From Actinoplanes palleronii (lineage in GTDB: Bacteria; Actinomycetota; Actinomycetes; Mycobacteriales; Micromonosporaceae), in the NCBI RefSeq assembly GCF_016862315.1, contig NZ_BOMS01000026.1, positions 124,001 through 188,000 on the forward strand: a stretch of 64,000 nucleotides of DNA, read 5' to 3'. The notes under the pieces are model-generated. The model made no database searches and was not told the origin of the DNA. It was given only the letters and a program-made list of their open reading frames with translations. The position numbers were made by a program, and so were the translations under genes. This document shows positions 1-64,000 of this stretch, one piece after another. Positions within the stretch are counted from its first letter, which is position 1. Each line of letters opens with the position of its first letter.

Positions 1-411
1 TCGCCGACCGCCGACGTCTCGCTCGCCCAGCTGGCGGAACCGGTGCGCGACATCCGGCCGATCCGGGTCGGCACCCGGGCCCCGAAGGTCGGCACGGTGC
101 TGCGGGTGACCGGGTACGGCTCGCTCACCAGCGTGAACCCGGTGCCGTCCACGCGGCTGATGACCGGCCGGCTCACGGTGGTGTCGGTCGCGGACGCGGT
201 GCTCGGGCTGAACGGCTACGCGCCGCGGCCGGACACCACGCCGTGCCCGTACGACTCGGGCGGCCCGTACTTCACCGAGCGCCACGGCGTCCCGGTCCTC
301 GCCGGGGTGGTCAGCAACGGGCCGAGCTGCCCGCACACCCAGGTGGAGAACGCCGCCCGTACCGACGACATCGCCAAGTGGATCTTCTCGGTGACGCACC
401 CTCGCCATTGA
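1..411 (+). CDS. Trypsin-like serine protease, C-terminal part (5' end outside window)
   Basis: The frame is open from the first base and ends at the TGA at 409-411, so only the last 136 residues are present. The segment CPYDSGGPYF carries the Asp-Ser-Gly-Gly-Pro core around the nucleophilic serine of family S1 (usually GDSGGP). It is followed by VLAGVVSNGPSC, which fits the substrate-pocket strand (usually GIVSWGxxC) and its disulfide cysteine. The last residues (DDIAKWIFSVTH) match the C-terminal helix of chymotrypsin-fold proteases. The His and Asp of the triad and any signal peptide would lie upstream of the window. A secreted trypsin-like protease is the likely function; the substrate cannot be inferred. 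Gly to Tyr before DSGGP is mildly unusual. Confidence 0.85.
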   Translation, partial: SPTADVSLAQLAEPVRDIRPIRVGTRAPKVGTVLRVTGYGSLTSVNPVPSTRLMTGRLTVVSVADAVLGLNGYAPRPDTTPCPYDSGGPYFTERHGVPVLAGVVSNGPSCPHTQVENAARTDDIAKWIFSVTHPRH

Positions 412-433
412 GATTTCTCGATAGAGTGGCGCG

Positions 434-1588
434 ATGGGATCGCTTCGGGTCGCGGTGGTCGGCGCCGGTATCGGTGGTCTGGCCACCGCGATCGCCCTCC
501 GGGCGCGCGGATTCACCATCGATGTGTACGACCAGGCGAGCAGCCTGAACGAGATCGGCGCGGGACTCTCCCTCGGCGGCAACGGGATGCGGGTGATCGA
601 CGCGCTCGGGCTCGGCCGGGCGGTGCGGGAGGTGGCCGCGAACCTGCACCGCATCGAGTTCCACCACTGGAGCACCGGTGAGATCTTCTACCAGCACCCG
701 ATGGGCGACTGGTACGAACAGCGGTTCGGCGGCCCGTTCCTGGGCGTGCACCGCGCCGACTTCCACCACGTGCTGCTCGCCGCGTTCGACGGGACGCCGC
801 ACCTGGGCCGCCGCTGCGTCGCGGTGCACGAGTCCCCGCACGGCGTCGAGCTGGAATTCGCCGACGGCACCACGGCCGGCGCCGACGTGGTGGTCGGCGC
901 GGACGGCCTGCGCTCCGCGGTACGCCGGCACGTGACCGGGCCGGACGAGGCGGTCTTCGCCGCGATGAGCTGCTTCCGTGGCCTGGTACCGGCTCCACCC
1001 GGCTCCGCCGCGTTGGGACTGACCTTCTTCCTCGGTCCCGGGCGCCACCTGGTCGCCTACCCGGTCCGCGGCGGCGAGCTGATCAACTTCGTGGCGTACG
1101 TGCCGGATCCGGAGTGGACCCTGGAGTCCTGGTCGGCGAAGTGCCCGCCGGCCGAGGCGGCCGCCGCGTTCGACGGCTGGCACCCGGCCGTGACCACGCT
1201 GCTGGCGAACGCCGAGGAGACCGGGCGCTGGGCACTCTACGACCGCGAGCCGCTGCGCCGGTGGAGCACCGGCCGGGTCACGCTGCTCGGCGACGCCGCC
1301 CACCCGATGCTCCCGCACGCCGGCCAGGGCACGAACCAGGCCCTCGAGGACGCCGCGACGCTGGCCGCCTGCCTGTCCGGTCCGGGGCCGGCCGAGGGGC
1401 TGCGGCGCTATGAACAACTCCGCAAGGCGCGGACCCGGCAGATCCAGCTCGGCTCACGCGCCAACGCGGCGTGTTTCCAGGTCCCCGACGGCCCGGCCGC
1501 GACCGAGCGCAACGCCCGCCTGCAGAACCTGCCCGAGATGGTCAGCTGGATCCACGAACACGACGTCCACGCATCCCTCCCCCGCTGA
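434..1588 (+). CDS. FAD-dependent monooxygenase (PHBH-type, group A flavoprotein)
   Basis: 384 residues, the usual length for single-component aromatic hydroxylases. Three family fingerprints are in place: the Rossmann GxGxxG (VAVVGAGIGGLATAIALR) near residue 5, the DG motif (VVGADGLRSAVRRH) near residue 155, and the GD motif (GDAAHPMLPHAGQGTNQALE) near residue 285. It should use FAD and NAD(P)H to hydroxylate an aromatic or polyketide-like substrate in the cytoplasm; the substrate is not evident. The ATG at 434 lies 6 nt after a TAGAGT hexamer (422-427), so the mRNA may be leaderless. The gene starts 22 bp after the protease stop. The next gene, a P450, is convergent. Confidence 0.9.
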   Translation: MGSLRVAVVGAGIGGLATAIALRARGFTIDVYDQASSLNEIGAGLSLGGNGMRVIDALGLGRAVREVAANLHRIEFHHWSTGEIFYQHPMGDWYEQRFGGPFLGVHRADFHHVLLAAFDGTPHLGRRCVAVHESPHGVELEFADGTTAGADVVVGADGLRSAVRRHVTGPDEAVFAAMSCFRGLVPAPPGSAALGLTFFLGPGRHLVAYPVRGGELINFVAYVPDPEWTLESWSAKCPPAEAAAAFDGWHPAVTTLLANAEETGRWALYDREPLRRWSTGRVTLLGDAAHPMLPHAGQGTNQALEDAATLAACLSGPGPAEGLRRYEQLRKARTRQIQLGSRANAACFQVPDGPAATERNARLQNLPEMVSWIHEHDVHASLPR

Positions 1589-1620
1589 CCCCACCCCACA
1601 CCGCGCGGGCACCACACGAG

Positions 1621-1740
1621 CGTGGGGACTTTCGGCGCGCTCCGCACCCCAACTCCACATACAAGGCCGCGACACCGGCTGCGTGGGGACTTTCGGTGCG
1701 CTTCGCGCCGAAAGTTCACACACAAGGGGTTTCCGGGACC
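1621..1740. repeat. REP-like palindromic direct repeat between convergent genes, with strong hairpin
   Basis: Two about 60-bp units lie head to tail (1621-1680 and 1681-1740). Both open with GTGGGGACTTTCGG and end with a CCACAtACAAGG/TCACACACAAGG-type stretch. In the second unit, 1687-1717 folds into a 14-bp hairpin: GGACTTTCGG pairs with CCGAAAGTTC, four further pairs close a 3-nt loop, and two of the pairs are G-T. The first unit has lost most of the second arm. The 289-bp region separates two convergent stop codons, so the hairpin could act as a bidirectional terminator. Its repeated form suggests a dispersed palindromic element, not a single-use terminator. I see no gene in the rest of the region (1741-1877). 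Confidence 0.65.
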
Positions 1741-1877
1741 ACCCACGGACGTCGCCCCGGAGGGCTTCGCGTTCTGGACGCGCCAGCGGCCAGCGAAGCC
1801 CGCAGGGGTCCCGGCGGGAGCGACGGTCCGCACCACAGCGGACGCACGACATCTTGAATTCGATCTTCGTCGGCCGA

Positions 1878-3050
1878 TCAGTTCAACCTCACCGGAAGTG
1901 CCGCATACGACGGCACCAGCACGCCCCGCCGATACCGCCGCCCCCTGATCTCCCACGCCCGCCCGGTGTCCAGCAACATCCGCAGCAACCCGGCGATCTC
2001 CGCGCGGGCCACCGGCGCACCCAGGCACAGGTGCCGGCCCGCACCGAACCAGAGCTGCCGCTGGTCCGGCTGATACCCGCGGTCCAGATCGAAGCCGCCC
2101 GCCGCGTTGTTCGCGGTCCAGGTCAGCATCAGCACCCGCTCGCCGGCGCGCAGCAGGCGGCCGTCGATCGTGACGTCGGCGGCGATCGCGCGGCCGATCA
2201 GCGGCGCCGGCGTGGTCACCCGCAGGCCCTCGCGGACCGCGTCGGGCAGGCGGTCCGGTGCGGCGCGGAGCCGGTGCTGGGCGCCGGTGTCGTGCAGCAG
2301 CGCCACGGTGCGGGCCATCGCGCTGGCCGCCGTCTCGGTGCCGGCCACCATCAGCAGCGTGGCCAGCCCTTCCGCCTGCTGTTGCGGCAGGCCCAGCTCG
2401 CGGCAGCGGCCGAGCACGGTCTCCGGGGGCGCGGAACGCCAGGCGTCGGCGATGTTGACGGTGAGCCGGGCGACGATCGCCTTGGCGCGGGCGACGGTCT
2501 GCGGAGCGAGGTGGGTGGACGCGGTGGTGCCGAGCGCCAGGGAGGCGAGTTCCTCGCCGATCGCGAAGATTTTCCGGTACGCGTCGTCGTGCTCCGGCGC
2601 GGGCAGATGGAGCAGGTCGGCGACGATCCGGCCGACCAGGACCCGGGCCAGGTCGGCCACGTCGACGGTGGCGCCGGCGCGCAGCTGCTCGCCGGCCAGG
2701 GCCAGCCGCGGGCCGAGCACCCGGTCGGTGAGGGCGCGGGCGTTCTCGTCGGTGAACAGGTCACGGGTGCGGGTGCGGAGCTGGTGGTGGCCCGGGCCGT
2801 CGAAGATCTCGTTCACCCAGTCGCCGAGCACCTGCGCCCAGAGGTGACCGACGCCGCCCTCGCCGAGCAGGGTGAAGTGCACCGGGTCGTTGAGGATCCG
2901 CCGGGCGGTCAGCGGGTCGGAGGTGACCCAGCCGATCCTCGGCACCCGGCGCAACCGGCGGGCCAGGCGACCGGCGGTGAGCAGAACCGGAAGCTGGGGG
3001 TGCGCGGCGGCGAGCACGCGGAACTCGTGGCGCCTGGCGGTGTCCATCAC
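1878..3050 (-). CDS. Cytochrome P450
   Basis: 390 residues, typical of soluble actinobacterial class I P450s. The heme loop FGAGRHLCLGAPVAR holds the cysteine ligand near residue 340. The I-helix stretch MVAGTETAAS supplies the acid/threonine-like oxygen-activation motif, and the K-helix ExxR is REGLR. It would need ferredoxin and reductase, which are not encoded nearby. The start used is GTG at 3050, one codon before an ATG; no strong Shine-Dalgarno is visible, so either codon could serve. It lies 18 bp downstream of the membrane protein gene on the same strand, so the two are probably cotranscribed. Substrate unknown. Confidence 0.92.
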   Translation of the reverse strand: MMDTARRHEFRVLAAAHPQLPVLLTAGRLARRLRRVPRIGWVTSDPLTARRILNDPVHFTLLGEGGVGHLWAQVLGDWVNEIFDGPGHHQLRTRTRDLFTDENARALTDRVLGPRLALAGEQLRAGATVDVADLARVLVGRIVADLLHLPAPEHDDAYRKIFAIGEELASLALGTTASTHLAPQTVARAKAIVARLTVNIADAWRSAPPETVLGRCRELGLPQQQAEGLATLLMVAGTETAASAMARTVALLHDTGAQHRLRAAPDRLPDAVREGLRVTTPAPLIGRAIAADVTIDGRLLRAGERVLMLTWTANNAAGGFDLDRGYQPDQRQLWFGAGRHLCLGAPVARAEIAGLLRMLLDTGRAWEIRGRRYRRGVLVPSYAALPVRLN

Positions 3051-3068
3051 CCGGACATCATGGCGTGA

Positions 3069-4301
3069 TCACGCGGAGCGCGCCGTGCGGCGGCGGAGGA
3101 GGCCTCGGGTCAGCCAGCGACGGGTGGGGCGGCGGCGGAGGGCCCGGGTCAGCCATGGTGCGGCGCCGAGCAGCAGGAACACCGCCAGCAGCGGGAGGCG
3201 CCACCACCAGGAGATCACCGCGGGCGGGGCGGACGGAACCGCCGCGACCAGCGGGCGGGCGCTCTTGGCCCAGGCCAGGAACGCGTCGCCGATCGGGAGC
3301 ACACCGAACGCGTACCGGCGGGTGGTGATCGTGTCGATCGGGACGCCGAACACGTCGCCGGCGGTGGCGAGCGCCCCGGACAGTGCGCTGTCGCCCTGGA
3401 TCCGGGCGGCGCCGAGGGTCACCACCGTCGCGGACAGGCTGATGCCGTGCACCAACGGGCCGGAGTCGACGTCGCCGGGGCCGTCGGTGCCGTGCGGATA
3501 TTCGCGCACGGCCGGGCCGAGACCCCACGGCCGGTCCAGGAAGGCGGTCCGGAAGATCAGATATTGGGTACGGGCGAAAGCCGGGTCGATCTCCGGCAGG
3601 AAGCGCTGGATCATGCTTTGCGAGCTGCCGCGAGCCCCCGAGGTGGGACGGCCGGTGTCCACGTCCGCGGTGTGCGGCAGCAGCCCGGTGACCGGGTCGA
3701 GGCGGGACCGGGCGGCGGCCAGCCACCGGGTGACGGTGGTGTCGAAGCGCGGCGTGGTGATCGTGTCGTGCAGGCGCAGCGAGGCGATCGCGACGGTGGA
3801 GTCGACCGGCCACGCCTGCCCGGGGTAGGCCGCCAGGAACGGGGTCGGTGACGCGTCGAACGCCGCGGCGAGCTCCGCGGAGTCCTGATCAAAACGGGAC
3901 ACCTGGGCCGGATCACGGTCGGCCGGGTGCTGCGCGGCGAGGAGACCGCCGCGTAGCCAGTTGACCCAGCCCCGGTAGAACACCCCGTACGCCGGTACGA
4001 GCGAGGACGCGAACGGTGCCCGGCCGGTGTCACTGTCGATCCGGTCGAGCGCCCAGCGGGCCTGCGCGGCGTCACCGAGTTGCACCGCGGTCAGGCCATA
4101 GAGCGCGTAGAGGAAGAAGTAGCCCTCCGGGAAACCGTCCTGGGCCCGCTCGGCGGCGCCGGTGGTCAGCTCGTGCCGCAGGTGGGTGAGCTGACGCCGT
4201 ACCGAAGAGGGGGTTTCGGCCGGGAGGACCAGGTGGGCCGCGGCGATCACGGCGACCAGGCTGATCACCGCGAACAGCGCGGAGCGCGCGAGCCGGAGCA
4301 T
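3069..4301 (-). CDS. Membrane-anchored protein of unknown function, helical-toroid-like middle
   Basis: 410 residues. An N-terminal hydrophobic helix (SALFAVISLVAVIAAAHLVL) and a C-terminal one (WWWRLPLLAVFLLLGAAPW), the latter followed by an Arg-rich tail, flank about 320 largely helical residues. The middle has recurrent aromatic/glycine signatures (EGYFFLYALYGLTAVQLGD, AYPGQAWPVDSTVAIASLRL, DTGPLLPHT-like stretches) and repeated helix pairs. These recall (alpha/alpha)6 barrel proteins such as the linalool dehydratase/isomerase group; that is a guess from texture, not a family assignment. The ATG at 4299-4301 opens the reading frame and the P450 follows 18 bp after its stop. The pairing suggests a shared pathway. 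Confidence 0.6.
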   Translation of the reverse strand: MLRLARSALFAVISLVAVIAAAHLVLPAETPSSVRRQLTHLRHELTTGAAERAQDGFPEGYFFLYALYGLTAVQLGDAAQARWALDRIDSDTGRAPFASSLVPAYGVFYRGWVNWLRGGLLAAQHPADRDPAQVSRFDQDSAELAAAFDASPTPFLAAYPGQAWPVDSTVAIASLRLHDTITTPRFDTTVTRWLAAARSRLDPVTGLLPHTADVDTGRPTSGARGSSQSMIQRFLPEIDPAFARTQYLIFRTAFLDRPWGLGPAVREYPHGTDGPGDVDSGPLVHGISLSATVVTLGAARIQGDSALSGALATAGDVFGVPIDTITTRRYAFGVLPIGDAFLAWAKSARPLVAAVPSAPPAVISWWWRLPLLAVFLLLGAAPWLTRALRRRPTRRWLTRGLLRRRTARSA

Positions 4302-4385
4302 GCCGCGAGCCTAGGGACGCACCGCAAGGTCCACCGCCCGGAGAATCCGGGTAATACCACTGTTATCGGGTGTTACGGTTCGCCG

Positions 4386-5265
4386 GTGGCTCCGGGCACG
4401 CACCTGCCGTCGCTGACCGGGCTGCGCTGGATCGCCGCGTTGCTGGTCTTCGGCTTCCACGTGCAGGTCGGCGGCCGCCTCCCGGACGCCACCGCCACCC
4501 GCCTCGTCCAGGACGTGTTCGGCGCCGGCGCGACCGGGGTCTCGTTCTTCTTCCTGCTCTCCGGTTTTGTGCTGATGTGGTCGTCGGCGCGGGAACGGCC
4601 CGGCGAGTTCTGGTGGCGGCGATTCGCCCGGGTCTACCCGCTGCACGCGGCGACCGCGGTGCTGGCGCTGATCGTCGGCGGCGGCCTCCCGCCGGTGCCG
4701 GTGGTGGCCGCCAACCTCACGCTGGTCCAGGCCTGGTCGCCGGACCACGCCTACTACCAGGGCCTGAACGCGGTGAGCTGGACCCTCTCCTGCGAGGCGT
4801 TCTTCTACCTGATGTTCCCGCTGCTGGCGGCCGGGATCGGCCGGCTGCGCCCGGACGCGCTGACGCTGACCCTGATCGGTGCGTGGCTGGTCATCGTGGC
4901 CGGGCCGTTCGCCGGCGGTCCGGCGGTGCCCGTGGAACCTGGCCGCCTACACGCTGCCCGGCTTCGGGCTGGTGCTGGCCGCCGCGGCACTCGCGGACCT
5001 GCGCGGCCGGTGGACGCCGTGGCGCAACCGGGTGATGGTCCGGCTGGGTGAATTGTCGTTCGCGTTCTACCTGGTTCACGTGCTCGTGCTCCGCGGCTTC
5101 GAGACCGTGCTCGACACGCCCCGCCCGGATCTCAGCGCCGGGGTGGCGCTCGCCGGGTCGCTGTGCGCCCTGCTGTCGGCGCTGGTGGTGGCCTGGGTGC
5201 TCAACACCGCCGTCGAGCGGCCGGCCCGACGGTTGCTGCTGCGGCGCGGGGCGGTATCCCGCTGA
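4386..5265 (+). pseudogene. Acyltransferase-3 family gene, frameshifted with internal deletion
   Basis: The 5' part (4386 to about 4930, GTG start) encodes the N-terminal half of an OafA/YrhL-type membrane O-acyltransferase: LPSLTGLRWIAALLVFGFHV with the conserved His, then FFLLSGFVL and RRFARVYPLH. The 3' part (about 4930-5265) continues in another frame with TLPGFGLVL, MVRLGELSFAFYLVHVLVL and the last membrane helix. Aligned by eye with the intact paralogue that follows, about 65-75 residues are missing around 4925-4940, just where the frame changes. This is best explained as a deletion whose length is not a multiple of three. The gene is probably dead unless the base calls here are wrong. 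It lies 56 bp upstream of its paralogue. Confidence 0.8.
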
Positions 5266-5321
5266 CCTGCTCACACAAGATCAGAATCGGACTATTTGCA
5301 CCCCTTGCTATCGTACGCCGA

Positions 5322-6656
5322 ATGCTCACCGCCCCCGACCCGCGGACCTCGGCCAGCGCGACGCGCGGCGCCTCCCTGCCGTCGCTGACCGGGCTGCGCT
5401 GGGTGGCCGCGTTCCTGGTCTTCGCGTTCCACCTGCAGATCGTGGAGTTCTTCGCGCCCGGGCCGGCCGAGCAGGTGCTGGAGCGGCTGTTCGCGTCCGG
5501 CTCGGTCGGCGTCTCGTTCTTCTTCATCCTCTCCGGTTTTGTGCTGATGTGGTCGTGCGCGCGGGACGGGTACCGCCGGTTCTGGTGGCGCCGGTTCGCC
5601 CGGGTCTATCCGCTGCACCTGGTCACCGCGCTGCTGGTGGTGGGCTACCTGTCGGTGCACGACTGGCACGCCGTTCCCGGGCCGCCGGCGCTGATCGCCA
5701 ACCTCGCCCTGGTGCAGTCCTGGATCCCGGACGTGGCGTTCTACCAGAGCGTCAACACGGTCAGCTGGACACTCTCCTGCGAGGTCTTCTTCTACCTGCT
5801 GTTCCCGCTGATCGCGGCGGGCGTCGCGCGGCTGCGGTCCCGCGGGCTGATCCTGGTCGCGGCCGGTTCGTGGCTGGTCACCGCGGCCGGTCCCGGCCTG
5901 GCCCGGCTGGTGGCCGGATCGGACGCGGTCGAGCTGTTCTTCCACTGGGTGCCGCTGGGCCGGTTGCCCGAGTTCGTCTGCGGGGTCGCGCTGGCCCGTC
6001 TGGTCCGCTCCGCGGGCGCGCCGCGGTGGCGCGGTCTCGGCCGCCTGGCCGCCGTGCTCACGGCCGGCGGATACGTCCTGTCCGCGCACGTCCCCGGCCC
6101 GTGGGGTGTCGCCGCGTGCACCATGCCGGGCTTCGCGCTGGTGCTCGTCGCGGCGGCCCGCTCGGACGTACGGGAGTGCTGGACGCCGTGGCGCGGCCGG
6201 GTGATGGTCCGGCTCGGCGAGCTCTCGTTCGCGTTCTACCTGGTCCACCTGATCGTGATCCGGATGTTCGAGGGGTGGTTCGGTTATCACCCGAAACTCG
6301 CCCTGGGCGCCGGGATCGGCCTGACCGTCTCCGCGTTCCTGCTGTCGCTGGCCGCGGCCTGGCTGCTGAACGTCGGGGTGGAGGGCCCGGCGCGGCGACT
6401 GCTGCTGCGCCGCCGGTCCCCGGCCGCCGACGCCGTCCCGATCGGCACGCCCGGCCCGGGGAAGCGGGCCACGATCCCCCGCGGGCGACGCGAACCCGAG
6501 GACCACCGGCGCCTGCCGGACCAGCGCGGACCGGGACGGCAGCCGGCACACCGGCGCGCGTCCGGCCCGATCGTGCCGCCGCGTCAGACGGCCGGGCCGC
6601 CCCGGGTGGCGGAACCGTCCGGGGATCGGCGGGCGGATGAGGCGCCCGGCCGCTGA
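5322..6656 (+). CDS. Acyltransferase-3 family membrane O-acyltransferase
   Basis: 444 residues from the ATG at 5322. It has the catalytic His context LRWVAAFLVFAFHLQ, the SGFVLMWS helix, RRFARVYPLHLV, NTVSWTLSCEVFFYL, and about ten hydrophobic helices ending with LSFAFYLVHLIVI and the closing helix. Such proteins move acyl groups from acyl-CoA onto sugars, lipids or secondary metabolites at the membrane. The last 70 or so residues are hydrophilic, rich in Arg, Pro and Gly, and lie beyond the family core. The ATG is 7 nt after TATCGT (5309-5314), so the mRNA may be leaderless. Its 3' end overlaps the convergent PucR gene by 73 bp. Confidence 0.88.
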   Translation: MLTAPDPRTSASATRGASLPSLTGLRWVAAFLVFAFHLQIVEFFAPGPAEQVLERLFASGSVGVSFFFILSGFVLMWSCARDGYRRFWWRRFARVYPLHLVTALLVVGYLSVHDWHAVPGPPALIANLALVQSWIPDVAFYQSVNTVSWTLSCEVFFYLLFPLIAAGVARLRSRGLILVAAGSWLVTAAGPGLARLVAGSDAVELFFHWVPLGRLPEFVCGVALARLVRSAGAPRWRGLGRLAAVLTAGGYVLSAHVPGPWGVAACTMPGFALVLVAAARSDVRECWTPWRGRVMVRLGELSFAFYLVHLIVIRMFEGWFGYHPKLALGAGIGLTVSAFLLSLAAAWLLNVGVEGPARRLLLRRRSPAADAVPIGTPGPGKRATIPRGRREPEDHRRLPDQRGPGRQPAHRRASGPIVPPRQTAGPPRVAEPSGDRRADEAPGR

Positions 6657-7792
6657 CTGAGCACCAGCAGCAGCTCGAAGCGGACGGTGGGGTCGTCGAG
6701 GTCCGGGCCGAGCAGCTCGCGCAGCCGGTTCAGCCGGTAGCTGACGGTCTGCGGGTGGACGTAGAGCTCGGCGGCCACCGCGGACCGCGAACCCCAGTGC
6801 CGCAACCAGGACTCCAGGGTGGTCAGCAGCTGCTCACGCTGGCCGGGTTTCGCGTCGGCCAGCGCCGCCAGCCGCCGGGTGGAGAGCGCGGCGAGGGCAC
6901 CCGGCTCGCCGCGCAGCGCCAGCGCCGCGAAGTGGTCCTCGACGAAGACCGCGGCGGGACCGGTGCCGACCAGTTCGGCGGCGCGTTCGGCGAGCCGGAC
7001 CGCCTCCGGCACCTCGGTCCACGGCAGTCCCGGCCCGACCACCGCGTCCCGGCCGGCGAGCGCCTCGGCCAGCACCGGACGCTCGGCGCGCGGGCCGGCC
7101 CGCAGCAGCAGCACCGCGTCGCCGGCCCGTTCGGCCACCACGCCGTCGGTGGCGAACCGGAACCGGGCGTCGCGGGCCTGGTCGGTGGGGAGCAGCACCG
7201 GCACCACCCGGTCCAGCGTGGGCCAGCCGATCGCGGTGACCGCCTCGCGGGCCACGTCGGCCGGTGCGCCGCCGCGCAGCAGCAGGTCGGCGGCCCGGCG
7301 GCGGCGCCGGTCGCCCTCGCCGGCCTGTTCCCGCAGCTGCCGGGCCAGGCCGTCGGTGCAGGCCGAGGCGAGCTCGTCGACGAAGGCACTGGTCGCGTCG
7401 GACAGGTCGATGATCTCCTCGACGGTGACCGGGCGGGAACCGGCCAGGGACTGGGAGGCGCTGCGCAGCAGCAGCCGGGCCGCCGTCCGCAGCGCGCCGA
7501 GCAGCAGCTCCGGGCCCCGGTTCTCGCGCGCCTCGGCCGCGCCGAGCGCCACGAACACCTCGCGGATCCGCGGGGGCAGCGCCGGCTCGTCGGTGCCGGC
7601 CAGGTCCAGGAAACGGTCCAGCGCGACCTCGACGGCGGTGCGCAGGTCCCGGTCGACCTTGGCGCCGGTGGTCTCGGCGAACGCCGGGTTGGCCTCGGCC
7701 ACCGCGGCCGCGATGGCCTGCACGGTGACCGGCAGCCGGGGCCGCATGGCCGCCGCGAGGTCGGTCGGCACGCGCAGCCACGGGGTGGTCAT
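6584..7792 (-). CDS. PucR-family transcriptional regulator
   Basis: 402 residues. The C-terminal 70 carry the PucR helix-turn-helix (SAVAAELYVHPQTVSYRLNRLRELLG followed by a VRFELLLVLS-type helix). The middle matches the GGDEF-like linker seen in this family, and the N-terminal half is a helical effector domain. PucR proteins usually control catabolic genes for purines, amino acids or small polyols in response to a metabolite. It is divergent from the aldolase-aminotransferase fusion, with 138 bp between the starts, and is the natural candidate regulator of that operon. The 3' end runs 73 bp into the convergent acyltransferase gene. Confidence 0.88.
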   Translation of the reverse strand: MTTPWLRVPTDLAAAMRPRLPVTVQAIAAAVAEANPAFAETTGAKVDRDLRTAVEVALDRFLDLAGTDEPALPPRIREVFVALGAAEARENRGPELLLGALRTAARLLLRSASQSLAGSRPVTVEEIIDLSDATSAFVDELASACTDGLARQLREQAGEGDRRRRRAADLLLRGGAPADVAREAVTAIGWPTLDRVVPVLLPTDQARDARFRFATDGVVAERAGDAVLLLRAGPRAERPVLAEALAGRDAVVGPGLPWTEVPEAVRLAERAAELVGTGPAAVFVEDHFAALALRGEPGALAALSTRRLAALADAKPGQREQLLTTLESWLRHWGSRSAVAAELYVHPQTVSYRLNRLRELLGPDLDDPTVRFELLLVLSQRPGASSARRSPDGSATRGGPAV

Positions 7793-7930
7793 CGGGCGAT
7801 TTTGTCACTCGGTGATAACGGGCGGGTCGCAGATCGCTTCCCGGACGACGGTGCGTCATACCTGCGATCGGGTGACGATGGGGCAGGTCACACCCGCACA
7901 CCAGGATCGGATCCGCTCGTGAAGCATCGG

Positions 7931-10132
7931 ATGTCTCGTCAGCACGTGGTCGACATGTGCCGGACCATGCTCGACCGCGGCTACCTGAAGGCCACCGAGG
8001 GCAACGTCTCGGTCCGCGTGCCGGGCCACCAGCTCTACGCCGTCACGCCGAGCAACTACGACTACGACAAGATGCGCGTCGAGGACGTCTGCATCGTCGA
8101 CTTCCAGGGCAAGCACGTGCCGGACGTCGGCGGGGCGGGCGGGCTGGTGCCGTCGATCGAGTGCGGGATGCACGCGAACGTCTACCGCGAACGCCCGGAC
8201 GTCAACGCGATCGTGCACACCCACCAGCCGTACGCGTCGGCGCTGGCGTTCCTGCGCAAGCCGATCCCGGCACTGACCGACGAGCAGGTGCGCTTCCTCG
8301 GCAAAGAGGTCGCGATCATCGACTACGCGCCGTCCGGTACCGGCTTCCTCGCCAAGAACGTGCAGAAGAAGGTGGTGAGCGGGGACAACGCGTTCATCAT
8401 CGCCAACCACGGTGTGGTGGCGCTGGGCACCGACCCGTCCCGCGCGGTGTTCAACATGGCGCTGCTGGAGAAGGTGTCGATCGCCTACCTGATGGCGCTG
8501 ACCAGCGAGGCCGGCAAGGTCTACACGATCCCGGCGACGATCCGCGAGATCGCGTTCAGCAAGCTGAAGAAGGACGAGAAGCGGATCGCCTCGCAGATCG
8601 TCGACGCGGTGGAGCCGGTGCGGGTGCCCGAGGACGAGGAGCTCCCCAGCGTCGCCACGAAGGCGGACATCGCCGAAGCTGCGACCAGCGGCTACATGAT
8701 CAGTGAGTACCTGGACGTCGACGACACCATGCGCCGGCTCAAGGCGCTGGTCTCCCAGCCGATCCGCGGGCTGCGCCACGACGCGCTGCTGGACGTGCTG
8801 AACTACTTCGACACCAAGTGCACCGCCAGCCGGGAGATCACCGAGCGGGCCAAGCTGCGGATCCCCGGCGGGGTGCAGCACAACCTGGCGTTCAACTACC
8901 CGTTCCCGCTCGCCGTCGACCGGGCGCACGGCGCGTACCTGACCGACCGGGACGGCAACGTCTACATCGACTTCCTGCAGGCCGGCGGGCCGACCATCCT
9001 GGGCAGCAACTACGGCCCGGTGAACGAGCAGGTGGCCGCGGTGATCGCGGAGTCCGGGCCGGTCACCGGCCTGTTCCACGAGTACGAGCTGAAGCTCGCC
9101 GAGATCATCAACCAGCACATGCCGCACATCGAGATGTACCGGTCGCTGGGCTCCGGCACCGAGGCCGTGATGGCGGCGGTCCGCGCGGCCCGCGCGAAGA
9201 CCGGCAAGAAGATGGTGATCAAGGTCGGCGGGGCGTACCACGGCTGGTCGGACACCGTCGTCTACGGCCTGCGGGTGCCCGGCAGCTTCCGGATGAACGC
9301 CAAGGGCATCCCGTGGGGCGCCACCGGGCGGACCCGTGAGGCGTTCCCGCACGACCTCGGCACCCTCAAGCGCAAGCTGATCGAGAACCGGGTGCGGGGT
9401 GGCACCGCCGCGGTCATCGTCGAGCCGTTCGGCCCGGAGTCCGGCACCCGGCCGGTGCCGAAGGACTTCAACGCGGCCGTCCGCAAGCTCTGCGACGAGT
9501 TCGGCGCGATGCTGATCTTCGACGAGGTGGTGACCGGGTTCCGGACCGGGATGGGCGGCGCGGCCGGCTACTTCGGGGTGAAACCCGACCTGACCGTGTT
9601 CGGCAAGGCCGTCTCGGGTGGCTACCCGATGGCCGGCGGGGTCGGCGGCAGCGCCGAGGTGATGAGCGTGTTCGGCTCCGGGCTGGACGGCAAGAGCGGC
9701 GCGCACATCCAGGTCGGCGGCACCCTCTCGGCGAACCCGCTGTCCTGCGCGGCCGGGTACTTCGCGATCCAGGAGATGGCCCGGACCAACGCGCCGGTGC
9801 TGGCCGGCCGCGCCGGGGACCGGCTCACCCGCGGGCTGCAGAAGCTGCTCGACAAGTACGGGCTGCCGTACGTGGCGTACAACCAGGGCTCGATCGTGCA
9901 CCTGGAGTGCAGCGGCGTGATGCTGCTCGACATGCGCAACCCGATCAAGCTGTTCAAGGAGAACAAGGCGCGCAAGACGCTGATGGAGCAGATGGGCGCG
10001 GCGTACGCGGCGCACGGCATCATCACCCTCGCCGGTTCCCGGATGTATACCTCGATGGCCGACACCGACGAGGTCATCGACGACGCCCTCACCCGGTTCG
10101 ACCAGGTCTTCGCCCAGGTCGAGGGAGTCTAG
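7931..10132 (+). CDS. Bifunctional class II aldolase / class III aminotransferase-fold fusion
   Basis: 733 residues from ATG 7931 (an in-frame GTG at 7919 is also possible; neither has a strong Shine-Dalgarno). Residues about 1-215 form a class II aldolase/adducin domain: GNVSVR, the zinc-ligand pair VHTHQPYASAL and the third His in IANHGVVALG. After a linker, residues about 300-730 form a glutamate-1-semialdehyde aminomutase-like PLP fold: LGSGTEAVMAAVRAARA, GAYHGWSD, IFDEVVTGFR with the pyridine-N Asp, and the Schiff-base Lys in FGKAVSGGYPMAGG. The fusion suggests channelling of a carbonyl intermediate between aldol cleavage and transamination. The stop overlaps the start of the kinase gene (TAGTG). 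The natural substrate is unknown. Confidence 0.87.
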   Translation: MSRQHVVDMCRTMLDRGYLKATEGNVSVRVPGHQLYAVTPSNYDYDKMRVEDVCIVDFQGKHVPDVGGAGGLVPSIECGMHANVYRERPDVNAIVHTHQPYASALAFLRKPIPALTDEQVRFLGKEVAIIDYAPSGTGFLAKNVQKKVVSGDNAFIIANHGVVALGTDPSRAVFNMALLEKVSIAYLMALTSEAGKVYTIPATIREIAFSKLKKDEKRIASQIVDAVEPVRVPEDEELPSVATKADIAEAATSGYMISEYLDVDDTMRRLKALVSQPIRGLRHDALLDVLNYFDTKCTASREITERAKLRIPGGVQHNLAFNYPFPLAVDRAHGAYLTDRDGNVYIDFLQAGGPTILGSNYGPVNEQVAAVIAESGPVTGLFHEYELKLAEIINQHMPHIEMYRSLGSGTEAVMAAVRAARAKTGKKMVIKVGGAYHGWSDTVVYGLRVPGSFRMNAKGIPWGATGRTREAFPHDLGTLKRKLIENRVRGGTAAVIVEPFGPESGTRPVPKDFNAAVRKLCDEFGAMLIFDEVVTGFRTGMGGAAGYFGVKPDLTVFGKAVSGGYPMAGGVGGSAEVMSVFGSGLDGKSGAHIQVGGTLSANPLSCAAGYFAIQEMARTNAPVLAGRAGDRLTRGLQKLLDKYGLPYVAYNQGSIVHLECSGVMLLDMRNPIKLFKENKARKTLMEQMGAAYAAHGIITLAGSRMYTSMADTDEVIDDALTRFDQVFAQVEGV

Positions 10133-11724
10133 TGCCGACGCCGCCGCAGGTGCTCGCGATCGACCTGGGCACCTCCGGGATGAAGGCCGCCCTGGTCGCC
10201 GCGGACGGCACGGTCACCGGGTGGGCCGAACGCCCGGTGCCGCTGCGGGTGCTGCCCGGCGGTGGCGCCGAACAGGACCCGGTCGCCTGGTGGGACGCGC
10301 TCGCCGAGGTCGTCGCCGACCTCGGGCGGGACTTCCCCGACCACCTGCGCGCGGTGACGACGATCTGCTCCTCGACACAGGGCGAGGGCACCATCGCGGT
10401 GGACACCGCCGGAGAACCGCTCACCCAGTGCATCAGCTGGCTGGACATGCGCGGGGCGGCTCACCTGCGGCGGCAGTTCGGGGGCTTCCCCTCGTACGAT
10501 GGAATCTCGATCTTGAAAATCGCACGGTGGCTGCGGTTGACCGGTGGGATGCCGTCGGTGACCGGGAAGGATCCGGCCGCGCACATGCTCTTCGTGCGCG
10601 ACGAGATGCCCGAGGTGTACGCGCGGACCGCGACGTTCCTGAACGTCCTGGACTGGATCAACCTGAAGCTCACCGGCCGGACGGTCGCGACCGTCGACTC
10701 GATCCTCACCTCCTGGGTCACCGACAACCGCACGGCGACCGACATCCGGTACGCCCCGTCCCTGGTCGCCGCGAGCGGGATCGACCGGGACAAGTTCCCG
10801 CCGATCGTGAAATGCACCGAGGTGATCGGCACGCTCGCCCCCAGCGCCGCCGATCACCTCGGTCTGCCCACGTCCGTCCAGGTGGTGGCCGGCGCGATCG
10901 ACAACACCGCGGCCGCGATCGGGGCCGGTACGGTCCGCGACAACGAACCGCACCTCTACCTGGGCACGTCGTCCTGGATCGCGGCGCACGTGCCGGCCAA
11001 GAAGACCGACGTGACCAGCGGCATCGCGTCCATCCCGTGCGCGCTGCCGGACCGTTACCTGATGACCGCGCTGCAGGCCACCGCGGGCGCGAACCTCACC
11101 TGGCTCCGCGACAAGATCGTCGAGTACGACGACCCGCTGCTCTCCGCCGGCCACATCAGCCGCGACGAGGGCACCATCTTCGACGCCTTCGACAAGATCA
11201 TCCCGTCGGTGCCGGCCGGCGCGGACGGCGTGCTCTACATGCCCTGGCTCTACGGCGAACGCGCACCGGTCGACGACCCGCACCTGCGGGCCGGGTTCCT
11301 GAACATCTCGCTCGAGACGACCCGGTCGGATCTGCTGCGGGCGGTGTTCGAGGGTGTCGCGCTGAACACCCGCTGGATGGCGAAGGCGGTGGACCGCTTC
11401 CTCGGCGCGCCGGTGACGTCACTGGTGATCACCGGCGGGGCCGCGCGGTCCAACTCGTGGTGCCAGATCTTCGCGGACGTGCTCGGCATCGAGATCCGGC
11501 GGGACGCGGATCCGGTGGTGGTCAACGCCCGGGGCGCCGGGTGGATCGGCGCGGTCGGCGCCGGAATGATCGATTTCGCGGACATCTCCGCCCTGGCGAG
11601 GAACAACCACGTGTTCGAGCCGGGCCCGGACCACGCAGTTTATGACGAGATTTATCCGATTTATACGGACCTGCACCAACAGCTGACCCCGATCTACAAA
11701 CGGCTGAACCGGGCCGCCGGCTGA
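10132..11724 (+). CDS. FGGY-family carbohydrate kinase
   Basis: 530 residues with a GTG start that shares one base with the stop of the fusion gene, so the two are translationally coupled. The N-terminal phosphate loop AIDLGTSGMKAALV, the second-domain LYLGTSSWIA, and the adenosine motif ITGGAARSNSWCQIFADVLG are all present, as in xylulose, ribulose and glycerol kinases. It would phosphorylate a small sugar or polyol so that the aldolase domain of the upstream gene can cleave it. No transporter is encoded next to it, so uptake must come from elsewhere. Which sugar is used cannot be read from the sequence. Confidence 0.9.
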   Translation: MPTPPQVLAIDLGTSGMKAALVAADGTVTGWAERPVPLRVLPGGGAEQDPVAWWDALAEVVADLGRDFPDHLRAVTTICSSTQGEGTIAVDTAGEPLTQCISWLDMRGAAHLRRQFGGFPSYDGISILKIARWLRLTGGMPSVTGKDPAAHMLFVRDEMPEVYARTATFLNVLDWINLKLTGRTVATVDSILTSWVTDNRTATDIRYAPSLVAASGIDRDKFPPIVKCTEVIGTLAPSAADHLGLPTSVQVVAGAIDNTAAAIGAGTVRDNEPHLYLGTSSWIAAHVPAKKTDVTSGIASIPCALPDRYLMTALQATAGANLTWLRDKIVEYDDPLLSAGHISRDEGTIFDAFDKIIPSVPAGADGVLYMPWLYGERAPVDDPHLRAGFLNISLETTRSDLLRAVFEGVALNTRWMAKAVDRFLGAPVTSLVITGGAARSNSWCQIFADVLGIEIRRDADPVVVNARGAGWIGAVGAGMIDFADISALARNNHVFEPGPDHAVYDEIYPIYTDLHQQLTPIYKRLNRAAG

Positions 11725-11732
11725 CCGCCGCC

Positions 11733-11776
11733 GGGCGGGGCGGGGTTCAGCGGTGGGCGGGGCGGGGTTCAGCGGT
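11733..11776. repeat. Two perfect 22-bp tandem copies at the 3' end of the helicase gene
   Basis: Positions 11733-11754 and 11755-11776 are identical 22-mers beginning GGGCGGGGCGGGGTTCAGCG. The second copy contains the stop codon and the last codons of the minus-strand helicase gene. The first copy therefore looks like a recent replication-slippage duplicate of the gene end. It fills the space between two convergent genes and needs no other function. Confidence 0.8.
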
Positions 11777-14651
11777 GGGCGGCGATCTCCAGGGCCGCCC
11801 GGCGCACGTCGCCGTGCCAGCGGCTCGGGAACGCGTCCACCAGCCGCCACCCGGCGCGGTGCAGCGCACCCTGCCGCTCCAGATGCGCGGCCGGGCCGTC
11901 CGGGTGGACCGCGCAGAACACTCCGACCGCGTCCGGCGCCGGCCCCGCGCACAGGTCGAGCACCCACGGCCCGACGGTGTAACCCGGCCGGACCGGCACC
12001 CCCAACCGGCCGAGTTCCGCGGCGAGGCTCGCCGCCCAGCCGGACGTCGCGGTTTCCGGCTGGGTGTCAGGGGTGTCTCCGGGGCCCGGAGACACCCCTG
12101 ACGACCAGCCGGGGACCGCGACCGGACCGTCCCCGTGCGCGAGCGGGTGCCCCGCATACCCGAGATAGTCGCCGAGCAGGCCGTCCGGGCCGGTCAGGGA
12201 GCTGAGCATGATGAGCCGGCGGCGGGCTCGGGTGACCATCACGGTGAACAACTGTGGGTCGGTGACGAAGCGGCGGCGGCTCGGGGAGTCCGCGTCGACC
12301 AGGCCGAGCGAGACCACCACCGCGTCCGCCTCGCTGCCCTGGAACGCGTGCACCGTGCCGACCCGCAGCCGCAGCTCCTCGATCCGCTCCGCCGGGACCG
12401 CCGCGACCAGGGCCGCCTCCAGGGCCTCGGCCTGCGCGCGGAACGGGCTGATCACGCCGATCCCCCGGTACCCGGCCGCGGCCAGCTCCTCGACGGCCCG
12501 CAACGCCGCCGCCACCTCGGCCTCGTTCACGCCCTTGACCAGCGCGGACGCCGGGACATGGAGCACGTCGATGGCGTCGGTGGCGTCGGCGAGCGGGGTG
12601 CGGGTCATCACCGATACCTTGCCGGCGTAGAACCGCCGCGCCGGGAAGTCGATCAGGTGCGGGACGCTGCGGTGATGCTCGGCCAGCCAGGTCACCGGGG
12701 CGGCCGCGGTGGCCAGGTCGTAGGTGCTGACCCGCCGGACGTCGAGCCGTTCGTCGGCGCCGTGCCGGTCCAGGACCTGGGTCACGTCGACGTCGCTGAC
12801 GAACGACACGAACCGCAGCTGCCGCGGGTCGCCGACGATCAGCGCGCGCCGGGCCCGGGCCAGCACCGGAGCGGCCCGGATCTGGTCCACGTGCGAGGCC
12901 TCGTCGATCACCACGAGGTCGAACAGGCCGGGTTCCGGTGGCAGCAGGTCCTCGACGTCGGCGACCGTGCCGATCCACAGCGGCAGCGCGCGGACCAGGG
13001 GTGCGGCGTCCATCCGGGCGAGCAGTTCGCGGCGCCGGTTGCGGCCCGCCCGCAGTGCGGTGGCCAGGGCTCCGGCCGCGCGCCGGGCGTCACGGTCCCA
13101 GCGTTCCGCGCTGCCCGCGGCGTTCCGCACCGCGACACCGGCGGCCGTCCGCAGCTCACTCTCCGCGTCGTGCAGGGCCGACCAGCGGGCGGCCAGGTCG
13201 GTGCCGCCGGTCGCGGCGAGGTGGGCGGCGGCACGCTGCGCGGTGGCCGCGGCGAGAGCTTCGATCAACGTCTTTTCCGGTACGTCCGGAGCCGCGCCCA
13301 GCACCCGATACGCCCGGCGCCGAGCCGCCCGGGCACGCCGCCCCGCCCACCACCCGCCCAGCGCCGCAGCGAGCCCCGCGCCGTCCACCCCGTCCCCCGG
13401 CCCACCGTCGGAACCGTCGGGACTCACAGCGGCGCTTGCCAGCAGGGTGCGGACCGCTGCCAGGTCGACGGCGTCGTCGAACGCGCCCGGGACCTCGGCC
13501 GCCAGCTCCGCGAGGAACGGCTCATACCCCGGGAGCTCCGCCGCGTGCCCCTCCCGCTCCAGGTCATCCGTGATCCGGGCGCTCTCCCCGCGTACCCCAT
13601 CGGCAGCGGCCTGGAGCGCCGCATGACCGGAACGGATGACGCCTGCCTCGACCCCCTGATCCGCGCCTGCGGTGAGGTCGGCCTCGAGCCCGGCGCGGCC
13701 GCTCGCGTCGCCGAACAGCACCGGCGGCGGACCCGGATAGCGCGCCAGCAGCCCGGCGAGCACCTCCGCCGCGTGCGGCGACTGCGTCGCCACAAGCACC
13801 GAACCGCCCCGGGCGACCACCTCGAGCGCCGCCGCGACCACCGTGTGGCTCTTGCCGCTGCCCGGTGGCCCGGAGACCACGGTGACCGGTGCTGATCGCG
13901 CCCGGACCACCACCCGGGCCTGCGCGGCGGTCAGCGGCAGCGGGGAGAGCGCCGGCTCGGGATCCTCGGCGCCGGGAGCGGACGGTGAGCCGTAGACGGC
14001 GGTGAGCGCGGTCCCGGTCAGGTCCCGACCGGCCCAGCTGCGCAGGCTGTCGGCGAGGCCGACGCCGAACACGTCCCGGACCACGAACAGCGCCGGCGCC
14101 GCGACCAGCGCCAGCCCGTCCGCCGGGATCCGCTGCTTCGCGCCGATCGTGGCGCCGGCGGTGAACCCGGTGGCGTCGGCGACCGACCGCAGCCAGGCGC
14201 CGCTGCCGATCGCTTCGAGCCAGCCGGGAGTGGCCAGGCCGGGCGCCGACTCGAACGCGGCGGCCAGTTCCCGGTCCTCGACCAGCGGGGTGACCTCGAC
14301 GTCGCCGGCCGGGACGACCTTGTACCCCAGCAGCGAGCGTTCCAGGTGCACCGGCTGGCTGAGCAGCGGCACCCGCACCTTGCGCGGTTTGCCGTCGACC
14401 TCCACCCGGCCGGCCAGGAAGCCCCAGCCGCGGTGCAGGATCCGCTCCTCGCGGTGCAGCGCGTCCAGGGCGGCCAGCCGCTCGACGGCAGCCTGGCGCG
14501 GCGCCTTCTCCGCGGTCTCCAGCCAGACCAGCGGCTGCGAGCCCCGGGTCACGTCCAGGGTCCGCTCGGCGGCGGCCGGGGCCAGCTCGGCAAGCACGGC
14601 GAGTACGGTCCGCGGCAGCATCGGATGCGAGGTTACCGGGCCGGACCACAC
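11769..14651 (-). CDS. SF1 (UPF1-like) helicase with nuclease-like C-terminal domain
   Basis: 960 residues. After about 240 N-terminal residues without a motif I recognise, Walker A is TVVSGPPGSGKSH (near residue 262) and Walker B/DEAD-like is LVVIDEASHVDQI (near 580). Motif III-like GDPRQLRFVSFV follows, and motifs V/VI are VGTVHAFQGSEADAVVVSLG and FTVMVTRARRRLIML. The last 75 residues (VRPGYTVGPWVLDLCA, then CAVHPDGPAAHLERQGALH, ending with a Trp/Arg-rich segment) resemble the Vsr/DUF559-like endonuclease module often fused to such helicases. A role in DNA repair or foreign-DNA restriction is plausible. An alternative ATG lies ten codons downstream. It stands alone, convergent with the kinase gene. 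Confidence 0.82.
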   Translation of the reverse strand: MWSGPVTSHPMLPRTVLAVLAELAPAAAERTLDVTRGSQPLVWLETAEKAPRQAAVERLAALDALHREERILHRGWGFLAGRVEVDGKPRKVRVPLLSQPVHLERSLLGYKVVPAGDVEVTPLVEDRELAAAFESAPGLATPGWLEAIGSGAWLRSVADATGFTAGATIGAKQRIPADGLALVAAPALFVVRDVFGVGLADSLRSWAGRDLTGTALTAVYGSPSAPGAEDPEPALSPLPLTAAQARVVVRARSAPVTVVSGPPGSGKSHTVVAAALEVVARGGSVLVATQSPHAAEVLAGLLARYPGPPPVLFGDASGRAGLEADLTAGADQGVEAGVIRSGHAALQAAADGVRGESARITDDLEREGHAAELPGYEPFLAELAAEVPGAFDDAVDLAAVRTLLASAAVSPDGSDGGPGDGVDGAGLAAALGGWWAGRRARAARRRAYRVLGAAPDVPEKTLIEALAAATAQRAAAHLAATGGTDLAARWSALHDAESELRTAAGVAVRNAAGSAERWDRDARRAAGALATALRAGRNRRRELLARMDAAPLVRALPLWIGTVADVEDLLPPEPGLFDLVVIDEASHVDQIRAAPVLARARRALIVGDPRQLRFVSFVSDVDVTQVLDRHGADERLDVRRVSTYDLATAAAPVTWLAEHHRSVPHLIDFPARRFYAGKVSVMTRTPLADATDAIDVLHVPASALVKGVNEAEVAAALRAVEELAAAGYRGIGVISPFRAQAEALEAALVAAVPAERIEELRLRVGTVHAFQGSEADAVVVSLGLVDADSPSRRRFVTDPQLFTVMVTRARRRLIMLSSLTGPDGLLGDYLGYAGHPLAHGDGPVAVPGWSSGVSPGPGDTPDTQPETATSGWAASLAAELGRLGVPVRPGYTVGPWVLDLCAGPAPDAVGVFCAVHPDGPAAHLERQGALHRAGWRLVDAFPSRWHGDVRRAALEIAAHR

Positions 14652-14660
14652 CGGCCGGGC

Positions 14661-14808
14661 TCAACCGTGGCGCGCACGCTGCCGGGTCCAGCCGATCAGG
14701 CCCTCGACGAGCCGGGCGCAGGCGGCCGCGCCCGCCGGGTCCCCGGCCCGCGGTCGTCAGCAGCGCGCCGGCCTCGTGCAGGCCCCCGAGCAGACGATGT
14801 AACGCCAC
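14661..14808 (-). pseudogene. Possible small frameshifted gene remnant
   Basis: On the minus strand a GTG at 14806-14808 opens a stretch rich in Leu, Ala and His (LHRLLGGLHEAGALL). About 30 residues from a second frame (AGAAACARLVEGLIGW, ending RARHG and TGA at 14661-14663) would complete a plausible helical protein of about 48 residues if one indel near 14750 is allowed. The composition looks protein-like, but there is no family match and no Shine-Dalgarno. It lies in the 240-bp gap between the helicase start and the nuclease promoter, where I see nothing else. Confidence 0.2.
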
Positions 14809-14855
14809 GGGGCCGCGCCTTCACAGCGCGGCAGTTCCGGGGATCACGGGCCCAC

Positions 14856-14885
14856 TTGTCACGGGTGCCTGGTCGTACGTACAGT
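14856..14885 (+). promoter_or_regulatory. Sigma-70-like promoter of the Rpn-like nuclease gene (leaderless)
   Basis: The -35 hexamer TTGTCA (14856-14861) and the -10 hexamer TACAGT (14880-14885) are 18 bp apart, and the gene's ATG follows only 6 nt after the -10. This geometry predicts a transcript starting at or next to the start codon. There is no Shine-Dalgarno. Confidence 0.65.
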
Positions 14886-14891
14886 GGTCTC

Positions 14892-15818
14892 ATGTCACCC
14901 ACCTCGCACGAAAGTGGCGACATGCCGGGCAGTGCTGACACCAGCCACGCCGGCCCGGCACGGACCCGGGAAGCCGCCCGGGACTACGACGGCCTTTACA
15001 AGGCGTTACTGGCGGCGCACCCCCAGGACGCGCTACGACTGCTGTGCCAGGTCGAGGCCGACGATCGCGCCGTGATCGTCGACGGGCCGACCGAGCAGAC
15101 CCGGCAGCGCAGCATGCAGCGCGACAAGGTATTCATCGTCTCCCGGCCGGACGGCCACGTCGACGTGCATCACATCGAAGTACAGGTGAAACGGACCGAT
15201 GACTTCCAGGTACGGATGGTGGCGTACTGGGCGGGACTGGCAGGCAAATACGACGAGCCCGGTCACCGCATCCACCAGACCGTGGTGTGGCCGGTCGGCG
15301 GCGGCTACCCCGGCTCCTTCCAACGGGACCGCCTGAGCCTGGAATACCACTCGGTGAACGTCCCTGACGACCTCGACCCGGAGGCGCTGCTGGGGAGTCC
15401 GCTCGCCCCGCTCGTGCTGTGGTCGAGCCGCCGGCCGACCGATTTCGCCGACCGGATCGCCGGGCGGATCGGCGAGCTGCCGAGCCGCGAGCAACAGTTG
15501 GTTCTCGTCGACCTTTGTATGCTGGCCGAACAGGGTCTCGCAGCTCAGGTCGTGACGGCGTTGAGGAGCAGAGGAATGGGCAACGTTCTCGAAGGAACGG
15601 ACATCGGCCGCGAGATCGCTCAGAAGAACCTGAAGCGAGGCCGCGAAGAAGGACTCGAACAGGGCCTGGTGCGCTCGATGCGGCTGATGCTGCAGAACCG
15701 GTTCGGCGACTTCCCCGGCCTTGACGAGCTGGCGAGCAAACTCGTGGCCGACGACCACGACGCCAACGTTGCGAAGGTCGTCAGCGGCGCTCCCCTGGAA
15801 GAACTCCAGCAGCCCTGA
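14892..15818 (+). CDS. Rpn/PD-(D/E)XK nuclease-family protein
   Basis: 308 residues. The core near residues 60-110 (DRAVIVDGPTEQTRQRSMQR, then VDVHHIEVQVKRTDDF) fits the recombination-promoting nuclease/transposase-like fold, in which an acidic residue and an E-x-Q/K pair form the metal site. The rest is helical, with LDPEALLGSPLAPLVLW and a GREEGLEQGLVRSMRLMLQNRFGDFP-type C-terminal segment that is common in these proteins. It would be a DNA endonuclease. Such genes are often mobile or defence-linked and occur as paralogue families. The start is fixed by the promoter immediately upstream. The stop lies 9 bp from the convergent conservon GTPase gene. Confidence 0.75.
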   Translation: MSPTSHESGDMPGSADTSHAGPARTREAARDYDGLYKALLAAHPQDALRLLCQVEADDRAVIVDGPTEQTRQRSMQRDKVFIVSRPDGHVDVHHIEVQVKRTDDFQVRMVAYWAGLAGKYDEPGHRIHQTVVWPVGGGYPGSFQRDRLSLEYHSVNVPDDLDPEALLGSPLAPLVLWSSRRPTDFADRIAGRIGELPSREQQLVLVDLCMLAEQGLAAQVVTALRSRGMGNVLEGTDIGREIAQKNLKRGREEGLEQGLVRSMRLMLQNRFGDFPGLDELASKLVADDHDANVAKVVSGAPLEELQQP

Positions 15819-15827
15819 CCACGATGT

Positions 15828-16421
15828 CTAGTGGACGGTCGCGCGTTCCAGGCGCTGGGTGAGGACGCGTTCGGTCAGCGAGACCAGGACCAGCTTGACC
15901 GAGTCGCGGCGGCGGGCGTCGCACTCCACCAGGGGCAGTTCGAGGTCCAGGCCGAGCGCCTCGCGGATCTCGGTGTGCTCGAAGCGGCGCGCCCCGTCAA
16001 ACGTGTTCACGCCGATGATGAACGGGATGTCGTGGTCCTCGAAGTAGTCGATGGCCGGGAAGCAGTCCTCGATCCGCCGCGTGTCGACCAGCACGATCGC
16101 GCCGAGCGCCCCGTCGACCAGGTCGTCCCAGAGGAACGCGAACCGGTCCTGCCCGGGCGTGCCGAACAGGTAGAGCAGCAGCGCGTCGTCGAGCGTGATC
16201 CGGCCGAAGTCGAGCGCGACGGTGGTCGTGGTCTTGCCGGAGACCCCGGACGTGTCGTCGATGCCGATCGACTTCTCGGTCATCTCGGCCTCGGTGACCA
16301 GCGGTTCGATCTCGGAGACCGCGCCGACGAACGTGGTCTTGCCGACACCGAAACCGCCGCTGATCACGATCTTGACGGCGACCGGCGCCGGCGCCGTGAG
16401 TGTTTCAGAGCGCCCGAACAC
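15828..16421 (-). CDS. cvnD: Conservon GTPase (CvnD-like)
   Basis: 197 residues of the bacterial Ras-like/MglA-type GTPase family found at the end of conservons. The P-loop is SGGFGVGKTTFVGAVSE, the switch region DFGRI is followed by LYLFGTPGQDRFAFLWDDL, and the guanine-specificity loop is GVNTFDGA. With the kinase, roadblock and DUF742 proteins it is thought to form a membrane-associated complex resembling a G-protein-coupled system that affects development or metabolism. It starts 17 bp inside the DUF742 gene, as usual for this arrangement. The final gene of the operon. Confidence 0.93.
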   Translation of the reverse strand: MFGRSETLTAPAPVAVKIVISGGFGVGKTTFVGAVSEIEPLVTEAEMTEKSIGIDDTSGVSGKTTTTVALDFGRITLDDALLLYLFGTPGQDRFAFLWDDLVDGALGAIVLVDTRRIEDCFPAIDYFEDHDIPFIIGVNTFDGARRFEHTEIREALGLDLELPLVECDARRRDSVKLVLVSLTERVLTQRLERATVH

Positions 16422-16737
16422 GATCCCGGATCCTTTCGATCAGTGCGAAGGACAATTCGGCAGGCGCGTCCTCGACGAGGACGTACCCCTCGGTGACCAG
16501 GTCACCGACGATCACCCGGACCACGCCCAGCGGCACGGTCAGCGCCGACGCCAGGTCGGCGATCGACTTCGGCGTCTGGCACAGCTCGACGATCCGGCGC
16601 GATTCGAACCGCAGCGGCGCGGAGAGCGCGGCCCGGGACGCGTGCAGCTGGGTCTCGATCCGCAGGCCGTCGCGCATCGGCTCGGTCCGCCCGTTGGTGA
16701 TCATGAAGGGGCGGACGATCGGATCCGGTTCGTTCAT
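16405..16737 (-). CDS. cvnC: Conservon DUF742 protein (CvnC-like)
   Basis: 110 residues, slightly short for the family. The winged-helix-like core is visible as RRIVELCQTPKSIADLASAL, LGVVRVIVGDLVTEGYV and a C-terminal FALIERIRDRVRAL. DUF742 proteins occur only beside the roadblock and GTPase partners of conservons. The ATG shares ATGA with the stop of the roadblock gene, so the two are translationally coupled. Confidence 0.92.
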   Translation of the reverse strand: MNEPDPIVRPFMITNGRTEPMRDGLRIETQLHASRAALSAPLRFESRRIVELCQTPKSIADLASALTVPLGVVRVIVGDLVTEGYVLVEDAPAELSFALIERIRDRVRAL

Positions 16738-17159
16738 CGCGGCAGGCTCTGCCGGGACTCGGCGATCAGCGCGGGGGTCAGCAGGTCACCGAACCGCTCG
16801 GCGAGCTTGGCGATCTCGTAGCCGACCAGTCCCGGGTCGCTGTCGCCGCCGGCCATCACGCCCAGGCAGCTGCCGCCCGGGATCACCGAGATGATCAGGA
16901 AGCCCCGGCGCATCTCGATCATGATGAGTTTGAGGCCGTCGAACTCGTACCGGCGCGACGCGGTGCGGGCCAGGCTGGCCATGCTGGACACGATCGCGGC
17001 GAGCTGGTCCGCCTCGGCCCGGCTCAGCCCGTCCGACCCGGCGATCAGCAGCCCGTCCGAGGAGACCGCCACGGCGTCGCGGACACCGTCGGTCTGGTGG
17101 ACGAAGTTGCCCAGCATCCAGTTGAACTGGTGCCGGTCGGCGGGCGCTTCCACGCTCAT
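16734..17159 (-). CDS. cvnB: Conservon roadblock/LC7 protein (CvnB-like)
   Basis: 141 residues with the roadblock fold: FNWMLGNFVHQTDGVRDAVA, VSSDGLLIAGSDGLSR, the Leu/Ala-rich helix and a GFLIISVIPGGSCLGVMAGG strand pair. Roadblock proteins are regulatory partners of small GTPases. The start at 17157-17159 overlaps the stop of the sensor kinase gene as ATGA, and its own stop overlaps the DUF742 start in the same way. The start is thus fixed by coupling to both neighbours. Confidence 0.94.
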   Translation of the reverse strand: MSVEAPADRHQFNWMLGNFVHQTDGVRDAVAVSSDGLLIAGSDGLSRAEADQLAAIVSSMASLARTASRRYEFDGLKLIMIEMRRGFLIISVIPGGSCLGVMAGGDSDPGLVGYEIAKLAERFGDLLTPALIAESRQSLPR

Positions 17160-19507
17160 CGGTTCTCCTCGGAGGATGCTGCGAAGGGTGCTTCGGCGCC
17201 GCGTTGGACGCCCTTGCGGAAGGCGGTCAGGCGGTCCCGGACCGCGTCGGGCGAGTCGGCGACCTCGACGGTCGGCTCGGGGCGGCCGCCCCGATCGATC
17301 CGCACGGTCTGCTCGAGACGGCCGTCCCGCGAGGTGGTCGCGGCGCCAGGTTCGGGTCGGCGAGCCCGGGGGATGCGTTTGCGCAACCCGTTCGTCGTAC
17401 GGTCGGCCTCGGACGGCCCGGAGCCGAAATCGGCCTCCAGCCCTACCGCGGACCCGTTGAGTGCCGGAACCGGGACCGGCGGACGTTCGGTGACCACCAC
17501 GTAGTCGACCTCGAGCGCCCGCGGCCGGATGCGTACCGGATCGCCGGTGCGCGGCTGCTCGAACCGCGCGTCCGGCGCGGGCCGTCCGGGGGCCGGGCCG
17601 AGCGAGGCCGGTGCGGGCGGCGCCGGGTCGAGCGGGGCGGGCTCGGCCATCAACCCGGCCGGCAGGCTGATCCGGGCGGTCACCCCGGTCACCGGTGACG
17701 GGGTGAGCCGCACCTGGACGTCCATCTCGGCGGCGAGCCGGCCGACCACGTAGTGGCCCAGGAACCGGGACGGGCCGGTCATGAAGTCGCCGTCGCCGCA
17801 CAGCCGCCGGTTGGCCTGTGCCAGGTCCTCGTCGTTCATCCCGACGCCCTGGTCGCAGACCGCGATCAGGTAGCCGTCGCCCATCCGCCGTCCGTGAATC
17901 TCGACCTCGACGTCCGGCGGGGAGAAGGTCAGTCCGTTCTCGATCAGCTCGGCAAGCATGTGGGCCAGGCCGCTGGCGATCGCGCCGTGCACCTGCGCCT
18001 CGTCCAGCCGGCGCAGCACCACCCGGCGGTACTCCTCCACCTCGGACACCGCGGCCCGGATCACGTCGGTCAGCGGCAGCGGGCCGGGCCACTGGCGCGG
18101 GCTGGCCGCGCCGACCAGGACCAGCAGGCTCTCCGCGTTGCGGCGCATCCGGGTGGCCAGGTGGTCGAGCTCGAACAGGTTCGCCAAGCCGTTCGGGTTG
18201 GACTCCTCGCGCTCCAGCCGGGTGATGAAGCCGAGCTGGCGGCGCAGCAGGTTCTGGTTGCGCCGGCCCAGGTCGGCCATCGACTCGGCGGCCGTGCGGC
18301 GCAGCTGCGCCTGCTCGGTGGCGAGGGCGTACGCGGTGCTGCGCACCCGGTCGAAGGCATCGGCCACCCGGCGCACCTCGGCGCTCGCCCCGCGGGACAC
18401 CGGCAGCGGCTCGGGCGGCCCGGTGTCCTCGCCGGCCGCGGCCCGGCGGACCGCCTCGGGCAGCCGTTCGCCGGCCAGCCGGTCGGCCTCGCCGGCCAGC
18501 CCGGCCAGCGGTTCGGCCAGCGACCGGCTCGCCGCGATCGCCAGGTAGGCCGAACCGGCCAGGCAGAGCAGGACCACCGCGGACAGCAGCTCCAGCCGCA
18601 GCGTGGCCCGGTCCTGCAGGTGCTGTGCCCGGACCAGGGTGGACTCGCCGATCCGCTGGCCCAGCGCGGTCATGTCGTCGAGCGTGGTGGCCACCGCGGT
18701 CCACCAGGATCCGCTGTCGGCCAGCAGGCTCTGCCGGTCGCCGGCGCTCAGCGCGGCCCGTTCCACGGCGCGGGCCTGCTGGGCGGCGCCGGAGGCCACC
18801 ACCGTCGCCATCGCCGCGCGCCCGGCGTCGTCGGCGAACTCGCCGAACTCGCCGAGCGACAGGTCCCGGGACGCGACGATGTTCAGCAGCTCGGAGAACT
18901 CGCCGGTCTGGAAGCCGCCGGCGCTGATCACGCCGTCCAGGAAGACCCACTCCTGCGCGGTCGCCTCCTTGACCTCGGTCAGCATCTCCAGCGACTCGGC
19001 GCCGCGGCGCAGCTCCAGGTCCTCGACGATCTCCAGGTGCCGGGTGTCGTCGGTGAGGTCCTCGATCAGTCCGGTGTAGAGGTCGAACGTCTCGTCGCGC
19101 TCGGCCCGGCCGGCGTCGGCGCTGGTGCGCACGGCGGCGAGCTGGTCCAGGGTGGCCAGCGACTCCGCGGCCTCCCCGCCGAACGCGTCGCCGGCGGCCA
19201 GCGCGGTGCGCACCTCGGCCCGCCGGGTGTCGACCCGCTGGCGGGCCGGTGCGATCCGGGACCGGAAGCCGGTGTTGCCGCCGAGCACCGCGACGGTCAG
19301 GCCGCGCTCGTTCTGCAGCTCCTGGACCAGGCTCTGCAGGGCGAGGATCACGGTGATCCGGCGTTCGGTCGCGGACGCGTTGCGGTACCGGGTGATCTCG
19401 CCGGTGTAGATCACCGAGAGCATCACCACCATCGCCGCGAGGGGCAGAGCCAGCATCCGTACGACACGGCTGCGGATCGTGTGGTCGCGCCGGGTCCTGC
19501 GCCACAT
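17156..19507 (-). CDS. cvnA: Conservon sensor histidine kinase-like protein with NIT domain (CvnA-like)
   Basis: 783 residues. TM1 (MLALPLAAMVVMLSVIY) and TM2 (LLSAVVLLCLAGSAYLAIAA, near residue 310) flank an extracellular nitrate/nitrite-sensing-type domain that starts LQSLVQELQNERGLTVAVLG. A cytoplasmic linker is followed by a GHKL ATPase domain with N-box LAELIENGLTFSPP and G1 CDQGVGMNDEDL. No classical phospho-His H-box is clear, as in other conservon kinases. The C-terminal 150 residues are Pro/Arg-rich and low in predicted structure. It is the first gene of the four-gene operon, divergent from the large carboxylase gene. Confidence 0.92.
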   Translation of the reverse strand: MWRRTRRDHTIRSRVVRMLALPLAAMVVMLSVIYTGEITRYRNASATERRITVILALQSLVQELQNERGLTVAVLGGNTGFRSRIAPARQRVDTRRAEVRTALAAGDAFGGEAAESLATLDQLAAVRTSADAGRAERDETFDLYTGLIEDLTDDTRHLEIVEDLELRRGAESLEMLTEVKEATAQEWVFLDGVISAGGFQTGEFSELLNIVASRDLSLGEFGEFADDAGRAAMATVVASGAAQQARAVERAALSAGDRQSLLADSGSWWTAVATTLDDMTALGQRIGESTLVRAQHLQDRATLRLELLSAVVLLCLAGSAYLAIAASRSLAEPLAGLAGEADRLAGERLPEAVRRAAAGEDTGPPEPLPVSRGASAEVRRVADAFDRVRSTAYALATEQAQLRRTAAESMADLGRRNQNLLRRQLGFITRLEREESNPNGLANLFELDHLATRMRRNAESLLVLVGAASPRQWPGPLPLTDVIRAAVSEVEEYRRVVLRRLDEAQVHGAIASGLAHMLAELIENGLTFSPPDVEVEIHGRRMGDGYLIAVCDQGVGMNDEDLAQANRRLCGDGDFMTGPSRFLGHYVVGRLAAEMDVQVRLTPSPVTGVTARISLPAGLMAEPAPLDPAPPAPASLGPAPGRPAPDARFEQPRTGDPVRIRPRALEVDYVVVTERPPVPVPALNGSAVGLEADFGSGPSEADRTTNGLRKRIPRARRPEPGAATTSRDGRLEQTVRIDRGGRPEPTVEVADSPDAVRDRLTAFRKGVQRGAEAPFAASSEENR

Positions 19508-19853
19508 ACCGGGGTCTCCTTGCCGTGGGTGGTCGGCTGCCGCCGTTCCGTAGCCGTCGCCCAGAATTGGCGTCGGTCAACTCCCGGTCAACACCCTGAT
19601 CGAGGGACACGGATGTCAGATGGCCGCTGGGCTCGGACGCTGTGATGTGCAAATTGCACGATCGGCCCCGAACGGGGGAGGCGTGAAGGTGGAGATCTAT
19701 TCACGTTGATGTCGCCGGGGCCTCTGAGTTACCGATCAGTAGCACTGGCCGGTAACCCGGAGATGCATCGGGAGCTGGGCGGTTGCCGCTGATTCGCCCT
19801 TACCACCTGTAGTCTCCTGGCGAATGTTTTTGCCGAGGTAAGGGCTCGATCGG
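19508..19853. promoter_or_regulatory. 346-bp divergent promoter region between cvnA and the carboxylase gene
   Basis: No gene is visible. Two inverted repeats stand out: GTGCAA-A-TTGCAC at 19647-19659, and ATTCGCC/GGCGAAT arms at 19792-19798 and 19819-19825 separated by 20 nt, just before the carboxylase start. The stretch between 19660 and 19760 is less GC-rich than the flanking genes, as expected for promoters. Which repeat serves which gene cannot be told from the sequence. Confidence 0.45.
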
Positions 19854-22800
19854 GTGTTCAAACGAATCGCCATCGTCAACCGTGGTGAGGCCGCGATGCG
19901 GCTCATCCATGCCGTCCGGGAGCTCGCCGCGGAGACCGGCGTGCCCGTCGAGACCGTCGCGCTGTTCACCGACGTCGACCGGACCGCCACCTTCGTCCGC
20001 GAGGCAGACATCGCGTACGACCTGGGGCCGGCCGCGTCGCGGCCGTATCTGGACCTGAAGCTGCTGGAGCACGCGCTGGTCGAGACCGGGGCCGACGCGG
20101 CCTGGGTCGGCTGGGGCTTCGTCGCCGAGGATCCGGCGTTCGCGGAGCTGTGCGACCGCATCGGGATCACGTTCATCGGGCCCAGCGCGGACGCCATGCG
20201 CCAGCTCGGTGACAAGATCGGCTCGAAGCTGATCGCCGAGGAGGTCGGTGTCCCGGTCGCGGCCTGGAGCCGCGGCCCGGTCGAGACCCTGGAGGCCGCG
20301 CTCGCCGCGGCCGAGCGGATCGGCTACCCGCTGATGCTGAAGGCGACCGCCGGTGGCGGTGGCCGCGGCATCCGCAAGGTCGGCTCGGCCGAGGAGCTGA
20401 CCGACGCCTACGAGCGGACCAGCCAGGAGGCGGCCCGCGCGTTCGGCTCCGGCGTCGTGTTCCTGGAGCGCCTGGTCACCGGCGCCCGGCACGTCGAGGT
20501 CCAGGTGATCGCGGACGGTCAGGGCACCGCCTGGGCGATCGGCGTCCGGGACTGCTCGGTGCAGCGGCGCAACCAGAAGGTGATCGAGGAGTCGGCCTCA
20601 CCGGTGATGTCGCCGGAGCGGGCCGCCGAGCTCAAGGCGTCCGCCGAGCGGCTCGCGATCAAGGTCGGCTACCGCGGCGCGGCGACCGTCGAGTTCCTCT
20701 ACCACCCCGGTGAGGACCTCCTCGCGTTCCTCGAGGTCAACACGCGGCTGCAGGTCGAGCACCCGATCACCGAGTACGTGACCGGCATCGACCTGGTCAA
20801 GGCGCAGCTGCACGTCGCCGCCGGCCACCGACTGGAGGGCGAGCGGCCGGTCGAGCGCGGGCACGCCATCGAGGCGCGGCTCAACGCCGAGGACCCGGAC
20901 CGCGACTTCGCACCCTCCCCCGGCAAGATCGTCCGGCTCACCTTCCCGGCCGGCCCGGGCATCCGCGTCGACACCGGCGTGAGCGAGGGCGACACCATCC
21001 CGGGTGACTTCGACTCGATGATCGCCAAGGTGATCGCGTACGGGAAGGACCGGGACGAGGCGCTCGGCCGGCTGCGCCGGGCGATGTCCGAGACCACCGT
21101 CGTGATCCAGGGCGGAGCCACCAACAAGAGCTTCGTGCTGGACCTGCTGGACCAGCCCGAGGTGATCGACGGCAGCGCCGACACCGGCTGGATCGACCGC
21201 GTGCGCGGCGAGGGCCGGCTGGTCTCCGACCGGCACTCCGGGATCGCCCTGGCCGCGGCCGCCATCGAGGCGTACGAGGACGAGGAGCGGGTCGAGGAGC
21301 AGCGCCTGCTCTCCACCGCGTTCGGCGGCCGGCCGCAGGTGCGCCACGAGAGCGGGGCGCCGCTCGACCTGAAGCTGCGCGGCTCGTCGTACCGGGTGCG
21401 GGTCGCCCGGGTCGGCGCGCACCGCTTCCGGGTCGGCATCGAGGCCGGCGACGATGTCCGCCTGGCCGACGTGACGCTGGAACGCTTCGACGAGCACAGC
21501 GGCCGGATCATGGTCAACGGCGCGCGGCACAAGCTGCTCACCGGCTCGCACGGCGCGATCACCCTGGTCGAGGTCGACGGGGTCACCCACCGGGTCAGCC
21601 GGGACGAGGGCGGCGTGCTGCGCTCGCCGATGCCCGCGCTGGTGGTGGCCACCCCGATCGAGGCCGGCGCCGAGGTCGAGGCCGGCGCGCCGGTCCTGGT
21701 CCTCGAGGCCATGAAGATGGAGGCGGTGCTGCGCGCGCCGTTCCGGGCCCGGGTCAAGGAGGTGCTGGTCGCGGTCGGCGGCAAGGTCGACGCCGGTGCC
21801 GCCCTGCTGCGCCTGGAGCCGATCGCCGGCGACGAGGCCGAACCGGCCGCCGCCGACACCGGGATCGACGTCGACCTGCCCGCCGCACCGGCGACCCTGC
21901 CGGCCCGGCAGCGCGCCGCCCGCGGCAACGAGGACCTGCGCAGCCTGCTGCTCGGTTTCGACGTCGACCCGCACGACGAGCGCCGGGTGCTCGACGACTA
22001 CCTGGCCGCCCGCCGCGCCGCCACCGAGGAGGGGCACCGGCCGCTGGACCGGGAGATCGCCCTGATCGAGCTGTTCGCCGACCTGGCCGAGCTGAGCCGC
22101 AACCGGCCGGCCGGCGAGGAGCCCGGCGACACCCACGTGCACAGCGCGCGGGAGTTCTTCCACTCGTACCTGCAGAGCCTGGACGTGGAGCGGGCCGCGC
22201 TGCCGGCCTCGTTCCAGACCAAGCTGTCCAAGGCACTCGGCCACTACGGCGTCACCGAGCTGGAGCGCACGCCCGACCTCGAGGCCGCGGTGTTCCGGAT
22301 CTTCCTGGCCCAGCAGCGGTCCACCGCCGACGCCGCGGTGATCGCCACGCTGCTGCGGTCCTGGCTGCAGGAGCCGCCGCCGGACGCGACCCTGCACGAG
22401 CCGGCCGGCCTCGCCCTGGAACGGCTGGTCGCCGCGACCCAGGTGCGTTTCCCCGCGGTCGCCGACCTGGCCCGCGGCGTGGTGTTCACCTGGTTCGGCC
22501 AGCCGCTGCTGCGCCGCAACCGGGCCCGGGTGTACGCGGAGATCCGCAAGCACCTGCGCCACCTGGACGAGTTCCCGCAGGCCGCCGACCGGGCCGACCG
22601 GATCGCCGAGATGGTCCGCAGCACCGAGCCGCTGGTCCGGCTGCTCGGCCAGCGCCTGGTCCGCCACAACCTGGACAACTCGGTCCTGCTCGAGGTGCTG
22701 ACCCGCCGCTACTACGGCAACAAGGGCCTGAGCGGGGTGCACACGGTCACCTCCGAGGGCTTCTCGTTCACCGTCGCCGAGCGGGACGGCTCGCTGGTGG

Positions 22801-25310
22801 TCTCGGCCGCGGAGAGCTTCGAGAAGCTGTCCGGCACCCTGGCCGGCCTGGCCGCGCTCGCCACCCACGACGGCGCCGTCGACGCCGACATCTACCTCGC
22901 CTGGGAGGGCCAGCCGGCCGACCCGGAGGAGATGGCCACCGCGCTGCACGAGGTGATCGGCCGGCACCCGATGCCCGGCCGGATCCGGCGCCTCACCGCG
23001 ACGGTCGCCGGGCGCAGCGGCGCGGTCATGCACCACCACTTCACGTTCCGGCCGTCCACCACCGGGATGGAGGAGGAGCGGCTGATCCGGGGGCTGCACC
23101 CGTACATCGCGCAGCGGATGCAGCTCGAACGGCTCCGCAAGTTCGACCTGACCCGGCTGCCGTCCGCGGACGAGGAGATCTACCTCTTCCAGTGCGTGGC
23201 GCGGGAGAACCCGGGCGACGACCGGCTCGTGGCGTTCGCCCAGATCCGGGACCTCACCGAGCTGCGCGAGCAGGACGGCCGGCTGGTCGCGCTGCCGACC
23301 ACCGAGGACACCATCGCGACCTGCCTGGACGGGATCCGGCGGGCACAGTCGCGGCGCTCCTCGGACAAGCGGTTCAACACCAACCGCATCGTCATCTACG
23401 TATGGCCGGAGCTGGGCCTGACGTACAACGAGATGGAGATGATCGCCCGCCGGGTGTCGCCGACCACGGCCGGCGCCGGGCTCGAGGAGATCCTGTTCAT
23501 CGCGCGGCGGCGCGACGAGGCCACCGGCGAGCTGGTCAAGGTGAACGTGCGGATCACGTTCAGTGCGACCGGCGGCACCGAGCTGATCATCGGTGAGCCG
23601 AACGAGGAGCCGGTCGAGCCGCTGGACGGCTACCGGCAGAAGGTGCTCCGGGCGAGCAGCCGGAACACCGTTTATCCGTACGAGCTGACCGAGTTCCTGG
23701 GCGCCTTCGACGAGTACGACCTCGACGAGCAGCACGTGCTGACGCCGGTCGACCGGCCGAAGGGCAAGAACTCCGCGGCCCTGGTCGCCGGCGTGATCCG
23801 CACGGTCACCGCGCGGCACCCCGACGGGATCAGCCGGGTGCTGCTGCTCGGCGACCCGACCAAGTCGCTGGGCGCGCTGTCCGAGGCCGAGTGCCGCCGG
23901 GTCATCGCCGCCCTGGACCTGGCCACGTCGCTGGGTGTCCCGCTGGAGTGGTACGCGCTGTCGTCCGGCGCCCGGATCTCGATGACCTCGGGCACCGAGA
24001 ACATGGACTGGGTGGCCGCCGCGCTGAAGCGGATCGTCGAGTTCACCCAGGCCGGCGGTGAGATCAACATCGTGGTCGCGGGCATCAACGTGGGCGCCCA
24101 GCCGTACTGGAACGCCGAAGCGACGATGCTCATGCACACCAAGGGTGTCCTGATCATGACGCCGGACTCGGCGATGGTGCTGACCGGCAAGCAGTCGCTG
24201 GACTTCTCCGGCGGCGTGTCGGCCGAGGACAACTTCGGCATCGGCGGCTACGACCGGGTGATGGGCGGAAACGGACAGGCGCAGTACTGGGCGCCGAACC
24301 TGATGGCCGCCCGGGACGTGCTCATGGCGCACTACGAGCACACCTACGTGGTGCCGGGTGAGGCCGGCCCGCGGCCCGCGGTCACCGCCGACCCGATCGA
24401 CCGGGACGTCTCCGACTTCCCGCACACCGTCGACGGCAGCGACTTCAGCACGGTCGGGCAGATCTTCTCGGCCACGCACAACCCCGACCGCAAGAAGCCC
24501 TTCGACATCCGTACGGTCATGCGCGCCCTCACCGACCAGGACCACGCCGTCCTGGAGCGCTGGGCCGGGATGGCCGACGCGGAGACCGCCGTCGTGCAGG
24601 ACGCCCACCTGGGCGGCATGCCGGTGTGCCTGCTCGGCATCGAGTCCCGCTCGGTGCCGCGCCGGGGCTTCCCGCCCACCGACGGCCCGGACACCTACAC
24701 CGCGGGCACGCTGTTCCCGCGCTCGTCGAAGAAGGCGGCCCGGGCGATCAACGCGGCCAGCGGCAACCGCCCGCTGGTCGTGCTGGCCAACCTGTCCGGC
24801 TTCGACGGCTCCCCGGAGTCGATGCGCAAACTGCAGCTGGAGTACGGCGCCGAGATCGGCCGGGCCATCGTCAACTTCGACGGCCCGATCGTCTTCTGCG
24901 TGATCTCCCGCTACCACGGCGGCGCGTTCGTGGTCTTCTCCAAGGCGCTCAACCCGAACATGACCGTGCTGGCCCTGGAGGGCTCGTTCGCGTCGGTGCT
25001 CGGCGGGGCGCCGGCCGCGGCCGTGGTCTTCACCGGTGACGTCAACCGGCGGACCGCGGCCGACCTGCGGGTCCGCGAGCTGGAGGCCCGGGTGGCCGCG
25101 GCGACCGGCGCGGACCGCAGCTCGCTCGCCGCCGAGCTGGACGAGCTGCGCACGTCGGTGCGGGCCGAGAAGCTCGGTGAGGTGGCGACCGAGTTCGACA
25201 AGGTGCACAGCATCCAGCGCGCCGTCGAGGTCGGTTCGGTCGACGCGGTGATCAAGGCCGCCGAGCTGCGGCCGCGGATCATCGCGGCGATCACGGCGCG
25301 CCGCGGCTGA
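19854..25310 (+). CDS. Single-chain biotin-dependent acyl-CoA carboxylase (BC-BCCP-CT fusion)
   Basis: 1818 residues from GTG 19854. Residues 1 to about 450 are biotin carboxylase (ATP-grasp loop KATAGGGGRGIRKV, then HVEVQVIADGQG and FLEVNTRLQVEHPITE). Residues about 580-655 are the biotinyl carrier, with Lys621 in EAMKME. About 660-1250 is a central helical region. About 1270-1818 is a carboxyltransferase with N and C halves (GVLIMTPDSAMVLTGKQSLDFSGG-type and NLSGFDGSPESM-type segments). The order is that of eukaryotic acetyl-CoA carboxylase, whereas most actinobacteria split the subunits. It should carboxylate acetyl-, propionyl- or longer acyl-CoA for lipid or polyketide synthesis. It is monocistronic and ends at a hairpin. 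Confidence 0.9.
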   Translation: MFKRIAIVNRGEAAMRLIHAVRELAAETGVPVETVALFTDVDRTATFVREADIAYDLGPAASRPYLDLKLLEHALVETGADAAWVGWGFVAEDPAFAELCDRIGITFIGPSADAMRQLGDKIGSKLIAEEVGVPVAAWSRGPVETLEAALAAAERIGYPLMLKATAGGGGRGIRKVGSAEELTDAYERTSQEAARAFGSGVVFLERLVTGARHVEVQVIADGQGTAWAIGVRDCSVQRRNQKVIEESASPVMSPERAAELKASAERLAIKVGYRGAATVEFLYHPGEDLLAFLEVNTRLQVEHPITEYVTGIDLVKAQLHVAAGHRLEGERPVERGHAIEARLNAEDPDRDFAPSPGKIVRLTFPAGPGIRVDTGVSEGDTIPGDFDSMIAKVIAYGKDRDEALGRLRRAMSETTVVIQGGATNKSFVLDLLDQPEVIDGSADTGWIDRVRGEGRLVSDRHSGIALAAAAIEAYEDEERVEEQRLLSTAFGGRPQVRHESGAPLDLKLRGSSYRVRVARVGAHRFRVGIEAGDDVRLADVTLERFDEHSGRIMVNGARHKLLTGSHGAITLVEVDGVTHRVSRDEGGVLRSPMPALVVATPIEAGAEVEAGAPVLVLEAMKMEAVLRAPFRARVKEVLVAVGGKVDAGAALLRLEPIAGDEAEPAAADTGIDVDLPAAPATLPARQRAARGNEDLRSLLLGFDVDPHDERRVLDDYLAARRAATEEGHRPLDREIALIELFADLAELSRNRPAGEEPGDTHVHSAREFFHSYLQSLDVERAALPASFQTKLSKALGHYGVTELERTPDLEAAVFRIFLAQQRSTADAAVIATLLRSWLQEPPPDATLHEPAGLALERLVAATQVRFPAVADLARGVVFTWFGQPLLRRNRARVYAEIRKHLRHLDEFPQAADRADRIAEMVRSTEPLVRLLGQRLVRHNLDNSVLLEVLTRRYYGNKGLSGVHTVTSEGFSFTVAERDGSLVVSAAESFEKLSGTLAGLAALATHDGAVDADIYLAWEGQPADPEEMATALHEVIGRHPMPGRIRRLTATVAGRSGAVMHHHFTFRPSTTGMEEERLIRGLHPYIAQRMQLERLRKFDLTRLPSADEEIYLFQCVARENPGDDRLVAFAQIRDLTELREQDGRLVALPTTEDTIATCLDGIRRAQSRRSSDKRFNTNRIVIYVWPELGLTYNEMEMIARRVSPTTAGAGLEEILFIARRRDEATGELVKVNVRITFSATGGTELIIGEPNEEPVEPLDGYRQKVLRASSRNTVYPYELTEFLGAFDEYDLDEQHVLTPVDRPKGKNSAALVAGVIRTVTARHPDGISRVLLLGDPTKSLGALSEAECRRVIAALDLATSLGVPLEWYALSSGARISMTSGTENMDWVAAALKRIVEFTQAGGEINIVVAGINVGAQPYWNAEATMLMHTKGVLIMTPDSAMVLTGKQSLDFSGGVSAEDNFGIGGYDRVMGGNGQAQYWAPNLMAARDVLMAHYEHTYVVPGEAGPRPAVTADPIDRDVSDFPHTVDGSDFSTVGQIFSATHNPDRKKPFDIRTVMRALTDQDHAVLERWAGMADAETAVVQDAHLGGMPVCLLGIESRSVPRRGFPPTDGPDTYTAGTLFPRSSKKAARAINAASGNRPLVVLANLSGFDGSPESMRKLQLEYGAEIGRAIVNFDGPIVFCVISRYHGGAFVVFSKALNPNMTVLALEGSFASVLGGAPAAAVVFTGDVNRRTAADLRVRELEARVAAATGADRSSLAAELDELRTSVRAEKLGEVATEFDKVHSIQRAVEVGSVDAVIKAAELRPRIIAAITARRG

Positions 25311-25318
25311 CAGGTGAT

Positions 25319-25359
25319 TTTTTGGGGGATCCCGTCCGGTGGGCGGGATCCCCTAAAAA
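25319..25359 (+). terminator. Long hairpin after the carboxylase gene
   Basis: Arms GGGGATCCCG (25325-25334) and CGGGATCCCC (25344-25353) pair perfectly around a 9-nt loop. They extend through one G-T pair and five T-A pairs to a stem of 16 bp. No U-run follows the stem, so it is an actinobacterial-style terminator lacking a U-tract, or an attenuator for the operon that starts 52 bp downstream. Confidence 0.6.
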
Positions 25360-25411
25360 TGTCGGTGCCCACTGGCACAATCCGCCTCACGTTTCGGCGA
25401 GAGGGTGGGTC

Positions 25412-26287
25412 ATGGGCTGGGTGTCGGCAGGTGCCGGGTATGAAGTGAGCGTCGACCAGGGCAAGGTGGTCGCGCGCACGGCACAGGGCAAACGGCTGAA
25501 AAGCCTGCCCAAGGCACTCAAGGACCACGAGGCGGTGCTCGGTCTCCGGCAGCTCGTCGAGTGGCTGACCCGGCACGAGACGACGTGCCGGACCGAGGTC
25601 GAGCGGTGGATGATCCGCTCGTTGCCGGTGCCGGTCGCGGTCATCGCCCAGGTCTGGGCCGACGAGTCGTGGCGGGCCGTGCTGCGCGACCTGGTGGTCG
25701 TGCCGGTCAGCGCCGACGGCGCGTGGGATGTCGCCGGCGCCGGGCTGCTGCGCGACGCCGAGGAGGCCAAGGGCCTCGGCGTCGTCGACCTCGACGGCGA
25801 GTCCACCCGGATCACCGCGGAGCGGGTCGCGATCCCGCACCCGGTCCGGCTCCCCGACCTCGACGACCTCCGCGAGTTCGCCTCCGACCTCGGCGTCGAG
25901 CAGGGCACCCTGCAGCTGTTCCGCGAGGTCTGGCATCGGCCGGCCGACCCGGCCGAGCAGCGCCGCGAGCTGGCCCGCTACTCCGGCGCGAAGTTCAAGG
26001 AGCTGCGCCACGTGCAGTCCCGGGCCTCCGCCGCGGGATATCGCGTGCAGGGCGGCACCACGGTCTGCCGGATCTGGGAGGACGGCCGGACCGTTGTCGC
26101 CTCGGTGTGGATCGGCGAGGGCGACCCGGGGTATGAGACCGAGACCTCCGACCTGTCCTTCGCCGACGCGGCCGGGCAGCGCCTGGAGCCCGCCGACGTG
26201 CCGCCGGTGGCCTGGTCCGAGGGCCTGCGGATGGCCGCCACCCTGCACGCCGGCCGGGTCGTCGACGAGGAGCAGTCCGAGCGATGA
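25412..26287 (+). CDS. DUF4132-domain protein, first gene of the MoxR/VWA operon
   Basis: 291 residues from ATG 25412, which has a good Shine-Dalgarno (GAGAGGGTGG). It is essentially one DUF4132 module: an opening strand GYEVSVDQGKVVA, the signature GKRLKSLPKALKDHE, a helix with TEVERWMIRSLP, then AIPHPVRLPDLDDLREFASD and GTLQLFREVWHRP. In E. coli YehI (MolR) this module forms the C-terminus of a much larger WGR-containing protein. Here it stands alone and the large part may be supplied by the next genes. Function is unknown in all relatives. Its last 4 bases overlap the next start (ATGA), so coupling is tight. Confidence 0.8.
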   Translation: MGWVSAGAGYEVSVDQGKVVARTAQGKRLKSLPKALKDHEAVLGLRQLVEWLTRHETTCRTEVERWMIRSLPVPVAVIAQVWADESWRAVLRDLVVVPVSADGAWDVAGAGLLRDAEEAKGLGVVDLDGESTRITAERVAIPHPVRLPDLDDLREFASDLGVEQGTLQLFREVWHRPADPAEQRRELARYSGAKFKELRHVQSRASAAGYRVQGGTTVCRIWEDGRTVVASVWIGEGDPGYETETSDLSFADAAGQRLEPADVPPVAWSEGLRMAATLHAGRVVDEEQSER

Positions 26288-29200
26288 GCACGACACTGCT
26301 CGAGGCCGGCGCGATCCTGCCCGGCCGGTCCGCTGACGCCGCTCTCGACACGATGACCGCCCGCGCCTATCGGCACCCGGCGCTGGACGGCCGCACCGTG
26401 GTCCGGCTGACCGGCGCGACCGTCGGCCCGGCCGAGGACCTGAGCATGGAGTTCCTCGGCTTCCAGGCGGCCGGGGTCACCGAGGTCGGGCACGGCAGGC
26501 GGCACGCGCTGGGCTTCCCGGCCTGGGCGCTGGTGCACGACCCGGTCAACGGGCGGCACGCGCTCGCCATGGTCAAGGACATGGAGAAGCTGGCCCGGAC
26601 CGCTCGCAACAAACCCGGCAACGCCCGCGACGGCTATCTCGCCCTGGCCCAGCGGCTCGGCGACGCCGCACCGCAGTTCCTGCCGACGTTCTGGGAGCAG
26701 GCCGGGCGCGCGTTCCTGGCCGCCGACAACCAGCGGATGGCCGGGACCTGCTTCACCGACGCCCGCCGCGCCGAGCAGGTGCACGGGCTGACCGTCGACG
26801 AGGACCGGCTCCGCGACGTGCACCTGGAGTTCGCGTTCGGCGGGGCGCTGACCGCGGCCATGCTGACGGCGTATTCGCGCGAGGTGGTCACCCGGCGGAC
26901 CCCGGCCGAGGCGTACGAGCTGGTCCGGTCCCTGGCACTGCAGCGCGTCGCGGGCGGGCTGGCGCCGCACGCCTCGATGGCGGCCGACCTGGCCCGGCTG
27001 GCCAAGGCCGCCGGGCTGGACCCCGAGGCCGAGGCCGACACCCTCGTGGCACTGACGCTCACCTACCCGGCGATGGCCCGGGCGCACCCGGCGGTGTGGA
27101 AGGCGTACCGGAAGAACCTGGTCCGGCTCGGCAAGCGCGACGCCACCGTCCGCGCCCGGCTGCTGGAGATCGTCCCGGACCCGCCGGGGTGGGACACCGA
27201 CATCCGTGACCAGTGGCTGGAGCTGCTCGACGCCACCGGCGCGACCGCCGACCTGACCTCCCCCACCGTCTCCGGCGTCTCGGCCGCGCGCTGGCTGGCC
27301 CGGTTCCTGGCGATCCACCTGCATCACCGGACCGGGCGCCGCCACGCCGGGCTGCTCGACCTGGCCGGGCGGATGACCCGGCGGCTGATCGCCGAGGGCG
27401 GGGTGACCGTCGCCACCGACCCGTGGCAGGCCGACGTGGACCTGGTCGACGTGTTGCGGGCCGGTGGCGTGCCGGTCCGGGTCGGCCCGGCCGACGCGCA
27501 CGGGTTCAACATCCGGGCCTGGGCGGACGACGCCGGCGCGGGCCGCCGCGACCTGGCCGCTGTCGCCGCCGACCCGGAGCTCCGGCCGCTGCTCCGCCGG
27601 GGCGTCCGCCGGTTGCTCTTCTCGTTCCGCGGCGACGCCGGCCTCGCCGAGCCGCCGCTGCCGGCTCCGATGCTGACCGAGCGGTTCAGCCCGGCCGGCG
27701 TCCGGGAGGTGCTGGTCGAGCTGATCGGCGACCGCGCCGGGCGGGCCGGCGCCGGCGGCGTGGCCGGGCTCGAGGCCGACCTGATCACGCTCGGCCCGCT
27801 CTGGTCGGCGGCCGGTGTCGCGCTCGCCCCTGATGCGTTCGGCCGGCTGCCGGCCGTCGACGTGGCGGCGGTGCTCGGCCGCACGCTGCGCGCCGGGTCG
27901 CTCGCGGAGCTGACCTGGCCGGCGTACGAGCAGGCCGCGGCCCGGCTGGAGAGCCTCCAGCAGGGGGTGTCCTGGCCCGACCTGGTGCTGCACGACCAGC
28001 GGGCGGCGCAGGTGATCAGCCCGGACGGCCGGGTCACCGAGCACGTGTTCCGGATCCCGCCGGCCGGGCACCGGCACGCGCCCGGCCACTGGTCGCGCAC
28101 CTCCTGCCTGGCCGCTGACGGCGAGCTGCTGGTGTGCTGGAGCACCGACGACGGCCAGGCCGGGTACTGGTCGTCGCACCCCGACGAGCTGATCGAGGGC
28201 GACTGGCAGCTCCAGTACGGCCTGCCGCTGTCGCTGCCGGGCGGCGGGCTGACCACCGGACAGCAACCGGTGCACGCCGGGGACGCCCGGATCGCGATGA
28301 CCTCCGGCTACGCGGTGGCCTCGGACGGCACCGCGTACTGGCGGCGGGAGGAGGGCCGGAGCGGGCCGGGGCAGGACGGCCGGATGTGGCGGGAGTTCGA
28401 CCCGCTCACCGGCCAGGCCGGGCGGGTCAGCCGGCCGGCGTTCTTCGCCGCGGCCGGCGACGGCCTGATGCCCTACCAGTGTTCGCTGCGGCCGCTGCCG
28501 GCCGCGTTCGCCGGTTCACCGCTGGGCGGGCACGACGGGCTGGCCGGCTGGCGGCTGACCCGGACACCCGACGGTGTCCCGACCGGCACCGGCATCGACG
28601 GGCGCCAGGTGACCCTGCCCCGGCACCGCTTCGGCGATTGGCCGATCGGCGCGGTGTCCCTGCCCGGCACGGCCGCGCCCCTGCCGATCACTTCCGGACA
28701 CCACGGTGTCCGGCTCTGGACCGCCGACGGCGAGCACGTGCTGGCCACCGAGTCCCTGCCCAGCGCCACCCTGCCGCCGCTGGACTGGTGGCACGCGCTG
28801 CGGACCCGGGACGAGGCCGGCTCCGCCGCGCTGCGGGTCGTCGACGACGCCACCGCGGCCGCCCTGCTCGCCGTCGCCGACGCGGTGACCGACCCGGCCG
28901 AGCTGCACGCGGCGGCGACCGCGAACCTCGCGGCCCACCTGCCCGCGATCACCGACGCCACGCTGCGCGACCGGATCGCCGGGGTGGTCACCCTCGCGGT
29001 CCGGCTGCGCCGCCGGCTCGCCGAGGTCACCGCGCTGCTCGGCCCGCAGCCGGAGCGGGCGTCGCGGGTGCCCCGGGTCGCCGACGACGCGCTGCGCGCC
29101 GCCTGGGCGGGCCTGTGTGACACCGGGAGCGACTACCGGTCGACGGCCTCCGACCACCAGTTCCTGGAGCAGGTGGCCGCGGCCGGCGCCCTGCTCGCCG

Positions 29201-30957
29201 GTGCGCCCGACCCCGCCGAGCCGCTGCCGACCGCCCCGGCCGACTGGGTGCCGCTTCTGGCCGGCCTCGGCGCCCTGGCGCTCCGGGCGGCCTCCCCGGC
29301 CACCGGCGACGACGACCGGGCCGCGCTGAGCGCCCTGCTCGGCACGATCGCCGGTACACCGCTGGACGGCAGCGGCCCGCCGATCCGCCTGCTGGAGGTG
29401 ACCCAGGAGGCGCTGGCCGACGGCGCCGTGGACGTGTACCGCGACGGCGCGCGGACCTTCGTCCTCTTCGCGCCGAACGGCTTCCACCGCCTGCAGGTGG
29501 TTCACCGCTGGCAGCACCGGGCGGTCCAGGCGGCGCCGGACGGGGTGTTCGCGCTGCCGTCCGGGCCGGCCCTGTTCGACCGCGCGTCGGCCCGGCCCAG
29601 CGGCCGGCTCGCCGGTGACCGCCTGCGCACGTTCCTGACCCTGCTCGCCGAGCGCGGGCCGGCGCCGTGGCGGCCGGAAGCGGCCGACGCCCTGGCCGAG
29701 GCGACCGGGATGGGCCGGGCCGAAGCGGTGCTCCTGCTCGCCGGGCTGCCCGACATCGCCACGTGGCGGGCGACCTACCTGACCACGCAGCAGCGTGCCG
29801 CGATCGGCGTCGCCCAGCCGCCCGCCCGGATCGCCCGGACCACGCTGCAGAAGCTGAGCATGACCGAGCGGGTGGCGCTGCTCGACGCGGCGATGCCCGC
29901 CGACCCGGTGGACCTCTGGGAACACGGGCCGGACGTGGCGTCGATCGCGGCGGCGTGGATCGCGCGGCACGGCCGCCGGGTGGCCGTGCCGGAGCAACTC
30001 GTCGGCGAGGTGGCCCGGCTGGTCAACGCGTCGCGGGCGTCCACCGTGCTGCAGGCGATCGCCGGGCCCGGCCCCGACGACTGGCTGAACACCGACGGCC
30101 GCTGCACCCCGCGCGGCCAGCACTGGATCGTCACAGAGGCCGAGCGGGGTGTGCCGTTCACCGAGGAGCACCTGCACCTGACGGCCATCGCCCTGCCCTG
30201 GCTGGCGTATTCGCTGAGCTGGGACGATCCGCTGCGGGGCACGCTGCCCGAGGCGCTGCGCCTGATCCGGGAACGACTGCGCAACCCGCACCTGCTGGTC
30301 GGGTCCCAGATGCACCGGGCGAGCACCCGGCCCGACGCCGGACCGGCCGTCGTCGACGGCGTCACCTACAACACCCACCTGGTCCTGCACCTCGTCCCGG
30401 CGCACCTGACCGGCCCGGACGACCCGGCGATCGGGTTCGTCGACGACGCCACCGCGACCGCGCTGCGGATCCTGCTGTCCCCGGAGATCGACGAGGCGCT
30501 GAGCACCCCCGACGGCGCCACCGGCGATCCGCACGACCCTCGGGTCAGCGTGCCCGGCCTGGTCGCACAGGTGCAGGCGCGGCACGGGCTGGACGCCGAC
30601 GCCGCCACGTACTACCTCCAGCTGCTGACGCTGCCGGACCCGACGGACAAGGCCGTACAGAAATGGAACGGCTGGAAACCCGCGGCCCTGCGCCCGGTGC
30701 AGGCGGCCCTGATCGACAGCGGTCTGGTGGTGACCGCGAAGCGGGAACGCGCCGGGCGGCCGGTGTTCCTGCCCGGCGGCTGGCACCCGGACACGTCGCC
30801 GCGGCTCCCGGTGGAGACCTGGAAACTCCCGATGTACACGCAGATGTGGCAGGCCCGGCTGGTGATCCGGTCGCTGCCCGGGCTGTTCGGCACGGCCTGG
30901 GCCCGGGTCACCGACGGTGACCTGCCCCGCTACCACGACCTGGAGGAGACCCGGTGA
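26284..30957 (+). CDS. Giant operon protein, paralogue 1 of 3 (unknown fold)
   Basis: 1557 residues. No family recognised with certainty. The N-terminal 330 residues are nearly the same in all three paralogues (YRHPALDGRTVVRL, GPAEDLSMEFLGF, ALGFPAWALVHDPVNGRHAL, FWEQAGRAF, RAEQVHGL, VHLEFAFGGALTAAML). They read as a helical repeat array. The middle (about 400-1000) varies and contains Trp-rich beta-like segments. The C-terminal 400 residues are again conserved (FLTLLAERGPAPWRPEAADAL, YLTTQQRAAIG-like, LLDAAMPADPVDLWE, DKAVQKWNGWK, GRPVFLPGGW). No signal peptide, transmembrane helix or nucleotide-binding motif is visible. It is coupled to both neighbours by 4-bp overlaps, which implies stoichiometric synthesis with the AAA+/VWA machine. 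Confidence 0.75.
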   Translation: MSTTLLEAGAILPGRSADAALDTMTARAYRHPALDGRTVVRLTGATVGPAEDLSMEFLGFQAAGVTEVGHGRRHALGFPAWALVHDPVNGRHALAMVKDMEKLARTARNKPGNARDGYLALAQRLGDAAPQFLPTFWEQAGRAFLAADNQRMAGTCFTDARRAEQVHGLTVDEDRLRDVHLEFAFGGALTAAMLTAYSREVVTRRTPAEAYELVRSLALQRVAGGLAPHASMAADLARLAKAAGLDPEAEADTLVALTLTYPAMARAHPAVWKAYRKNLVRLGKRDATVRARLLEIVPDPPGWDTDIRDQWLELLDATGATADLTSPTVSGVSAARWLARFLAIHLHHRTGRRHAGLLDLAGRMTRRLIAEGGVTVATDPWQADVDLVDVLRAGGVPVRVGPADAHGFNIRAWADDAGAGRRDLAAVAADPELRPLLRRGVRRLLFSFRGDAGLAEPPLPAPMLTERFSPAGVREVLVELIGDRAGRAGAGGVAGLEADLITLGPLWSAAGVALAPDAFGRLPAVDVAAVLGRTLRAGSLAELTWPAYEQAAARLESLQQGVSWPDLVLHDQRAAQVISPDGRVTEHVFRIPPAGHRHAPGHWSRTSCLAADGELLVCWSTDDGQAGYWSSHPDELIEGDWQLQYGLPLSLPGGGLTTGQQPVHAGDARIAMTSGYAVASDGTAYWRREEGRSGPGQDGRMWREFDPLTGQAGRVSRPAFFAAAGDGLMPYQCSLRPLPAAFAGSPLGGHDGLAGWRLTRTPDGVPTGTGIDGRQVTLPRHRFGDWPIGAVSLPGTAAPLPITSGHHGVRLWTADGEHVLATESLPSATLPPLDWWHALRTRDEAGSAALRVVDDATAAALLAVADAVTDPAELHAAATANLAAHLPAITDATLRDRIAGVVTLAVRLRRRLAEVTALLGPQPERASRVPRVADDALRAAWAGLCDTGSDYRSTASDHQFLEQVAAAGALLAGAPDPAEPLPTAPADWVPLLAGLGALALRAASPATGDDDRAALSALLGTIAGTPLDGSGPPIRLLEVTQEALADGAVDVYRDGARTFVLFAPNGFHRLQVVHRWQHRAVQAAPDGVFALPSGPALFDRASARPSGRLAGDRLRTFLTLLAERGPAPWRPEAADALAEATGMGRAEAVLLLAGLPDIATWRATYLTTQQRAAIGVAQPPARIARTTLQKLSMTERVALLDAAMPADPVDLWEHGPDVASIAAAWIARHGRRVAVPEQLVGEVARLVNASRASTVLQAIAGPGPDDWLNTDGRCTPRGQHWIVTEAERGVPFTEEHLHLTAIALPWLAYSLSWDDPLRGTLPEALRLIRERLRNPHLLVGSQMHRASTRPDAGPAVVDGVTYNTHLVLHLVPAHLTGPDDPAIGFVDDATATALRILLSPEIDEALSTPDGATGDPHDPRVSVPGLVAQVQARHGLDADAATYYLQLLTLPDPTDKAVQKWNGWKPAALRPVQAALIDSGLVVTAKRERAGRPVFLPGGWHPDTSPRLPVETWKLPMYTQMWQARLVIRSLPGLFGTAWARVTDGDLPRYHDLEETR

Positions 30958-33900
30958 GCGAGGCACTGCTGGCGGCCGGAGCGATCCTGGCCGGACCGGC
31001 CCCGGAGCCCGGGCCGGACACGATGACCGCGCGGACCTATCGGCACCCGGCGCTCGACGGCCGCACGGTGGTCCGGCTGGTCGGCGCGACCGTCGGCCCG
31101 GCCGAGGACCTGAGCATGGAGTTCCTCGGCTTCGCGGCGGCCGGTGTCGCCGAGGTGGGCCACGGCCGGCGGCAGGCGCTGGGCTTCCCGGCGTGGGCGC
31201 TGGTGCACGACCCGGCCAACGGGCGGCACGCGCTCGCCCTGGTCAAGGACATGGAACGGCTGGCCCGGACGGCTCGCGGCAAGCCCGGCAACGCCCACGA
31301 CGGCTACGCGGCCCTGGCCCAGCGGCTCGGCGGCGCGGCACCGCAGTTCCTGCCGACGTTCTGGGAGCAGGCCGGTCGGGCGTTCCTCGACGCCGGCAAC
31401 CCGCGGATGGCCGGGACCTGCTTCACCGACGCGCGCCGCGCCGAGCAGGTGCACGGGCTGGTCGTGGACGAGGAGCGGGTGCGCGACGTGCACCTGGAGT
31501 TCGCGTTCGGCGGAGCGCTGACCGCGGCCATGCTCACCGCCTACTCGCGCGAGGTGGTCGGGCGGCATCCGGCGGCGGAGGCGTACGAGCTGGTCAAGAC
31601 GCTGAGCCTGCGGCGGATCGCGGGCGGGCTGGCGCCGCAGGCCGGCCTGGCGACCGACCTGAACCGGCTGGCGAAGGCCGCCGGGCTGGACGCCGAGGCG
31701 GAGGCCGACGCGGTGGCCGCGCTGCTGCCGACCTACCCGGCGGCGGCCCGGGCGCACCCGTCGGTGTGGAAGGCGTACCGGAAGAGCCTGGTCCGGCTCG
31801 GCAAGCGGGACGACGCGGTCCGCGCCCGGCTGCTGGCGATCGTGCCGGACCCGCCGGGGCACCGCACCGAGTTCACCGACGACTGGGTGGAGTTGCTCGA
31901 CGCCACCGGGGCGAGCGCCGACCTGGCCTCCGGAGCGGGCGGCCCGGCCGGTCGCTGGCTGGAACGGTTCCTGCACGGCCGGCGCCGGGGCCGGCGCAGC
32001 GAACGGCTGCTGGCACTGGTCGAGCGGCTCGCGCCGCGGCTGATCGCCGAGGGCGGCGTGCAGATCGCGCCCGGCCCGTGGAGCACCGACCTCGATGTGC
32101 TCGACCTCTGCCTGGCCCTCGGCGTGCCGGCCACGGTCGGCAACCAGCACACCGCCTCCCGCTTCGACCTGCTCTCCTGGGCCCGGGACACCGGACCGGG
32201 CCGGCGGGACCTGACCGCGATCGCCGCCGACCCGGCCCTGCGCCCGATGCTGGGCGGGAGCGCCCGGCGGCTGTTCGCCCGGCGCGGCGGGGAGAACTCG
32301 CTGACCGCGCCACCGCTGTCCGACGCGGCACTGCAGCAGATGTTCGACGCGGCCGGCGTGCGCGACGTGCTGGCCGACCTGCTCGCCGAGCTGGCCGGGC
32401 GGGCCGGCGCGGGCACCGTCGCCGGGCTCGACAACACCCTGACCGAGCTGGGTGCGCTGTGGTCGGCGACCGGCATGGCGTTCGCCCCGGAGGCGTTCGG
32501 CGGCCTGCTCGCGGTCGACCTGCCGGCGGTGCTGGCCCGGTCGCTGCGGGCCGGATTGATCACCGAGCTGAGCTGGCCGGCGTACGAGCGGGCCACGGCG
32601 CGGCTGCGGACCGTGCGGGCCGGGACGTCGTGGCCCGAGCTGGTGCTGCACGACGAGCAGACCGCGCTGGTCCTCGCGCCGGACGGGACGATCACCGAGC
32701 ACGTGTTCCGGCTCCCGGCCGGCGCCCCCGTGCACCACGCCGGCGTCAACTGCGCGCTGGTGGACGGCGAGCTGGTGGTGAGCTGGTATTCCAGCGAGGG
32801 CCACCACGCGCACTACTGGTCGTCACGGCCGGACGAGGTGCGGCCGGGGGCCTGGCAGATCGCGTCGCCGGGCTGGACGACACTGGGCGAGCCGCTGCCG
32901 ATCCCGGGCGGGGGCCTGACCGCCGGGTCGCGGCCGCTGCACGCCGGGGACGCGCGGGTGCCCGGGGACGCCTATCCGGTGGCCACCGACGGGCAGGCGT
33001 TCTGGCGGTGCGAGTGGCACCAGGCCGCCGAGCGGACCTGGGCGTGGCGGTGGCGGGAGTTCGACCCGCACACCGGCGAGGGTGGCCGGCTCAGCGTGCC
33101 GGCGTTCTTCACCGCCGCCGAGACCGGCAGCGGAGCCGCGGAGGACGGCTGGCTGGTTGCGCACGCGTGCCGGTTGCGGCCGGTCCCGGCGGCGTTCGCG
33201 GGCTCCCCGCTCGGCGTCCGGGACGGGATGGCCGGCTGGCGGGTGACCGCCACCGGCGCGGGCGTGCTGACCGGCACCGGCATCGACGGCCGCGAGGTCG
33301 TCATGCCGCGCCCCCGCCAGGAGCACCACGACCGCGGGGACCACGGCGAGACGCTTGTCGCCGCGGTGCTGCTGCCCGGCGCGACGGCGCCGCTGCCGGT
33401 CACCCGGCTCCGCGGCTATCCGGTCGGTGACCTGCGGATCTGGACCGCCGACGGCGAGCACCCGCTGACCGTCCAGCCGGACGTCACCCCGGCGCTGCCG
33501 CCGCTGGAGTGGTGGCACGCGATGCGGGCCCGCGACGAGGCCGGGTCGGCCGCGCTGCGCCGCCTCGACCCGGCGACCGCGGCCGCGCTGCTCGCCGTGG
33601 ACGCCACGGTGACCGGCACGAACGCGCTCGCCGCGGCGGCCACCGCGACCGTGCTGGCCCACCTGCCCGAGGTCACCGACACCACGCTGCGGCAGCGGAT
33701 CGCCGAGGTGGTGGCCCGCACGGTGCTGCTGGGCCGGCGGATCGCCACCGTTCCGCAGCACCTGGGCGAGCAGCCGGTGACCACCCGGCGACCGCCGGAG
33801 CTCACCGACCGCGCGCTGCGGCAGGCCTGGGAGGGGCTGTGCGGTTCGGACACCACGTACTACTCCGGGTCGACCGCCGAGCAGAGCCAGAACGCGGAGC

Positions 33901-35687
33901 AGATCCAGCGGGTCGGCGCGCTGCTGGCCGCGCCGGCGGCCGCCGGTCCGGAGGGGGTTCCGGCGCTCGGCGGGCACTGGACGGCCCTGCTCACCGGGCT
34001 CGGCGCGGTGGCCCTGCGCGCGGCGTCCCCGGTCACCCCGGAGGCCGACCGGGCCGCCCTGGCCGGCCTGCTCACCCTGATCGCCGGGACGCCGCTGGAC
34101 GGCACCGGTGTGCCGTTGCGGGTCATCGAGGTGGTCCAGGAGCGGATGGTCGCCGAGCCGGTCGAGGTGCGCCGGGACGGCGAGCAGCTCACCGTGCTCT
34201 TCCCGCCCAACCGCAGTTTCACCTTCGGCCAGGGCGCGCAGTGGCGGCGTCAGGCGCTGCAGGCCGCGCCGGACGGCGTGTTCACCCTGCCGGACGGCCT
34301 GTTCCTGCGGGCCGACGCCCCGACGGGCGGCCGGCTCGCCGGTGACCGCCTGCGCACGTTCCTGACGCTGCTCGCCGAGCGCGGGCCGGCGCCGTGGCGG
34401 CCGGAGGCGGCCGACGCCCTCGCCGCGGCGACCGGGATGGCACGGGCCGAGGCGGCCATGCTGCTCGGCGGGCTGCCCGGGGTGGGCCGGTGGGAGGCGA
34501 ATTTCCTCGGCGCCGAGCAGCGCGCCCTGCTCGGCGTCTCCGCGGCCCACGCCAAGGTGGCCCGGGCGAGCTTGGGGAAGCTGAGCTTCACGGAACGGAT
34601 CGCCCTGCTCGACGCGGCGATGCCCGCCGAGCCGGCCGACCTCTGGGAGCGCGGGCCGGACGTGGCGGCGATCGCCGAGAAGTGGATCGCGCTGCGCGGA
34701 CGGCGGGCGGTCGTGCCGGACGACCTCGTCGCCGAGCTGGGCAAGGTGATGGACGCGTCGCGGGCCGCGGGCACGCTCCAGGCGATCGCCGCGCCGACCC
34801 CCGGCGACTGGCTGACCACCGACGGCCGCAGCACTCCGGGAAGCCACGGGAGCATCCGGACCGAGGCCGGCGAGGGAGAGCCGTTCGACGTGCCGCACCT
34901 GCTGGCCGCCGCGACCGCGCTGTTCTGGCTGGGCTATCACCTCACCTGGGACGACCCGATCCGGGCCGCCCTGCCGGAGGCGCTGCGCCTGGTCCGCGAG
35001 CGGCTGCGGAACCCGCACCTGCTGATCGGCGCCTGGACCCATCCGCCGGAGGACGAGCCCGATCCCGGCCTGCCGCTGGTCCCCGGCGAGAGCTTGGGCC
35101 GCTATGCGGTGCACCACCTGGCGACCGCGCGGCTCGACGGGACGGACGACCCGGCGCTCGGCCTGATCGGTAAGTTCGTCGCGCTACCGCTGCGGATGCT
35201 GCTGTCCGCGTGGATGGACGACGTGGTGAGCACCCCGGCCGGGGCCACCGGTGACCCGCACGACCCGCGGGTGAGCGTGCCCGGCCTGGTCGCGCAGGTA
35301 CGGGACCGGCACGGGCTGGACCTCGACGCCGCGGCGTACTACCTGCAACTGCTGGCGCTGCGGGACCCGGCGGACAAGGCCGTACAGAAATGGAACGGCT
35401 GGAAACCCGCGGTGCTGCGCAAGGCACAGGCGGCCTTGACCGACAGCGGTCTGGTGGTGGCCGCCAAGCGGGAGCGCGCCGGACGGCCGGTCTTCCTGCC
35501 CGGCGGCTGGCAGCCGTCCCGGGCGCCGGTCGCGCCGATGGAGACCTGGAAACAACAGCTGTACGAGGTGGACGGGACGGTGGCGATGGCGCCGCCGATG
35601 TCCGTGCCACGCCTGTTCGCCACGGCCTGGGGCCGGGTCACCGACGGTGACCTGCCCCGCTACCACGATCTGAAGGAGACCCGGTGA
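30954..35687 (+). CDS. Giant operon protein, paralogue 2 of 3 (unknown fold)
   Basis: 1577 residues, GTG start within the GTGA overlap with paralogue 1. It is collinear with paralogues 1 and 3 over its full length, and the same conserved blocks flank a divergent middle (about 320-1000). Landmarks are YRHPALDGRTVVRLVGATVG, FWEQAGRAFLDAGNPRMAG, RLRTFLTLLAERGPAPWRPE, LSFTERIALLDAAMPAEPAD and DKAVQKWNGWKPAVLRKAQA. It is cytosolic by appearance. Three diverged copies kept in tandem suggest subunits of a hetero-oligomer or sensors with different specificities, not gene-dosage copies. Several nucleotide blocks are identical among the copies, including third positions, so partial gene conversion is likely. 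Confidence 0.75.
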   Translation: MSEALLAAGAILAGPAPEPGPDTMTARTYRHPALDGRTVVRLVGATVGPAEDLSMEFLGFAAAGVAEVGHGRRQALGFPAWALVHDPANGRHALALVKDMERLARTARGKPGNAHDGYAALAQRLGGAAPQFLPTFWEQAGRAFLDAGNPRMAGTCFTDARRAEQVHGLVVDEERVRDVHLEFAFGGALTAAMLTAYSREVVGRHPAAEAYELVKTLSLRRIAGGLAPQAGLATDLNRLAKAAGLDAEAEADAVAALLPTYPAAARAHPSVWKAYRKSLVRLGKRDDAVRARLLAIVPDPPGHRTEFTDDWVELLDATGASADLASGAGGPAGRWLERFLHGRRRGRRSERLLALVERLAPRLIAEGGVQIAPGPWSTDLDVLDLCLALGVPATVGNQHTASRFDLLSWARDTGPGRRDLTAIAADPALRPMLGGSARRLFARRGGENSLTAPPLSDAALQQMFDAAGVRDVLADLLAELAGRAGAGTVAGLDNTLTELGALWSATGMAFAPEAFGGLLAVDLPAVLARSLRAGLITELSWPAYERATARLRTVRAGTSWPELVLHDEQTALVLAPDGTITEHVFRLPAGAPVHHAGVNCALVDGELVVSWYSSEGHHAHYWSSRPDEVRPGAWQIASPGWTTLGEPLPIPGGGLTAGSRPLHAGDARVPGDAYPVATDGQAFWRCEWHQAAERTWAWRWREFDPHTGEGGRLSVPAFFTAAETGSGAAEDGWLVAHACRLRPVPAAFAGSPLGVRDGMAGWRVTATGAGVLTGTGIDGREVVMPRPRQEHHDRGDHGETLVAAVLLPGATAPLPVTRLRGYPVGDLRIWTADGEHPLTVQPDVTPALPPLEWWHAMRARDEAGSAALRRLDPATAAALLAVDATVTGTNALAAAATATVLAHLPEVTDTTLRQRIAEVVARTVLLGRRIATVPQHLGEQPVTTRRPPELTDRALRQAWEGLCGSDTTYYSGSTAEQSQNAEQIQRVGALLAAPAAAGPEGVPALGGHWTALLTGLGAVALRAASPVTPEADRAALAGLLTLIAGTPLDGTGVPLRVIEVVQERMVAEPVEVRRDGEQLTVLFPPNRSFTFGQGAQWRRQALQAAPDGVFTLPDGLFLRADAPTGGRLAGDRLRTFLTLLAERGPAPWRPEAADALAAATGMARAEAAMLLGGLPGVGRWEANFLGAEQRALLGVSAAHAKVARASLGKLSFTERIALLDAAMPAEPADLWERGPDVAAIAEKWIALRGRRAVVPDDLVAELGKVMDASRAAGTLQAIAAPTPGDWLTTDGRSTPGSHGSIRTEAGEGEPFDVPHLLAAATALFWLGYHLTWDDPIRAALPEALRLVRERLRNPHLLIGAWTHPPEDEPDPGLPLVPGESLGRYAVHHLATARLDGTDDPALGLIGKFVALPLRMLLSAWMDDVVSTPAGATGDPHDPRVSVPGLVAQVRDRHGLDLDAAAYYLQLLALRDPADKAVQKWNGWKPAVLRKAQAALTDSGLVVAAKRERAGRPVFLPGGWQPSRAPVAPMETWKQQLYEVDGTVAMAPPMSVPRLFATAWGRVTDGDLPRYHDLKETR

Positions 35688-38600
35688 GCGAGGCGCTGCT
35701 GGCGGCGGGAGCGATCCTGACCGGTCCGGCCGGGGAGGCCGGGCTGGACACGGTGACCGCCCGGTCCTATCGGCACCCGGTGCTGCCCGGGCGGACCGTG
35801 GTCCGGCTGGTCGGCGCGACCCTCGGCCCGGCCGAGGACCTGACCATGGAGTTCCTCGGGTTCACGGCCGGCGACCCGGTCCCGGTCGGGCACGCGCGGG
35901 CGCAGGCGCTGGGCTTCCCGGCGTGGGCCCTCGTCCACGATCCGGCGAACGGGCGGCACGCGCTCGCCCTGGTGAAGGACATCGAGAAGCTGGCCCGGGC
36001 GGCGCGCAGCAAACCGGGCCTCGCGGTGGACGGCTACCACGCGCTGGCCGACCGGCTCGGCGCGGCCGCGCCACAGTTCCTGCCGACGTTCTGGGAGCAG
36101 GCCGGGCGGGCGTTCCTCGACGCCGGCAACCCGCGGATGGCCGGGACGTGTTTCACCGAGGCCCGCCGCGCCGAACAGGTGCACGGGCTGGTCATCGACG
36201 AGGACCGGGTGCGCGACGTGCACCTGGAGTTCGCGTTCGGCGGGGCGCTGACCGCGGCGATGCTCACCGCGTACGCCCGCGGGGTGACCGACCGGCGGTC
36301 CGCGGCCGAGGCGTACCACCTGGTGCGGTCGCTCGCGGTGCGGCGGGTCGCCGGTGGGCTGGCGCCGCACGCCTCGATGGCCGCCGACCTGGCCCGGCTG
36401 GCGAAGGCCGCCGGGCTGGACGCCGAGGCGGAGGCCGACGCGGTGGCCGGGCAGCTGCTGGTGTTCCCGGCGACGGTCCGGGCGCACCCGTCGGTGTGGA
36501 AGGCGTACCGGAAGAGCCTGGTCCGGCTCGGCAAGCGGGACGCCGCGGTCCGCGATCGGCTGCGGCAGCTCGTCCCGGAGCCGCCCGGCTACGACACCGA
36601 CATGACCGACCAGTGGCTGGAACTGCTCGACGCGGCCGGCGCGACCGGCGAGCTGATCCCGCCGGAGTCACCGGACGGCACGGCGAGCCGCTGGCTGGAA
36701 CGGTTCCTGGCCGGCCGGGAGGCGGGTCGGATCACCGGCCGCAGCGCCCGGCTGATCGCGCTGGTCGAGCGGATGCTGCCGCGGCTTGCCGCCGAGGGTG
36801 GCTTGACGATCGCGTCCCGGCCGTGGTCGGCCGAGCTGGACCTGCTCGACCTGTGCCTGGCCGGCGGGGTGCCGGTCCGCTGCGGCGAGCAGGCCGGCGA
36901 CCACCTGCCGCTCGAGTCCTGGGTGTCCGACACCGGGCCGGGCCGCCGGGACCTGGCCGCGATCGCCGCCGACCCGGTCTGGCGCCCGCTGCTGCGGCGC
37001 AGTGTCCGGATCGCGGTCCGCCGGTTCCGCTCCGGCGACTCGCTCACCGGCCCGGCGCTGCCGGCCGAGACGCTGACCGTCGCGTTCGGCGTGCCCGGGG
37101 TCCGCGAGCTGCTGGTGGAGGAGCTCACCGAGCAGACCGCCCGGGCCGGGCAGGGCACCGTCGCCAGCCTCGACTTCGACCTGACCTCGCTGGCGCCGCT
37201 CTGGTCGCCGGCCGGGATGGCCCTCGCCCCGGACGGGTTCCGCCGGCTGCTGGCCGTGGACGTGCCGGAGGTGGTGCGCCGGACGCTGCGGGCCGGGCTG
37301 CCGGTGGAGCTGAGCTGGCCGGCGTACGAGGCGGCGGCCAAACAGAAACTGCGGGTCAGCTTCGGCGACGCCTGGCCCGACCTGGTCGTGCACGATCACC
37401 TCTCCGCGCACGTCATCGCACCCGGCGACCGGGTCACCGAGCACGTGTTCCGGCTGCCGGGCGCCACCTACCAGGACGTCAGCTGCCGGCTCGTCGACGG
37501 TGACCTGCTGGTGGCCGGGTGGAACTGGGACGGGCGGGACGCGTACTGGTCGTCGCACCCGGCCGACGTGTTCGACGACGACCTGCGGGTCCACCCGGTG
37601 GCCTGGGGGGTGGCCGCCCTGCAACTGCCGCTGCCGGGCGGCGGGGTCACCACCGGCACCCGGCCGGTGCACCCCGGTGACCGGGTCGGTCCCGGGACGG
37701 CGTACCCGCTGGCCACCGACGGGCAGGCGCTCTGGCTCTGCGAGCCGTCACCGGAGCACGGCTGGCGGTGGCGCGAGTTCGACCCCCGCACCGGTCAGTA
37801 CGGCCGGATCAGCATGCCCACGTTCTTCACCGGCGCCCCGGACGGCCACCGCCTGGTGGAGCAGGTCTGCCAGCTGCGGCCGGCCCCGGCGGAGTTCGCC
37901 GGGTCGCCGCTGGGCCGCCGCGACGGCCTGGTCGGCTGGCGCGCCGAGATCACCGCGGACGGCGACCAGGCCGGCGAGAGCGTCGACGGCCGCCGGGTCA
38001 CGCTGCCGCAGCGCGCCCTGCGCCGGTTCGACCGGGACAGCGGGTCGTCCCGGCTCAGCGCCGCGGTGCTGCTCCCGGGCGCGACCGTCCCGCTGCCGAT
38101 CACCCGGACCGACGGCCACTCCCGCGGACGCCTGCAGATCTGGACCGCGGACGGCGAGCACCTGCTGGCCGAGCAGCCGGACGGGACCAGCACGCTGCCG
38201 CCACTGGCCTGGTGGCACGGGCTGCGGGCCCGCGACGAGGCCGGGTCGGCGGCGCTGCGCGAGCTGGACGAGGCGACCGCGGCCGCGTTGCTCACCGTGG
38301 ACGGCGCGGTGACCGGCACCGCGCAGGTCAAGGCGGCCGTGGCGGCGAACCTCGCGGCGCACCTGCCGGCGGTCACCGACGAGGTGCTGCGGGACCGGAT
38401 CGTCGAGGTGGTCGCCCGGGCGGTGCGGTTGCGGCGGCGGATCACCGAGATCCCGCAGCACCTGGACGCCGTGCCGGCGGTGGCCGGCCCGGCACCGGCC
38501 GTCGCCGACGACGTGCTCGAGGAGGCGTGGCGCGGCCTGTGCGGCTTCAGTCACCAGACCCACCACGGGTACGGAACCGGGCGGGAGGGCCGCCACGACA

Positions 38601-40351
38601 TCCTGGCCCAGGTCGGCGCGGTCGCGGCCACGCTCGGCGGCGACGAGCCGGTGCCGCTGCGCGCGGTCGAGCCGGTCTGGTTGCCGCTGCTGGCCGGGCC
38701 GGGTGCGGTGGCCCTGCGGGCGGCGTCCCCGGTGACCGGCGACGACGGCCGGCGGGCGCTCGCCGCGTTCCTGGCCACGGTGGCCGGCACCCCGCTCGAC
38801 GGCGGCGCGCCGCTGCGTGTGCTGTACCTGTCCCATCCGGACAAGGCACCGCCCCACCCGAACTCGCGGCACACCGTGCTGCTGCCGGGCGAGCAGCAGT
38901 ACTACGGCAAGGACCAGACGGTCACCCACGCCGGGGTGCAGCTCACCCCGTTCGATCCGCCCGCCGGCATGACCCTCACGGAGGAGCTGCGGGCCGGCGG
39001 CCGGCTCGCCGGCGAGCGGCTGCACACGTTCGGCGCGCTGCTCGCCGAGCACGGGCCGGCGCCGTGGCGGCCGGAGGCGGCCGAGGCCCTCGCCGCGGCG
39101 ACCGGGATGACCCGGGCCGAGGCGATCCTGCTGCTGGCCGGGCTGCCCGGGATCGCCTCGTGGGAGGCGAACTTCCTCACCGCCGGGCAGCGCACGGTGC
39201 TCGGTCTGACCTCCGCACACGCGAAGGTGGGGCAGGCCGCGCTGCGCGAGCTGACCCCGCCGCAGCGGGTCGCGCTGCTCGACGCGGCGATGCCCGCCGA
39301 CCCGGCCGCGCTCTGGACCCACGGGCCGGACGTGCCCGCGGTCGCCGAGGTGTGGATCCGGATCCGCGGCCGGCGGACGCCGGTGCCCGAGGATCTGGTC
39401 GCCGAGCTGGCCCGGATCACCGACCGGGAGCGGGCCGCGGCGGTGCTGCAGGCGATCGCCGGGCCCGGCCCGGGTGACTGGCTGAGCACCGACGGCCGGA
39501 CCGAGCGCGGCGGGTGGTCGCTGCAGACCCGGGCCGCCACCGGGGTGCCGTTCGACGAGGGTTACCTGCACGCCGCGGCGGCCGCGCTGCCCTGGCTGGC
39601 CTACGGACTGACCTGGGACGATCCGCTGCGGGCCGGGCTGCCCGAGGCGTTGCGACTGATCCGCGAACGGCTGCGCCACCCGCACCTGGCGGTCGGGACC
39701 GGCGAGCACGAGGCGACCGCCCGCCCGGCGGCCGGGCCCGCGCTGGTCGACGGCTGCACCTACGGCGGGACGGTGCGCCACCACGTCGTACCGGCGCTGC
39801 TGTCCGGGCCGGACGATCCGGTGCTCGGCCTGATCGACGACGACACCGCGAGCAGCCTGCGGGTGGTGCTCGGCGGGTGGCTGGACCGGGTGGTCGCCGC
39901 CCCGGCGGGCGACGGCGGGGATCCGCACGACCCCCGGGTCGCGGCGCCGGAGCTGGTCGACGCGGCCGGTGCGCGGCTCGGGGTGGACAGGGCGGCGGCC
40001 GCGTATTACCTCCAGGTGCTCGCGTTGCCGGATCCGACGGACAAGGCCGTACAGAAATGGAACGGCTGGAAAGTCGCCACGCTGCGCAAGGCGCAGACGG
40101 TCCTGACCGACAACGGTCTGCTGGTGGCGGCGAAGCGGGAGCGGGCCGCCCGGCCGGTGTTCCTGCCCGGCGGCTGGACACCGGCCCGGGTGCCGCGGCT
40201 GCCGGTCGAGACCTGGAAACTGCCGCTCTACCTGCACCTGAGCGGACGGCAGTTCGTCACGCTGCCGCTGCCGGAGCTGTTCGCCGCCGCCTGGGCCAGG
40301 ATCACCGCCGGTGACGTGCCCCGCTACCACGACCTGCAGGAGAAGCTGTGA
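35684..40351 (+). CDS. Giant operon protein, paralogue 3 of 3 (unknown fold)
   Basis: 1555 residues, GTG start overlapping the stop of paralogue 2 (GTGA). It has the same architecture: YRHPVLPGRTVVRLVGATLG, FWEQAGRAFLDAGNPRMAG, EFAFGGALTAAMLTAYARG, PAPWRPEAAEALAAATGMTR, LTPPQRVALLDAAMPADPAA, DKAVQKWNGWKVATLRKAQT. The segment around residues 1030-1090 (SHPDKAPPHPNSRH and following) has no counterpart in the other two and is a candidate for copy-specific recognition. No catalytic motif was seen. It is coupled to the MoxR gene by GTGA. Confidence 0.75.
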   Translation: MSEALLAAGAILTGPAGEAGLDTVTARSYRHPVLPGRTVVRLVGATLGPAEDLTMEFLGFTAGDPVPVGHARAQALGFPAWALVHDPANGRHALALVKDIEKLARAARSKPGLAVDGYHALADRLGAAAPQFLPTFWEQAGRAFLDAGNPRMAGTCFTEARRAEQVHGLVIDEDRVRDVHLEFAFGGALTAAMLTAYARGVTDRRSAAEAYHLVRSLAVRRVAGGLAPHASMAADLARLAKAAGLDAEAEADAVAGQLLVFPATVRAHPSVWKAYRKSLVRLGKRDAAVRDRLRQLVPEPPGYDTDMTDQWLELLDAAGATGELIPPESPDGTASRWLERFLAGREAGRITGRSARLIALVERMLPRLAAEGGLTIASRPWSAELDLLDLCLAGGVPVRCGEQAGDHLPLESWVSDTGPGRRDLAAIAADPVWRPLLRRSVRIAVRRFRSGDSLTGPALPAETLTVAFGVPGVRELLVEELTEQTARAGQGTVASLDFDLTSLAPLWSPAGMALAPDGFRRLLAVDVPEVVRRTLRAGLPVELSWPAYEAAAKQKLRVSFGDAWPDLVVHDHLSAHVIAPGDRVTEHVFRLPGATYQDVSCRLVDGDLLVAGWNWDGRDAYWSSHPADVFDDDLRVHPVAWGVAALQLPLPGGGVTTGTRPVHPGDRVGPGTAYPLATDGQALWLCEPSPEHGWRWREFDPRTGQYGRISMPTFFTGAPDGHRLVEQVCQLRPAPAEFAGSPLGRRDGLVGWRAEITADGDQAGESVDGRRVTLPQRALRRFDRDSGSSRLSAAVLLPGATVPLPITRTDGHSRGRLQIWTADGEHLLAEQPDGTSTLPPLAWWHGLRARDEAGSAALRELDEATAAALLTVDGAVTGTAQVKAAVAANLAAHLPAVTDEVLRDRIVEVVARAVRLRRRITEIPQHLDAVPAVAGPAPAVADDVLEEAWRGLCGFSHQTHHGYGTGREGRHDILAQVGAVAATLGGDEPVPLRAVEPVWLPLLAGPGAVALRAASPVTGDDGRRALAAFLATVAGTPLDGGAPLRVLYLSHPDKAPPHPNSRHTVLLPGEQQYYGKDQTVTHAGVQLTPFDPPAGMTLTEELRAGGRLAGERLHTFGALLAEHGPAPWRPEAAEALAAATGMTRAEAILLLAGLPGIASWEANFLTAGQRTVLGLTSAHAKVGQAALRELTPPQRVALLDAAMPADPAALWTHGPDVPAVAEVWIRIRGRRTPVPEDLVAELARITDRERAAAVLQAIAGPGPGDWLSTDGRTERGGWSLQTRAATGVPFDEGYLHAAAAALPWLAYGLTWDDPLRAGLPEALRLIRERLRHPHLAVGTGEHEATARPAAGPALVDGCTYGGTVRHHVVPALLSGPDDPVLGLIDDDTASSLRVVLGGWLDRVVAAPAGDGGDPHDPRVAAPELVDAAGARLGVDRAAAAYYLQVLALPDPTDKAVQKWNGWKVATLRKAQTVLTDNGLLVAAKRERAARPVFLPGGWTPARVPRLPVETWKLPLYLHLSGRQFVTLPLPELFAAAWARITAGDVPRYHDLQEKL

Positions 40352-41517
40352 CCACGACGCGCCCGACCGCACCGGCCGCCGCCCCCGAGGCCGATCCGGG
40401 CTCCGCCCGGCAGATCGACCCGCCCGAGCATCGGTTCGCCGACGAGCTGACCTTCCTCGCCGCCGCCGACACCGGGGCCCGGCCGCCCGGCTGGCGGCTC
40501 ACACCCCGGGCGGTGGTCACCTTCATCGCCGGCTCCGGCGGCGCGCTCCTCGACGGCCCGGGCGGCAAACGGGTGATCGAGCCGAAGTTCGTCGGTGAGC
40601 GCGCGCTCGTCGAACGCTGCGTGGTCACCCTGGCCGGCGAACGCGGGCTGCTGCTGGTCGGCGAGCCGGGCACGGCCAAGTCGATGCTCTCCGAGCTGCT
40701 CGCCGCGGCGATCTGCGGGACCAGCGCCCTGGCCGTGCAGGGCACCGCCGGCACCACCGAGGACCAGCTCCGGTACGGCTGGAACTACGCGTTGCTGCTG
40801 GCACAGGGCCCGTCGCCGGAATCCCTGGTGGCGTCGCCGATCCTGACCGCGATGACCACCGGCGCGGTCGCCCGGGTCGAGGAGATCACCCGCTGCCTGC
40901 CCGAGGTGCAGGACGCCCTCGTGTCGATCATGTCGGAGCGCCGGATCAGCGTGCCCGAGCTGGCCGGGCAGGACGGGGCGGTCGGGTATGCCGTACCCGG
41001 GTTCTGCCTGATCGCGACGGCCAACCTGCGCGACCGCGGGGTGTCCGAGATGTCGGCCGCGCTGAAACGGCGGTTCAACTTCGAGGTGGTGCCGCCGATC
41101 GCCGACCTGGACGCCGAGGTCGCGCTGGTCACCCGGCAGGCCCGGGCGTCGGTGGAGCGCGGCGGGGCGGCCTTCGAGGTGGACGAGGCGGTGCTGGAGA
41201 CGCTGGTGACCGCGTTCCGGGACCTGCGGAACGGGATCAGCGCGGAAGGCTGGGAGGTGGAACGGCCGTCGTCGGTGATGAGCACCGCCGAGGCGGTGGC
41301 GGTGGCGGCGTCGATCGGGCTGTCCGCGGCGTACCTGCCGGGGCCGGATCCGCTGTCGCTGCTGCCCGGGCACCTGCTCGGGGTGGTCCGCAAGGACGAC
41401 CCGGCGGACGCGGAGCGGTTGCTGGCGTACTGGGACGGTGCGCTGCGGCGGCGCGCCGAGGCCGGTGGCCGGATGTGGCGGCAGCTGTGGGAGCACCGGG
41501 ACGTGCTCCGTGACTGA
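40348..41517 (+). CDS. MoxR-type AAA+ ATPase (YehL-like)
   Basis: 389 residues, GTG start. Walker A is LLLVGEPGTAKSMLSELLAA (near residue 97). The Walker B position reads GAVARVEEITRCLPEVQDAL, with Glu-Glu in place of the usual Asp-Glu, as I recall for YehL-like MoxR proteins. SIMSERRISVPEL, the sensor-1 Asn in LIATANLRDRGVSEM and the arginine region SAALKRRFNFEVV follow. MoxR ATPases act with a VWA-domain partner as chaperone-like remodelers or metal-cofactor inserters; the partner is encoded next. The downstream gene begins 8 bp before this stop, so translation is coupled. Confidence 0.92.
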   Translation: MTTTRPTAPAAAPEADPGSARQIDPPEHRFADELTFLAAADTGARPPGWRLTPRAVVTFIAGSGGALLDGPGGKRVIEPKFVGERALVERCVVTLAGERGLLLVGEPGTAKSMLSELLAAAICGTSALAVQGTAGTTEDQLRYGWNYALLLAQGPSPESLVASPILTAMTTGAVARVEEITRCLPEVQDALVSIMSERRISVPELAGQDGAVGYAVPGFCLIATANLRDRGVSEMSAALKRRFNFEVVPPIADLDAEVALVTRQARASVERGGAAFEVDEAVLETLVTAFRDLRNGISAEGWEVERPSSVMSTAEAVAVAASIGLSAAYLPGPDPLSLLPGHLLGVVRKDDPADAERLLAYWDGALRRRAEAGGRMWRQLWEHRDVLRD

Positions 41518-44500
41518 CCCGCGCGCCGCCGTCGACCGGCTCGCCGGGGACGCCCGGGTGCAGCTGATCGGGGTGCGGCACCACTCGCCGGTGCTGGCCG
41601 CGGCGATCCCCGCGCTGCTCGACGCGTTCCGGCCGGCGACGGTGCTGGTCGAGCTGCCCGCCGAGATGCAGCCGTGGGTCCACTGGCTGTCCGATCCGGA
41701 CACCGTCGCGCCGGTCGCCCTCGCGGCCGCCGGTGAGGACCGGCCGCTGGCGTTCTACCCGTTCGCCGACTTCAGCCCGGAGCTGGCCGCGGTCCGCTGG
41801 GCGCGGCGCCACGAGGTGCCGGTGATCTGCGCGGATCTCCCGCTGACCGATCCGGCCTGGGAGTCCGAGCGATCCGCTTCGATGCCTGTCGCCGACGGGC
41901 CGGGGCTTCGCGAGACCGTGCACGCCACGATGTCCGGACGCGCCGGGGACGACCTCTGGGACCGATGGATCGAGGCGGAGGCGCCGGGCAGTCCGCCGGA
42001 AGCGGTCCGGCGGGCCGCTCTCGCGGCCGGGTGGGCACTGCGGCAAGACACTTCACGGTACGGCGTGGAGCCGCTCGACCTGCGCCGCGAAGCCTGGATG
42101 CGCCGCTGCCTCGCCGATGTGGCGGGGCGGGTCTCCGCCGTGGTCGGAGCGTTCCACGCGCCGGCGCTGCTCGACGGCACGTCGATGGGGTCCCTCGCCG
42201 CGCCGGTCTCGGCGGGCTCCTCCCCCGTGCCGGACCCGGCCGGTTCTTTCCTCGCGCCGAGCCCGGGTGGGCGGGATCAGCCGGTGATCTCGCTGGTTCC
42301 GTACACGTTCGACCTGCTGGACGCCCGGTCCGGTTATCCGGCCGGGATCCGGGACCCGCGCTGGCAGCAGGCGGTCCTCGAGGGTGGCGCCGAGCCGGAC
42401 CGGGTGCGGGCCGCGGCCGACCGGTTCGCCGTCGAGGTGACCCGGGCGCTGCGGGCACAGGGCCAGCCGGCCGGGCCGGGCGAGGCGGCCGAGGTGACCC
42501 GGCTGGCCGCGGACCTCGCCGGGCTGCGCCGGTTGCCCGCCCCCGGCCGTGGCGAACTCGTCGAGGCCCTGCAGACGGTGCTCGCGCAGGGCGCACCGGC
42601 CGGTACCGGGCGGGGTGTCGCGCGGGCCATGGACGAGGTGCTGATCGGACGGCGGCGCGGCCGGCTGCCCGGCGGCGTCCCGGTCACCGGGCTGCGGCCG
42701 GCGGTCGAGGGGGAGATCGCCGCGCGGAAGCTGCCCGGCCCGGGCCGACCCGGCGAGCGGATCCGGCTCGACCCGCTGCGCTCCCCCACCGACCGCGCCC
42801 GCGAACTGATCATCCGTCGGCTGGCCGCGTGCGGCGCGCCCTACGGTGACCCGGGCACGGCCGGGCCGGTCTCCGGGGGCGAGACGCTGACCAGCACCTG
42901 GCGGGTGGAGTGGACCCCGGCCGTGGACGCGGCGCTGGGCCTGGCCGGCCTGCACGGGGTCACCCTGGCCCAGGCCGCGGAGGGGATGCTCGCCGCCCGC
43001 CGCCGCCGGGAACAGCAGGCCGGCGGCCCGACCGCGGAGCAGGCCCTGGCGGGTCTGGAGCAGGCCGCGGTCTGCGGGCTGCCGGGACTGGCCGGCGAGC
43101 GGCTCGGCGACGTCCGGCAGGCGGTCTGCCACGGCGGCGGCATCCAGCAGATCATCAGCGCCCTGCACTTGATCAACCGCATCGAGCGCGGCCACATCCC
43201 CGGCCTCCCCGCCACGCCGGCGCAGCCCGCTGGCCCCTCATCCCCGGCCTCCGATCCGACCGCGGCCCCTGACGGGCTCGGGGCGGCCCGGGACGAGCTG
43301 CACGCGGCGGCGGTCGCGGCGGTCGGCGGGCTTGCCGGGTCGACGCGGCTCGAGGATGCGCGGGCGTTGCCGGACCTGGTCCAGGCCGCTGACGAGGCCG
43401 GGCGGCGGCTCCGGCTGGGCCGGGCGATCCATGGCCTGGCCCGGAACGGCACGCCGCTGATGTCCGGGGCCGCGATCGCGGTCGGTGTGCTGCTCGGGCA
43501 CGATTCGCCGGAGGCGTTCGGCGTCCGGCTGGCGTCCTGGGCCGACCTGCCGGACGCCGGGGCGACCGATCGGCTGCGCGGGGCGCTCAGTGTCGCCGGC
43601 GCGCTGTTGCAGTCCGGGGGCGAGTTCCTGACGCCGTTGATGGACACCGTGGACCGGATGCCGGACGACGACTTCGTCAAGCGTCTCCCGGCGCTGCGCG
43701 GCGGGTTCGACGCGCTGAGCCCGGCCGATCGGGACCGCCTGCTGCGCACGGTCGGCGAACGCCACGGCACGGTCGGCGAACACCTGCCCACCGACGCGGC
43801 CACGGTGGCCGGCTGGATCGCCGCCGACCGGGCCGGTCTGACCGCCCTGCGAGCGCTGGGCCTCACCCCAACTGCGGCCCCGGCCTCAGCCACCGCCCCG
43901 GCCTCAGCCACCGCCGCGCCTGAGCCGGGCGAGCCGCGCCCGGATGTCACGACGGACGGGATTTCGCCCGGGCAGCGCTGGCGGCTGCTGCTCGGCCGGG
44001 AGCACGAGAAGCTCTCCCCGAGACAGCGCCGACTGGCCACGGCGCTCGACGAGCTCTACGGCACCGGGCGCGGCGAGGGCGCCTACACCGTGGACGGCAG
44101 CGGCGCGGGGCGGGAGGCGGCCTACCCCGAGATCCGGGACTGGCTCACCGATCTGGAGGCGCTGTTCGGCACGTCCGTACGAGATGAGGTCCTGGCCCGG
44201 GCCGCGGAACGCGGACGCCTCGACGCGGTCCTGGCCGCGGACCCTGACCGGGTGCGGCCCTCGATCGACCTGCTGCACGCGGTGCTGTCGATGGCCGGCG
44301 GCCTGCCCGAGGCACGCCTGGCCCGGCTGCGGCCGCTGGTCGCCCGGCTCACCGCCGAGCTCACCGCGCAACTGGCCCGGCGGATCCGCCCGGCGCTGAC
44401 CGGCCTGGGCACGCCCCGGCCGACCCGCCGCCCGACCGGACGCCTCGACCTGGCCGCGACCGTACGCCAGAATTTGCACACCGTGCGCCGCGACGCGACC

Positions 44501-45055
44501 GGGCGGCCGCAGCTGCTCCCGGAGCGGCCGGTGTTCCGCAGCCCGGGCCGGCGCAGCGTCGACTGGCAGGTCATCCTGCTCGTCGACGTCTCCGGCTCGA
44601 TGGAGGCGTCGACGATCTGGGCGGCGCTGACCGCTTCCGTGCTGGCCGGGGTGCCCGCCCTGCGGACCCACTTCGTGACGTTCTCCACCGAGGTCATCGA
44701 CCTCACCGACCGGGTCACCGATCCGCTCTCGCTGCTGCTGGAGATCCGGGTCGGCGGTGGCACGCACATCGCCGCCGGGCTGCGCTACGCCCGGCAGATC
44801 ACGCTGGTGCCGAGCCGCACGCTGGTCGTCACGATCAGCGACTTCGAGGAGGGGTACTCGGTCGGTGACCTGGTCGGCGCGGCCCGGGCCCTGGTCGACG
44901 ACGGGGTGACGCTGCTCGGCTGCGCCAGTCTCGACGACCGGGGCCGCCCGCGGTACAGCACCGGCGTCGCGTCCCAACTGGTCGGCGCGGGCATGCCGGT
45001 CGCCGCACTGAGCCCGGCCGAGCTGGCCGGATGGATCGGAGACAAGGTTCGATGA
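41510..45055 (+). CDS. DUF5682-VWA fusion protein (YehM + YehP equivalent)
   Basis: 1181 residues from GTG 41510. Residues 1 to about 790 are DUF5682, opening with LIGVRHHSPVLAAAIPALLDA, then TVLVELPAEMQPWVHWLSD and VISLVPYTFDLLDARSGYP. A Pro/Ala linker with an 18-bp double repeat (43883-43918) follows, and the last 190 residues are a von Willebrand A domain. Its MIDAS is complete: LLVDVSGSMEAS, VGGGTHIAAGL for the Thr, and ISDFEEG for the second Asp. In E. coli the two parts are separate adjacent genes (yehM, yehP), so this fusion supports their direct interaction. It is the expected partner of the MoxR ATPase. It overlaps both neighbours. Confidence 0.88.
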   Translation: MTDPRAAVDRLAGDARVQLIGVRHHSPVLAAAIPALLDAFRPATVLVELPAEMQPWVHWLSDPDTVAPVALAAAGEDRPLAFYPFADFSPELAAVRWARRHEVPVICADLPLTDPAWESERSASMPVADGPGLRETVHATMSGRAGDDLWDRWIEAEAPGSPPEAVRRAALAAGWALRQDTSRYGVEPLDLRREAWMRRCLADVAGRVSAVVGAFHAPALLDGTSMGSLAAPVSAGSSPVPDPAGSFLAPSPGGRDQPVISLVPYTFDLLDARSGYPAGIRDPRWQQAVLEGGAEPDRVRAAADRFAVEVTRALRAQGQPAGPGEAAEVTRLAADLAGLRRLPAPGRGELVEALQTVLAQGAPAGTGRGVARAMDEVLIGRRRGRLPGGVPVTGLRPAVEGEIAARKLPGPGRPGERIRLDPLRSPTDRARELIIRRLAACGAPYGDPGTAGPVSGGETLTSTWRVEWTPAVDAALGLAGLHGVTLAQAAEGMLAARRRREQQAGGPTAEQALAGLEQAAVCGLPGLAGERLGDVRQAVCHGGGIQQIISALHLINRIERGHIPGLPATPAQPAGPSSPASDPTAAPDGLGAARDELHAAAVAAVGGLAGSTRLEDARALPDLVQAADEAGRRLRLGRAIHGLARNGTPLMSGAAIAVGVLLGHDSPEAFGVRLASWADLPDAGATDRLRGALSVAGALLQSGGEFLTPLMDTVDRMPDDDFVKRLPALRGGFDALSPADRDRLLRTVGERHGTVGEHLPTDAATVAGWIAADRAGLTALRALGLTPTAAPASATAPASATAAPEPGEPRPDVTTDGISPGQRWRLLLGREHEKLSPRQRRLATALDELYGTGRGEGAYTVDGSGAGREAAYPEIRDWLTDLEALFGTSVRDEVLARAAERGRLDAVLAADPDRVRPSIDLLHAVLSMAGGLPEARLARLRPLVARLTAELTAQLARRIRPALTGLGTPRPTRRPTGRLDLAATVRQNLHTVRRDATGRPQLLPERPVFRSPGRRSVDWQVILLVDVSGSMEASTIWAALTASVLAGVPALRTHFVTFSTEVIDLTDRVTDPLSLLLEIRVGGGTHIAAGLRYARQITLVPSRTLVVTISDFEEGYSVGDLVGAARALVDDGVTLLGCASLDDRGRPRYSTGVASQLVGAGMPVAALSPAELAGWIGDKVR

Positions 45056-47076
45056 GTCTGCCACCGGTCGATCCCGCGGTCACCGCCGAGGCGGTCGCGG
45101 CCCTCCCCGCCCGCCTGCGCAAACGGCTCGACGAGGCGGTCACCCAGGCCCGGGGCTGGCCGGTGGAGACGGCGGGCGATCGGGTCACGGTCCGTCCCGA
45201 CGATCAGGTGTACGTCGTGCTGACCGTCCCCGTCACCGACCCGGCGGACGCCGTCTGCAGTTGCCTGCTGGCACCCCGCTGCCTGCACCGGACCGCGGTC
45301 CTGAGCGCCGCTCCGATCCGCGCCGGCGGTGACGAGTCCCCCGCGCCCACCGACGATCCCGCGGCCGACAGCGGCCCCGCGCGGGCCGGCACGGCACCCC
45401 CGGACCAGCCACAGCCCGGCGCGTCACCGACCGGCGACCCCGGAGTCAGCGCGACACAAGCCGACGCGCCCGGAGTCAGCGCGACGCAAGCCGACGTTCC
45501 CGGGGTCAGCGCGGTGCAAGCCGACGCGGCGCACGGGCTCTGGGTGGTAGCGGCCACGATCCTGGCCAACGGCATCGCCGGCGCCGGAGCGGTCGCGCAG
45601 GCCGATCTGCTGCGCGCCGTGCACCAGGCGCGCGCGACCGGCCTGCACGGACCCGCGGCGGCCGCGATCCGGGTCGTCGAGCACCTGCGGGCCGGACGCC
45701 GGGAGGAACCCGCGTTCCGGCTCGCCGACCTCGCCGACGACCTGCGGGAACTCCTCGCCGCCTGCCACCGGCTGGCGGCCGGCGACGGCACCGTGGCCGG
45801 GGTGGCCCGCCGCGACTACGAGCCGGTCGGCGACCTGCGCCTCTATGGACTGTTCTGCGAACCGATCCGCGCCGCCACCGGGCACGCCGGCGCGGTGACC
45901 TACCTGGCCGATCCCACCGGGCGCCTCTGGGTGGTCTCCGACGTCAAGCCGTCCGACCGCCCGGCCACCGGGTCGGCGACCCGCGCCTCGGTCGACCTGG
46001 GCGAGGTCCGGCTCAGTCATCACGCCCTGTCCCGGGCCGGCCTGCGCGCGATCAACGCGCACGCGTCGACCGTCGGCCGGCTCAGCCACGGCCGCGCCCG
46101 GCAGGCGGTGGCCGCGCCCGGCGCGGGCTGGTTCGACCCGCCGCTCGACGCCCTCTGGCAGACCGGGCTCGCCGCGCAGGTGGACCGCTGGCTGGCGGGC
46201 ACCGCGCTGCCCGCGCACGCCCGGCCCGCCGCTCACGACCTGGCTTTCCTCGACGGCACCATCCTCGGCACCGACCGCCGCGGCCTCCTGCTCACCCTCG
46301 ACCATCCCGATGCCGCCCAACCCGATCCCGCCGCCCGATCGGACCAGACCGACAAGGGCCAGACCAGCACTCGGGAGCCGCTCACCATCGTCGTTTCCGC
46401 GCCGCACGAGGACCCCTCGCTGCCCTACGTCACCAACCTCCGGGTCCTCGGCATCCACGCCATCGGCCGGCGCATCCGGCTGGTCGGCCGCTTCACCGGC
46501 CCACGCCAGGTCGACGGCCTGGCCTTCGCCGCCCGATGGCTCCGCACCGGAGAACCCGGCCACGGCAGCCCCGCGCACGGCAGCGACTCCGCGCACGGGG
46601 GCAGCTCCGGCCACGGCGGCGACACCGGGCATGTCGATCTCGGCGCCATCCCGCTCACCCGCGCCGACGTCGCCGAGACCGTCCGCGCCCGGGGCAACTT
46701 CCTCTCACCCGGCGCCACCTTCCACACCGTCGCCGGCCGGCCCGTCCTCGACCCCACCCCGAGCCCGGCACCCGCCGCTCCCCCGCTCCACCTGCTGCGG
46801 CACCAGGTGGAACGGGTCGCCTCGGCCGGCCGCTCGGCCCTGCTCTCCGGGGTGGACGCCGACGCCCGCCGGCTCGCCGACGCCCATCTCGGCACCGCGA
46901 GCACGGTGCTCGCCGAGCTCGGCGCGGCCGGGGTCCGGCGGACCCGGGACGTCTTCGGCCGCCTCGACCCGCACGACGCGGACCGGCTGGCGCGGGCCTG
47001 GCTCACCGCGGCGGTTTACGAGCAGGCCGCGACCCGGGCGACCACCCGGCAGGCCTGGACCGCCGACTTGTGTTGA
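45052..47076 (+). CDS. SWIM zinc-finger protein (YehQ-like), last gene of the operon
   Basis: 674 residues, ATG within the ATGA overlap. The SWIM motif CxCx(n)CxH is seen at DAVCSCLLAPRCLHRTAVL (near residue 62-78). The rest is not assignable beyond similarity in layout to YehQ. A linker at about residues 130-160 consists of three copies of GVSATQAD-type decapeptides. A His/Gly/Ser-rich loop lies near residues 502-528 (HGSPAHGSDSAHGG and following). SWIM domains bind nucleic acid or protein through zinc. A terminal position and 4-bp coupling to the VWA gene make it part of the same machine. The stop is immediately followed by the promoter of the next unit. Confidence 0.85.
   Translation: MSLPPVDPAVTAEAVAALPARLRKRLDEAVTQARGWPVETAGDRVTVRPDDQVYVVLTVPVTDPADAVCSCLLAPRCLHRTAVLSAAPIRAGGDESPAPTDDPAADSGPARAGTAPPDQPQPGASPTGDPGVSATQADAPGVSATQADVPGVSAVQADAAHGLWVVAATILANGIAGAGAVAQADLLRAVHQARATGLHGPAAAAIRVVEHLRAGRREEPAFRLADLADDLRELLAACHRLAAGDGTVAGVARRDYEPVGDLRLYGLFCEPIRAATGHAGAVTYLADPTGRLWVVSDVKPSDRPATGSATRASVDLGEVRLSHHALSRAGLRAINAHASTVGRLSHGRARQAVAAPGAGWFDPPLDALWQTGLAAQVDRWLAGTALPAHARPAAHDLAFLDGTILGTDRRGLLLTLDHPDAAQPDPAARSDQTDKGQTSTREPLTIVVSAPHEDPSLPYVTNLRVLGIHAIGRRIRLVGRFTGPRQVDGLAFAARWLRTGEPGHGSPAHGSDSAHGGSSGHGGDTGHVDLGAIPLTRADVAETVRARGNFLSPGATFHTVAGRPVLDPTPSPAPAAPPLHLLRHQVERVASAGRSALLSGVDADARRLADAHLGTASTVLAELGAAGVRRTRDVFGRLDPHDADRLARAWLTAAVYEQAATRATTRQAWTADLC
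45439..45528 (+). repeat. In-frame 30-bp minisatellite, three copies, in the SWIM gene
   Basis: Three consecutive 30-mers (45439-45468, 45469-45498, 45499-45528), starting CCCGGAGTCAGCGCGA and differing at a few bases, encode PGVSATQADA-type units in the linker after the SWIM finger. The copy number is likely to vary between strains. Confidence 0.85.
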
Positions 47077-47102
47077 CACAAATCCGGATGACCCCCTAAC
47101 TT
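47073..47102 (+). promoter_or_regulatory. Promoter of the six-TM protein/GntR operon (leaderless)
   Basis: A perfect -35 TTGACA (47073-47078) and -10 TAACTT (47097-47102) are 18 bp apart. The GTG start of the membrane protein follows 7 nt later (47110). The -35 begins inside an inverted repeat TTGTGT-TG-ACACAA (47068-47081), which itself overlaps the last codons of the SWIM gene. Confidence 0.7.
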
Positions 47103-47122
47103 GTATCACGTGCTTGATACAA
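47101..47122. promoter_or_regulatory. Operator-like palindrome TTGTATCA-N6-TGATACAA
   Basis: Perfect 8-bp arms with a 6-bp spacer cover the end of the -10, the transcription start and the GTG start codon. It is the sort of site bound by YtrA-type GntR repressors. The regulator is encoded as the second gene of this operon, so negative autoregulation is inferred. Confidence 0.7.
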
Positions 47123-47877
47123 ATAACGACGCCAGCCGCCGGGCGCTGCTCTGGCGGCTGGCCGGTCTCGGCGCCGGCCTCGCGGCCGCGGTGCTGCTGG
47201 CCGGCGCCCCGGCGAGCTGGCTCGGCCGCGGCCTGGCGCTGGCCGCCCCGGCGTTCGCGCTCTGCCTGCTGGCCGGCGTCACCGCCGGTGAGCTGACCGC
47301 GCGGGTCCCGGCCGGCGCCACCCGCACCGCGTCGCTCGAGGTCCGGACCACCCGGTCGTTCCTGCCGCGCCGGATGGCCCGCTGGGTGGCCGGGCTGCTG
47401 GTCCTGGCCGCGGCCTTCTTCACCGCGACCGGCCTGGCCGCGGACACCGACGACATGGGCCGCGCCGGGCGCAGCCTGACGGCCGCCTGCGGCGACCTGG
47501 TCTCCTCCACCGGACCGTGGCCGGGCCGGTTCTACAGCGTGCCGATCGCGCTCGCGGTCCTGCTCGGCCTGGGTGCGGCGGGCTTCGCCATGCGTACGGT
47601 GGTGGGCCGCGGCCGTCCCGTGGTGGACGGGGCCGGGCGCGCCGCCGACGACGAGGGGCGCCGCACCTCCGCGCGGGCGATCCTGGCCGCCTGCGGTGTC
47701 CTGGTCGCCGCGCCGCTGGCCGGGTCGGCGCTGTTCGCCGCCGGGGCGCTGGGCCGGGTCGACTGCCCGTCCGCGCTCTACCCGGCGGCGCAGTGGGCAG
47801 CGCTGGCGGTCGCCGCGGTGGCCGGGTTCAGCGCCTGCGTGTTCACCGCGTACGCGGTGCGGCCCGGGACCCGATGA
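47110..47877 (+). CDS. Six-TM membrane protein paired with a GntR regulator
   Basis: 255 residues from GTG 47110, chosen because it sits 7 nt after the -10 of a strong promoter. Six hydrophobic helices are visible: LAGLGAGLAAAVLLAG, LALAAPAFALCLLAGV, WVAGLLVLAAAFFTATGLA, VPIALAVLLGLGAAGFAM, ILAACGVLVAAPLAGSALF and ALAVAAVAGFSACVFTAY. Hydrophilic loops are rich in Arg on the presumed inside. No transport or enzymatic motif was seen. Small membrane proteins coupled to YtrA-type regulators commonly respond to envelope-active compounds. Function is otherwise unknown. Confidence 0.72.
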   Translation: MLDTNNDASRRALLWRLAGLGAGLAAAVLLAGAPASWLGRGLALAAPAFALCLLAGVTAGELTARVPAGATRTASLEVRTTRSFLPRRMARWVAGLLVLAAAFFTATGLAADTDDMGRAGRSLTAACGDLVSSTGPWPGRFYSVPIALAVLLGLGAAGFAMRTVVGRGRPVVDGAGRAADDEGRRTSARAILAACGVLVAAPLAGSALFAAGALGRVDCPSALYPAAQWAALAVAAVAGFSACVFTAYAVRPGTR

Positions 47878-48245
47878 GCGCTCAGCTGCGGGTGGACACC
47901 ACGAGCCCGGTCCCGCCGTACGAGCAGATCCGCGCCCAGCTGGCCCACCTGATCACGCAGGGTGCCCTGCCGGCCCGGGAGCGGCTCCCCCCGGTCCGCC
48001 AGCTCGCCGCCGACCTGGGACTGGCCGTCGGCACCGTCGCCCGGGCCTATCGCGAGCTGGAGCTGGCCGGGCTGGTCACGTCCCGGCGCGGCGGCGGCAC
48101 CCGGGTCGCCGACATGGTCCGGCCCGCCCCGGCACAGCACCCGGTCGAGCAGCTCGCAACGGCCTACGTCACGGCCGCGCGCCGCCTGGGTGCGAGCGAC
48201 GATCAGGTGCTCACCGCCGTACACAAAATGCTTCAGGCGGGCTGA
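47874..48245 (+). CDS. GntR-family (YtrA subfamily) repressor
   Basis: 123 residues. The N-terminal winged helix is typical (PPYEQIRAQLAHLITQGAL, LPPVRQLAADLGLAVGTVAR, AYRELELAGLVTSRRGGGT). The short C-terminal part (LATAYVTAARRLGASDDQVL) is the two-helix dimerisation tail of the YtrA subfamily, with no effector domain. The ATG overlaps the stop of the membrane gene (ATGA). It probably binds the palindrome at 47101-47122. The 3' end overlaps the convergent GGDEF-EAL gene by 13 bp. Confidence 0.9.
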   Translation: MSAQLRVDTTSPVPPYEQIRAQLAHLITQGALPARERLPPVRQLAADLGLAVGTVARAYRELELAGLVTSRRGGGTRVADMVRPAPAQHPVEQLATAYVTAARRLGASDDQVLTAVHKMLQAG

Positions 48246-50530
48246 GAGGAGCGTTGCAGGTCGGCGAGCCGCAGCTCGACGATCCGGGCCGGCGGGACCG
48301 GCCGGGACCAGTAATAGCCCTGGCCGTACTGGTAGCCGAGCGACCGCAGCAGGTCGCGCTGCTCGGACGTCTCGATCCCCTCGGCCACCGACGCCAGCGC
48401 CAGCGCCGAGGCCATCTGGCTCACCGCGGTGGCCACCGCCGACTGCCGGCCCACCGTGTTGATCGACTCGACGAACGAGCGGTCCAGCTTCAGCGTGGTC
48501 ACCGGGCAGGTCAGCAGCAGCCCGAGCGACGACGCCGCGGTGCCGAAGTCGTCGAGCGCCAGCTTCACGCCGAGGCCGCGCAGCGCCAGCATCGCCTCGT
48601 TGGACGCCTCGTCGTCGAGCACCGCGGTCTCGGTGACCTCGATGCTCAGGCAGGCCGGCGGCAGCTTGTTGATCGCCAGCGCCGCGGCCACGTCGTCGAC
48701 CAGCTGGGCATCCCGCAGTTGCCGGCCGGCCACGTTGACCCCGACGGTCAGCGAATCGACGCCGGGGAACTCGGCGCGCCACTCGGCCGCCTGCCGGCAC
48801 GCCTCCTGCAGCGCCCACCGCCCGATCGCCACGATCTGGCCGGTACGTTCCGCGATCGGGATGAACTCGACCGGCGACACCATGCCGCGGGTCGGGTGGT
48901 TCCACCGGATCAGCGCCTCGACCCCGGTCAGCCGCTCGTCGGAGAGCCGGACGATCGGCTGGTAGACCAGGCTGAACTGGTTCTCCTCGATGGCCGTGGT
49001 CATCTCCCGGATGAGCACCGCCTCGGCGCTGATCCGGGCGCCCATCTCGCCGGTGTAGGCCACCCACATGCCCTTGCCGCGGCGTTTCGCCTCGTACATC
49101 GCGATGTCCGCGTTGCTGAGCAGGGTCTGCGGGTCGTCGCCGGGGCGGGCCTGCGCGACGCCGACGCTGGCCCGGGTGACGATGGTGTGCTGCCGCACCA
49201 CGATCGGCACGGCCAGGCGCCGCAGGATCTCCTCGCACACCCGGCCGGCGATCTCCGGACCGGCGCCGGGCAGCAGCACGGCGAACTCGTCACCGCCGAG
49301 CCGGGAGACCACGTCGTCGGTGCGTACCGCCGCCCGCAGCCGCTGCGCCACCTCGACCAGCAGCGTGTCGCCGGCCGCGTGACCCATGGTGTCGTTGGTG
49401 ATCTTGAAGTCGTCCAGGTCGATCAGCAGGACCGCACCGTCACCGTCGCAGTCGCGCATCAGGCTGTCGCGCATCAGGTCGCCGAAGTGGGTGCGGTTGG
49501 CGAGCCGGGTCAGCCCGTCGTACGACGCCCGGTCCCGCAGCTCCTCCATCGCCACGTCCAGGCGGGAGATCAGCATGGCGTTGTCGTGGAACGCGACCAG
49601 CTGCCGCCCGGCCACCAGGAACGTGATCACGACGACGCCGATCGTCGCGCCGTACATCTGTGAGCTGGTCTTCTCCGGCAGCATCATGAAGAAGACCACG
49701 AAGGTGATCGCGATCATCCCGTACGGGAGCAGGCTGTACGGCCGCCGCTTGACGCTCTGGTGTGCCCCGCCGCTGCGCACGATCACCTGCTGGATCCACG
49801 GTCCGACCGCGATCAGCAGGGACGGGGCCAGGCGGATGACGTAGACGTACGGATGATCAAGGGTTTGAAAATCGCCGGGCAGGAACGTGCTCACGCCCTG
49901 GACCATCGCGGCACTGACCATCGGCCAGGCGGCGATCCGGGCCATCGGCGGCGCCTGGACCAGGGCGACCTTGGTCGCCGAGAACGTCGCGACGAGCACC
50001 AGCGCCGCGGTGACACTGTCGTTGACCCGGCTGCTCTCGTTGCCGGAGACCGGGTTGAACGCGAAGCACCAGGCCACCACGCTCCCGCCGACCAGCACCG
50101 TGGTGGCGTCCAGCCAGAAGACGAACTTCTCCCGGATCGTGGTCAGCCCCTGCGGGAAGATCAGGCAGGCGATGACGTTGCTGGTCATCCCGACGGTGAA
50201 GAACACCGTCTGCACCGAGCCGCCGGACAGCGACGGCACGCTGGGCGCGAGCATGGACTGCAGAGCCTGGAACGTGTCGCCGGCGGTGAAGCACGCCCCG
50301 GCGAATCCGATCATGGTCCAGAACCGGCGGTACCGGGCGTGCGCGATCCACCGCAGCCGCCACCCGCCGTAGGCGAGCGCGAAGTCCAGCGGCACCTGCA
50401 CGGTCCAGTACGCGCGCACCTGATCGACCGGCCGGCCGTCCAGCGCGAAGAACAGGACCCACCCGAGCAGGGTGATCCCGAGGAGGGTGAGCAGGACAGG
50501 ATCCCGCCGCAACCGCCCGAACGTCGTCAA
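48233..50530 (-). CDS. Membrane-bound GGDEF-EAL protein (c-di-GMP cyclase/phosphodiesterase)
   Basis: 765 residues from a TTG start with a strong Shine-Dalgarno (GGGGAGGG), which decides the start. About nine hydrophobic helices fill residues 1-310. The GGDEF domain has an intact site (SRLGGDEFAVLLPG). The EAL domain is also intact (LTGVEALIRW, SIEVTETAV, DDFGTAASSLGLL, KLDRSFVES, YGQGYYWSRP). Both synthesis and hydrolysis of cyclic di-GMP are therefore possible. The membrane part presumably senses an envelope signal. In the 74 bp separating it from the acyl-CoA dehydrogenase stop there is only an AT-rich imperfect palindrome (CTTGAAATTTTAAG). Confidence 0.92.
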   Translation of the reverse strand: MTTFGRLRRDPVLLTLLGITLLGWVLFFALDGRPVDQVRAYWTVQVPLDFALAYGGWRLRWIAHARYRRFWTMIGFAGACFTAGDTFQALQSMLAPSVPSLSGGSVQTVFFTVGMTSNVIACLIFPQGLTTIREKFVFWLDATTVLVGGSVVAWCFAFNPVSGNESSRVNDSVTAALVLVATFSATKVALVQAPPMARIAAWPMVSAAMVQGVSTFLPGDFQTLDHPYVYVIRLAPSLLIAVGPWIQQVIVRSGGAHQSVKRRPYSLLPYGMIAITFVVFFMMLPEKTSSQMYGATIGVVVITFLVAGRQLVAFHDNAMLISRLDVAMEELRDRASYDGLTRLANRTHFGDLMRDSLMRDCDGDGAVLLIDLDDFKITNDTMGHAAGDTLLVEVAQRLRAAVRTDDVVSRLGGDEFAVLLPGAGPEIAGRVCEEILRRLAVPIVVRQHTIVTRASVGVAQARPGDDPQTLLSNADIAMYEAKRRGKGMWVAYTGEMGARISAEAVLIREMTTAIEENQFSLVYQPIVRLSDERLTGVEALIRWNHPTRGMVSPVEFIPIAERTGQIVAIGRWALQEACRQAAEWRAEFPGVDSLTVGVNVAGRQLRDAQLVDDVAAALAINKLPPACLSIEVTETAVLDDEASNEAMLALRGLGVKLALDDFGTAASSLGLLLTCPVTTLKLDRSFVESINTVGRQSAVATAVSQMASALALASVAEGIETSEQRDLLRSLGYQYGQGYYWSRPVPPARIVELRLADLQRSSQPA

Positions 50531-50604
50531 GTTGACCCTCCCCGGTCCTCGTGGTGAAGATCGGGTGCGACGGACGAAATCCGAGGACTCTTGAAATTTT
50601 AAGA

Positions 50605-51717
50605 TCAGAGACCGTACGACCGGCCGATGATGTCCCGCTGGATCTCACTGGTCCCGCCGTAGATCGTCGACACCAGCGTGGCCCGCACGTGCCGCTCCAT
50701 GTCATATTCGGTCGCGTAGCCGTACCCGCCCATCATCTGCATGCCGGCCAGCGCGACCTGTTTCGCCACCTCGGTGGTCTTCAGTTTCGCCATCGAGCTC
50801 TCCCGGGCCAGCACCCGGCCGGGCGCGGCGTCGGCGAGCGCGGCCACCCGGTACACCAGCAGCCCGCAGCAGTCGATCTCGGTCGCCAGGTCGGCGATCC
50901 GGTGCCGCTGCACCTGGAACGTGCCGATCGCCCGGCCGAACTGCCGGCGCTCCCGGGCGTAGCCCAGCGCGTCGTCGAACGCCCGCCGCGCGGTGCCGAG
51001 CATCAGCGCGGCCAGGATCAGCCGTTCCAGGTTCAGCCCGGCCATCAGCTGCCGCCACCCCTGCCCGGGCACACCGACCACGGCATCGGCCGGCACCCGG
51101 CAGTCGGTGAACCACAGGTCGTTGACCTCGCGGCCGCCCATCGTGTCGATCCCGGCGACCCGCAGCCCGGGAGTGCCGGCCGGCACCAGCAGCATGGTCA
51201 GCCCGTCGTGGTCGCCCGGCCGGCCGGCGGTGCGCGCCACCAGCAGGATCGCGTCCGCGAAATGCGCGTTCGAACACCAGGTCTTCTGACCGTTGATCAC
51301 CCACCCGCCGTCCGGGCCGGGGTCCGCCCGGCAGGCCAGGGCCGCGACATCGCTGCCGGCCTCCGGTTCGGACATCGCTATCGAAAAGGTACGACCGGCC
51401 GCCAGCCCGCCGCACACCGTCGCCTGCTGCGGGGCGGTCCCGAACCGGCGGACCGCCCCGGCCACGATGGCCGAGGTGGCGAACCCGCCGATGGGCGCCA
51501 TCCCGTAGCCGGTGTGCTCGAGGAAGACACAGGTGTCGACCAGGCTGGAATCGGTCACGCCGAGCCAGCCGAGGCCGGCCATCCGCTCGTAGACCGCCGG
51601 GTTGTGCGGGTGCTCACCGCGCTGCTCCCGGGTGCCGGTCTCGCGCTTGCAGAAGTCGGTGACCGCCGAGGCGAACGCCCGCTGCTCGTCGGAGAAGTCG
51701 TGGTAGTCGAGGCTCAT
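50605..51717 (-). CDS. Acyl-CoA dehydrogenase
   Basis: 370 residues from ATG 51715-51717, preceded by GGGAAG. FAD-binding and fold signatures are clear: FSIAMSEPEAGSD, GWVINGQKTWCSNA, ARERRQFGRAIGTFQV and IYGGTSEIQRDIIGR. The usual MCAD-type catalytic Glu (IYEGT) is Gly here. A Glu in GLNLERLIL occupies the place of the isovaleryl-CoA dehydrogenase-type base, which suggests a branched or long acyl substrate. It is divergent from the aldehyde dehydrogenase gene across an 87-bp region holding the GntR-type motif, so the two are probably coregulated. Confidence 0.9.
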   Translation of the reverse strand: MSLDYHDFSDEQRAFASAVTDFCKRETGTREQRGEHPHNPAVYERMAGLGWLGVTDSSLVDTCVFLEHTGYGMAPIGGFATSAIVAGAVRRFGTAPQQATVCGGLAAGRTFSIAMSEPEAGSDVAALACRADPGPDGGWVINGQKTWCSNAHFADAILLVARTAGRPGDHDGLTMLLVPAGTPGLRVAGIDTMGGREVNDLWFTDCRVPADAVVGVPGQGWRQLMAGLNLERLILAALMLGTARRAFDDALGYARERRQFGRAIGTFQVQRHRIADLATEIDCCGLLVYRVAALADAAPGRVLARESSMAKLKTTEVAKQVALAGMQMMGGYGYATEYDMERHVRATLVSTIYGGTSEIQRDIIGRSYGL

Positions 51718-51765
51718 GTCTATCACTTCCCTGTTTTCACCTGGGGATTGACAGCGAACGTAACA

Positions 51766-51779
51766 TATCAAATATCAAA
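51766..51779. promoter_or_regulatory. Putative GntR/FCD operator, copy 1 (TATCAAATATCAAA)
   Basis: A tandem 7-mer TATCAAA repeated twice lies between the divergent acyl-CoA and aldehyde dehydrogenase genes. On the plus strand it sits where the -10 of a TTGACA (51748-51753) promoter would be. The same 14 bases recur in front of the GntR gene at 53970. AT-richness in this GC-rich context makes a chance match unlikely. Confidence 0.65.
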
Positions 51780-51804
51780 TCTGGCGAGCACCGGAGGCGA
51801 ACCG

Positions 51805-53205
51805 ATGACCGACGTGACAGCCACCGTCACTCTGGCGCGGGAGGCCGCCGCGTGGTGGGCCGGCCGCGAATTCACCGCACGGCGCTCCGCGCTGCTGTGC
51901 TGGAAACGGCACCTCGCCGCGCACTGCGACGACCTGGCCGACGTGATCCGCGCCGAGACCGGCAAACCGCACGGCGACGCCCTGCTCGAGGTGATGCTCG
52001 CGGTCGAGCACCTGGACTGGGCCGCCCGCAACGCGGAACGGGTGCTGCGCCGCCGCCGGGTCCGCTCCGGCCTGCTGGGCGCGGACCACGGCGCCGCGCT
52101 GGAGTACCACCCACTCGGCGTGATCGGCGCGATCGGGCCATGGAACTATCCGGTCTACACCCCGCTCGGCACGATCTCCTATGCGCTCGCGGCCGGCAAC
52201 GCGGTGGTCTTCAAGCCCAGCGAGCACACCCCGGCGACCGGGACATGGCTGGCGCAGGCCTGGTCAGAGACGGTCAGCGGCCCGCCGGTGCTGCAGGTGG
52301 TGACCGGCGCCGGGGAGACCGGGGCGGCACTCTGCGCGGCCGGCGTCGACAAGATCGCGTTCACCGGGTCGGCGGCCACCGCCCGCCTCGTGATGGCCGC
52401 CTGCGCGCGGACGCTGACCCCGCTCGTCGTCGAGGGCGGCGGCAAGGACGCGATGATCGTGGCGGCCGACGCGGATCTCGACGCCGCCGCCGAGGCCGCG
52501 GCGTTCGGCGCGTTCGGCAACGCCGGGCAGACCTGCGCCGGCGTCGAGCGGATCTACGTGGAACGGCCGGTCCAGGCCGCTTTCCTGTCCCGGCTCGCCG
52601 CGATCGCCGAGGGCCTGCGGCCCGGAGACCAAGACCTTTCCCCGTACGGGCGGATGACCACCCCGGAACAGCCCGAGATCGTACGACGGCACGTGCGCGA
52701 CGCCGTCGCCCGTGGTGGGCGAGCCGTCGTCGGGGGCGAGGGGTCGGTGCTACCGCCGTACGTGCACCCGGTCGTCCTCACCGGGGTGCCGGAGGACGCC
52801 GAGGCGATGACCGCGGAGACGTTCGGCCCGACCGTGGTCGTCAACCCGGTCGACGACCTGGACCAGGCCGTACGCCTGGCGAACGCCTCCCGCTACGGCC
52901 TGGCCGCGTCGATCTTCTCCGGTGATCGCCGGAAGGCGCTCGGGCTGGCCCGGCGGCTGCGCGCGGGCGCCACGTCGATCAACTCGGTGCTGGGTTTCGC
53001 GGCGATCCCGGCGCTGCCGTTCGGCGGGTCGGGTGATTCCGGGTTCGGGCGGGTGCACGGCGCGGACGGGCTGCGCGAGTTCAGCCGGGCGCAGTCGGTG
53101 GCGTGGCGCCGGTTCCGCGCGCCGCTGCCGGTGATGACCCTGGACCGGGACCCGGCGGTGCTGTCCCGCGCGGTCCGCCTGTTCAAAATCCGCCACGCGC
53201 GGTGA
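51805..53205 (+). CDS. Aldehyde dehydrogenase family protein
   Basis: 466 residues from ATG 51805 with Shine-Dalgarno GGAGGCG. GPWNYPVYTPLGTISYALAA, KPSEHTP, the NAD-loop FTGSAAT, the general-base Glu in VVEGGGKDAMIV and the catalytic Cys in GNAGQTCAGVERIYV are all present. It should oxidise an aliphatic aldehyde to the acid with NAD(P)+. Beside an acyl-CoA dehydrogenase and a DUF2236 oxygenase it probably processes an oxidised hydrophobic substrate. A 63-bp piece of this gene (52558-52620) is duplicated just after its stop. Confidence 0.92.
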   Translation: MTDVTATVTLAREAAAWWAGREFTARRSALLCWKRHLAAHCDDLADVIRAETGKPHGDALLEVMLAVEHLDWAARNAERVLRRRRVRSGLLGADHGAALEYHPLGVIGAIGPWNYPVYTPLGTISYALAAGNAVVFKPSEHTPATGTWLAQAWSETVSGPPVLQVVTGAGETGAALCAAGVDKIAFTGSAATARLVMAACARTLTPLVVEGGGKDAMIVAADADLDAAAEAAAFGAFGNAGQTCAGVERIYVERPVQAAFLSRLAAIAEGLRPGDQDLSPYGRMTTPEQPEIVRRHVRDAVARGGRAVVGGEGSVLPPYVHPVVLTGVPEDAEAMTAETFGPTVVVNPVDDLDQAVRLANASRYGLAASIFSGDRRKALGLARRLRAGATSINSVLGFAAIPALPFGGSGDSGFGRVHGADGLREFSRAQSVAWRRFRAPLPVMTLDRDPAVLSRAVRLFKIRHAR

Positions 53206-53214
53206 ATCGGTGGC

Positions 53215-53277
53215 GTGGAACGGCCGGTCCAGGCCGCTTTCCCGTCCCGGCTCGCCGCGATCGCCGAGGGCCTGCGG
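53215..53277 (+). repeat. 63-bp duplicated fragment of the aldehyde dehydrogenase gene
   Basis: 53215-53277 repeats 52558-52620 of the upstream gene with a single base difference (T to C in the TTTCCTGTCC run). It starts 10 bp after the stop codon, in the 106-bp gap between convergent genes, and has no reading-frame role there. The rest of the gap holds nothing recognisable. Confidence 0.9.
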
Positions 53278-53311
53278 CGCGGTGTCGGCCCGGCGTCGTC
53301 CGGCGCCGGGT

Positions 53312-53959
53312 CTAGTCCCAGATTCCCTGGCCCCGCAGGTGTTTGACGAGGAGGTCGGCGCCGTCGGTGAAGTGCCGGGCCATCGTGGCGCGGGCGGCCT
53401 CCGGGTCGCCCGCGGCGAACGCGGCGAGCAGCGCCTCGTGCTCTACCCGCACGGCGTCGCGCCAGCCGGGGTCGGCGGCGTAGAACCGGGCCGGCGTGTA
53501 CCGCGTCGCCACGTGCAGGAACCAGCTCAGTTTGCGGGCCTGGGCCATCCGGTTGACGGTGCGGTGGAACGCGTACTCCAGTTGCTCGATCTCGTCGCTC
53601 TTCCGCGACCGGATCGCCCGCTGCAACGCCCGGTCGGCCAGAGCCAGCTCGTCCCGCTGGCCGGCCGTGATCCGCTCGGCGACCCGGGCCGCCAGCTCAC
53701 CGGCGATGTCACCCTGCAGCCGGAACAGGTCCACGACGTCCTGCTCGGACAGCGGGGCGACGACGTACCCCTTGCGCGGCTCCAGCTCGACCATGTCCTC
53801 GCCGCGCAGGGTCAGCAGCGCCTCGCGGACCGGGGTGATGCTGACACCGAGCTGCTCGGCGACCTCTTCCAGCCGGATCCGCGCGCCGGGCCGCAACTCA
53901 CCGGACATGATCCGGCCGCGCAACACGACGGCCACCTCTTCGGACAGTTGCGGCCGCAT
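53312..53959 (-). CDS. GntR-family regulator with FCD effector domain
   Basis: 215 residues. Winged helix: LEEVAEQLGVSITPVREALLTLRGEDMVELEPRKGYVVAPLS. The helical FCD domain follows, with ERITAGQRDELALADRALQR, EYAFHRTVNRMAQ and VEHEALLAAFAAGDPEAA. Such proteins repress catabolic genes until an acidic metabolite binds the metal-containing pocket. A 14-bp motif 11 bp upstream of its start is shared with the divergent dehydrogenase promoter, which implies control of those genes and of itself. A TAGCGT hexamer 6 nt before the ATG suggests a leaderless mRNA. Confidence 0.9.
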   Translation of the reverse strand: MRPQLSEEVAVVLRGRIMSGELRPGARIRLEEVAEQLGVSITPVREALLTLRGEDMVELEPRKGYVVAPLSEQDVVDLFRLQGDIAGELAARVAERITAGQRDELALADRALQRAIRSRKSDEIEQLEYAFHRTVNRMAQARKLSWFLHVATRYTPARFYAADPGWRDAVRVEHEALLAAFAAGDPEAARATMARHFTDGADLLVKHLRGQGIWD

Positions 53960-53969
53960 CGGGTCACGC

Positions 53970-53983
53970 TATCAAATATCAAA
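53970..53983. promoter_or_regulatory. Putative GntR/FCD operator, copy 2 (TATCAAATATCAAA)
   Basis: Identical to the motif at 51766-51779. It overlaps the presumed -10/-35 zone of the minus-strand GntR gene and lies 38 bp upstream of the plus-strand DUF2236 gene, so both could be controlled from it. Confidence 0.65.
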
Positions 53984-54021
53984 AGCCGCTCCGCTCGCCC
54001 GGCCCTGGAGATGATCGACTG

Positions 54022-54900
54022 ATGCCGCGCCGACGCTACGCACTGCGCGACCGGATCGCCGCCCTCGACCCGGAACGCGACCACCTGGAGATCTATCAGC
54101 TCTCCGCCGGGCGCGAGTTCCCCTGGGACTACACCCGCGCCTTGGAGTTCGCCCTGTTCCGCACGTACTGCGTACCGAGCATCTCGCGCCTGCTCGCCGC
54201 CACCGGCGAGTTCGAGAAGCGGCCGCAGCAGCGCTACGACGACACCGCGCTGCTGATGGCCGAGATCGCCGCGCACGGGTACGACTCGCCGCGCGGCCGG
54301 GAGGCGCTCAAGGTGGTCAACCGGGCGCACGGCCGCTTCGCGATCAGCAACGACGACATGCGGTACGTGTTGTCCACCTTCGTCCACGACCCGATCGACT
54401 GGCTCACCAAGTACGGCTGGCGACCGCCGCACGAGCACGAGCGGCTGGCCGCTTTCCACTACTACCGGGAGGTCGGACGGCGGATGGGGATCCGGGACAT
54501 TCCGGAAAGTTACTCGGCGTTCGCGGACTTCAAGCGATCGTACGAAAATGAGCACTTCGTGTTCTCCCCGACGAACCAGAAGATCGGCGAGTACACGGTG
54601 GGCCTGTTCGCCGCGTGGTTCCCGTCGTTCCTGCGCCCGTTGGTGCGGCTCGCGGTCCGCGGCATGCTCGACGAGCCGATGCTGCGCGCGTTCGGCTTCC
54701 GGCCCGCCCCACGCTGGGTCGGCGCGGCCGGCGACCTGGGGTTGCGCACCCGCGCGCTCGCCCTGCGCTTCTTCCCTCCTCGCCGCACCTCGGTCCTGGG
54801 CGTGTCACCGGGCAACCGCACCTATCCGGGCTATCCGGCCGGCTACCGCCCGTCGGACCTGGGCGCCCCTGCCCCGCCGGACGCCTCCACCTCCCGTTGA
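54022..54900 (+). CDS. DUF2236 / MpaB-like oxygenase (first of two)
   Basis: 292 residues. The DUF2236 pattern is clear: LRDRIAALDPERDHLEIYQL, EFPWDYTRALEFALFRTYCVPSI, RYDDTALLMAEIAAHGYDS, VNRAHGRFAISNDDMRYVLSTFVHDPIDW and a YGWRPPHEHE. The family includes the heme-dependent latex-clearing protein Lcp and the fungal MpaB oxygenase, which cleave double bonds of isoprenoids. It lacks a signal peptide, so it is probably cytosolic or membrane-attached. The long Pro-rich tail is unconserved. Divergent from the GntR gene and likely in its regulon. Confidence 0.85.
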   Translation: MPRRRYALRDRIAALDPERDHLEIYQLSAGREFPWDYTRALEFALFRTYCVPSISRLLAATGEFEKRPQQRYDDTALLMAEIAAHGYDSPRGREALKVVNRAHGRFAISNDDMRYVLSTFVHDPIDWLTKYGWRPPHEHERLAAFHYYREVGRRMGIRDIPESYSAFADFKRSYENEHFVFSPTNQKIGEYTVGLFAAWFPSFLRPLVRLAVRGMLDEPMLRAFGFRPAPRWVGAAGDLGLRTRALALRFFPPRRTSVLGVSPGNRTYPGYPAGYRPSDLGAPAPPDASTSR

Positions 54901-54996
54901 CCCCCACCTCGCCTCCCGCGCGCCGACTCCGCACCGCCGTCGCCGGCCGCCTGGTCACCCCGTGGTATCACCCGGCGCTCGGCCTGGCCCTGCACC

Positions 54997-55214
54997 GACC
55001 TGCACTGGCCGGTGGGGGCGCTCGCCGCCACCGGGTTCGCCGGCACCATCCTGCGCGACTGCTCGGCGTCGCCGACTCGGTGCTGAGCAAACACCTCAAG
55101 GTCCTGCAGGACGCCGGCTACGTCACGATGACCAAGCCCACCGGCCTGGGCCGGGTGAGGACCTGGGTCAGCCTGAGCCCGGCCGGCAAGCGCGCCTATG
55201 CCCAGCACGACGGA
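54997..55214 (+). pseudogene. Degenerate winged-helix (ArsR/MarR-like) regulator
   Basis: The 3' part (55059-55208) encodes LLGVADSVLSKHLKVLQDAG, then YVTMTKPTGLGRVRTWVSLSPAGKRAYAQH, a recognition helix and wing of a DNA-binding regulator. The preceding helix is in a different frame (DLHWPVGALAATGFAGTILRD, 54997-55058) and several residues are missing. There is no start codon, and the frame has no stop before running into the convergent acyl-CoA ligase gene. I read it as an inactivated regulator. 54901-54996 contains nothing I recognise. Confidence 0.65.
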
Positions 55215-57140
55215 TCACTCGGCGTAGAGGGCGCTGATCGCCTCCGCATACCGCTCCTGCACGATCCGGCGGCGCAACTTCAGCGTAGGAGTCAGCTCGC
55301 CGCTCTCCGGCGTCCACCCGGCCGGCAGGACCCGGAACCGCTTCACCTGTTCGGGACGGGACAACCTGCCGTTCGCCGCCTCCACCGCGGTGGCGATCTC
55401 GGCGATCAGCGCCGGGTGCTCGGCCAGGACCTCGAGCGACGCGCCCTCGAGTCCGTGCCGGGCGGCCCACAGCGGAACGGACTCCTCGTCCAGGACGATC
55501 AGCGCGGTCACATACGGCCGCCGGTCCCCGATCGCCACCGCCTGCGCGATCAGCGGATGCGCCCGCAACAGGTTCTCGATCTGCGCCGGCGCGATGTTCT
55601 TCCCACCGGAGCTGATGATCAGCTCCTTCTTCCGATCGGTGATGGTCAGGTACCCGTCGGCGTCCAGGGTGCCGACGTCACCGGTGGCCAGCCAGCCGTC
55701 GGCGTCGGTGACCGGTTCGATGCCACCGTCGGCACGCAGGTACCCGGCGCAGACCAGCGGGCCGCGTACCAGAATCTCCCCGTCCTCGGCGAGCCGCACC
55801 GCCATCCCCGGGTTGGCCCGACCGACCGTGCCGGTCCGGAAGTGATCAGGCGTGTTGATGGTGGCGGTGCCGGTGGTCTCGGTCATCCCCCAGACCTCGA
55901 GCACGTCGATCCCGATCCCGGCCAGATAGAGCAGCACCTCGACCGGGATCGGCGCGGCACCGCTGCCCGGCCAGAGCACGTTGTCCAGGCCGAGCCGGGC
56001 CCGCAACGGACGCAGCACCCTGGTGTCCACGACGTCGAGCCGGACGGCCAGCTCGGGCGGCACCGGCTGCTCGGCCCCGCGCAACTTGTACGCCTGGAGT
56101 GCCACCTCCCGCGCGGTCTCGACGGCCGCGCGCACCGCCGGGTCGGCCGCGGCGAGCTGGCCCTGGATGCTGGCGACCATCTTCTCCCAGATCCGCGGCA
56201 CCCCGAAGAACGACACCGGCCGGACGGCGGCCAGCCCGGCGAGCAGCTGGGTGGGGTCGGGACAGATGGTGACGTGCCCGGCCCGGTAGACCGCGTTGTA
56301 GATGCCCAGCATCCGCTCCGCGATGTGCGCGAGCGGCAGATAGGCCAGTGAGGGCGCGTGGTCCGGCGTCGGCACCGTCGCCTCCAGGACGACGGACTGG
56401 TAGATCACGTTGTGGTGGGTGAGCACCACGCCCTTCGGGTCGCCGGTGGTGCCGGACGTGTAGAGCAGGGTCACCGGCTGATCGGCCTGGATCTCCCGCC
56501 AGGTCTTCTCGAACGCCTCCGGGTCGGCCCGGTGTGCAGCCTCCCCCCGCTCCGCAACCTGCCGCAGGCTGACCAGCCGATCCTCACGACCCGGCGAATC
56601 CCCGGACCCGGCAGCCCGGGCCGGGGAAAGGCCGGCCGAGGCGAAACCGTCCGGAGGAAGGCCGCCCGAGGACGCGGACGAGACCGCGGACGCCACCGGG
56701 GCGACCAGCACCACGTGCCGGACCTGGGGCAGCAGCGGCAGCACCGAGCTCCACCGCTCCAGCTCCGCCTCCCCCTCCAGCACCAGGATCTCGGCACCGC
56801 TGTGCCGCGCCACGTACTCGAGCTGGGCCGGCGCAAGAGTGGCGTACACCGTGGACGGCACGGCGCCGAGGTGGGTGGCGGCCAGGTCGACCAGCCAGTG
56901 CTCCGGGCGGGCGCCCATCATGATCAGCATGCGGTCGCCGGCGCCGAGGCCGAGGTCGGCCAGCCCGCGGGACAACACGGCGACCTGGTCGCGCAGCGCC
57001 CGCCAGGTCAGCACGTCCGGCGAACCCAGGGTGCCGAGCGCGGGCAGGTCGCCGTACTCGGTGGCGTTGCGGTGCAGCAGAGCGGGAACGGTCAGCCCAC
57101 GGGCGGTGTCGGCGCACCGCTGGGCGAGGGAGGAGTCCAT
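55215..57140 (-). CDS. Long-chain fatty-acid-CoA ligase (FadD-like, AMP-forming)
   Basis: 641 residues from ATG 57138-57140, which has Shine-Dalgarno AGGGGG. ANL-superfamily motifs: LLYTSGTTGDPKGVVLTHHN (P-loop), VWGMTETTG, GWLATGDVGTLDADGYL, and DRKKELIISSGGKNIAPAQI. It activates a fatty or aryl acid for beta-oxidation. An extra low-complexity segment of about 40 residues (SSASSGGLPPDGF and following, near residue 155-190) interrupts the N-terminal domain. It begins 49 bp inside the second DUF2236 gene, so the pair is cotranscribed. It is convergent with the broken regulator. Confidence 0.93.
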   Translation of the reverse strand: MDSSLAQRCADTARGLTVPALLHRNATEYGDLPALGTLGSPDVLTWRALRDQVAVLSRGLADLGLGAGDRMLIMMGARPEHWLVDLAATHLGAVPSTVYATLAPAQLEYVARHSGAEILVLEGEAELERWSSVLPLLPQVRHVVLVAPVASAVSSASSGGLPPDGFASAGLSPARAAGSGDSPGREDRLVSLRQVAERGEAAHRADPEAFEKTWREIQADQPVTLLYTSGTTGDPKGVVLTHHNVIYQSVVLEATVPTPDHAPSLAYLPLAHIAERMLGIYNAVYRAGHVTICPDPTQLLAGLAAVRPVSFFGVPRIWEKMVASIQGQLAAADPAVRAAVETAREVALQAYKLRGAEQPVPPELAVRLDVVDTRVLRPLRARLGLDNVLWPGSGAAPIPVEVLLYLAGIGIDVLEVWGMTETTGTATINTPDHFRTGTVGRANPGMAVRLAEDGEILVRGPLVCAGYLRADGGIEPVTDADGWLATGDVGTLDADGYLTITDRKKELIISSGGKNIAPAQIENLLRAHPLIAQAVAIGDRRPYVTALIVLDEESVPLWAARHGLEGASLEVLAEHPALIAEIATAVEAANGRLSRPEQVKRFRVLPAGWTPESGELTPTLKLRRRIVQERYAEAISALYAE

Positions 57141-57937
57141 CGTGGTTGCCCCCTTCGAGCCAGTCGCTGGCGAAGATCTCTGAGGTAGTGGTCCTTCAGC
57201 GCGTGCCGCAGGACGAGTGGCACCCGCGGGTAGACTGCCGACGTGACGGACAGGCCGCGGTCGAGCCGCCGCTGCTGCCGCGCCGACCAGGTGTAGCCGT
57301 ACCCGGCCCGGATCGGCTCGGGCAGCAGGCCGACGGTGACGAACCGGTGGAACGGGATGCCGGGCCGCAGCACGGCCGGCATGGTGGCCGGCCGGAGCAG
57401 CGCCGACGCGATCTCCCGGGCCGGCGCGCCGACCCGGACGGTCTCGATCATGTGGGTCCAGTACCGCTGGAACGCGGCCCGATCGGCCGGCCAGGCGTCC
57501 GCGGGGCAGCCGATCGACGTGGCCAGCACGCTGTACTGCTGGTAGCAGGTGTCCAGCTCGGCGTCCGGTAACGGGCCGAAGACCCGCTGGTGGAGCAGGA
57601 CCGCGGTGTCGAACAGGGTGGCGTTCACCCACACCTGGAGGTCGGGGTCGTCGGCGCGGTAGCCGGGGCCGGTGACCCGGCGGTGCACGGCGGCGACGGC
57701 CCGGCTGATCGCCTCACCCTCGGCCCGGGTGCCGAACAGCACCCCGTAGACGTAGGTCATCGTGGTGCGCAGCCGGTCGAGCGGGCGCTCGGCGAAGTCA
57801 CTGTGGTCGTGGACGCCCCGGGCGACCTCCGGATGGGCGATCTGCAGCAGCGTGGCACGGCCGCCACCGGCGAGAAGCAGGCTCTCGGCGGCAACCCGCC
57901 GAATCACCGCCGCGTCGCCGAAGAGACCCTCGTCCAT
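57092..57937 (-). CDS. DUF2236 / MpaB-like oxygenase (second)
   Basis: 281 residues from ATG 57935-57937, chosen because a good promoter ends 6 nt before it (longer starts lie upstream of that promoter). Signatures: LLLAGGGRATLLQIAHPEVARGVHDHS (probable heme-iron His region), TMTYVYGVLFGT, VWVNATLFDTAVLLHQRVFG, and RFVTVGLLPE. It is only distantly similar to the one at 54.0 kb. As a presumed oxygenase cotranscribed with a fatty-acid-CoA ligase, it may produce the acid that the ligase activates. Confidence 0.88.
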   Translation of the reverse strand: MDEGLFGDAAVIRRVAAESLLLAGGGRATLLQIAHPEVARGVHDHSDFAERPLDRLRTTMTYVYGVLFGTRAEGEAISRAVAAVHRRVTGPGYRADDPDLQVWVNATLFDTAVLLHQRVFGPLPDAELDTCYQQYSVLATSIGCPADAWPADRAAFQRYWTHMIETVRVGAPAREIASALLRPATMPAVLRPGIPFHRFVTVGLLPEPIRAGYGYTWSARQQRRLDRGLSVTSAVYPRVPLVLRHALKDHYLRDLRQRLARRGQPRWTPPSPSGAPTPPVG

Positions 57938-57943
57938 GTCGGC

Positions 57944-57972
57944 ACAGTAAACCGCGGTTAACTTCCTGTGAA
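57944..57972 (-). promoter_or_regulatory. Promoter of the oxygenase-ligase operon (leaderless), with palindromic spacer
   Basis: On the minus strand -35 TTCACA (57967-57972) and -10 TACTGT (57944-57949) are 17 bp apart, and the ATG follows after 6 nt. The spacer contains a perfect palindrome AACCGCGGTT (57950-57959), a possible repressor site. Confidence 0.6.
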
Positions 57973-58010
57973 GAGCCACCGGCTCATCGCGCTGCTTTTC
58001 GGCGAAATCC

Positions 58011-58072
58011 GCGAATCTGAATTAACTTAAAACCAGGATATCCGGCTGCAGGCCACGAATCCGGATTAACTT
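58011..58072. promoter_or_regulatory. Two direct copies of a CGAATCNNNATTAACTT motif
   Basis: Copy 1 is GCGAATCTGAATTAACTT (58011-58028), and copy 2 is CGAATCCGGATTAACTT (58056-58072), ending on the TetR gene's stop codon. The core of copy 2 is the partial palindrome AATC-NN-GATT. A third copy lies in opposite orientation in front of the thiolase gene. They are upstream of the oxygenase-ligase promoter and probably bind the double-TetR protein. Confidence 0.6.
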
Positions 58073-59550
58073 CAGGCCATCAGTACGGCCACCATCAGGC
58101 GGACCAGATGCCGATCCATTCCGGTACGACGGTCGAAGCGCACCCACCCGCTCAGATCGGTCACGAGGTTCAGCGCCGCGTGCACGTGGACCCGCGCCTC
58201 CGGCACCGGCAGGCCGGGGCGGACCGTGGTCAGCAGGCGCACCCACTCCTCCACGTGCAGCCGCTGCACCTTGCGCAGCTCGTGCCGATCGATCTCGGGC
58301 AGGTTGTTGTTCTCCGCGAGGTAGACCGAGACCAGGTCGCTGCGCTCGAAGGTCAGCGTGACGTACGAATCAGCCATCATGTGCAGGGCCTGCGACGCGT
58401 CCGCCGCATCGGCCAGCGCGGCGGCGGTGGCCGCGGCGACCCGCTCGGAGGCCCGGTACAGCGCGGCGGCGAGCAGCTCGCCCTTGCCCGGGAAGTAGCG
58501 GTACACACTGGACGCGGTGATGCCCGCGGCCCGGCCGATCTCGTCGAGCCCGACCGCGTGGTACCCGTTCTGGTGGAACAGCCGGATCGCCTCGGCCAGG
58601 ACGATCTCGCGGCGGGAGCTCACCCGCACCGCACCGCGCTCCAGGCCGGGCCCCGCCGGGGACGGCGCCACCGGGGTGGGCGGATCGTCCCGCAGCACCG
58701 CGACCGCGATCCGGTGCAGCGCCACCTCGGCCCGGCCCTTGGTGATCGGGGTGCGATGCGTGGTGATGCTGCCGAACACGCTCAGCGCGGCCCGGGCCAG
58801 CGCCTCCGCGTCCGGGACGGTCAGCTCCTCCGGGCGGGCGGCCCGCAGCGGCACGACCAGCCGGCCGAAGAGCACGGCCAGGTCGGCACGGAACTCCGCG
58901 CGGTGTTCCGGCTCCAGATAACGCCACTCCCACTGGTAGAGACCGCCGCTGCGGCGGTGCTTCACGGCGAGCCGGGACAGCGTGAGCAGCAGCGCCTTGA
59001 GTGTCGTCCGCGGCTCGGCGCCGGGCGGCAGGTCGGTGGTGGACAGTGCCGCGGCGAGCAGGCCGCGGGTAGCCTCGACCAGGAGCGCGTACTTGTTCGG
59101 GAAGTGCCGGTAGACCGCGGGGCCGCTGATGCCCACCGTCGAGGCGATCTGTTCCAGGCTCACGCCGTGGTAGCCGTGCTCGCAGAACAGCTCGGCCGCG
59201 ACCTGCGCGATCCGCTCCCGCCGATCCTTCGGCCGCCTGCGCACCGACCCGACCGCCGACCCGGCCGCAGCACGACCGGACCGAGCAGCCGGCCCGGCCG
59301 CGACGCCAGGACCGGAGCGAACGGCCGGGCCGGTTGCCACGCCAGGACCGGAGCGAAGAGCCGGGCCGGTTGCCACGCCAGGACCGGAGCGAACGGCCGG
59401 GCCGGCCGCGAGGCCGGGGCCGGATGAGGCCGGCCGGGCGTCCGCCCGGGACCGGCTGGCGGGCGGGCCTGCCGCCCGCCCGGGCTTGACCGGCGGGTCC
59501 GCCGCCGCGTTGCTCAACACCCCGCCAGCGTACTCGCGATTTCGCCTCAT
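58072..59550 (-). CDS. Double-domain TetR-family regulator
   Basis: 492 residues (ATG 59548-59550; a GTG ten codons on is an alternative). Two complete TetR repeats are present. The first starts RIAQVAAELFCEHGYHGVSL, with recognition helix SGPAVYRHFPNKYALL. The second starts VLAEAIRLFHQNGYHAVGLD, with recognition helix TASSVYRYFPGKGELL. Each is followed by a helical ligand domain. Such tandem TetRs act as a covalent dimer. The first 110 residues are low-complexity Pro/Ala/Gly/Arg with 12-residue repeats. Placed between the thiolase and oxygenase operons, with motif copies on both sides, it is the likely regulator of both. Confidence 0.9.
   Translation of the reverse strand: MRRNREYAGGVLSNAAADPPVKPGRAAGPPASRSRADARPASSGPGLAAGPAVRSGPGVATGPALRSGPGVATGPAVRSGPGVAAGPAARSGRAAAGSAVGSVRRRPKDRRERIAQVAAELFCEHGYHGVSLEQIASTVGISGPAVYRHFPNKYALLVEATRGLLAAALSTTDLPPGAEPRTTLKALLLTLSRLAVKHRRSGGLYQWEWRYLEPEHRAEFRADLAVLFGRLVVPLRAARPEELTVPDAEALARAALSVFGSITTHRTPITKGRAEVALHRIAVAVLRDDPPTPVAPSPAGPGLERGAVRVSSRREIVLAEAIRLFHQNGYHAVGLDEIGRAAGITASSVYRYFPGKGELLAAALYRASERVAAATAAALADAADASQALHMMADSYVTLTFERSDLVSVYLAENNNLPEIDRHELRKVQRLHVEEWVRLLTTVRPGLPVPEARVHVHAALNLVTDLSGWVRFDRRTGMDRHLVRLMVAVLMA
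59269..59412 (-). repeat. 36-bp minisatellite in the 5' part of the TetR gene
   Basis: Four 36-bp units start at 59269, 59305, 59341 and 59377; the outer two are degenerate. They keep the frame and encode SGPGVATGPAVR-type dodecapeptides in the disordered N-terminus. Confidence 0.8.
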
Positions 59551-59566
59551 GTGGACTCGCAGATCC

Positions 59567-59597
59567 TTGACAGGAAGCGCAAACAGATGAATAAGTT
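59567..59597 (+). promoter_or_regulatory. Promoter of the thiolase-fadB operon
   Basis: A perfect -35 TTGACA (59567-59572) is followed after 18-19 bp by ATAAGT/TAAGTT (59591-59597). The -10 runs into the third copy of the AATC-NN-GATT motif, so a bound TetR protein would block RNA polymerase. Confidence 0.65.
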
Positions 59598-59610
59598 AAT
59601 CCTGATTCGC
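59593..59610 (-). promoter_or_regulatory. Third copy of the CGAATCNNGATTAACTT motif
   Basis: Read on the minus strand it is GCGAATCAGGATTAACTT, differing from copies 1 and 2 only at the two central positions and one flank. It overlaps the thiolase -10 and lies 31 bp before that gene's ATG, an arrangement typical of repression. Confidence 0.65.
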
Positions 59611-59640
59611 ATCTGACAACGACGATGGGGAGGCCCCGGA

Positions 59641-60855
59641 ATGGCCACCGAGGCGTACGTGTACGACGCCGTCCGCACCCCACGCGGACGCGGCAAACCG
59701 ACCGGGGCGCTGCACGGGGTGAAGCCGGTCTCGCTGCTCACCGGTCTGATCGCGGCCCTGCGCGAGCGCGCGCCGGGCCTGGACCCGGCGGACATCGAGG
59801 ACGTGGTGCTCGGCATCGTCTCGCCGCTCGGCGACCAGGGCTCGGATCTGGCGAAAGTCGCGGCCCTCGCCGCCGGACTGCCGGACACCGTGGCCGGGGT
59901 GCAACTCAACCGTTTCTGCGGCTCCGGCCTGGAAGCCGTGAACACCGCCGCGCAGAAGGTCCGCTCCGGCTGGGAGGACCTGGTGCTGGCCGGCGGCGTC
60001 GAGTCGATGTCCCGGGTGCCGATGGGCTCGGACGGCGGCGCCTGGGCGCTCGACCCGGAGACCAGCCTGGCCACCGACTTCGTCCCGCAGGGCATCAGCG
60101 CCGACCTGATCGCCACGATCAACAGGTACTCCCGCGCCGACGTGGACGGCTATGCCCTGCGCTCCCAGCAGCGCGCCGCGGCCGCCGCCGGTGACCGGAG
60201 GTTCGCCCGCTCGCTGATCCCGGTGCACGACCGCAACGGCCTGCTCGTCCTCGACCACGACGAGCACGTCCGCCCGGAGACCACGCTGGACGGGCTCGGT
60301 GCGCTGCCCGCCTCGTTCGCCCGGATCGGTGACCAGGCCGGCTTCGACGCGGTGGCGCTGCAGAAGTACCACTGGGTCGAGCGGATCGAGCACGTGCACA
60401 CGGCCGGCAACTCGTCCGGCATCGTGGACGGAGCGGCCCTGGTCCTGGTCGGCTCGGAGCGAGCCGGCGCCCGGGCCGGGCTCACGCCCCGGGCCCGGAT
60501 CGTGGCCGGGGCGGTCAGCGGATCCGACCCGACCATCATGCTCACCGGACCGGCCCCGGCCGCCCGCAAGGCCCTGGCCAAGGCCGGCCTGACCGTCGAC
60601 GACCTGGACCTGGTCGAGATGAACGAGGCGTTCGCCGCGGCAGTGTTGCACTTCATCGACGACCTCAAGGTCGACCCGGAGATCGTCAACGTGAACGGCG
60701 GCGCGATCGCGCTGGGCCACCCGCTCGGCGCGACCGGCGCCATCATCCTCGGCACCCTGATCGACGAGCTGGACCGCCGCGGCGGCCGGTACGGCCTGGC
60801 CACCCTCTGCATCGGCGGCGGCATGGGCATCGCCACCGTGATCGAGCGCCTCTAA
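59641..60855 (+). CDS. Acetyl-CoA acyltransferase (thiolase, FadA-like)
   Basis: 404 residues with Shine-Dalgarno GGGGAGG. The acyl-accepting Cys lies in [15 protein letters not shown] (near residue 98). [18 protein letters not shown] carries the catalytic His and [16 protein letters not shown] carries the second Cys region (here Cys in TLCIGGGMG). It cleaves 3-ketoacyl-CoA in the last step of beta-oxidation. The fadB-like gene follows 17 bp later, forming the classical fadA-fadB pair, here in thiolase-first order. Confidence 0.95.
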
Positions 60856-60872
60856 CCACGACGGGAGATCCG

Positions 60873-63095
60873 ATGTCCGAGACCATCCGCTGGGAGCAGG
60901 ACGCCGACGGGATCGTGCTGCTCACCCTGGACGACCCGGCGCGCGGCGCCAACACCATGAACGCGGCGTACATCCGCAGCATGGGCGAGACGGTGACCCG
61001 GCTCGAGAACGAGCGCGACAGCATCACCGGCGTGATCCTGACGTCCGCCAAGAAGTCCTGGTTCGCCGGTGGTGACCTGGACAAGCTCGGCGCCACCGGA
61101 CCCGACCAGGGTCAGGCCGCCTTCGACTCGGCCACCGAGGTGAAGGCGCAGTTCCGGCGCCTGGAACGGCTGGGCCGGCCGGTGGTCGCGGCGATCAACG
61201 GGGCGGCGCTCGGCGGTGGGCTGGAGCTCGCCCTCGCCTGCCACCACCGGATCGCGCTGGACGATCCGCGGGTCCGGGTCGGGCTGCCCGAGGTCACGCT
61301 CGGGCTGCTGCCGGCCGGCGGTGGCGTCGTCCGTACGGTGCGGTTGCTGGGGTTGGTCCCGGCCTTGACCCGGGTGCTGCTGCCGGGCACCCGGCACCAC
61401 GCGGCCGCCGCCCGCGAACTGGGACTGATCGACCAGCTGGTGGACACCCCGGCGGCACTCGTCGCGGCGGCCCGCGAATGGATCTTCACTAACCCGGACG
61501 CCGCGCAGCCCTGGGACGTCAAGGGTTACCGGATCCCCGGCGGGCTGCCGGCCGCTCAACTGCCGGCGTTCCCGGCCACCCTGCGCAAGCAGCTCAAGGG
61601 CGCGCCGTACCCGGCGCCGCGGAACATCCTGTGTGCCGCGGTGGAGGGCGCGCAGGTCGACGTGGACACCGCGTTCACGATCGAGAGCCGGTACTTCGTC
61701 GAGCTGGTCACCGGCCAGGTCACCAAGAACATGATCAAGGCGTTCTTCTACGACAAGAACGCCGCCGATTCCCGCGAGATCGGCGAGACCCCGCCGGTGC
61801 GCAAGGTGGCGGTGCTCGGCGCCGGGATGATGGGCGCGGCCATCGCGTACGTGTGCGCCCGCGCCGGCCTCGAGGTGGTCCTCAAAGACGTCACCGAGGA
61901 GGCGGCCCGGCGCGGCAAGGCGTACTCGGAAAGGCTTGTCGAAAAAACCGCGGCCCGCGACCGAAAAAGCGGCGCGGAAGCAAACAGCGACGCGAAACCC
62001 ACCAACGGCGCGGATGCGAACAGCGGCGCGAAACCCACCGGCAACGCGACAGCCAACAGCGACGCGGAAGCGTCCGCGCTCCTCGACCGGATCACCGCCA
62101 CCGCCGATCTCGGTGCCCTGGCCGGCGCCGATGTCGTGATCGAGGCGGTTTTCGAGGACCCTGCGGTCAAGCACCGGGTCTTCGCCGAGATCGAGGACGT
62201 GCTCGCGCCCGGCGCGCTGCTCTGCTCGAACACCTCGACGCTGCCGATCACGCAGCTCGCCGACGGGGTGCGCCGCCCGGACGACTTCCTCGGCCTGCAC
62301 TTCTTCTCCCCGGTCGACCGGATGCCACTGGTCGAGGTGATCCGCGGGGCGAAGACCGGCGACCCGGCGGTGCACCGGGCGCTCGCGCTGGTCCGGCTGC
62401 TGCGCAAGACGCCGATCGTGGTCAACGACGCGCGCGGGTTCTTCACCAGCCGGGTGATCGGCACGTTCACCAGCGAGGGCCTGGCGATGCTCGCCGAAGG
62501 GGTGCCGCCGGCCAGCATCGAGCAGGCCAGCGGCCAGGCCGGCTACCCGGCGCCGGTGCTGGCGCTGATCGACGAGCTGACGCTGACGCTGCCCCGGCGG
62601 ATCCGGGACGAGACCGCGGCCGCGATCCGGGCGTCCGGGCAGACCTGGACGCCGCACCCCGCGGACCCGGTGCTGGACCGGATGATCGATGAGTTCGGGC
62701 GTCCGGGCCGCTCGTCCGGTGCGGGTTTTTATGTGTACGCCGACGGCAAGCGGATCGGGCTCTGGCCCGGCCTGTCGGCTTTCGCCCAGTCCGGTGCCGC
62801 ACCGGTGCCGTTCGCGGACCTCCAGGAGCGGATGCTCTTCATCGAGGCGCTCGAGTCGGTGAAATGCCTGGACGAGGGCGTGCTCACCACAGTCGCCGAG
62901 GCGAACATCGGCTCGATCCTGGGCATCGGCTACCCGGGCTGGACCGGTGGCGTGCTGCAGTACATCAACCAGTACCAGGGCGGCCTGACCGGTTTCGTGA
63001 CCCGCGCCCGCGAGCTGGCCGACCGCTACGGCGAGCGCTTCACCCCACCGCCGCTGCTGCTCAGGAAAGCCGACGAGGGCTCACTGTTCCTCTAG
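60873..63095 (+). CDS. FadB-like enoyl-CoA hydratase / 3-hydroxyacyl-CoA dehydrogenase
   Basis: 740 residues. Hydratase domain: GALGGGLELALACHHRIA-type segment and GLPEVTLGLLPAGGG supply the two catalytic Glu. The NAD fold opens with VAVLGAGMMGAAIAYVCARAG (near 310). The dehydrogenase site is LGLHFFSPVDRMPLVEV with the catalytic His. The C-terminal helical domains are present. Between about residues 358 and 398 there is an Asn/Ala/Lys-rich insertion (GAEANSDAKPTNGADANSGA and more) that typical FadB lacks. The gene ends with CTCTAG at the point where an IS element begins, yet the length is normal. Confidence 0.94.
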   Translation: MSETIRWEQDADGIVLLTLDDPARGANTMNAAYIRSMGETVTRLENERDSITGVILTSAKKSWFAGGDLDKLGATGPDQGQAAFDSATEVKAQFRRLERLGRPVVAAINGAALGGGLELALACHHRIALDDPRVRVGLPEVTLGLLPAGGGVVRTVRLLGLVPALTRVLLPGTRHHAAAARELGLIDQLVDTPAALVAAAREWIFTNPDAAQPWDVKGYRIPGGLPAAQLPAFPATLRKQLKGAPYPAPRNILCAAVEGAQVDVDTAFTIESRYFVELVTGQVTKNMIKAFFYDKNAADSREIGETPPVRKVAVLGAGMMGAAIAYVCARAGLEVVLKDVTEEAARRGKAYSERLVEKTAARDRKSGAEANSDAKPTNGADANSGAKPTGNATANSDAEASALLDRITATADLGALAGADVVIEAVFEDPAVKHRVFAEIEDVLAPGALLCSNTSTLPITQLADGVRRPDDFLGLHFFSPVDRMPLVEVIRGAKTGDPAVHRALALVRLLRKTPIVVNDARGFFTSRVIGTFTSEGLAMLAEGVPPASIEQASGQAGYPAPVLALIDELTLTLPRRIRDETAAAIRASGQTWTPHPADPVLDRMIDEFGRPGRSSGAGFYVYADGKRIGLWPGLSAFAQSGAAPVPFADLQERMLFIEALESVKCLDEGVLTTVAEANIGSILGIGYPGWTGGVLQYINQYQGGLTGFVTRARELADRYGERFTPPPLLLRKADEGSLFL

Positions 63096-63157
63096 TACTC
63101 CAGCAGGAGATCCGTTCTGATCTGCGGTGACGGTGTGGGTTTGTCCGTGGACAGCAA

Positions 63158-63215
63158 GCAGCCACCGTCAAGTCTCAGCGGTTGTGTGGACTACTGAAAA
63201 TTCGGCGGTGGCTGC
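63158..63215. repeat. 10-bp inverted repeat around the transposase start
   Basis: GCAGCCACCG (63158-63167) and CGGTGGCTGC (63206-63215) are perfect complements 38 nt apart. A transcript entering from fadB would fold here and cover both possible GTG starts (63184 and 63208). A transcript starting between the arms would not. This is the type of structure that limits transposase synthesis by read-through. Confidence 0.5.
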
Positions 63216-64000
63216 CGCCTACAGAGTAGACGCTCAGCGATGGTCTGAGCTGTTCAGCGAGCTGATGGACACGATCGAGGCACGCTTCGCCCGGCCTGAG
63301 TCCCGGCGCCGGGTCCGTGACTTCGTCGCCGGGCTGCTGGCGCCGTTGCCGGTGAAGAACTGTTGGACGATCGCCGAGCACGCCGGCGATGACGGTCCGG
63401 GCGGGATGCAGGATCTGATCGGCCGGGCCAGCTGGGACGACGCGCTTGTTCGTGCTGATGTACGAGACTTCGTGGCGGCCCGTCTCGGGCATCCGGACGG
63501 GGTGCTGCTGGTCGACGAGACCGGTGATCTGAAGAAGGGCAACCAGACCGTCGGCGTGCAACGGCAGTACTCCGGGACCGCCGGGAAGATCGAGAACTGC
63601 CAGCTCGCGGTGCACCTGTCGTATGCCTCACCGCTCGGGCACAGCCTGGTTGACGTTGCTCTCTACCTGCCGAAATCCTGGACCGACGATCCGCAGCGAC
63701 GCGTGGAAGCCGGGGTGCCCGACACCGTCACGTTCGCCACGAAGCCGCAGCTGGCAGGCCGTCTGATCGAAACCGCAGTAGCTGGCGGGCTGCCGTGCCG
63801 GTGGGTCGCCGGTGACGAAGCCTACGGCGGTGACCCGCAGCTGGCCGCTGCACTGCGCGGACACCGACTCGGCTATGTCCTCGCGGTCGCCTGCTCGCAC
63901 CGGGTGCCGACCTGCCTCGGCGTCCAGCGGGCCGATCAGATCGCCGTGGGCCTGCCAAAACAGGCGTGGCAGCGGATCTCGGCCGGCGTCGGCGCGAAGG
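63184..64000 (+). CDS. IS701-like (DDE) transposase, 3' end outside window
   Basis: Open for 272 codons with no stop before the window end. The start is GTG 63184; GTG 63208 is possible. SELFSELMDTIEARFARPES, APLPVKNCWTIAEHAGDD and GMQDLIGRASWD are the N-terminal signatures of the IS701/IS4-related group. The first catalytic Asp is in VLLVDETGDLKKG, followed by VGVQRQYSGTAGKIENCQLAV, and the second in WVAGDEAYGG. The third acidic residue would lie beyond the window. Confidence 0.88.
   Translation, partial: MWTTENSAVAAAYRVDAQRWSELFSELMDTIEARFARPESRRRVRDFVAGLLAPLPVKNCWTIAEHAGDDGPGGMQDLIGRASWDDALVRADVRDFVAARLGHPDGVLLVDETGDLKKGNQTVGVQRQYSGTAGKIENCQLAVHLSYASPLGHSLVDVALYLPKSWTDDPQRRVEAGVPDTVTFATKPQLAGRLIETAVAGGLPCRWVAGDEAYGGDPQLAAALRGHRLGYVLAVACSHRVPTCLGVQRADQIAVGLPKQAWQRISAGVGAK

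Follow-up and report, generated by a model that had tools for sequence, protein, structure and literature searches.

A seven-gene operon occupies positions 25412-47076 of the forward strand of the window, the 64,000-nt stretch of Actinoplanes palleronii DNA that was analysed, and its neighbouring genes overlap at each junction (by 4, 4, 4, 4, 8 and 4 nt), bearing out the original prediction. The first gene (25412-26287, ATG start at 25412 in a frame open from 25322) encodes a small DUF4132 protein of 291 residues, of the YehI C-terminal domain type (PF13569 1.1e-30, nt 25487-26038). It is followed by the genes of three giant proteins, G1 (26284-30957, 1557 residues, gamma clade), G2 (30954-35687, 1577 residues, beta clade) and G3 (35684-40351, 1555 residues, alpha clade), of which G2 and G3 share 63% and 59% identity with G1, respectively. 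The fifth gene (40348-41517) encodes a MoxR AAA+ ATPase of the YehL type (P-loop GEPGTAKS; Pfam AAA_5 4.7e-36) and the sixth (41510-45055) a fusion of DUF5682 (YehM) with a VWA domain (YehP) carrying a DxSxS motif, both assigned using Pfam (DUF5682 1.8e-166, VWA_CoxE 1.7e-55). The VWA domain ends at residue 1199 of 1205. Motifs in the DUF5682 N-terminus hint that it may be a TraB/EreA-like hydrolase; a PDB search with this region returned nothing relevant, and a TraB protein was found in only 1 of 119 genomes. The last gene (45052-47076) encodes a SWIM protein of the YehQ type, assigned from its CSCLLAPRCLH motif and from alignment, over 191 columns, with a YehQ profile built on three sequences (hhalign probability 92.8%, E 4e-7). 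The Pfam scan gave no match for this protein, the SWIM model not being reached; its CxCx5CxH motif is the same in 40 of 42 aligned proteins, the gene 7 product included. A strong hairpin (25319-25359, forward strand, -33.7 kcal/mol, z -5.9) lies between the upstream carboxylase gene and the operon and is probably the terminator of the carboxylase gene, insulating the operon, although no clear T run follows it. The genes flanking the operon appear metabolic when judged by eye.

A RecA-NDp/PafBC-type promoter element, TGTCGGTG-N8-CACAAT, is located at 25360-25381 of the forward strand, 30 nt before the first ATG, and agrees at 10 of 11 positions with the consensus for DNA-damage promoters of the RecA-NDp (PafBC) type, which a passage of PMC5656591 prints as tTGTCRgtg-8nt-TannnT. 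The -10 hexamer, CACAAT, is one base off TANNNT, and the element is the sole exact match in the 64-kb window to the pattern TGTCRGTGN8YANNNT, which was widened to YANNNT after the window sequence had been viewed. Upstream of the window's other 32 listed genes no score exceeds 8/11, and no actinobacterial SOS box was found within 25201-25420. Putative regulation by DNA damage is supported at the level of sequence by this element at the head of the operon. A DNA-damage-type promoter at the head of a giant operon is new here and, together with the kindred loci described below, lends support to an earlier guess at a stress-response role.

Among the upstream regions of 49 giant operons, which are kin to one another, 36 score at least 9/11 (1.9% in Markov shuffles) and 23 at least 10/11 (0.06% in shuffles); the remainder comprise 12 at 8/11 and one (L057) at 6/11. 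Across 14 loci at differing chromosomal sites, the conservation of the element's 22 nt was 0.88 versus 0.45 for the upstream flank. A giant operon on a Streptomyces atratus plasmid, picked afterwards unseen, carries an 11/11 site 84 nt before its DUF4132 gene, the single site of at least 10/11 in 25 kb. One 11/11 site each was also found in 6 of 15 ordinary (giant-less) actinobacterial YehL-type loci (expected 0.0), placed before the SWIM gene in L115-L117, with 10/11 sites before MoxR, and before the DUF4132 gene in L114, with a 10/11 site before the divergent neighbour. The other nine ordinary loci lack an 11/11 site, including both loci in the genome of the window (L107, L108), and the DUF4132 proteins encoded on other contigs of that genome (L056, L073) have no MoxR module in the available stretch and no element of at least 10/11.

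Searching the whole genome gave 46 exact sites, versus 3 for the reversed pattern. Ten hand-chosen downstream genes were scanned, four of which resemble repair or replication-restart genes, namely xseA, which exceeded its cut-off, together with fragments, mostly below NCBIfam cut-offs, of priA and of two helicase genes, one DinG/YoaA and one IGHMBP2-like; non-repair genes, encoding BioF, a PMT-type protein and an STM4015 protein, also lie behind such sites. Since half of 30 scanned sites (15, of which 4 are in the downstream gene's own frame) fall in long coding-like frames, many of the genomic sites are probably due to chance. The genome also encodes a PafB/PafC-like pair: some 6 kb beyond a Pup-ligase-family gene lie two WYL genes side by side, of which one has HTH_PafC (2e-41) and the other WYL and WCX only.

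The linkage of the giants was assessed in 59 distinct giant loci. DUF4132 lies ahead of the giant in 56 of these and MoxR after it in 53, and therefore the gene arrangement is not due to chance; the giants did not prove to lie consistently apart from the MoxR/VWA genes in other genomes. In 51 loci with MoxR after the giant, DUF5682, VWA and SWIM also follow in the available stretch. A single giant is present in 53 of the 59 loci and three in 4, so that the arrangement called unfamiliar in the original prediction is indeed rare, and is a local expansion of a gene that is usually single. As judged from sequence comparison, the three giants here are old paralogues, shuffled in order yet retained. 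Within the genus, giants are patchy (14 of 60 genomes), whereas a strong match to the upstream carboxylase is present in 56 of 60, and in all eight single-giant genomes the carboxylase and the giant are on different contigs or far apart; the carboxylase is therefore no fixed partner of the operon.

No Pfam match was obtained for any of the three giants and none was found in PADLOC, while NCBIfam gave a single chance-level match (E 0.18). In the model of G1, residues 92-555 are predicted to form a helical solenoid and residues 565-825 a beta-rich, propeller-like region, with a winged-helix-like stretch close to the C-terminus. Fold matches to the giants were weak, with one at E <0.001 and TM-scores by target of 0.34 or lower among the best 50 of 791; a search against viral folds yielded nothing at E <0.001, and self-comparison of the propeller-like and solenoid regions gave no clear repeat signal, with one segment pair at 54% probability. 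A reading of the giants as bpX proteins was rejected, as the three lack a Pfam match and the N- and C-terminal regions of relatives gave only weak, chance-level matches. The giants had also been proposed to replace the large N-terminal part of YehI; as a statement of homology this did not hold, there being no detectable sequence signal against YehI (hmmsearch E 0.38, hhalign probability 1.1%), four other long DUF4132 proteins or one fragment (best of the six DUF4132 proteins, E 0.033). The giants and the YehI N-terminus share position and helical character only.

The original prediction that the conserved parts are those of E. coli yehI/L/M/P/Q was confirmed: MoxR is 46% identical to YehL over 361 residues (E 2e-87), DUF5682 is 26% identical to YehM and the VWA domain 36% identical to YehP, the SWIM protein aligns to YehQ by profile and the DUF4132 domain is as in YehI. 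However, YehI is a single chain of 1210 residues with DUF4132 near its end, whereas in the window DUF4132 forms a protein of its own, with giants in addition; the YehM and YehP counterparts are fused here but separate in E. coli, and the regulator differs. The two loci are alike in having a DNA-damage operator at their head, in E. coli a predicted LexA-type box 7 nt before yehF, the first yeh gene of the locus considered, with 306 nt between yehK and yehL. Passages of PMC11039860 and PMC4576408 list molR as LexA-regulated, and part of PMC8533742 describes drA0165-drA0166 (DUF4132) of Deinococcus as DdrO-bound and mitomycin C-induced. In D. taeanensis, the best DdrO-like site of a SWIM-DUF5691-MoxR-DUF5682-VWA operon matches 13/15 positions, 20 nt before the first gene (1 versus 0.1 expected).

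The ordinary loci (such as L107 and L115, and L235 in Deinococcus) share the MoxR-DUF5682-VWA core and, in part, the RecA-NDp sites. They differ in that the SWIM proteins of eight loci are not detectably related outside the zinc motif, DUF5691 is present in L235 and giants are absent from all 15 actinobacterial loci. The MoxR-vWA-beta-propeller ternary systems, as presented in passages of PMC7159879, likewise combine MoxR and vWA, and have a third protein with TPR and propeller, to which the giants, with their solenoid and propeller-like matches at low TM-scores, may correspond; however, the window MoxR scores 21.5 bits against bpMoxR, below the cut-off of 27 (YehL scores 18.4 and one ordinary locus from the genome of the window 24.5), the VWA of the window is the last domain with no propeller behind, bpX is not matched and the ternary systems are from other phyla. 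The 10/11 element and the encoded PafB/PafC-like pair resemble the mycobacterial PafBC (RecA-NDp) regulon, although the genes of the operon are not named in the passages on PafBC consulted.

With the gene content, the linkage, the old and retained triplication, the promoter element and the PafB/PafC-like pair read from the DNA itself, we consider it probable that the operon encodes a remodelling machine of the YehL-type MoxR-VWA group whose expression is induced by DNA damage. Single-stranded DNA would activate PafBC, which together with the housekeeping RNA polymerase would start transcription at 25360-25381. By analogy with other MoxR-VWA pairs, the MoxR ring would work with the VWA domain carried by the DUF5682 protein as an ATP-driven remodeller. 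The giants may be its solenoid/propeller adaptors, interchangeable and directed to clients or DNA, in which the modelled solenoid and propeller-like domain would contact protein, alongside the conserved winged-helix-like stretch near the C-terminus; the DUF4132 and SWIM proteins may help to position the complex at nucleic acid.

It is unlikely that the locus is instead a MoxR-vWA conflict (anti-phage) system, in which variable giants sense invaders, the ATPase sets a threshold and the damage promoter only primes, since phage attack exposes single-stranded DNA. The ternary systems are proposed as conflict systems in part of PMC7159879, the P-loop GEPGTAKS matches the GXXXTAKS form given there, and the giants vary in copy number and domains among loci and are patchily present in the genus. 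The giants and SWIM are also less conserved than MoxR (64% and 57% versus 90% identity between the window and L016, which carries a single giant, no strict orthologue of any one window copy), and YehL relatives were found in 40 plasmid-collection records (some chromosome-sized), one with a complete giant operon. The bpMoxR score below cut-off, the lack of a PADLOC match, a Pfam scan without any effector domain and the metabolic look, by eye, of the neighbours argue against such a system.

A dedicated maturation chaperone for metal or cofactor enzyme assembly, like CoxD-CoxE or RavA-ViaA, with the damage-type promoter incidental, would fit the CoxE type of the VWA domain (1.7e-55) and the old name molR, which links the E. 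coli locus to molybdate in part of PMC8533742. It is nevertheless improbable given the promoter evidence from giant-operon upstreams, ordinary loci and the S. atratus plasmid, and the carboxylase, not being a fixed partner, also speaks against it. We likewise give very little credence to the upstream element being an ordinary actinobacterial housekeeping promoter and no PafBC site, with the machine serving an unspecified role. This reading draws on the weaker -26 halves in Dactylosporangium giant operons (8/11) and on an initial search, reported in a passage of PMC9380542, which suggested that S. venezuelae lacks conservation of the PafBC motif known from M. smegmatis. For S. coelicolor, part of PMC5087735 describes a RecA-NDp promoter that is conserved. 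The housekeeping reading is opposed by the 46 versus 3 genomic sites, with repair genes behind some, by the lower scores of the other listed window genes and by the separate DNA-damage regulators in E. coli and Deinococcus.

Extending the DNA-damage reading, we tentatively suggest that YehL-type MoxR/VWA/DUF5682/SWIM/DUF4132 machines may be a missing, widespread arm of the bacterial response to DNA damage, brought independently under the control of LexA in E. coli, of DdrO in Deinococcus and of PafBC in actinobacteria. In Actinoplanes and its relatives, the machine may have acquired giant solenoid-propeller proteins as exchangeable receptors, triplicated in one lineage, which would select the damaged or stalled nucleoprotein complexes to be disassembled. 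We know of no settled function for the yeh/molR genes of E. coli K-12. If three unrelated damage regulators do switch on one machine, its role would be directly testable by damage assays in ordinary strains, and the operon would offer a concrete case for PafBC-type control in Streptomyces and relatives, a question left open in a passage of PMC9380542. The operon adds a giant protein family described by no Pfam model.

The operon, carried by an 11.17 Mb genome, comprises seven genes on the forward strand (25412 to 47076), and the predicted overlap at every junction was confirmed, the lengths being 4, 4, 4, 4, 8 and 4 nt. A carboxylase gene, named from its sequence, lies upstream (19854-25310) and is separated from the operon by a strong hairpin. 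Beyond the operon, TTGACA-N18-TAACTT was read in the sequence from position ~47074, so the gene that follows may have its own promoter; in the promoter-like stretch where that gene starts, the inverted repeat TTGTATCA-N5-TTGATACAA (~47102-47125) looks like an operator.

Pfam families assigned within the operon were DUF4132, AAA_5, DUF5682 and VWA_CoxE. Comparison with E. coli K-12 gave identities of 46% between MoxR and YehL, 26% between the DUF5682 part and YehM and 36% between the VWA part and YehP, and the SWIM protein was aligned with YehQ-type proteins by profile (E 4e-7). The E. coli yeh locus is therefore matched by four components plus the DUF4132 domain, as the original prediction had it. 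Eight ordinary actinobacterial loci (MoxR-DUF5682-VWA loci lacking a giant) also encode SWIM proteins, which shared nothing alignable with the operon's beyond the zinc motif. The genome carries three different DUF5682 systems, on contigs C26, C62 and C99, namely the operon itself, an ordinary MoxR-DUF5682-VWA locus and a diverged VWA-MoxR-DUF5682 locus (between them L107 and L108); two further DUF4132 proteins are encoded on C96 and C146. Across the DUF5682 N-terminus of this protein (41549-42150) and its relatives, RHHSP/RHHGP-, E-, REA.M- and GafH-like motifs vary hardly at all; they form a candidate likeness to TraB/EreA-type hydrolases.

The three giants (G1, 26284-30957; G2, 30954-35687; G3, 35684-40351) are 1557, 1577 and 1555 residues long, with identities to G1 of 63% for G2 and 59% for G3. 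They had no match in Pfam or PADLOC and a single chance-level match in NCBIfam. Relatives were identified in 14 of 60 genomes at genus level, 53 of 200 in the family and 29 of 296 at class level, the last including several further families (loci L109-L113). Another giant, annotated as a DNA-binding protein, is carried by a Streptomyces atratus plasmid; its operon (L237), complete with a single giant, lies on the 912-kb linear plasmid NZ_CP109382.1 immediately downstream of an IS110-family transposase gene. Linkage was counted over 59 distinct loci after removal of duplicates and with exclusion of the later-found S. atratus locus. DUF4132 was upstream in 56 and MoxR downstream in 53, so that the giants do not consistently occur apart from MoxR; one giant was present in 53 loci, two in 2 and three in 4. 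Of the six loci without MoxR, three are DUF4132-giant pairs (L044, L046, L074), whose genomes each contain a second giant elsewhere; in the other three (L064, L065, L067), a diverged giant stands alone. The second giant of genome G071 (L045) is part of a complete locus. Two of the lone giants, L064 (2441-2546) and L065 (17538-17643), open with a segment resembling the DUF4132 lead-in (18 bits each), which takes the position of the first 70 residues of a typical giant.

In a tree of 26 giants, the tandem copies fall into three clades, each spanning several species (supports 95/99, 88/85 and 100/100). Their order in the window, gamma-beta-alpha, differs from the alpha-gamma-beta order of L037 and L038. 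Part of the protein is missing from some tandem copies, the propeller-like middle in L006 and L037 and the C-terminal part in L038, the remaining frame staying open. The carboxylase gene adjoins the multi-giant loci of the A. palleronii genome, L005, L006 and genomes G767 and G774; its distance from the multi-giant locus is 5.8 kb in G167 and 8.1 kb in G172. In eight single-giant genomes of the genus, it and the giant are far apart or on different contigs. In genome G158, a remnant (residues 629-729) of the window gene at 48233-50530 comes immediately after the carboxylase gene, and the search of the genus genomes found no giant there. The operon is therefore missing from G158 as a unit, and this junction (L171), where the carboxylase gene abuts a fragment of an operon-flanking gene, is a probable deletion scar.

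AlphaFold2 models of G1 were built from 14 aligned sequences (the window and L005-L016), with a mean pLDDT of 80.9 for residues 1-900 and 81.7 for residues 831-1557. Residues 92-555 were modelled as a helical solenoid and 565-825 as a beta-rich region, residues 1-92 being of low confidence. Among the 50 Foldseek matches listed (of 791 in total), propeller and helical-repeat proteins predominate; a single one has E < 0.001 (Raptor, 3.6e-4), and no TM-score exceeds 0.34. The C-terminal half gave no match reaching 0.001; of its weak matches, those to MarR-type winged helices (probability at most 0.66) agree with one of the two best-conserved stretches, approximately residues 1415-1504. Given these weak matches, a propeller and a winged helix are likely in the giants, short of proof.

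Comparison of upstream regions revealed a conserved block ~30 nt before the first ATG. The block fits the LexA/RecA-independent damage promoter, whose consensus is tTGTCRgtg-8nt-TannnT (PMC5656591) and which PafBC uses once its WYL domains have bound single-stranded DNA (PMC11804915). The pattern TGTCRGTG-N8-YANNNT, in which Y instead of T was chosen with the site already seen, has its sole exact match in the window at 25360-25381, and five matches with at most one mismatch versus 1.17 in shuffles. Upstream scoring used the published TANNNT form: a score of 10/11 or more was reached by 23 of 49 giant-operon upstreams and one of 9/11 or more by 36 (0.06% and 1.9% of shuffles), with 12 at 8/11 and one (L057) at 6/11. 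These upstreams are mutually related, and more weight is therefore given to conservation across 14 loci (0.88 in the 22-nt element versus 0.45 in the flank), to the 32 other listed window genes (maximum 8/11) and to the S. atratus operon, obtained only once the pattern was fixed, whose single site of at least 10/11 in 25 kb scores 11/11, 84 nt before DUF4132.

Genome-wide, 46 exact sites were found versus 3 for the reversed pattern, and 39 of the 46 were inspected; long coding-like frames overlap 15 of the 30 sites of one inspected set, four being the downstream gene's own frame. Ten hand-picked downstream genes were run against family models. Four of them look like repair or replication-restart genes, namely xseA, which passed its cut-off, and, mostly below theirs, fragments of priA and of two helicases (DinG/YoaA and IGHMBP2-like); the other six were bioF, a WYL regulator, an STM4015 protein, a PMT-type protein and two without a family. 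Similar leucine-rich-looking proteins stand behind exact sites at L219 (contig C91) and L221 (C126), the latter matching the STM4015 family. A PafB/PafC-like gene pair is present ~6 kb after a Pup-ligase-family gene. The mycobacterial motif has been shown for S. coelicolor recA and SCO6735 (PMC5087735); however, an initial search reported in PMC9380542 suggested that it is not conserved in S. venezuelae, which counts against a damage promoter here.

Damage-type sites were also found at related loci. Six of 15 ordinary actinobacterial loci, some sharing a genome (L114 and L116; L117 and L123), have one 11/11 site each (expected 0.0): 7 nt before SWIM in L115-L117, with a 10/11 site before MoxR; before a WGR-DUF4132 protein in L114, with a 10/11 site before a divergent DUF4132 gene; and, in L122 and L123, ~2.7 kb upstream of the VWA domain. 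The other nine, both A. palleronii loci included, have no 11/11 site. In a SWIM-DUF5691-MoxR-DUF5682-VWA operon of D. taeanensis, the highest-scoring DdrO-like site (13/15; one versus 0.1 expected) is 20 nt upstream of the first gene. E. coli K-12 has a LexA-type box (13/20, containing CTG and CAG; one versus 0.05 expected) 7 nt ahead of yehF, which is the first yeh gene of the stretch examined. This yeh locus is presumably molR. Among LexA-regulated genes, molR is listed in PMC11039860 and PMC4576408. For Deinococcus radiodurans, PMC8533742 describes a DdrO site at -83 of the putative operon drA0165-drA0166 (DUF4132) and induction of its product by mitomycin C.

MoxR-VWA pairs hold a client peptide and then remodel it with ATP (PMC7159879). 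In such a machine the giants would act as adaptors, the SWIM protein and the winged-helix-like stretch would contact nucleic acid, and the client could be a damaged or stalled nucleoprotein complex. The original interpretation is supported in part: the Yeh-type set of components is borne out, and the suggested stress response agrees with the damage-type promoter, but a replacement of the YehI N-terminus by the giants, in the sense of homology, is not supported. That the operon is instead an anti-phage conflict system is less probable, and is retained because induction by damage would also suit a phage alarm, because the divergence and copy-number change of the giants are equally compatible with conflict and with damage response, and because relatives occur on plasmids (a YehL relative is present in 40 plasmid-collection records, some chromosome-sized).

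A search of open-licence literature found no paper on the operon or its damage control; PafBC and MoxR both appear in PMC6882752, handled separately. Gene content, linkage, promoter element and regulator genes are established at the level of sequence, and the operon is a variant form of the YehL-type machine, of which the main point of interest is the putative shared wiring to DNA-damage regulators.
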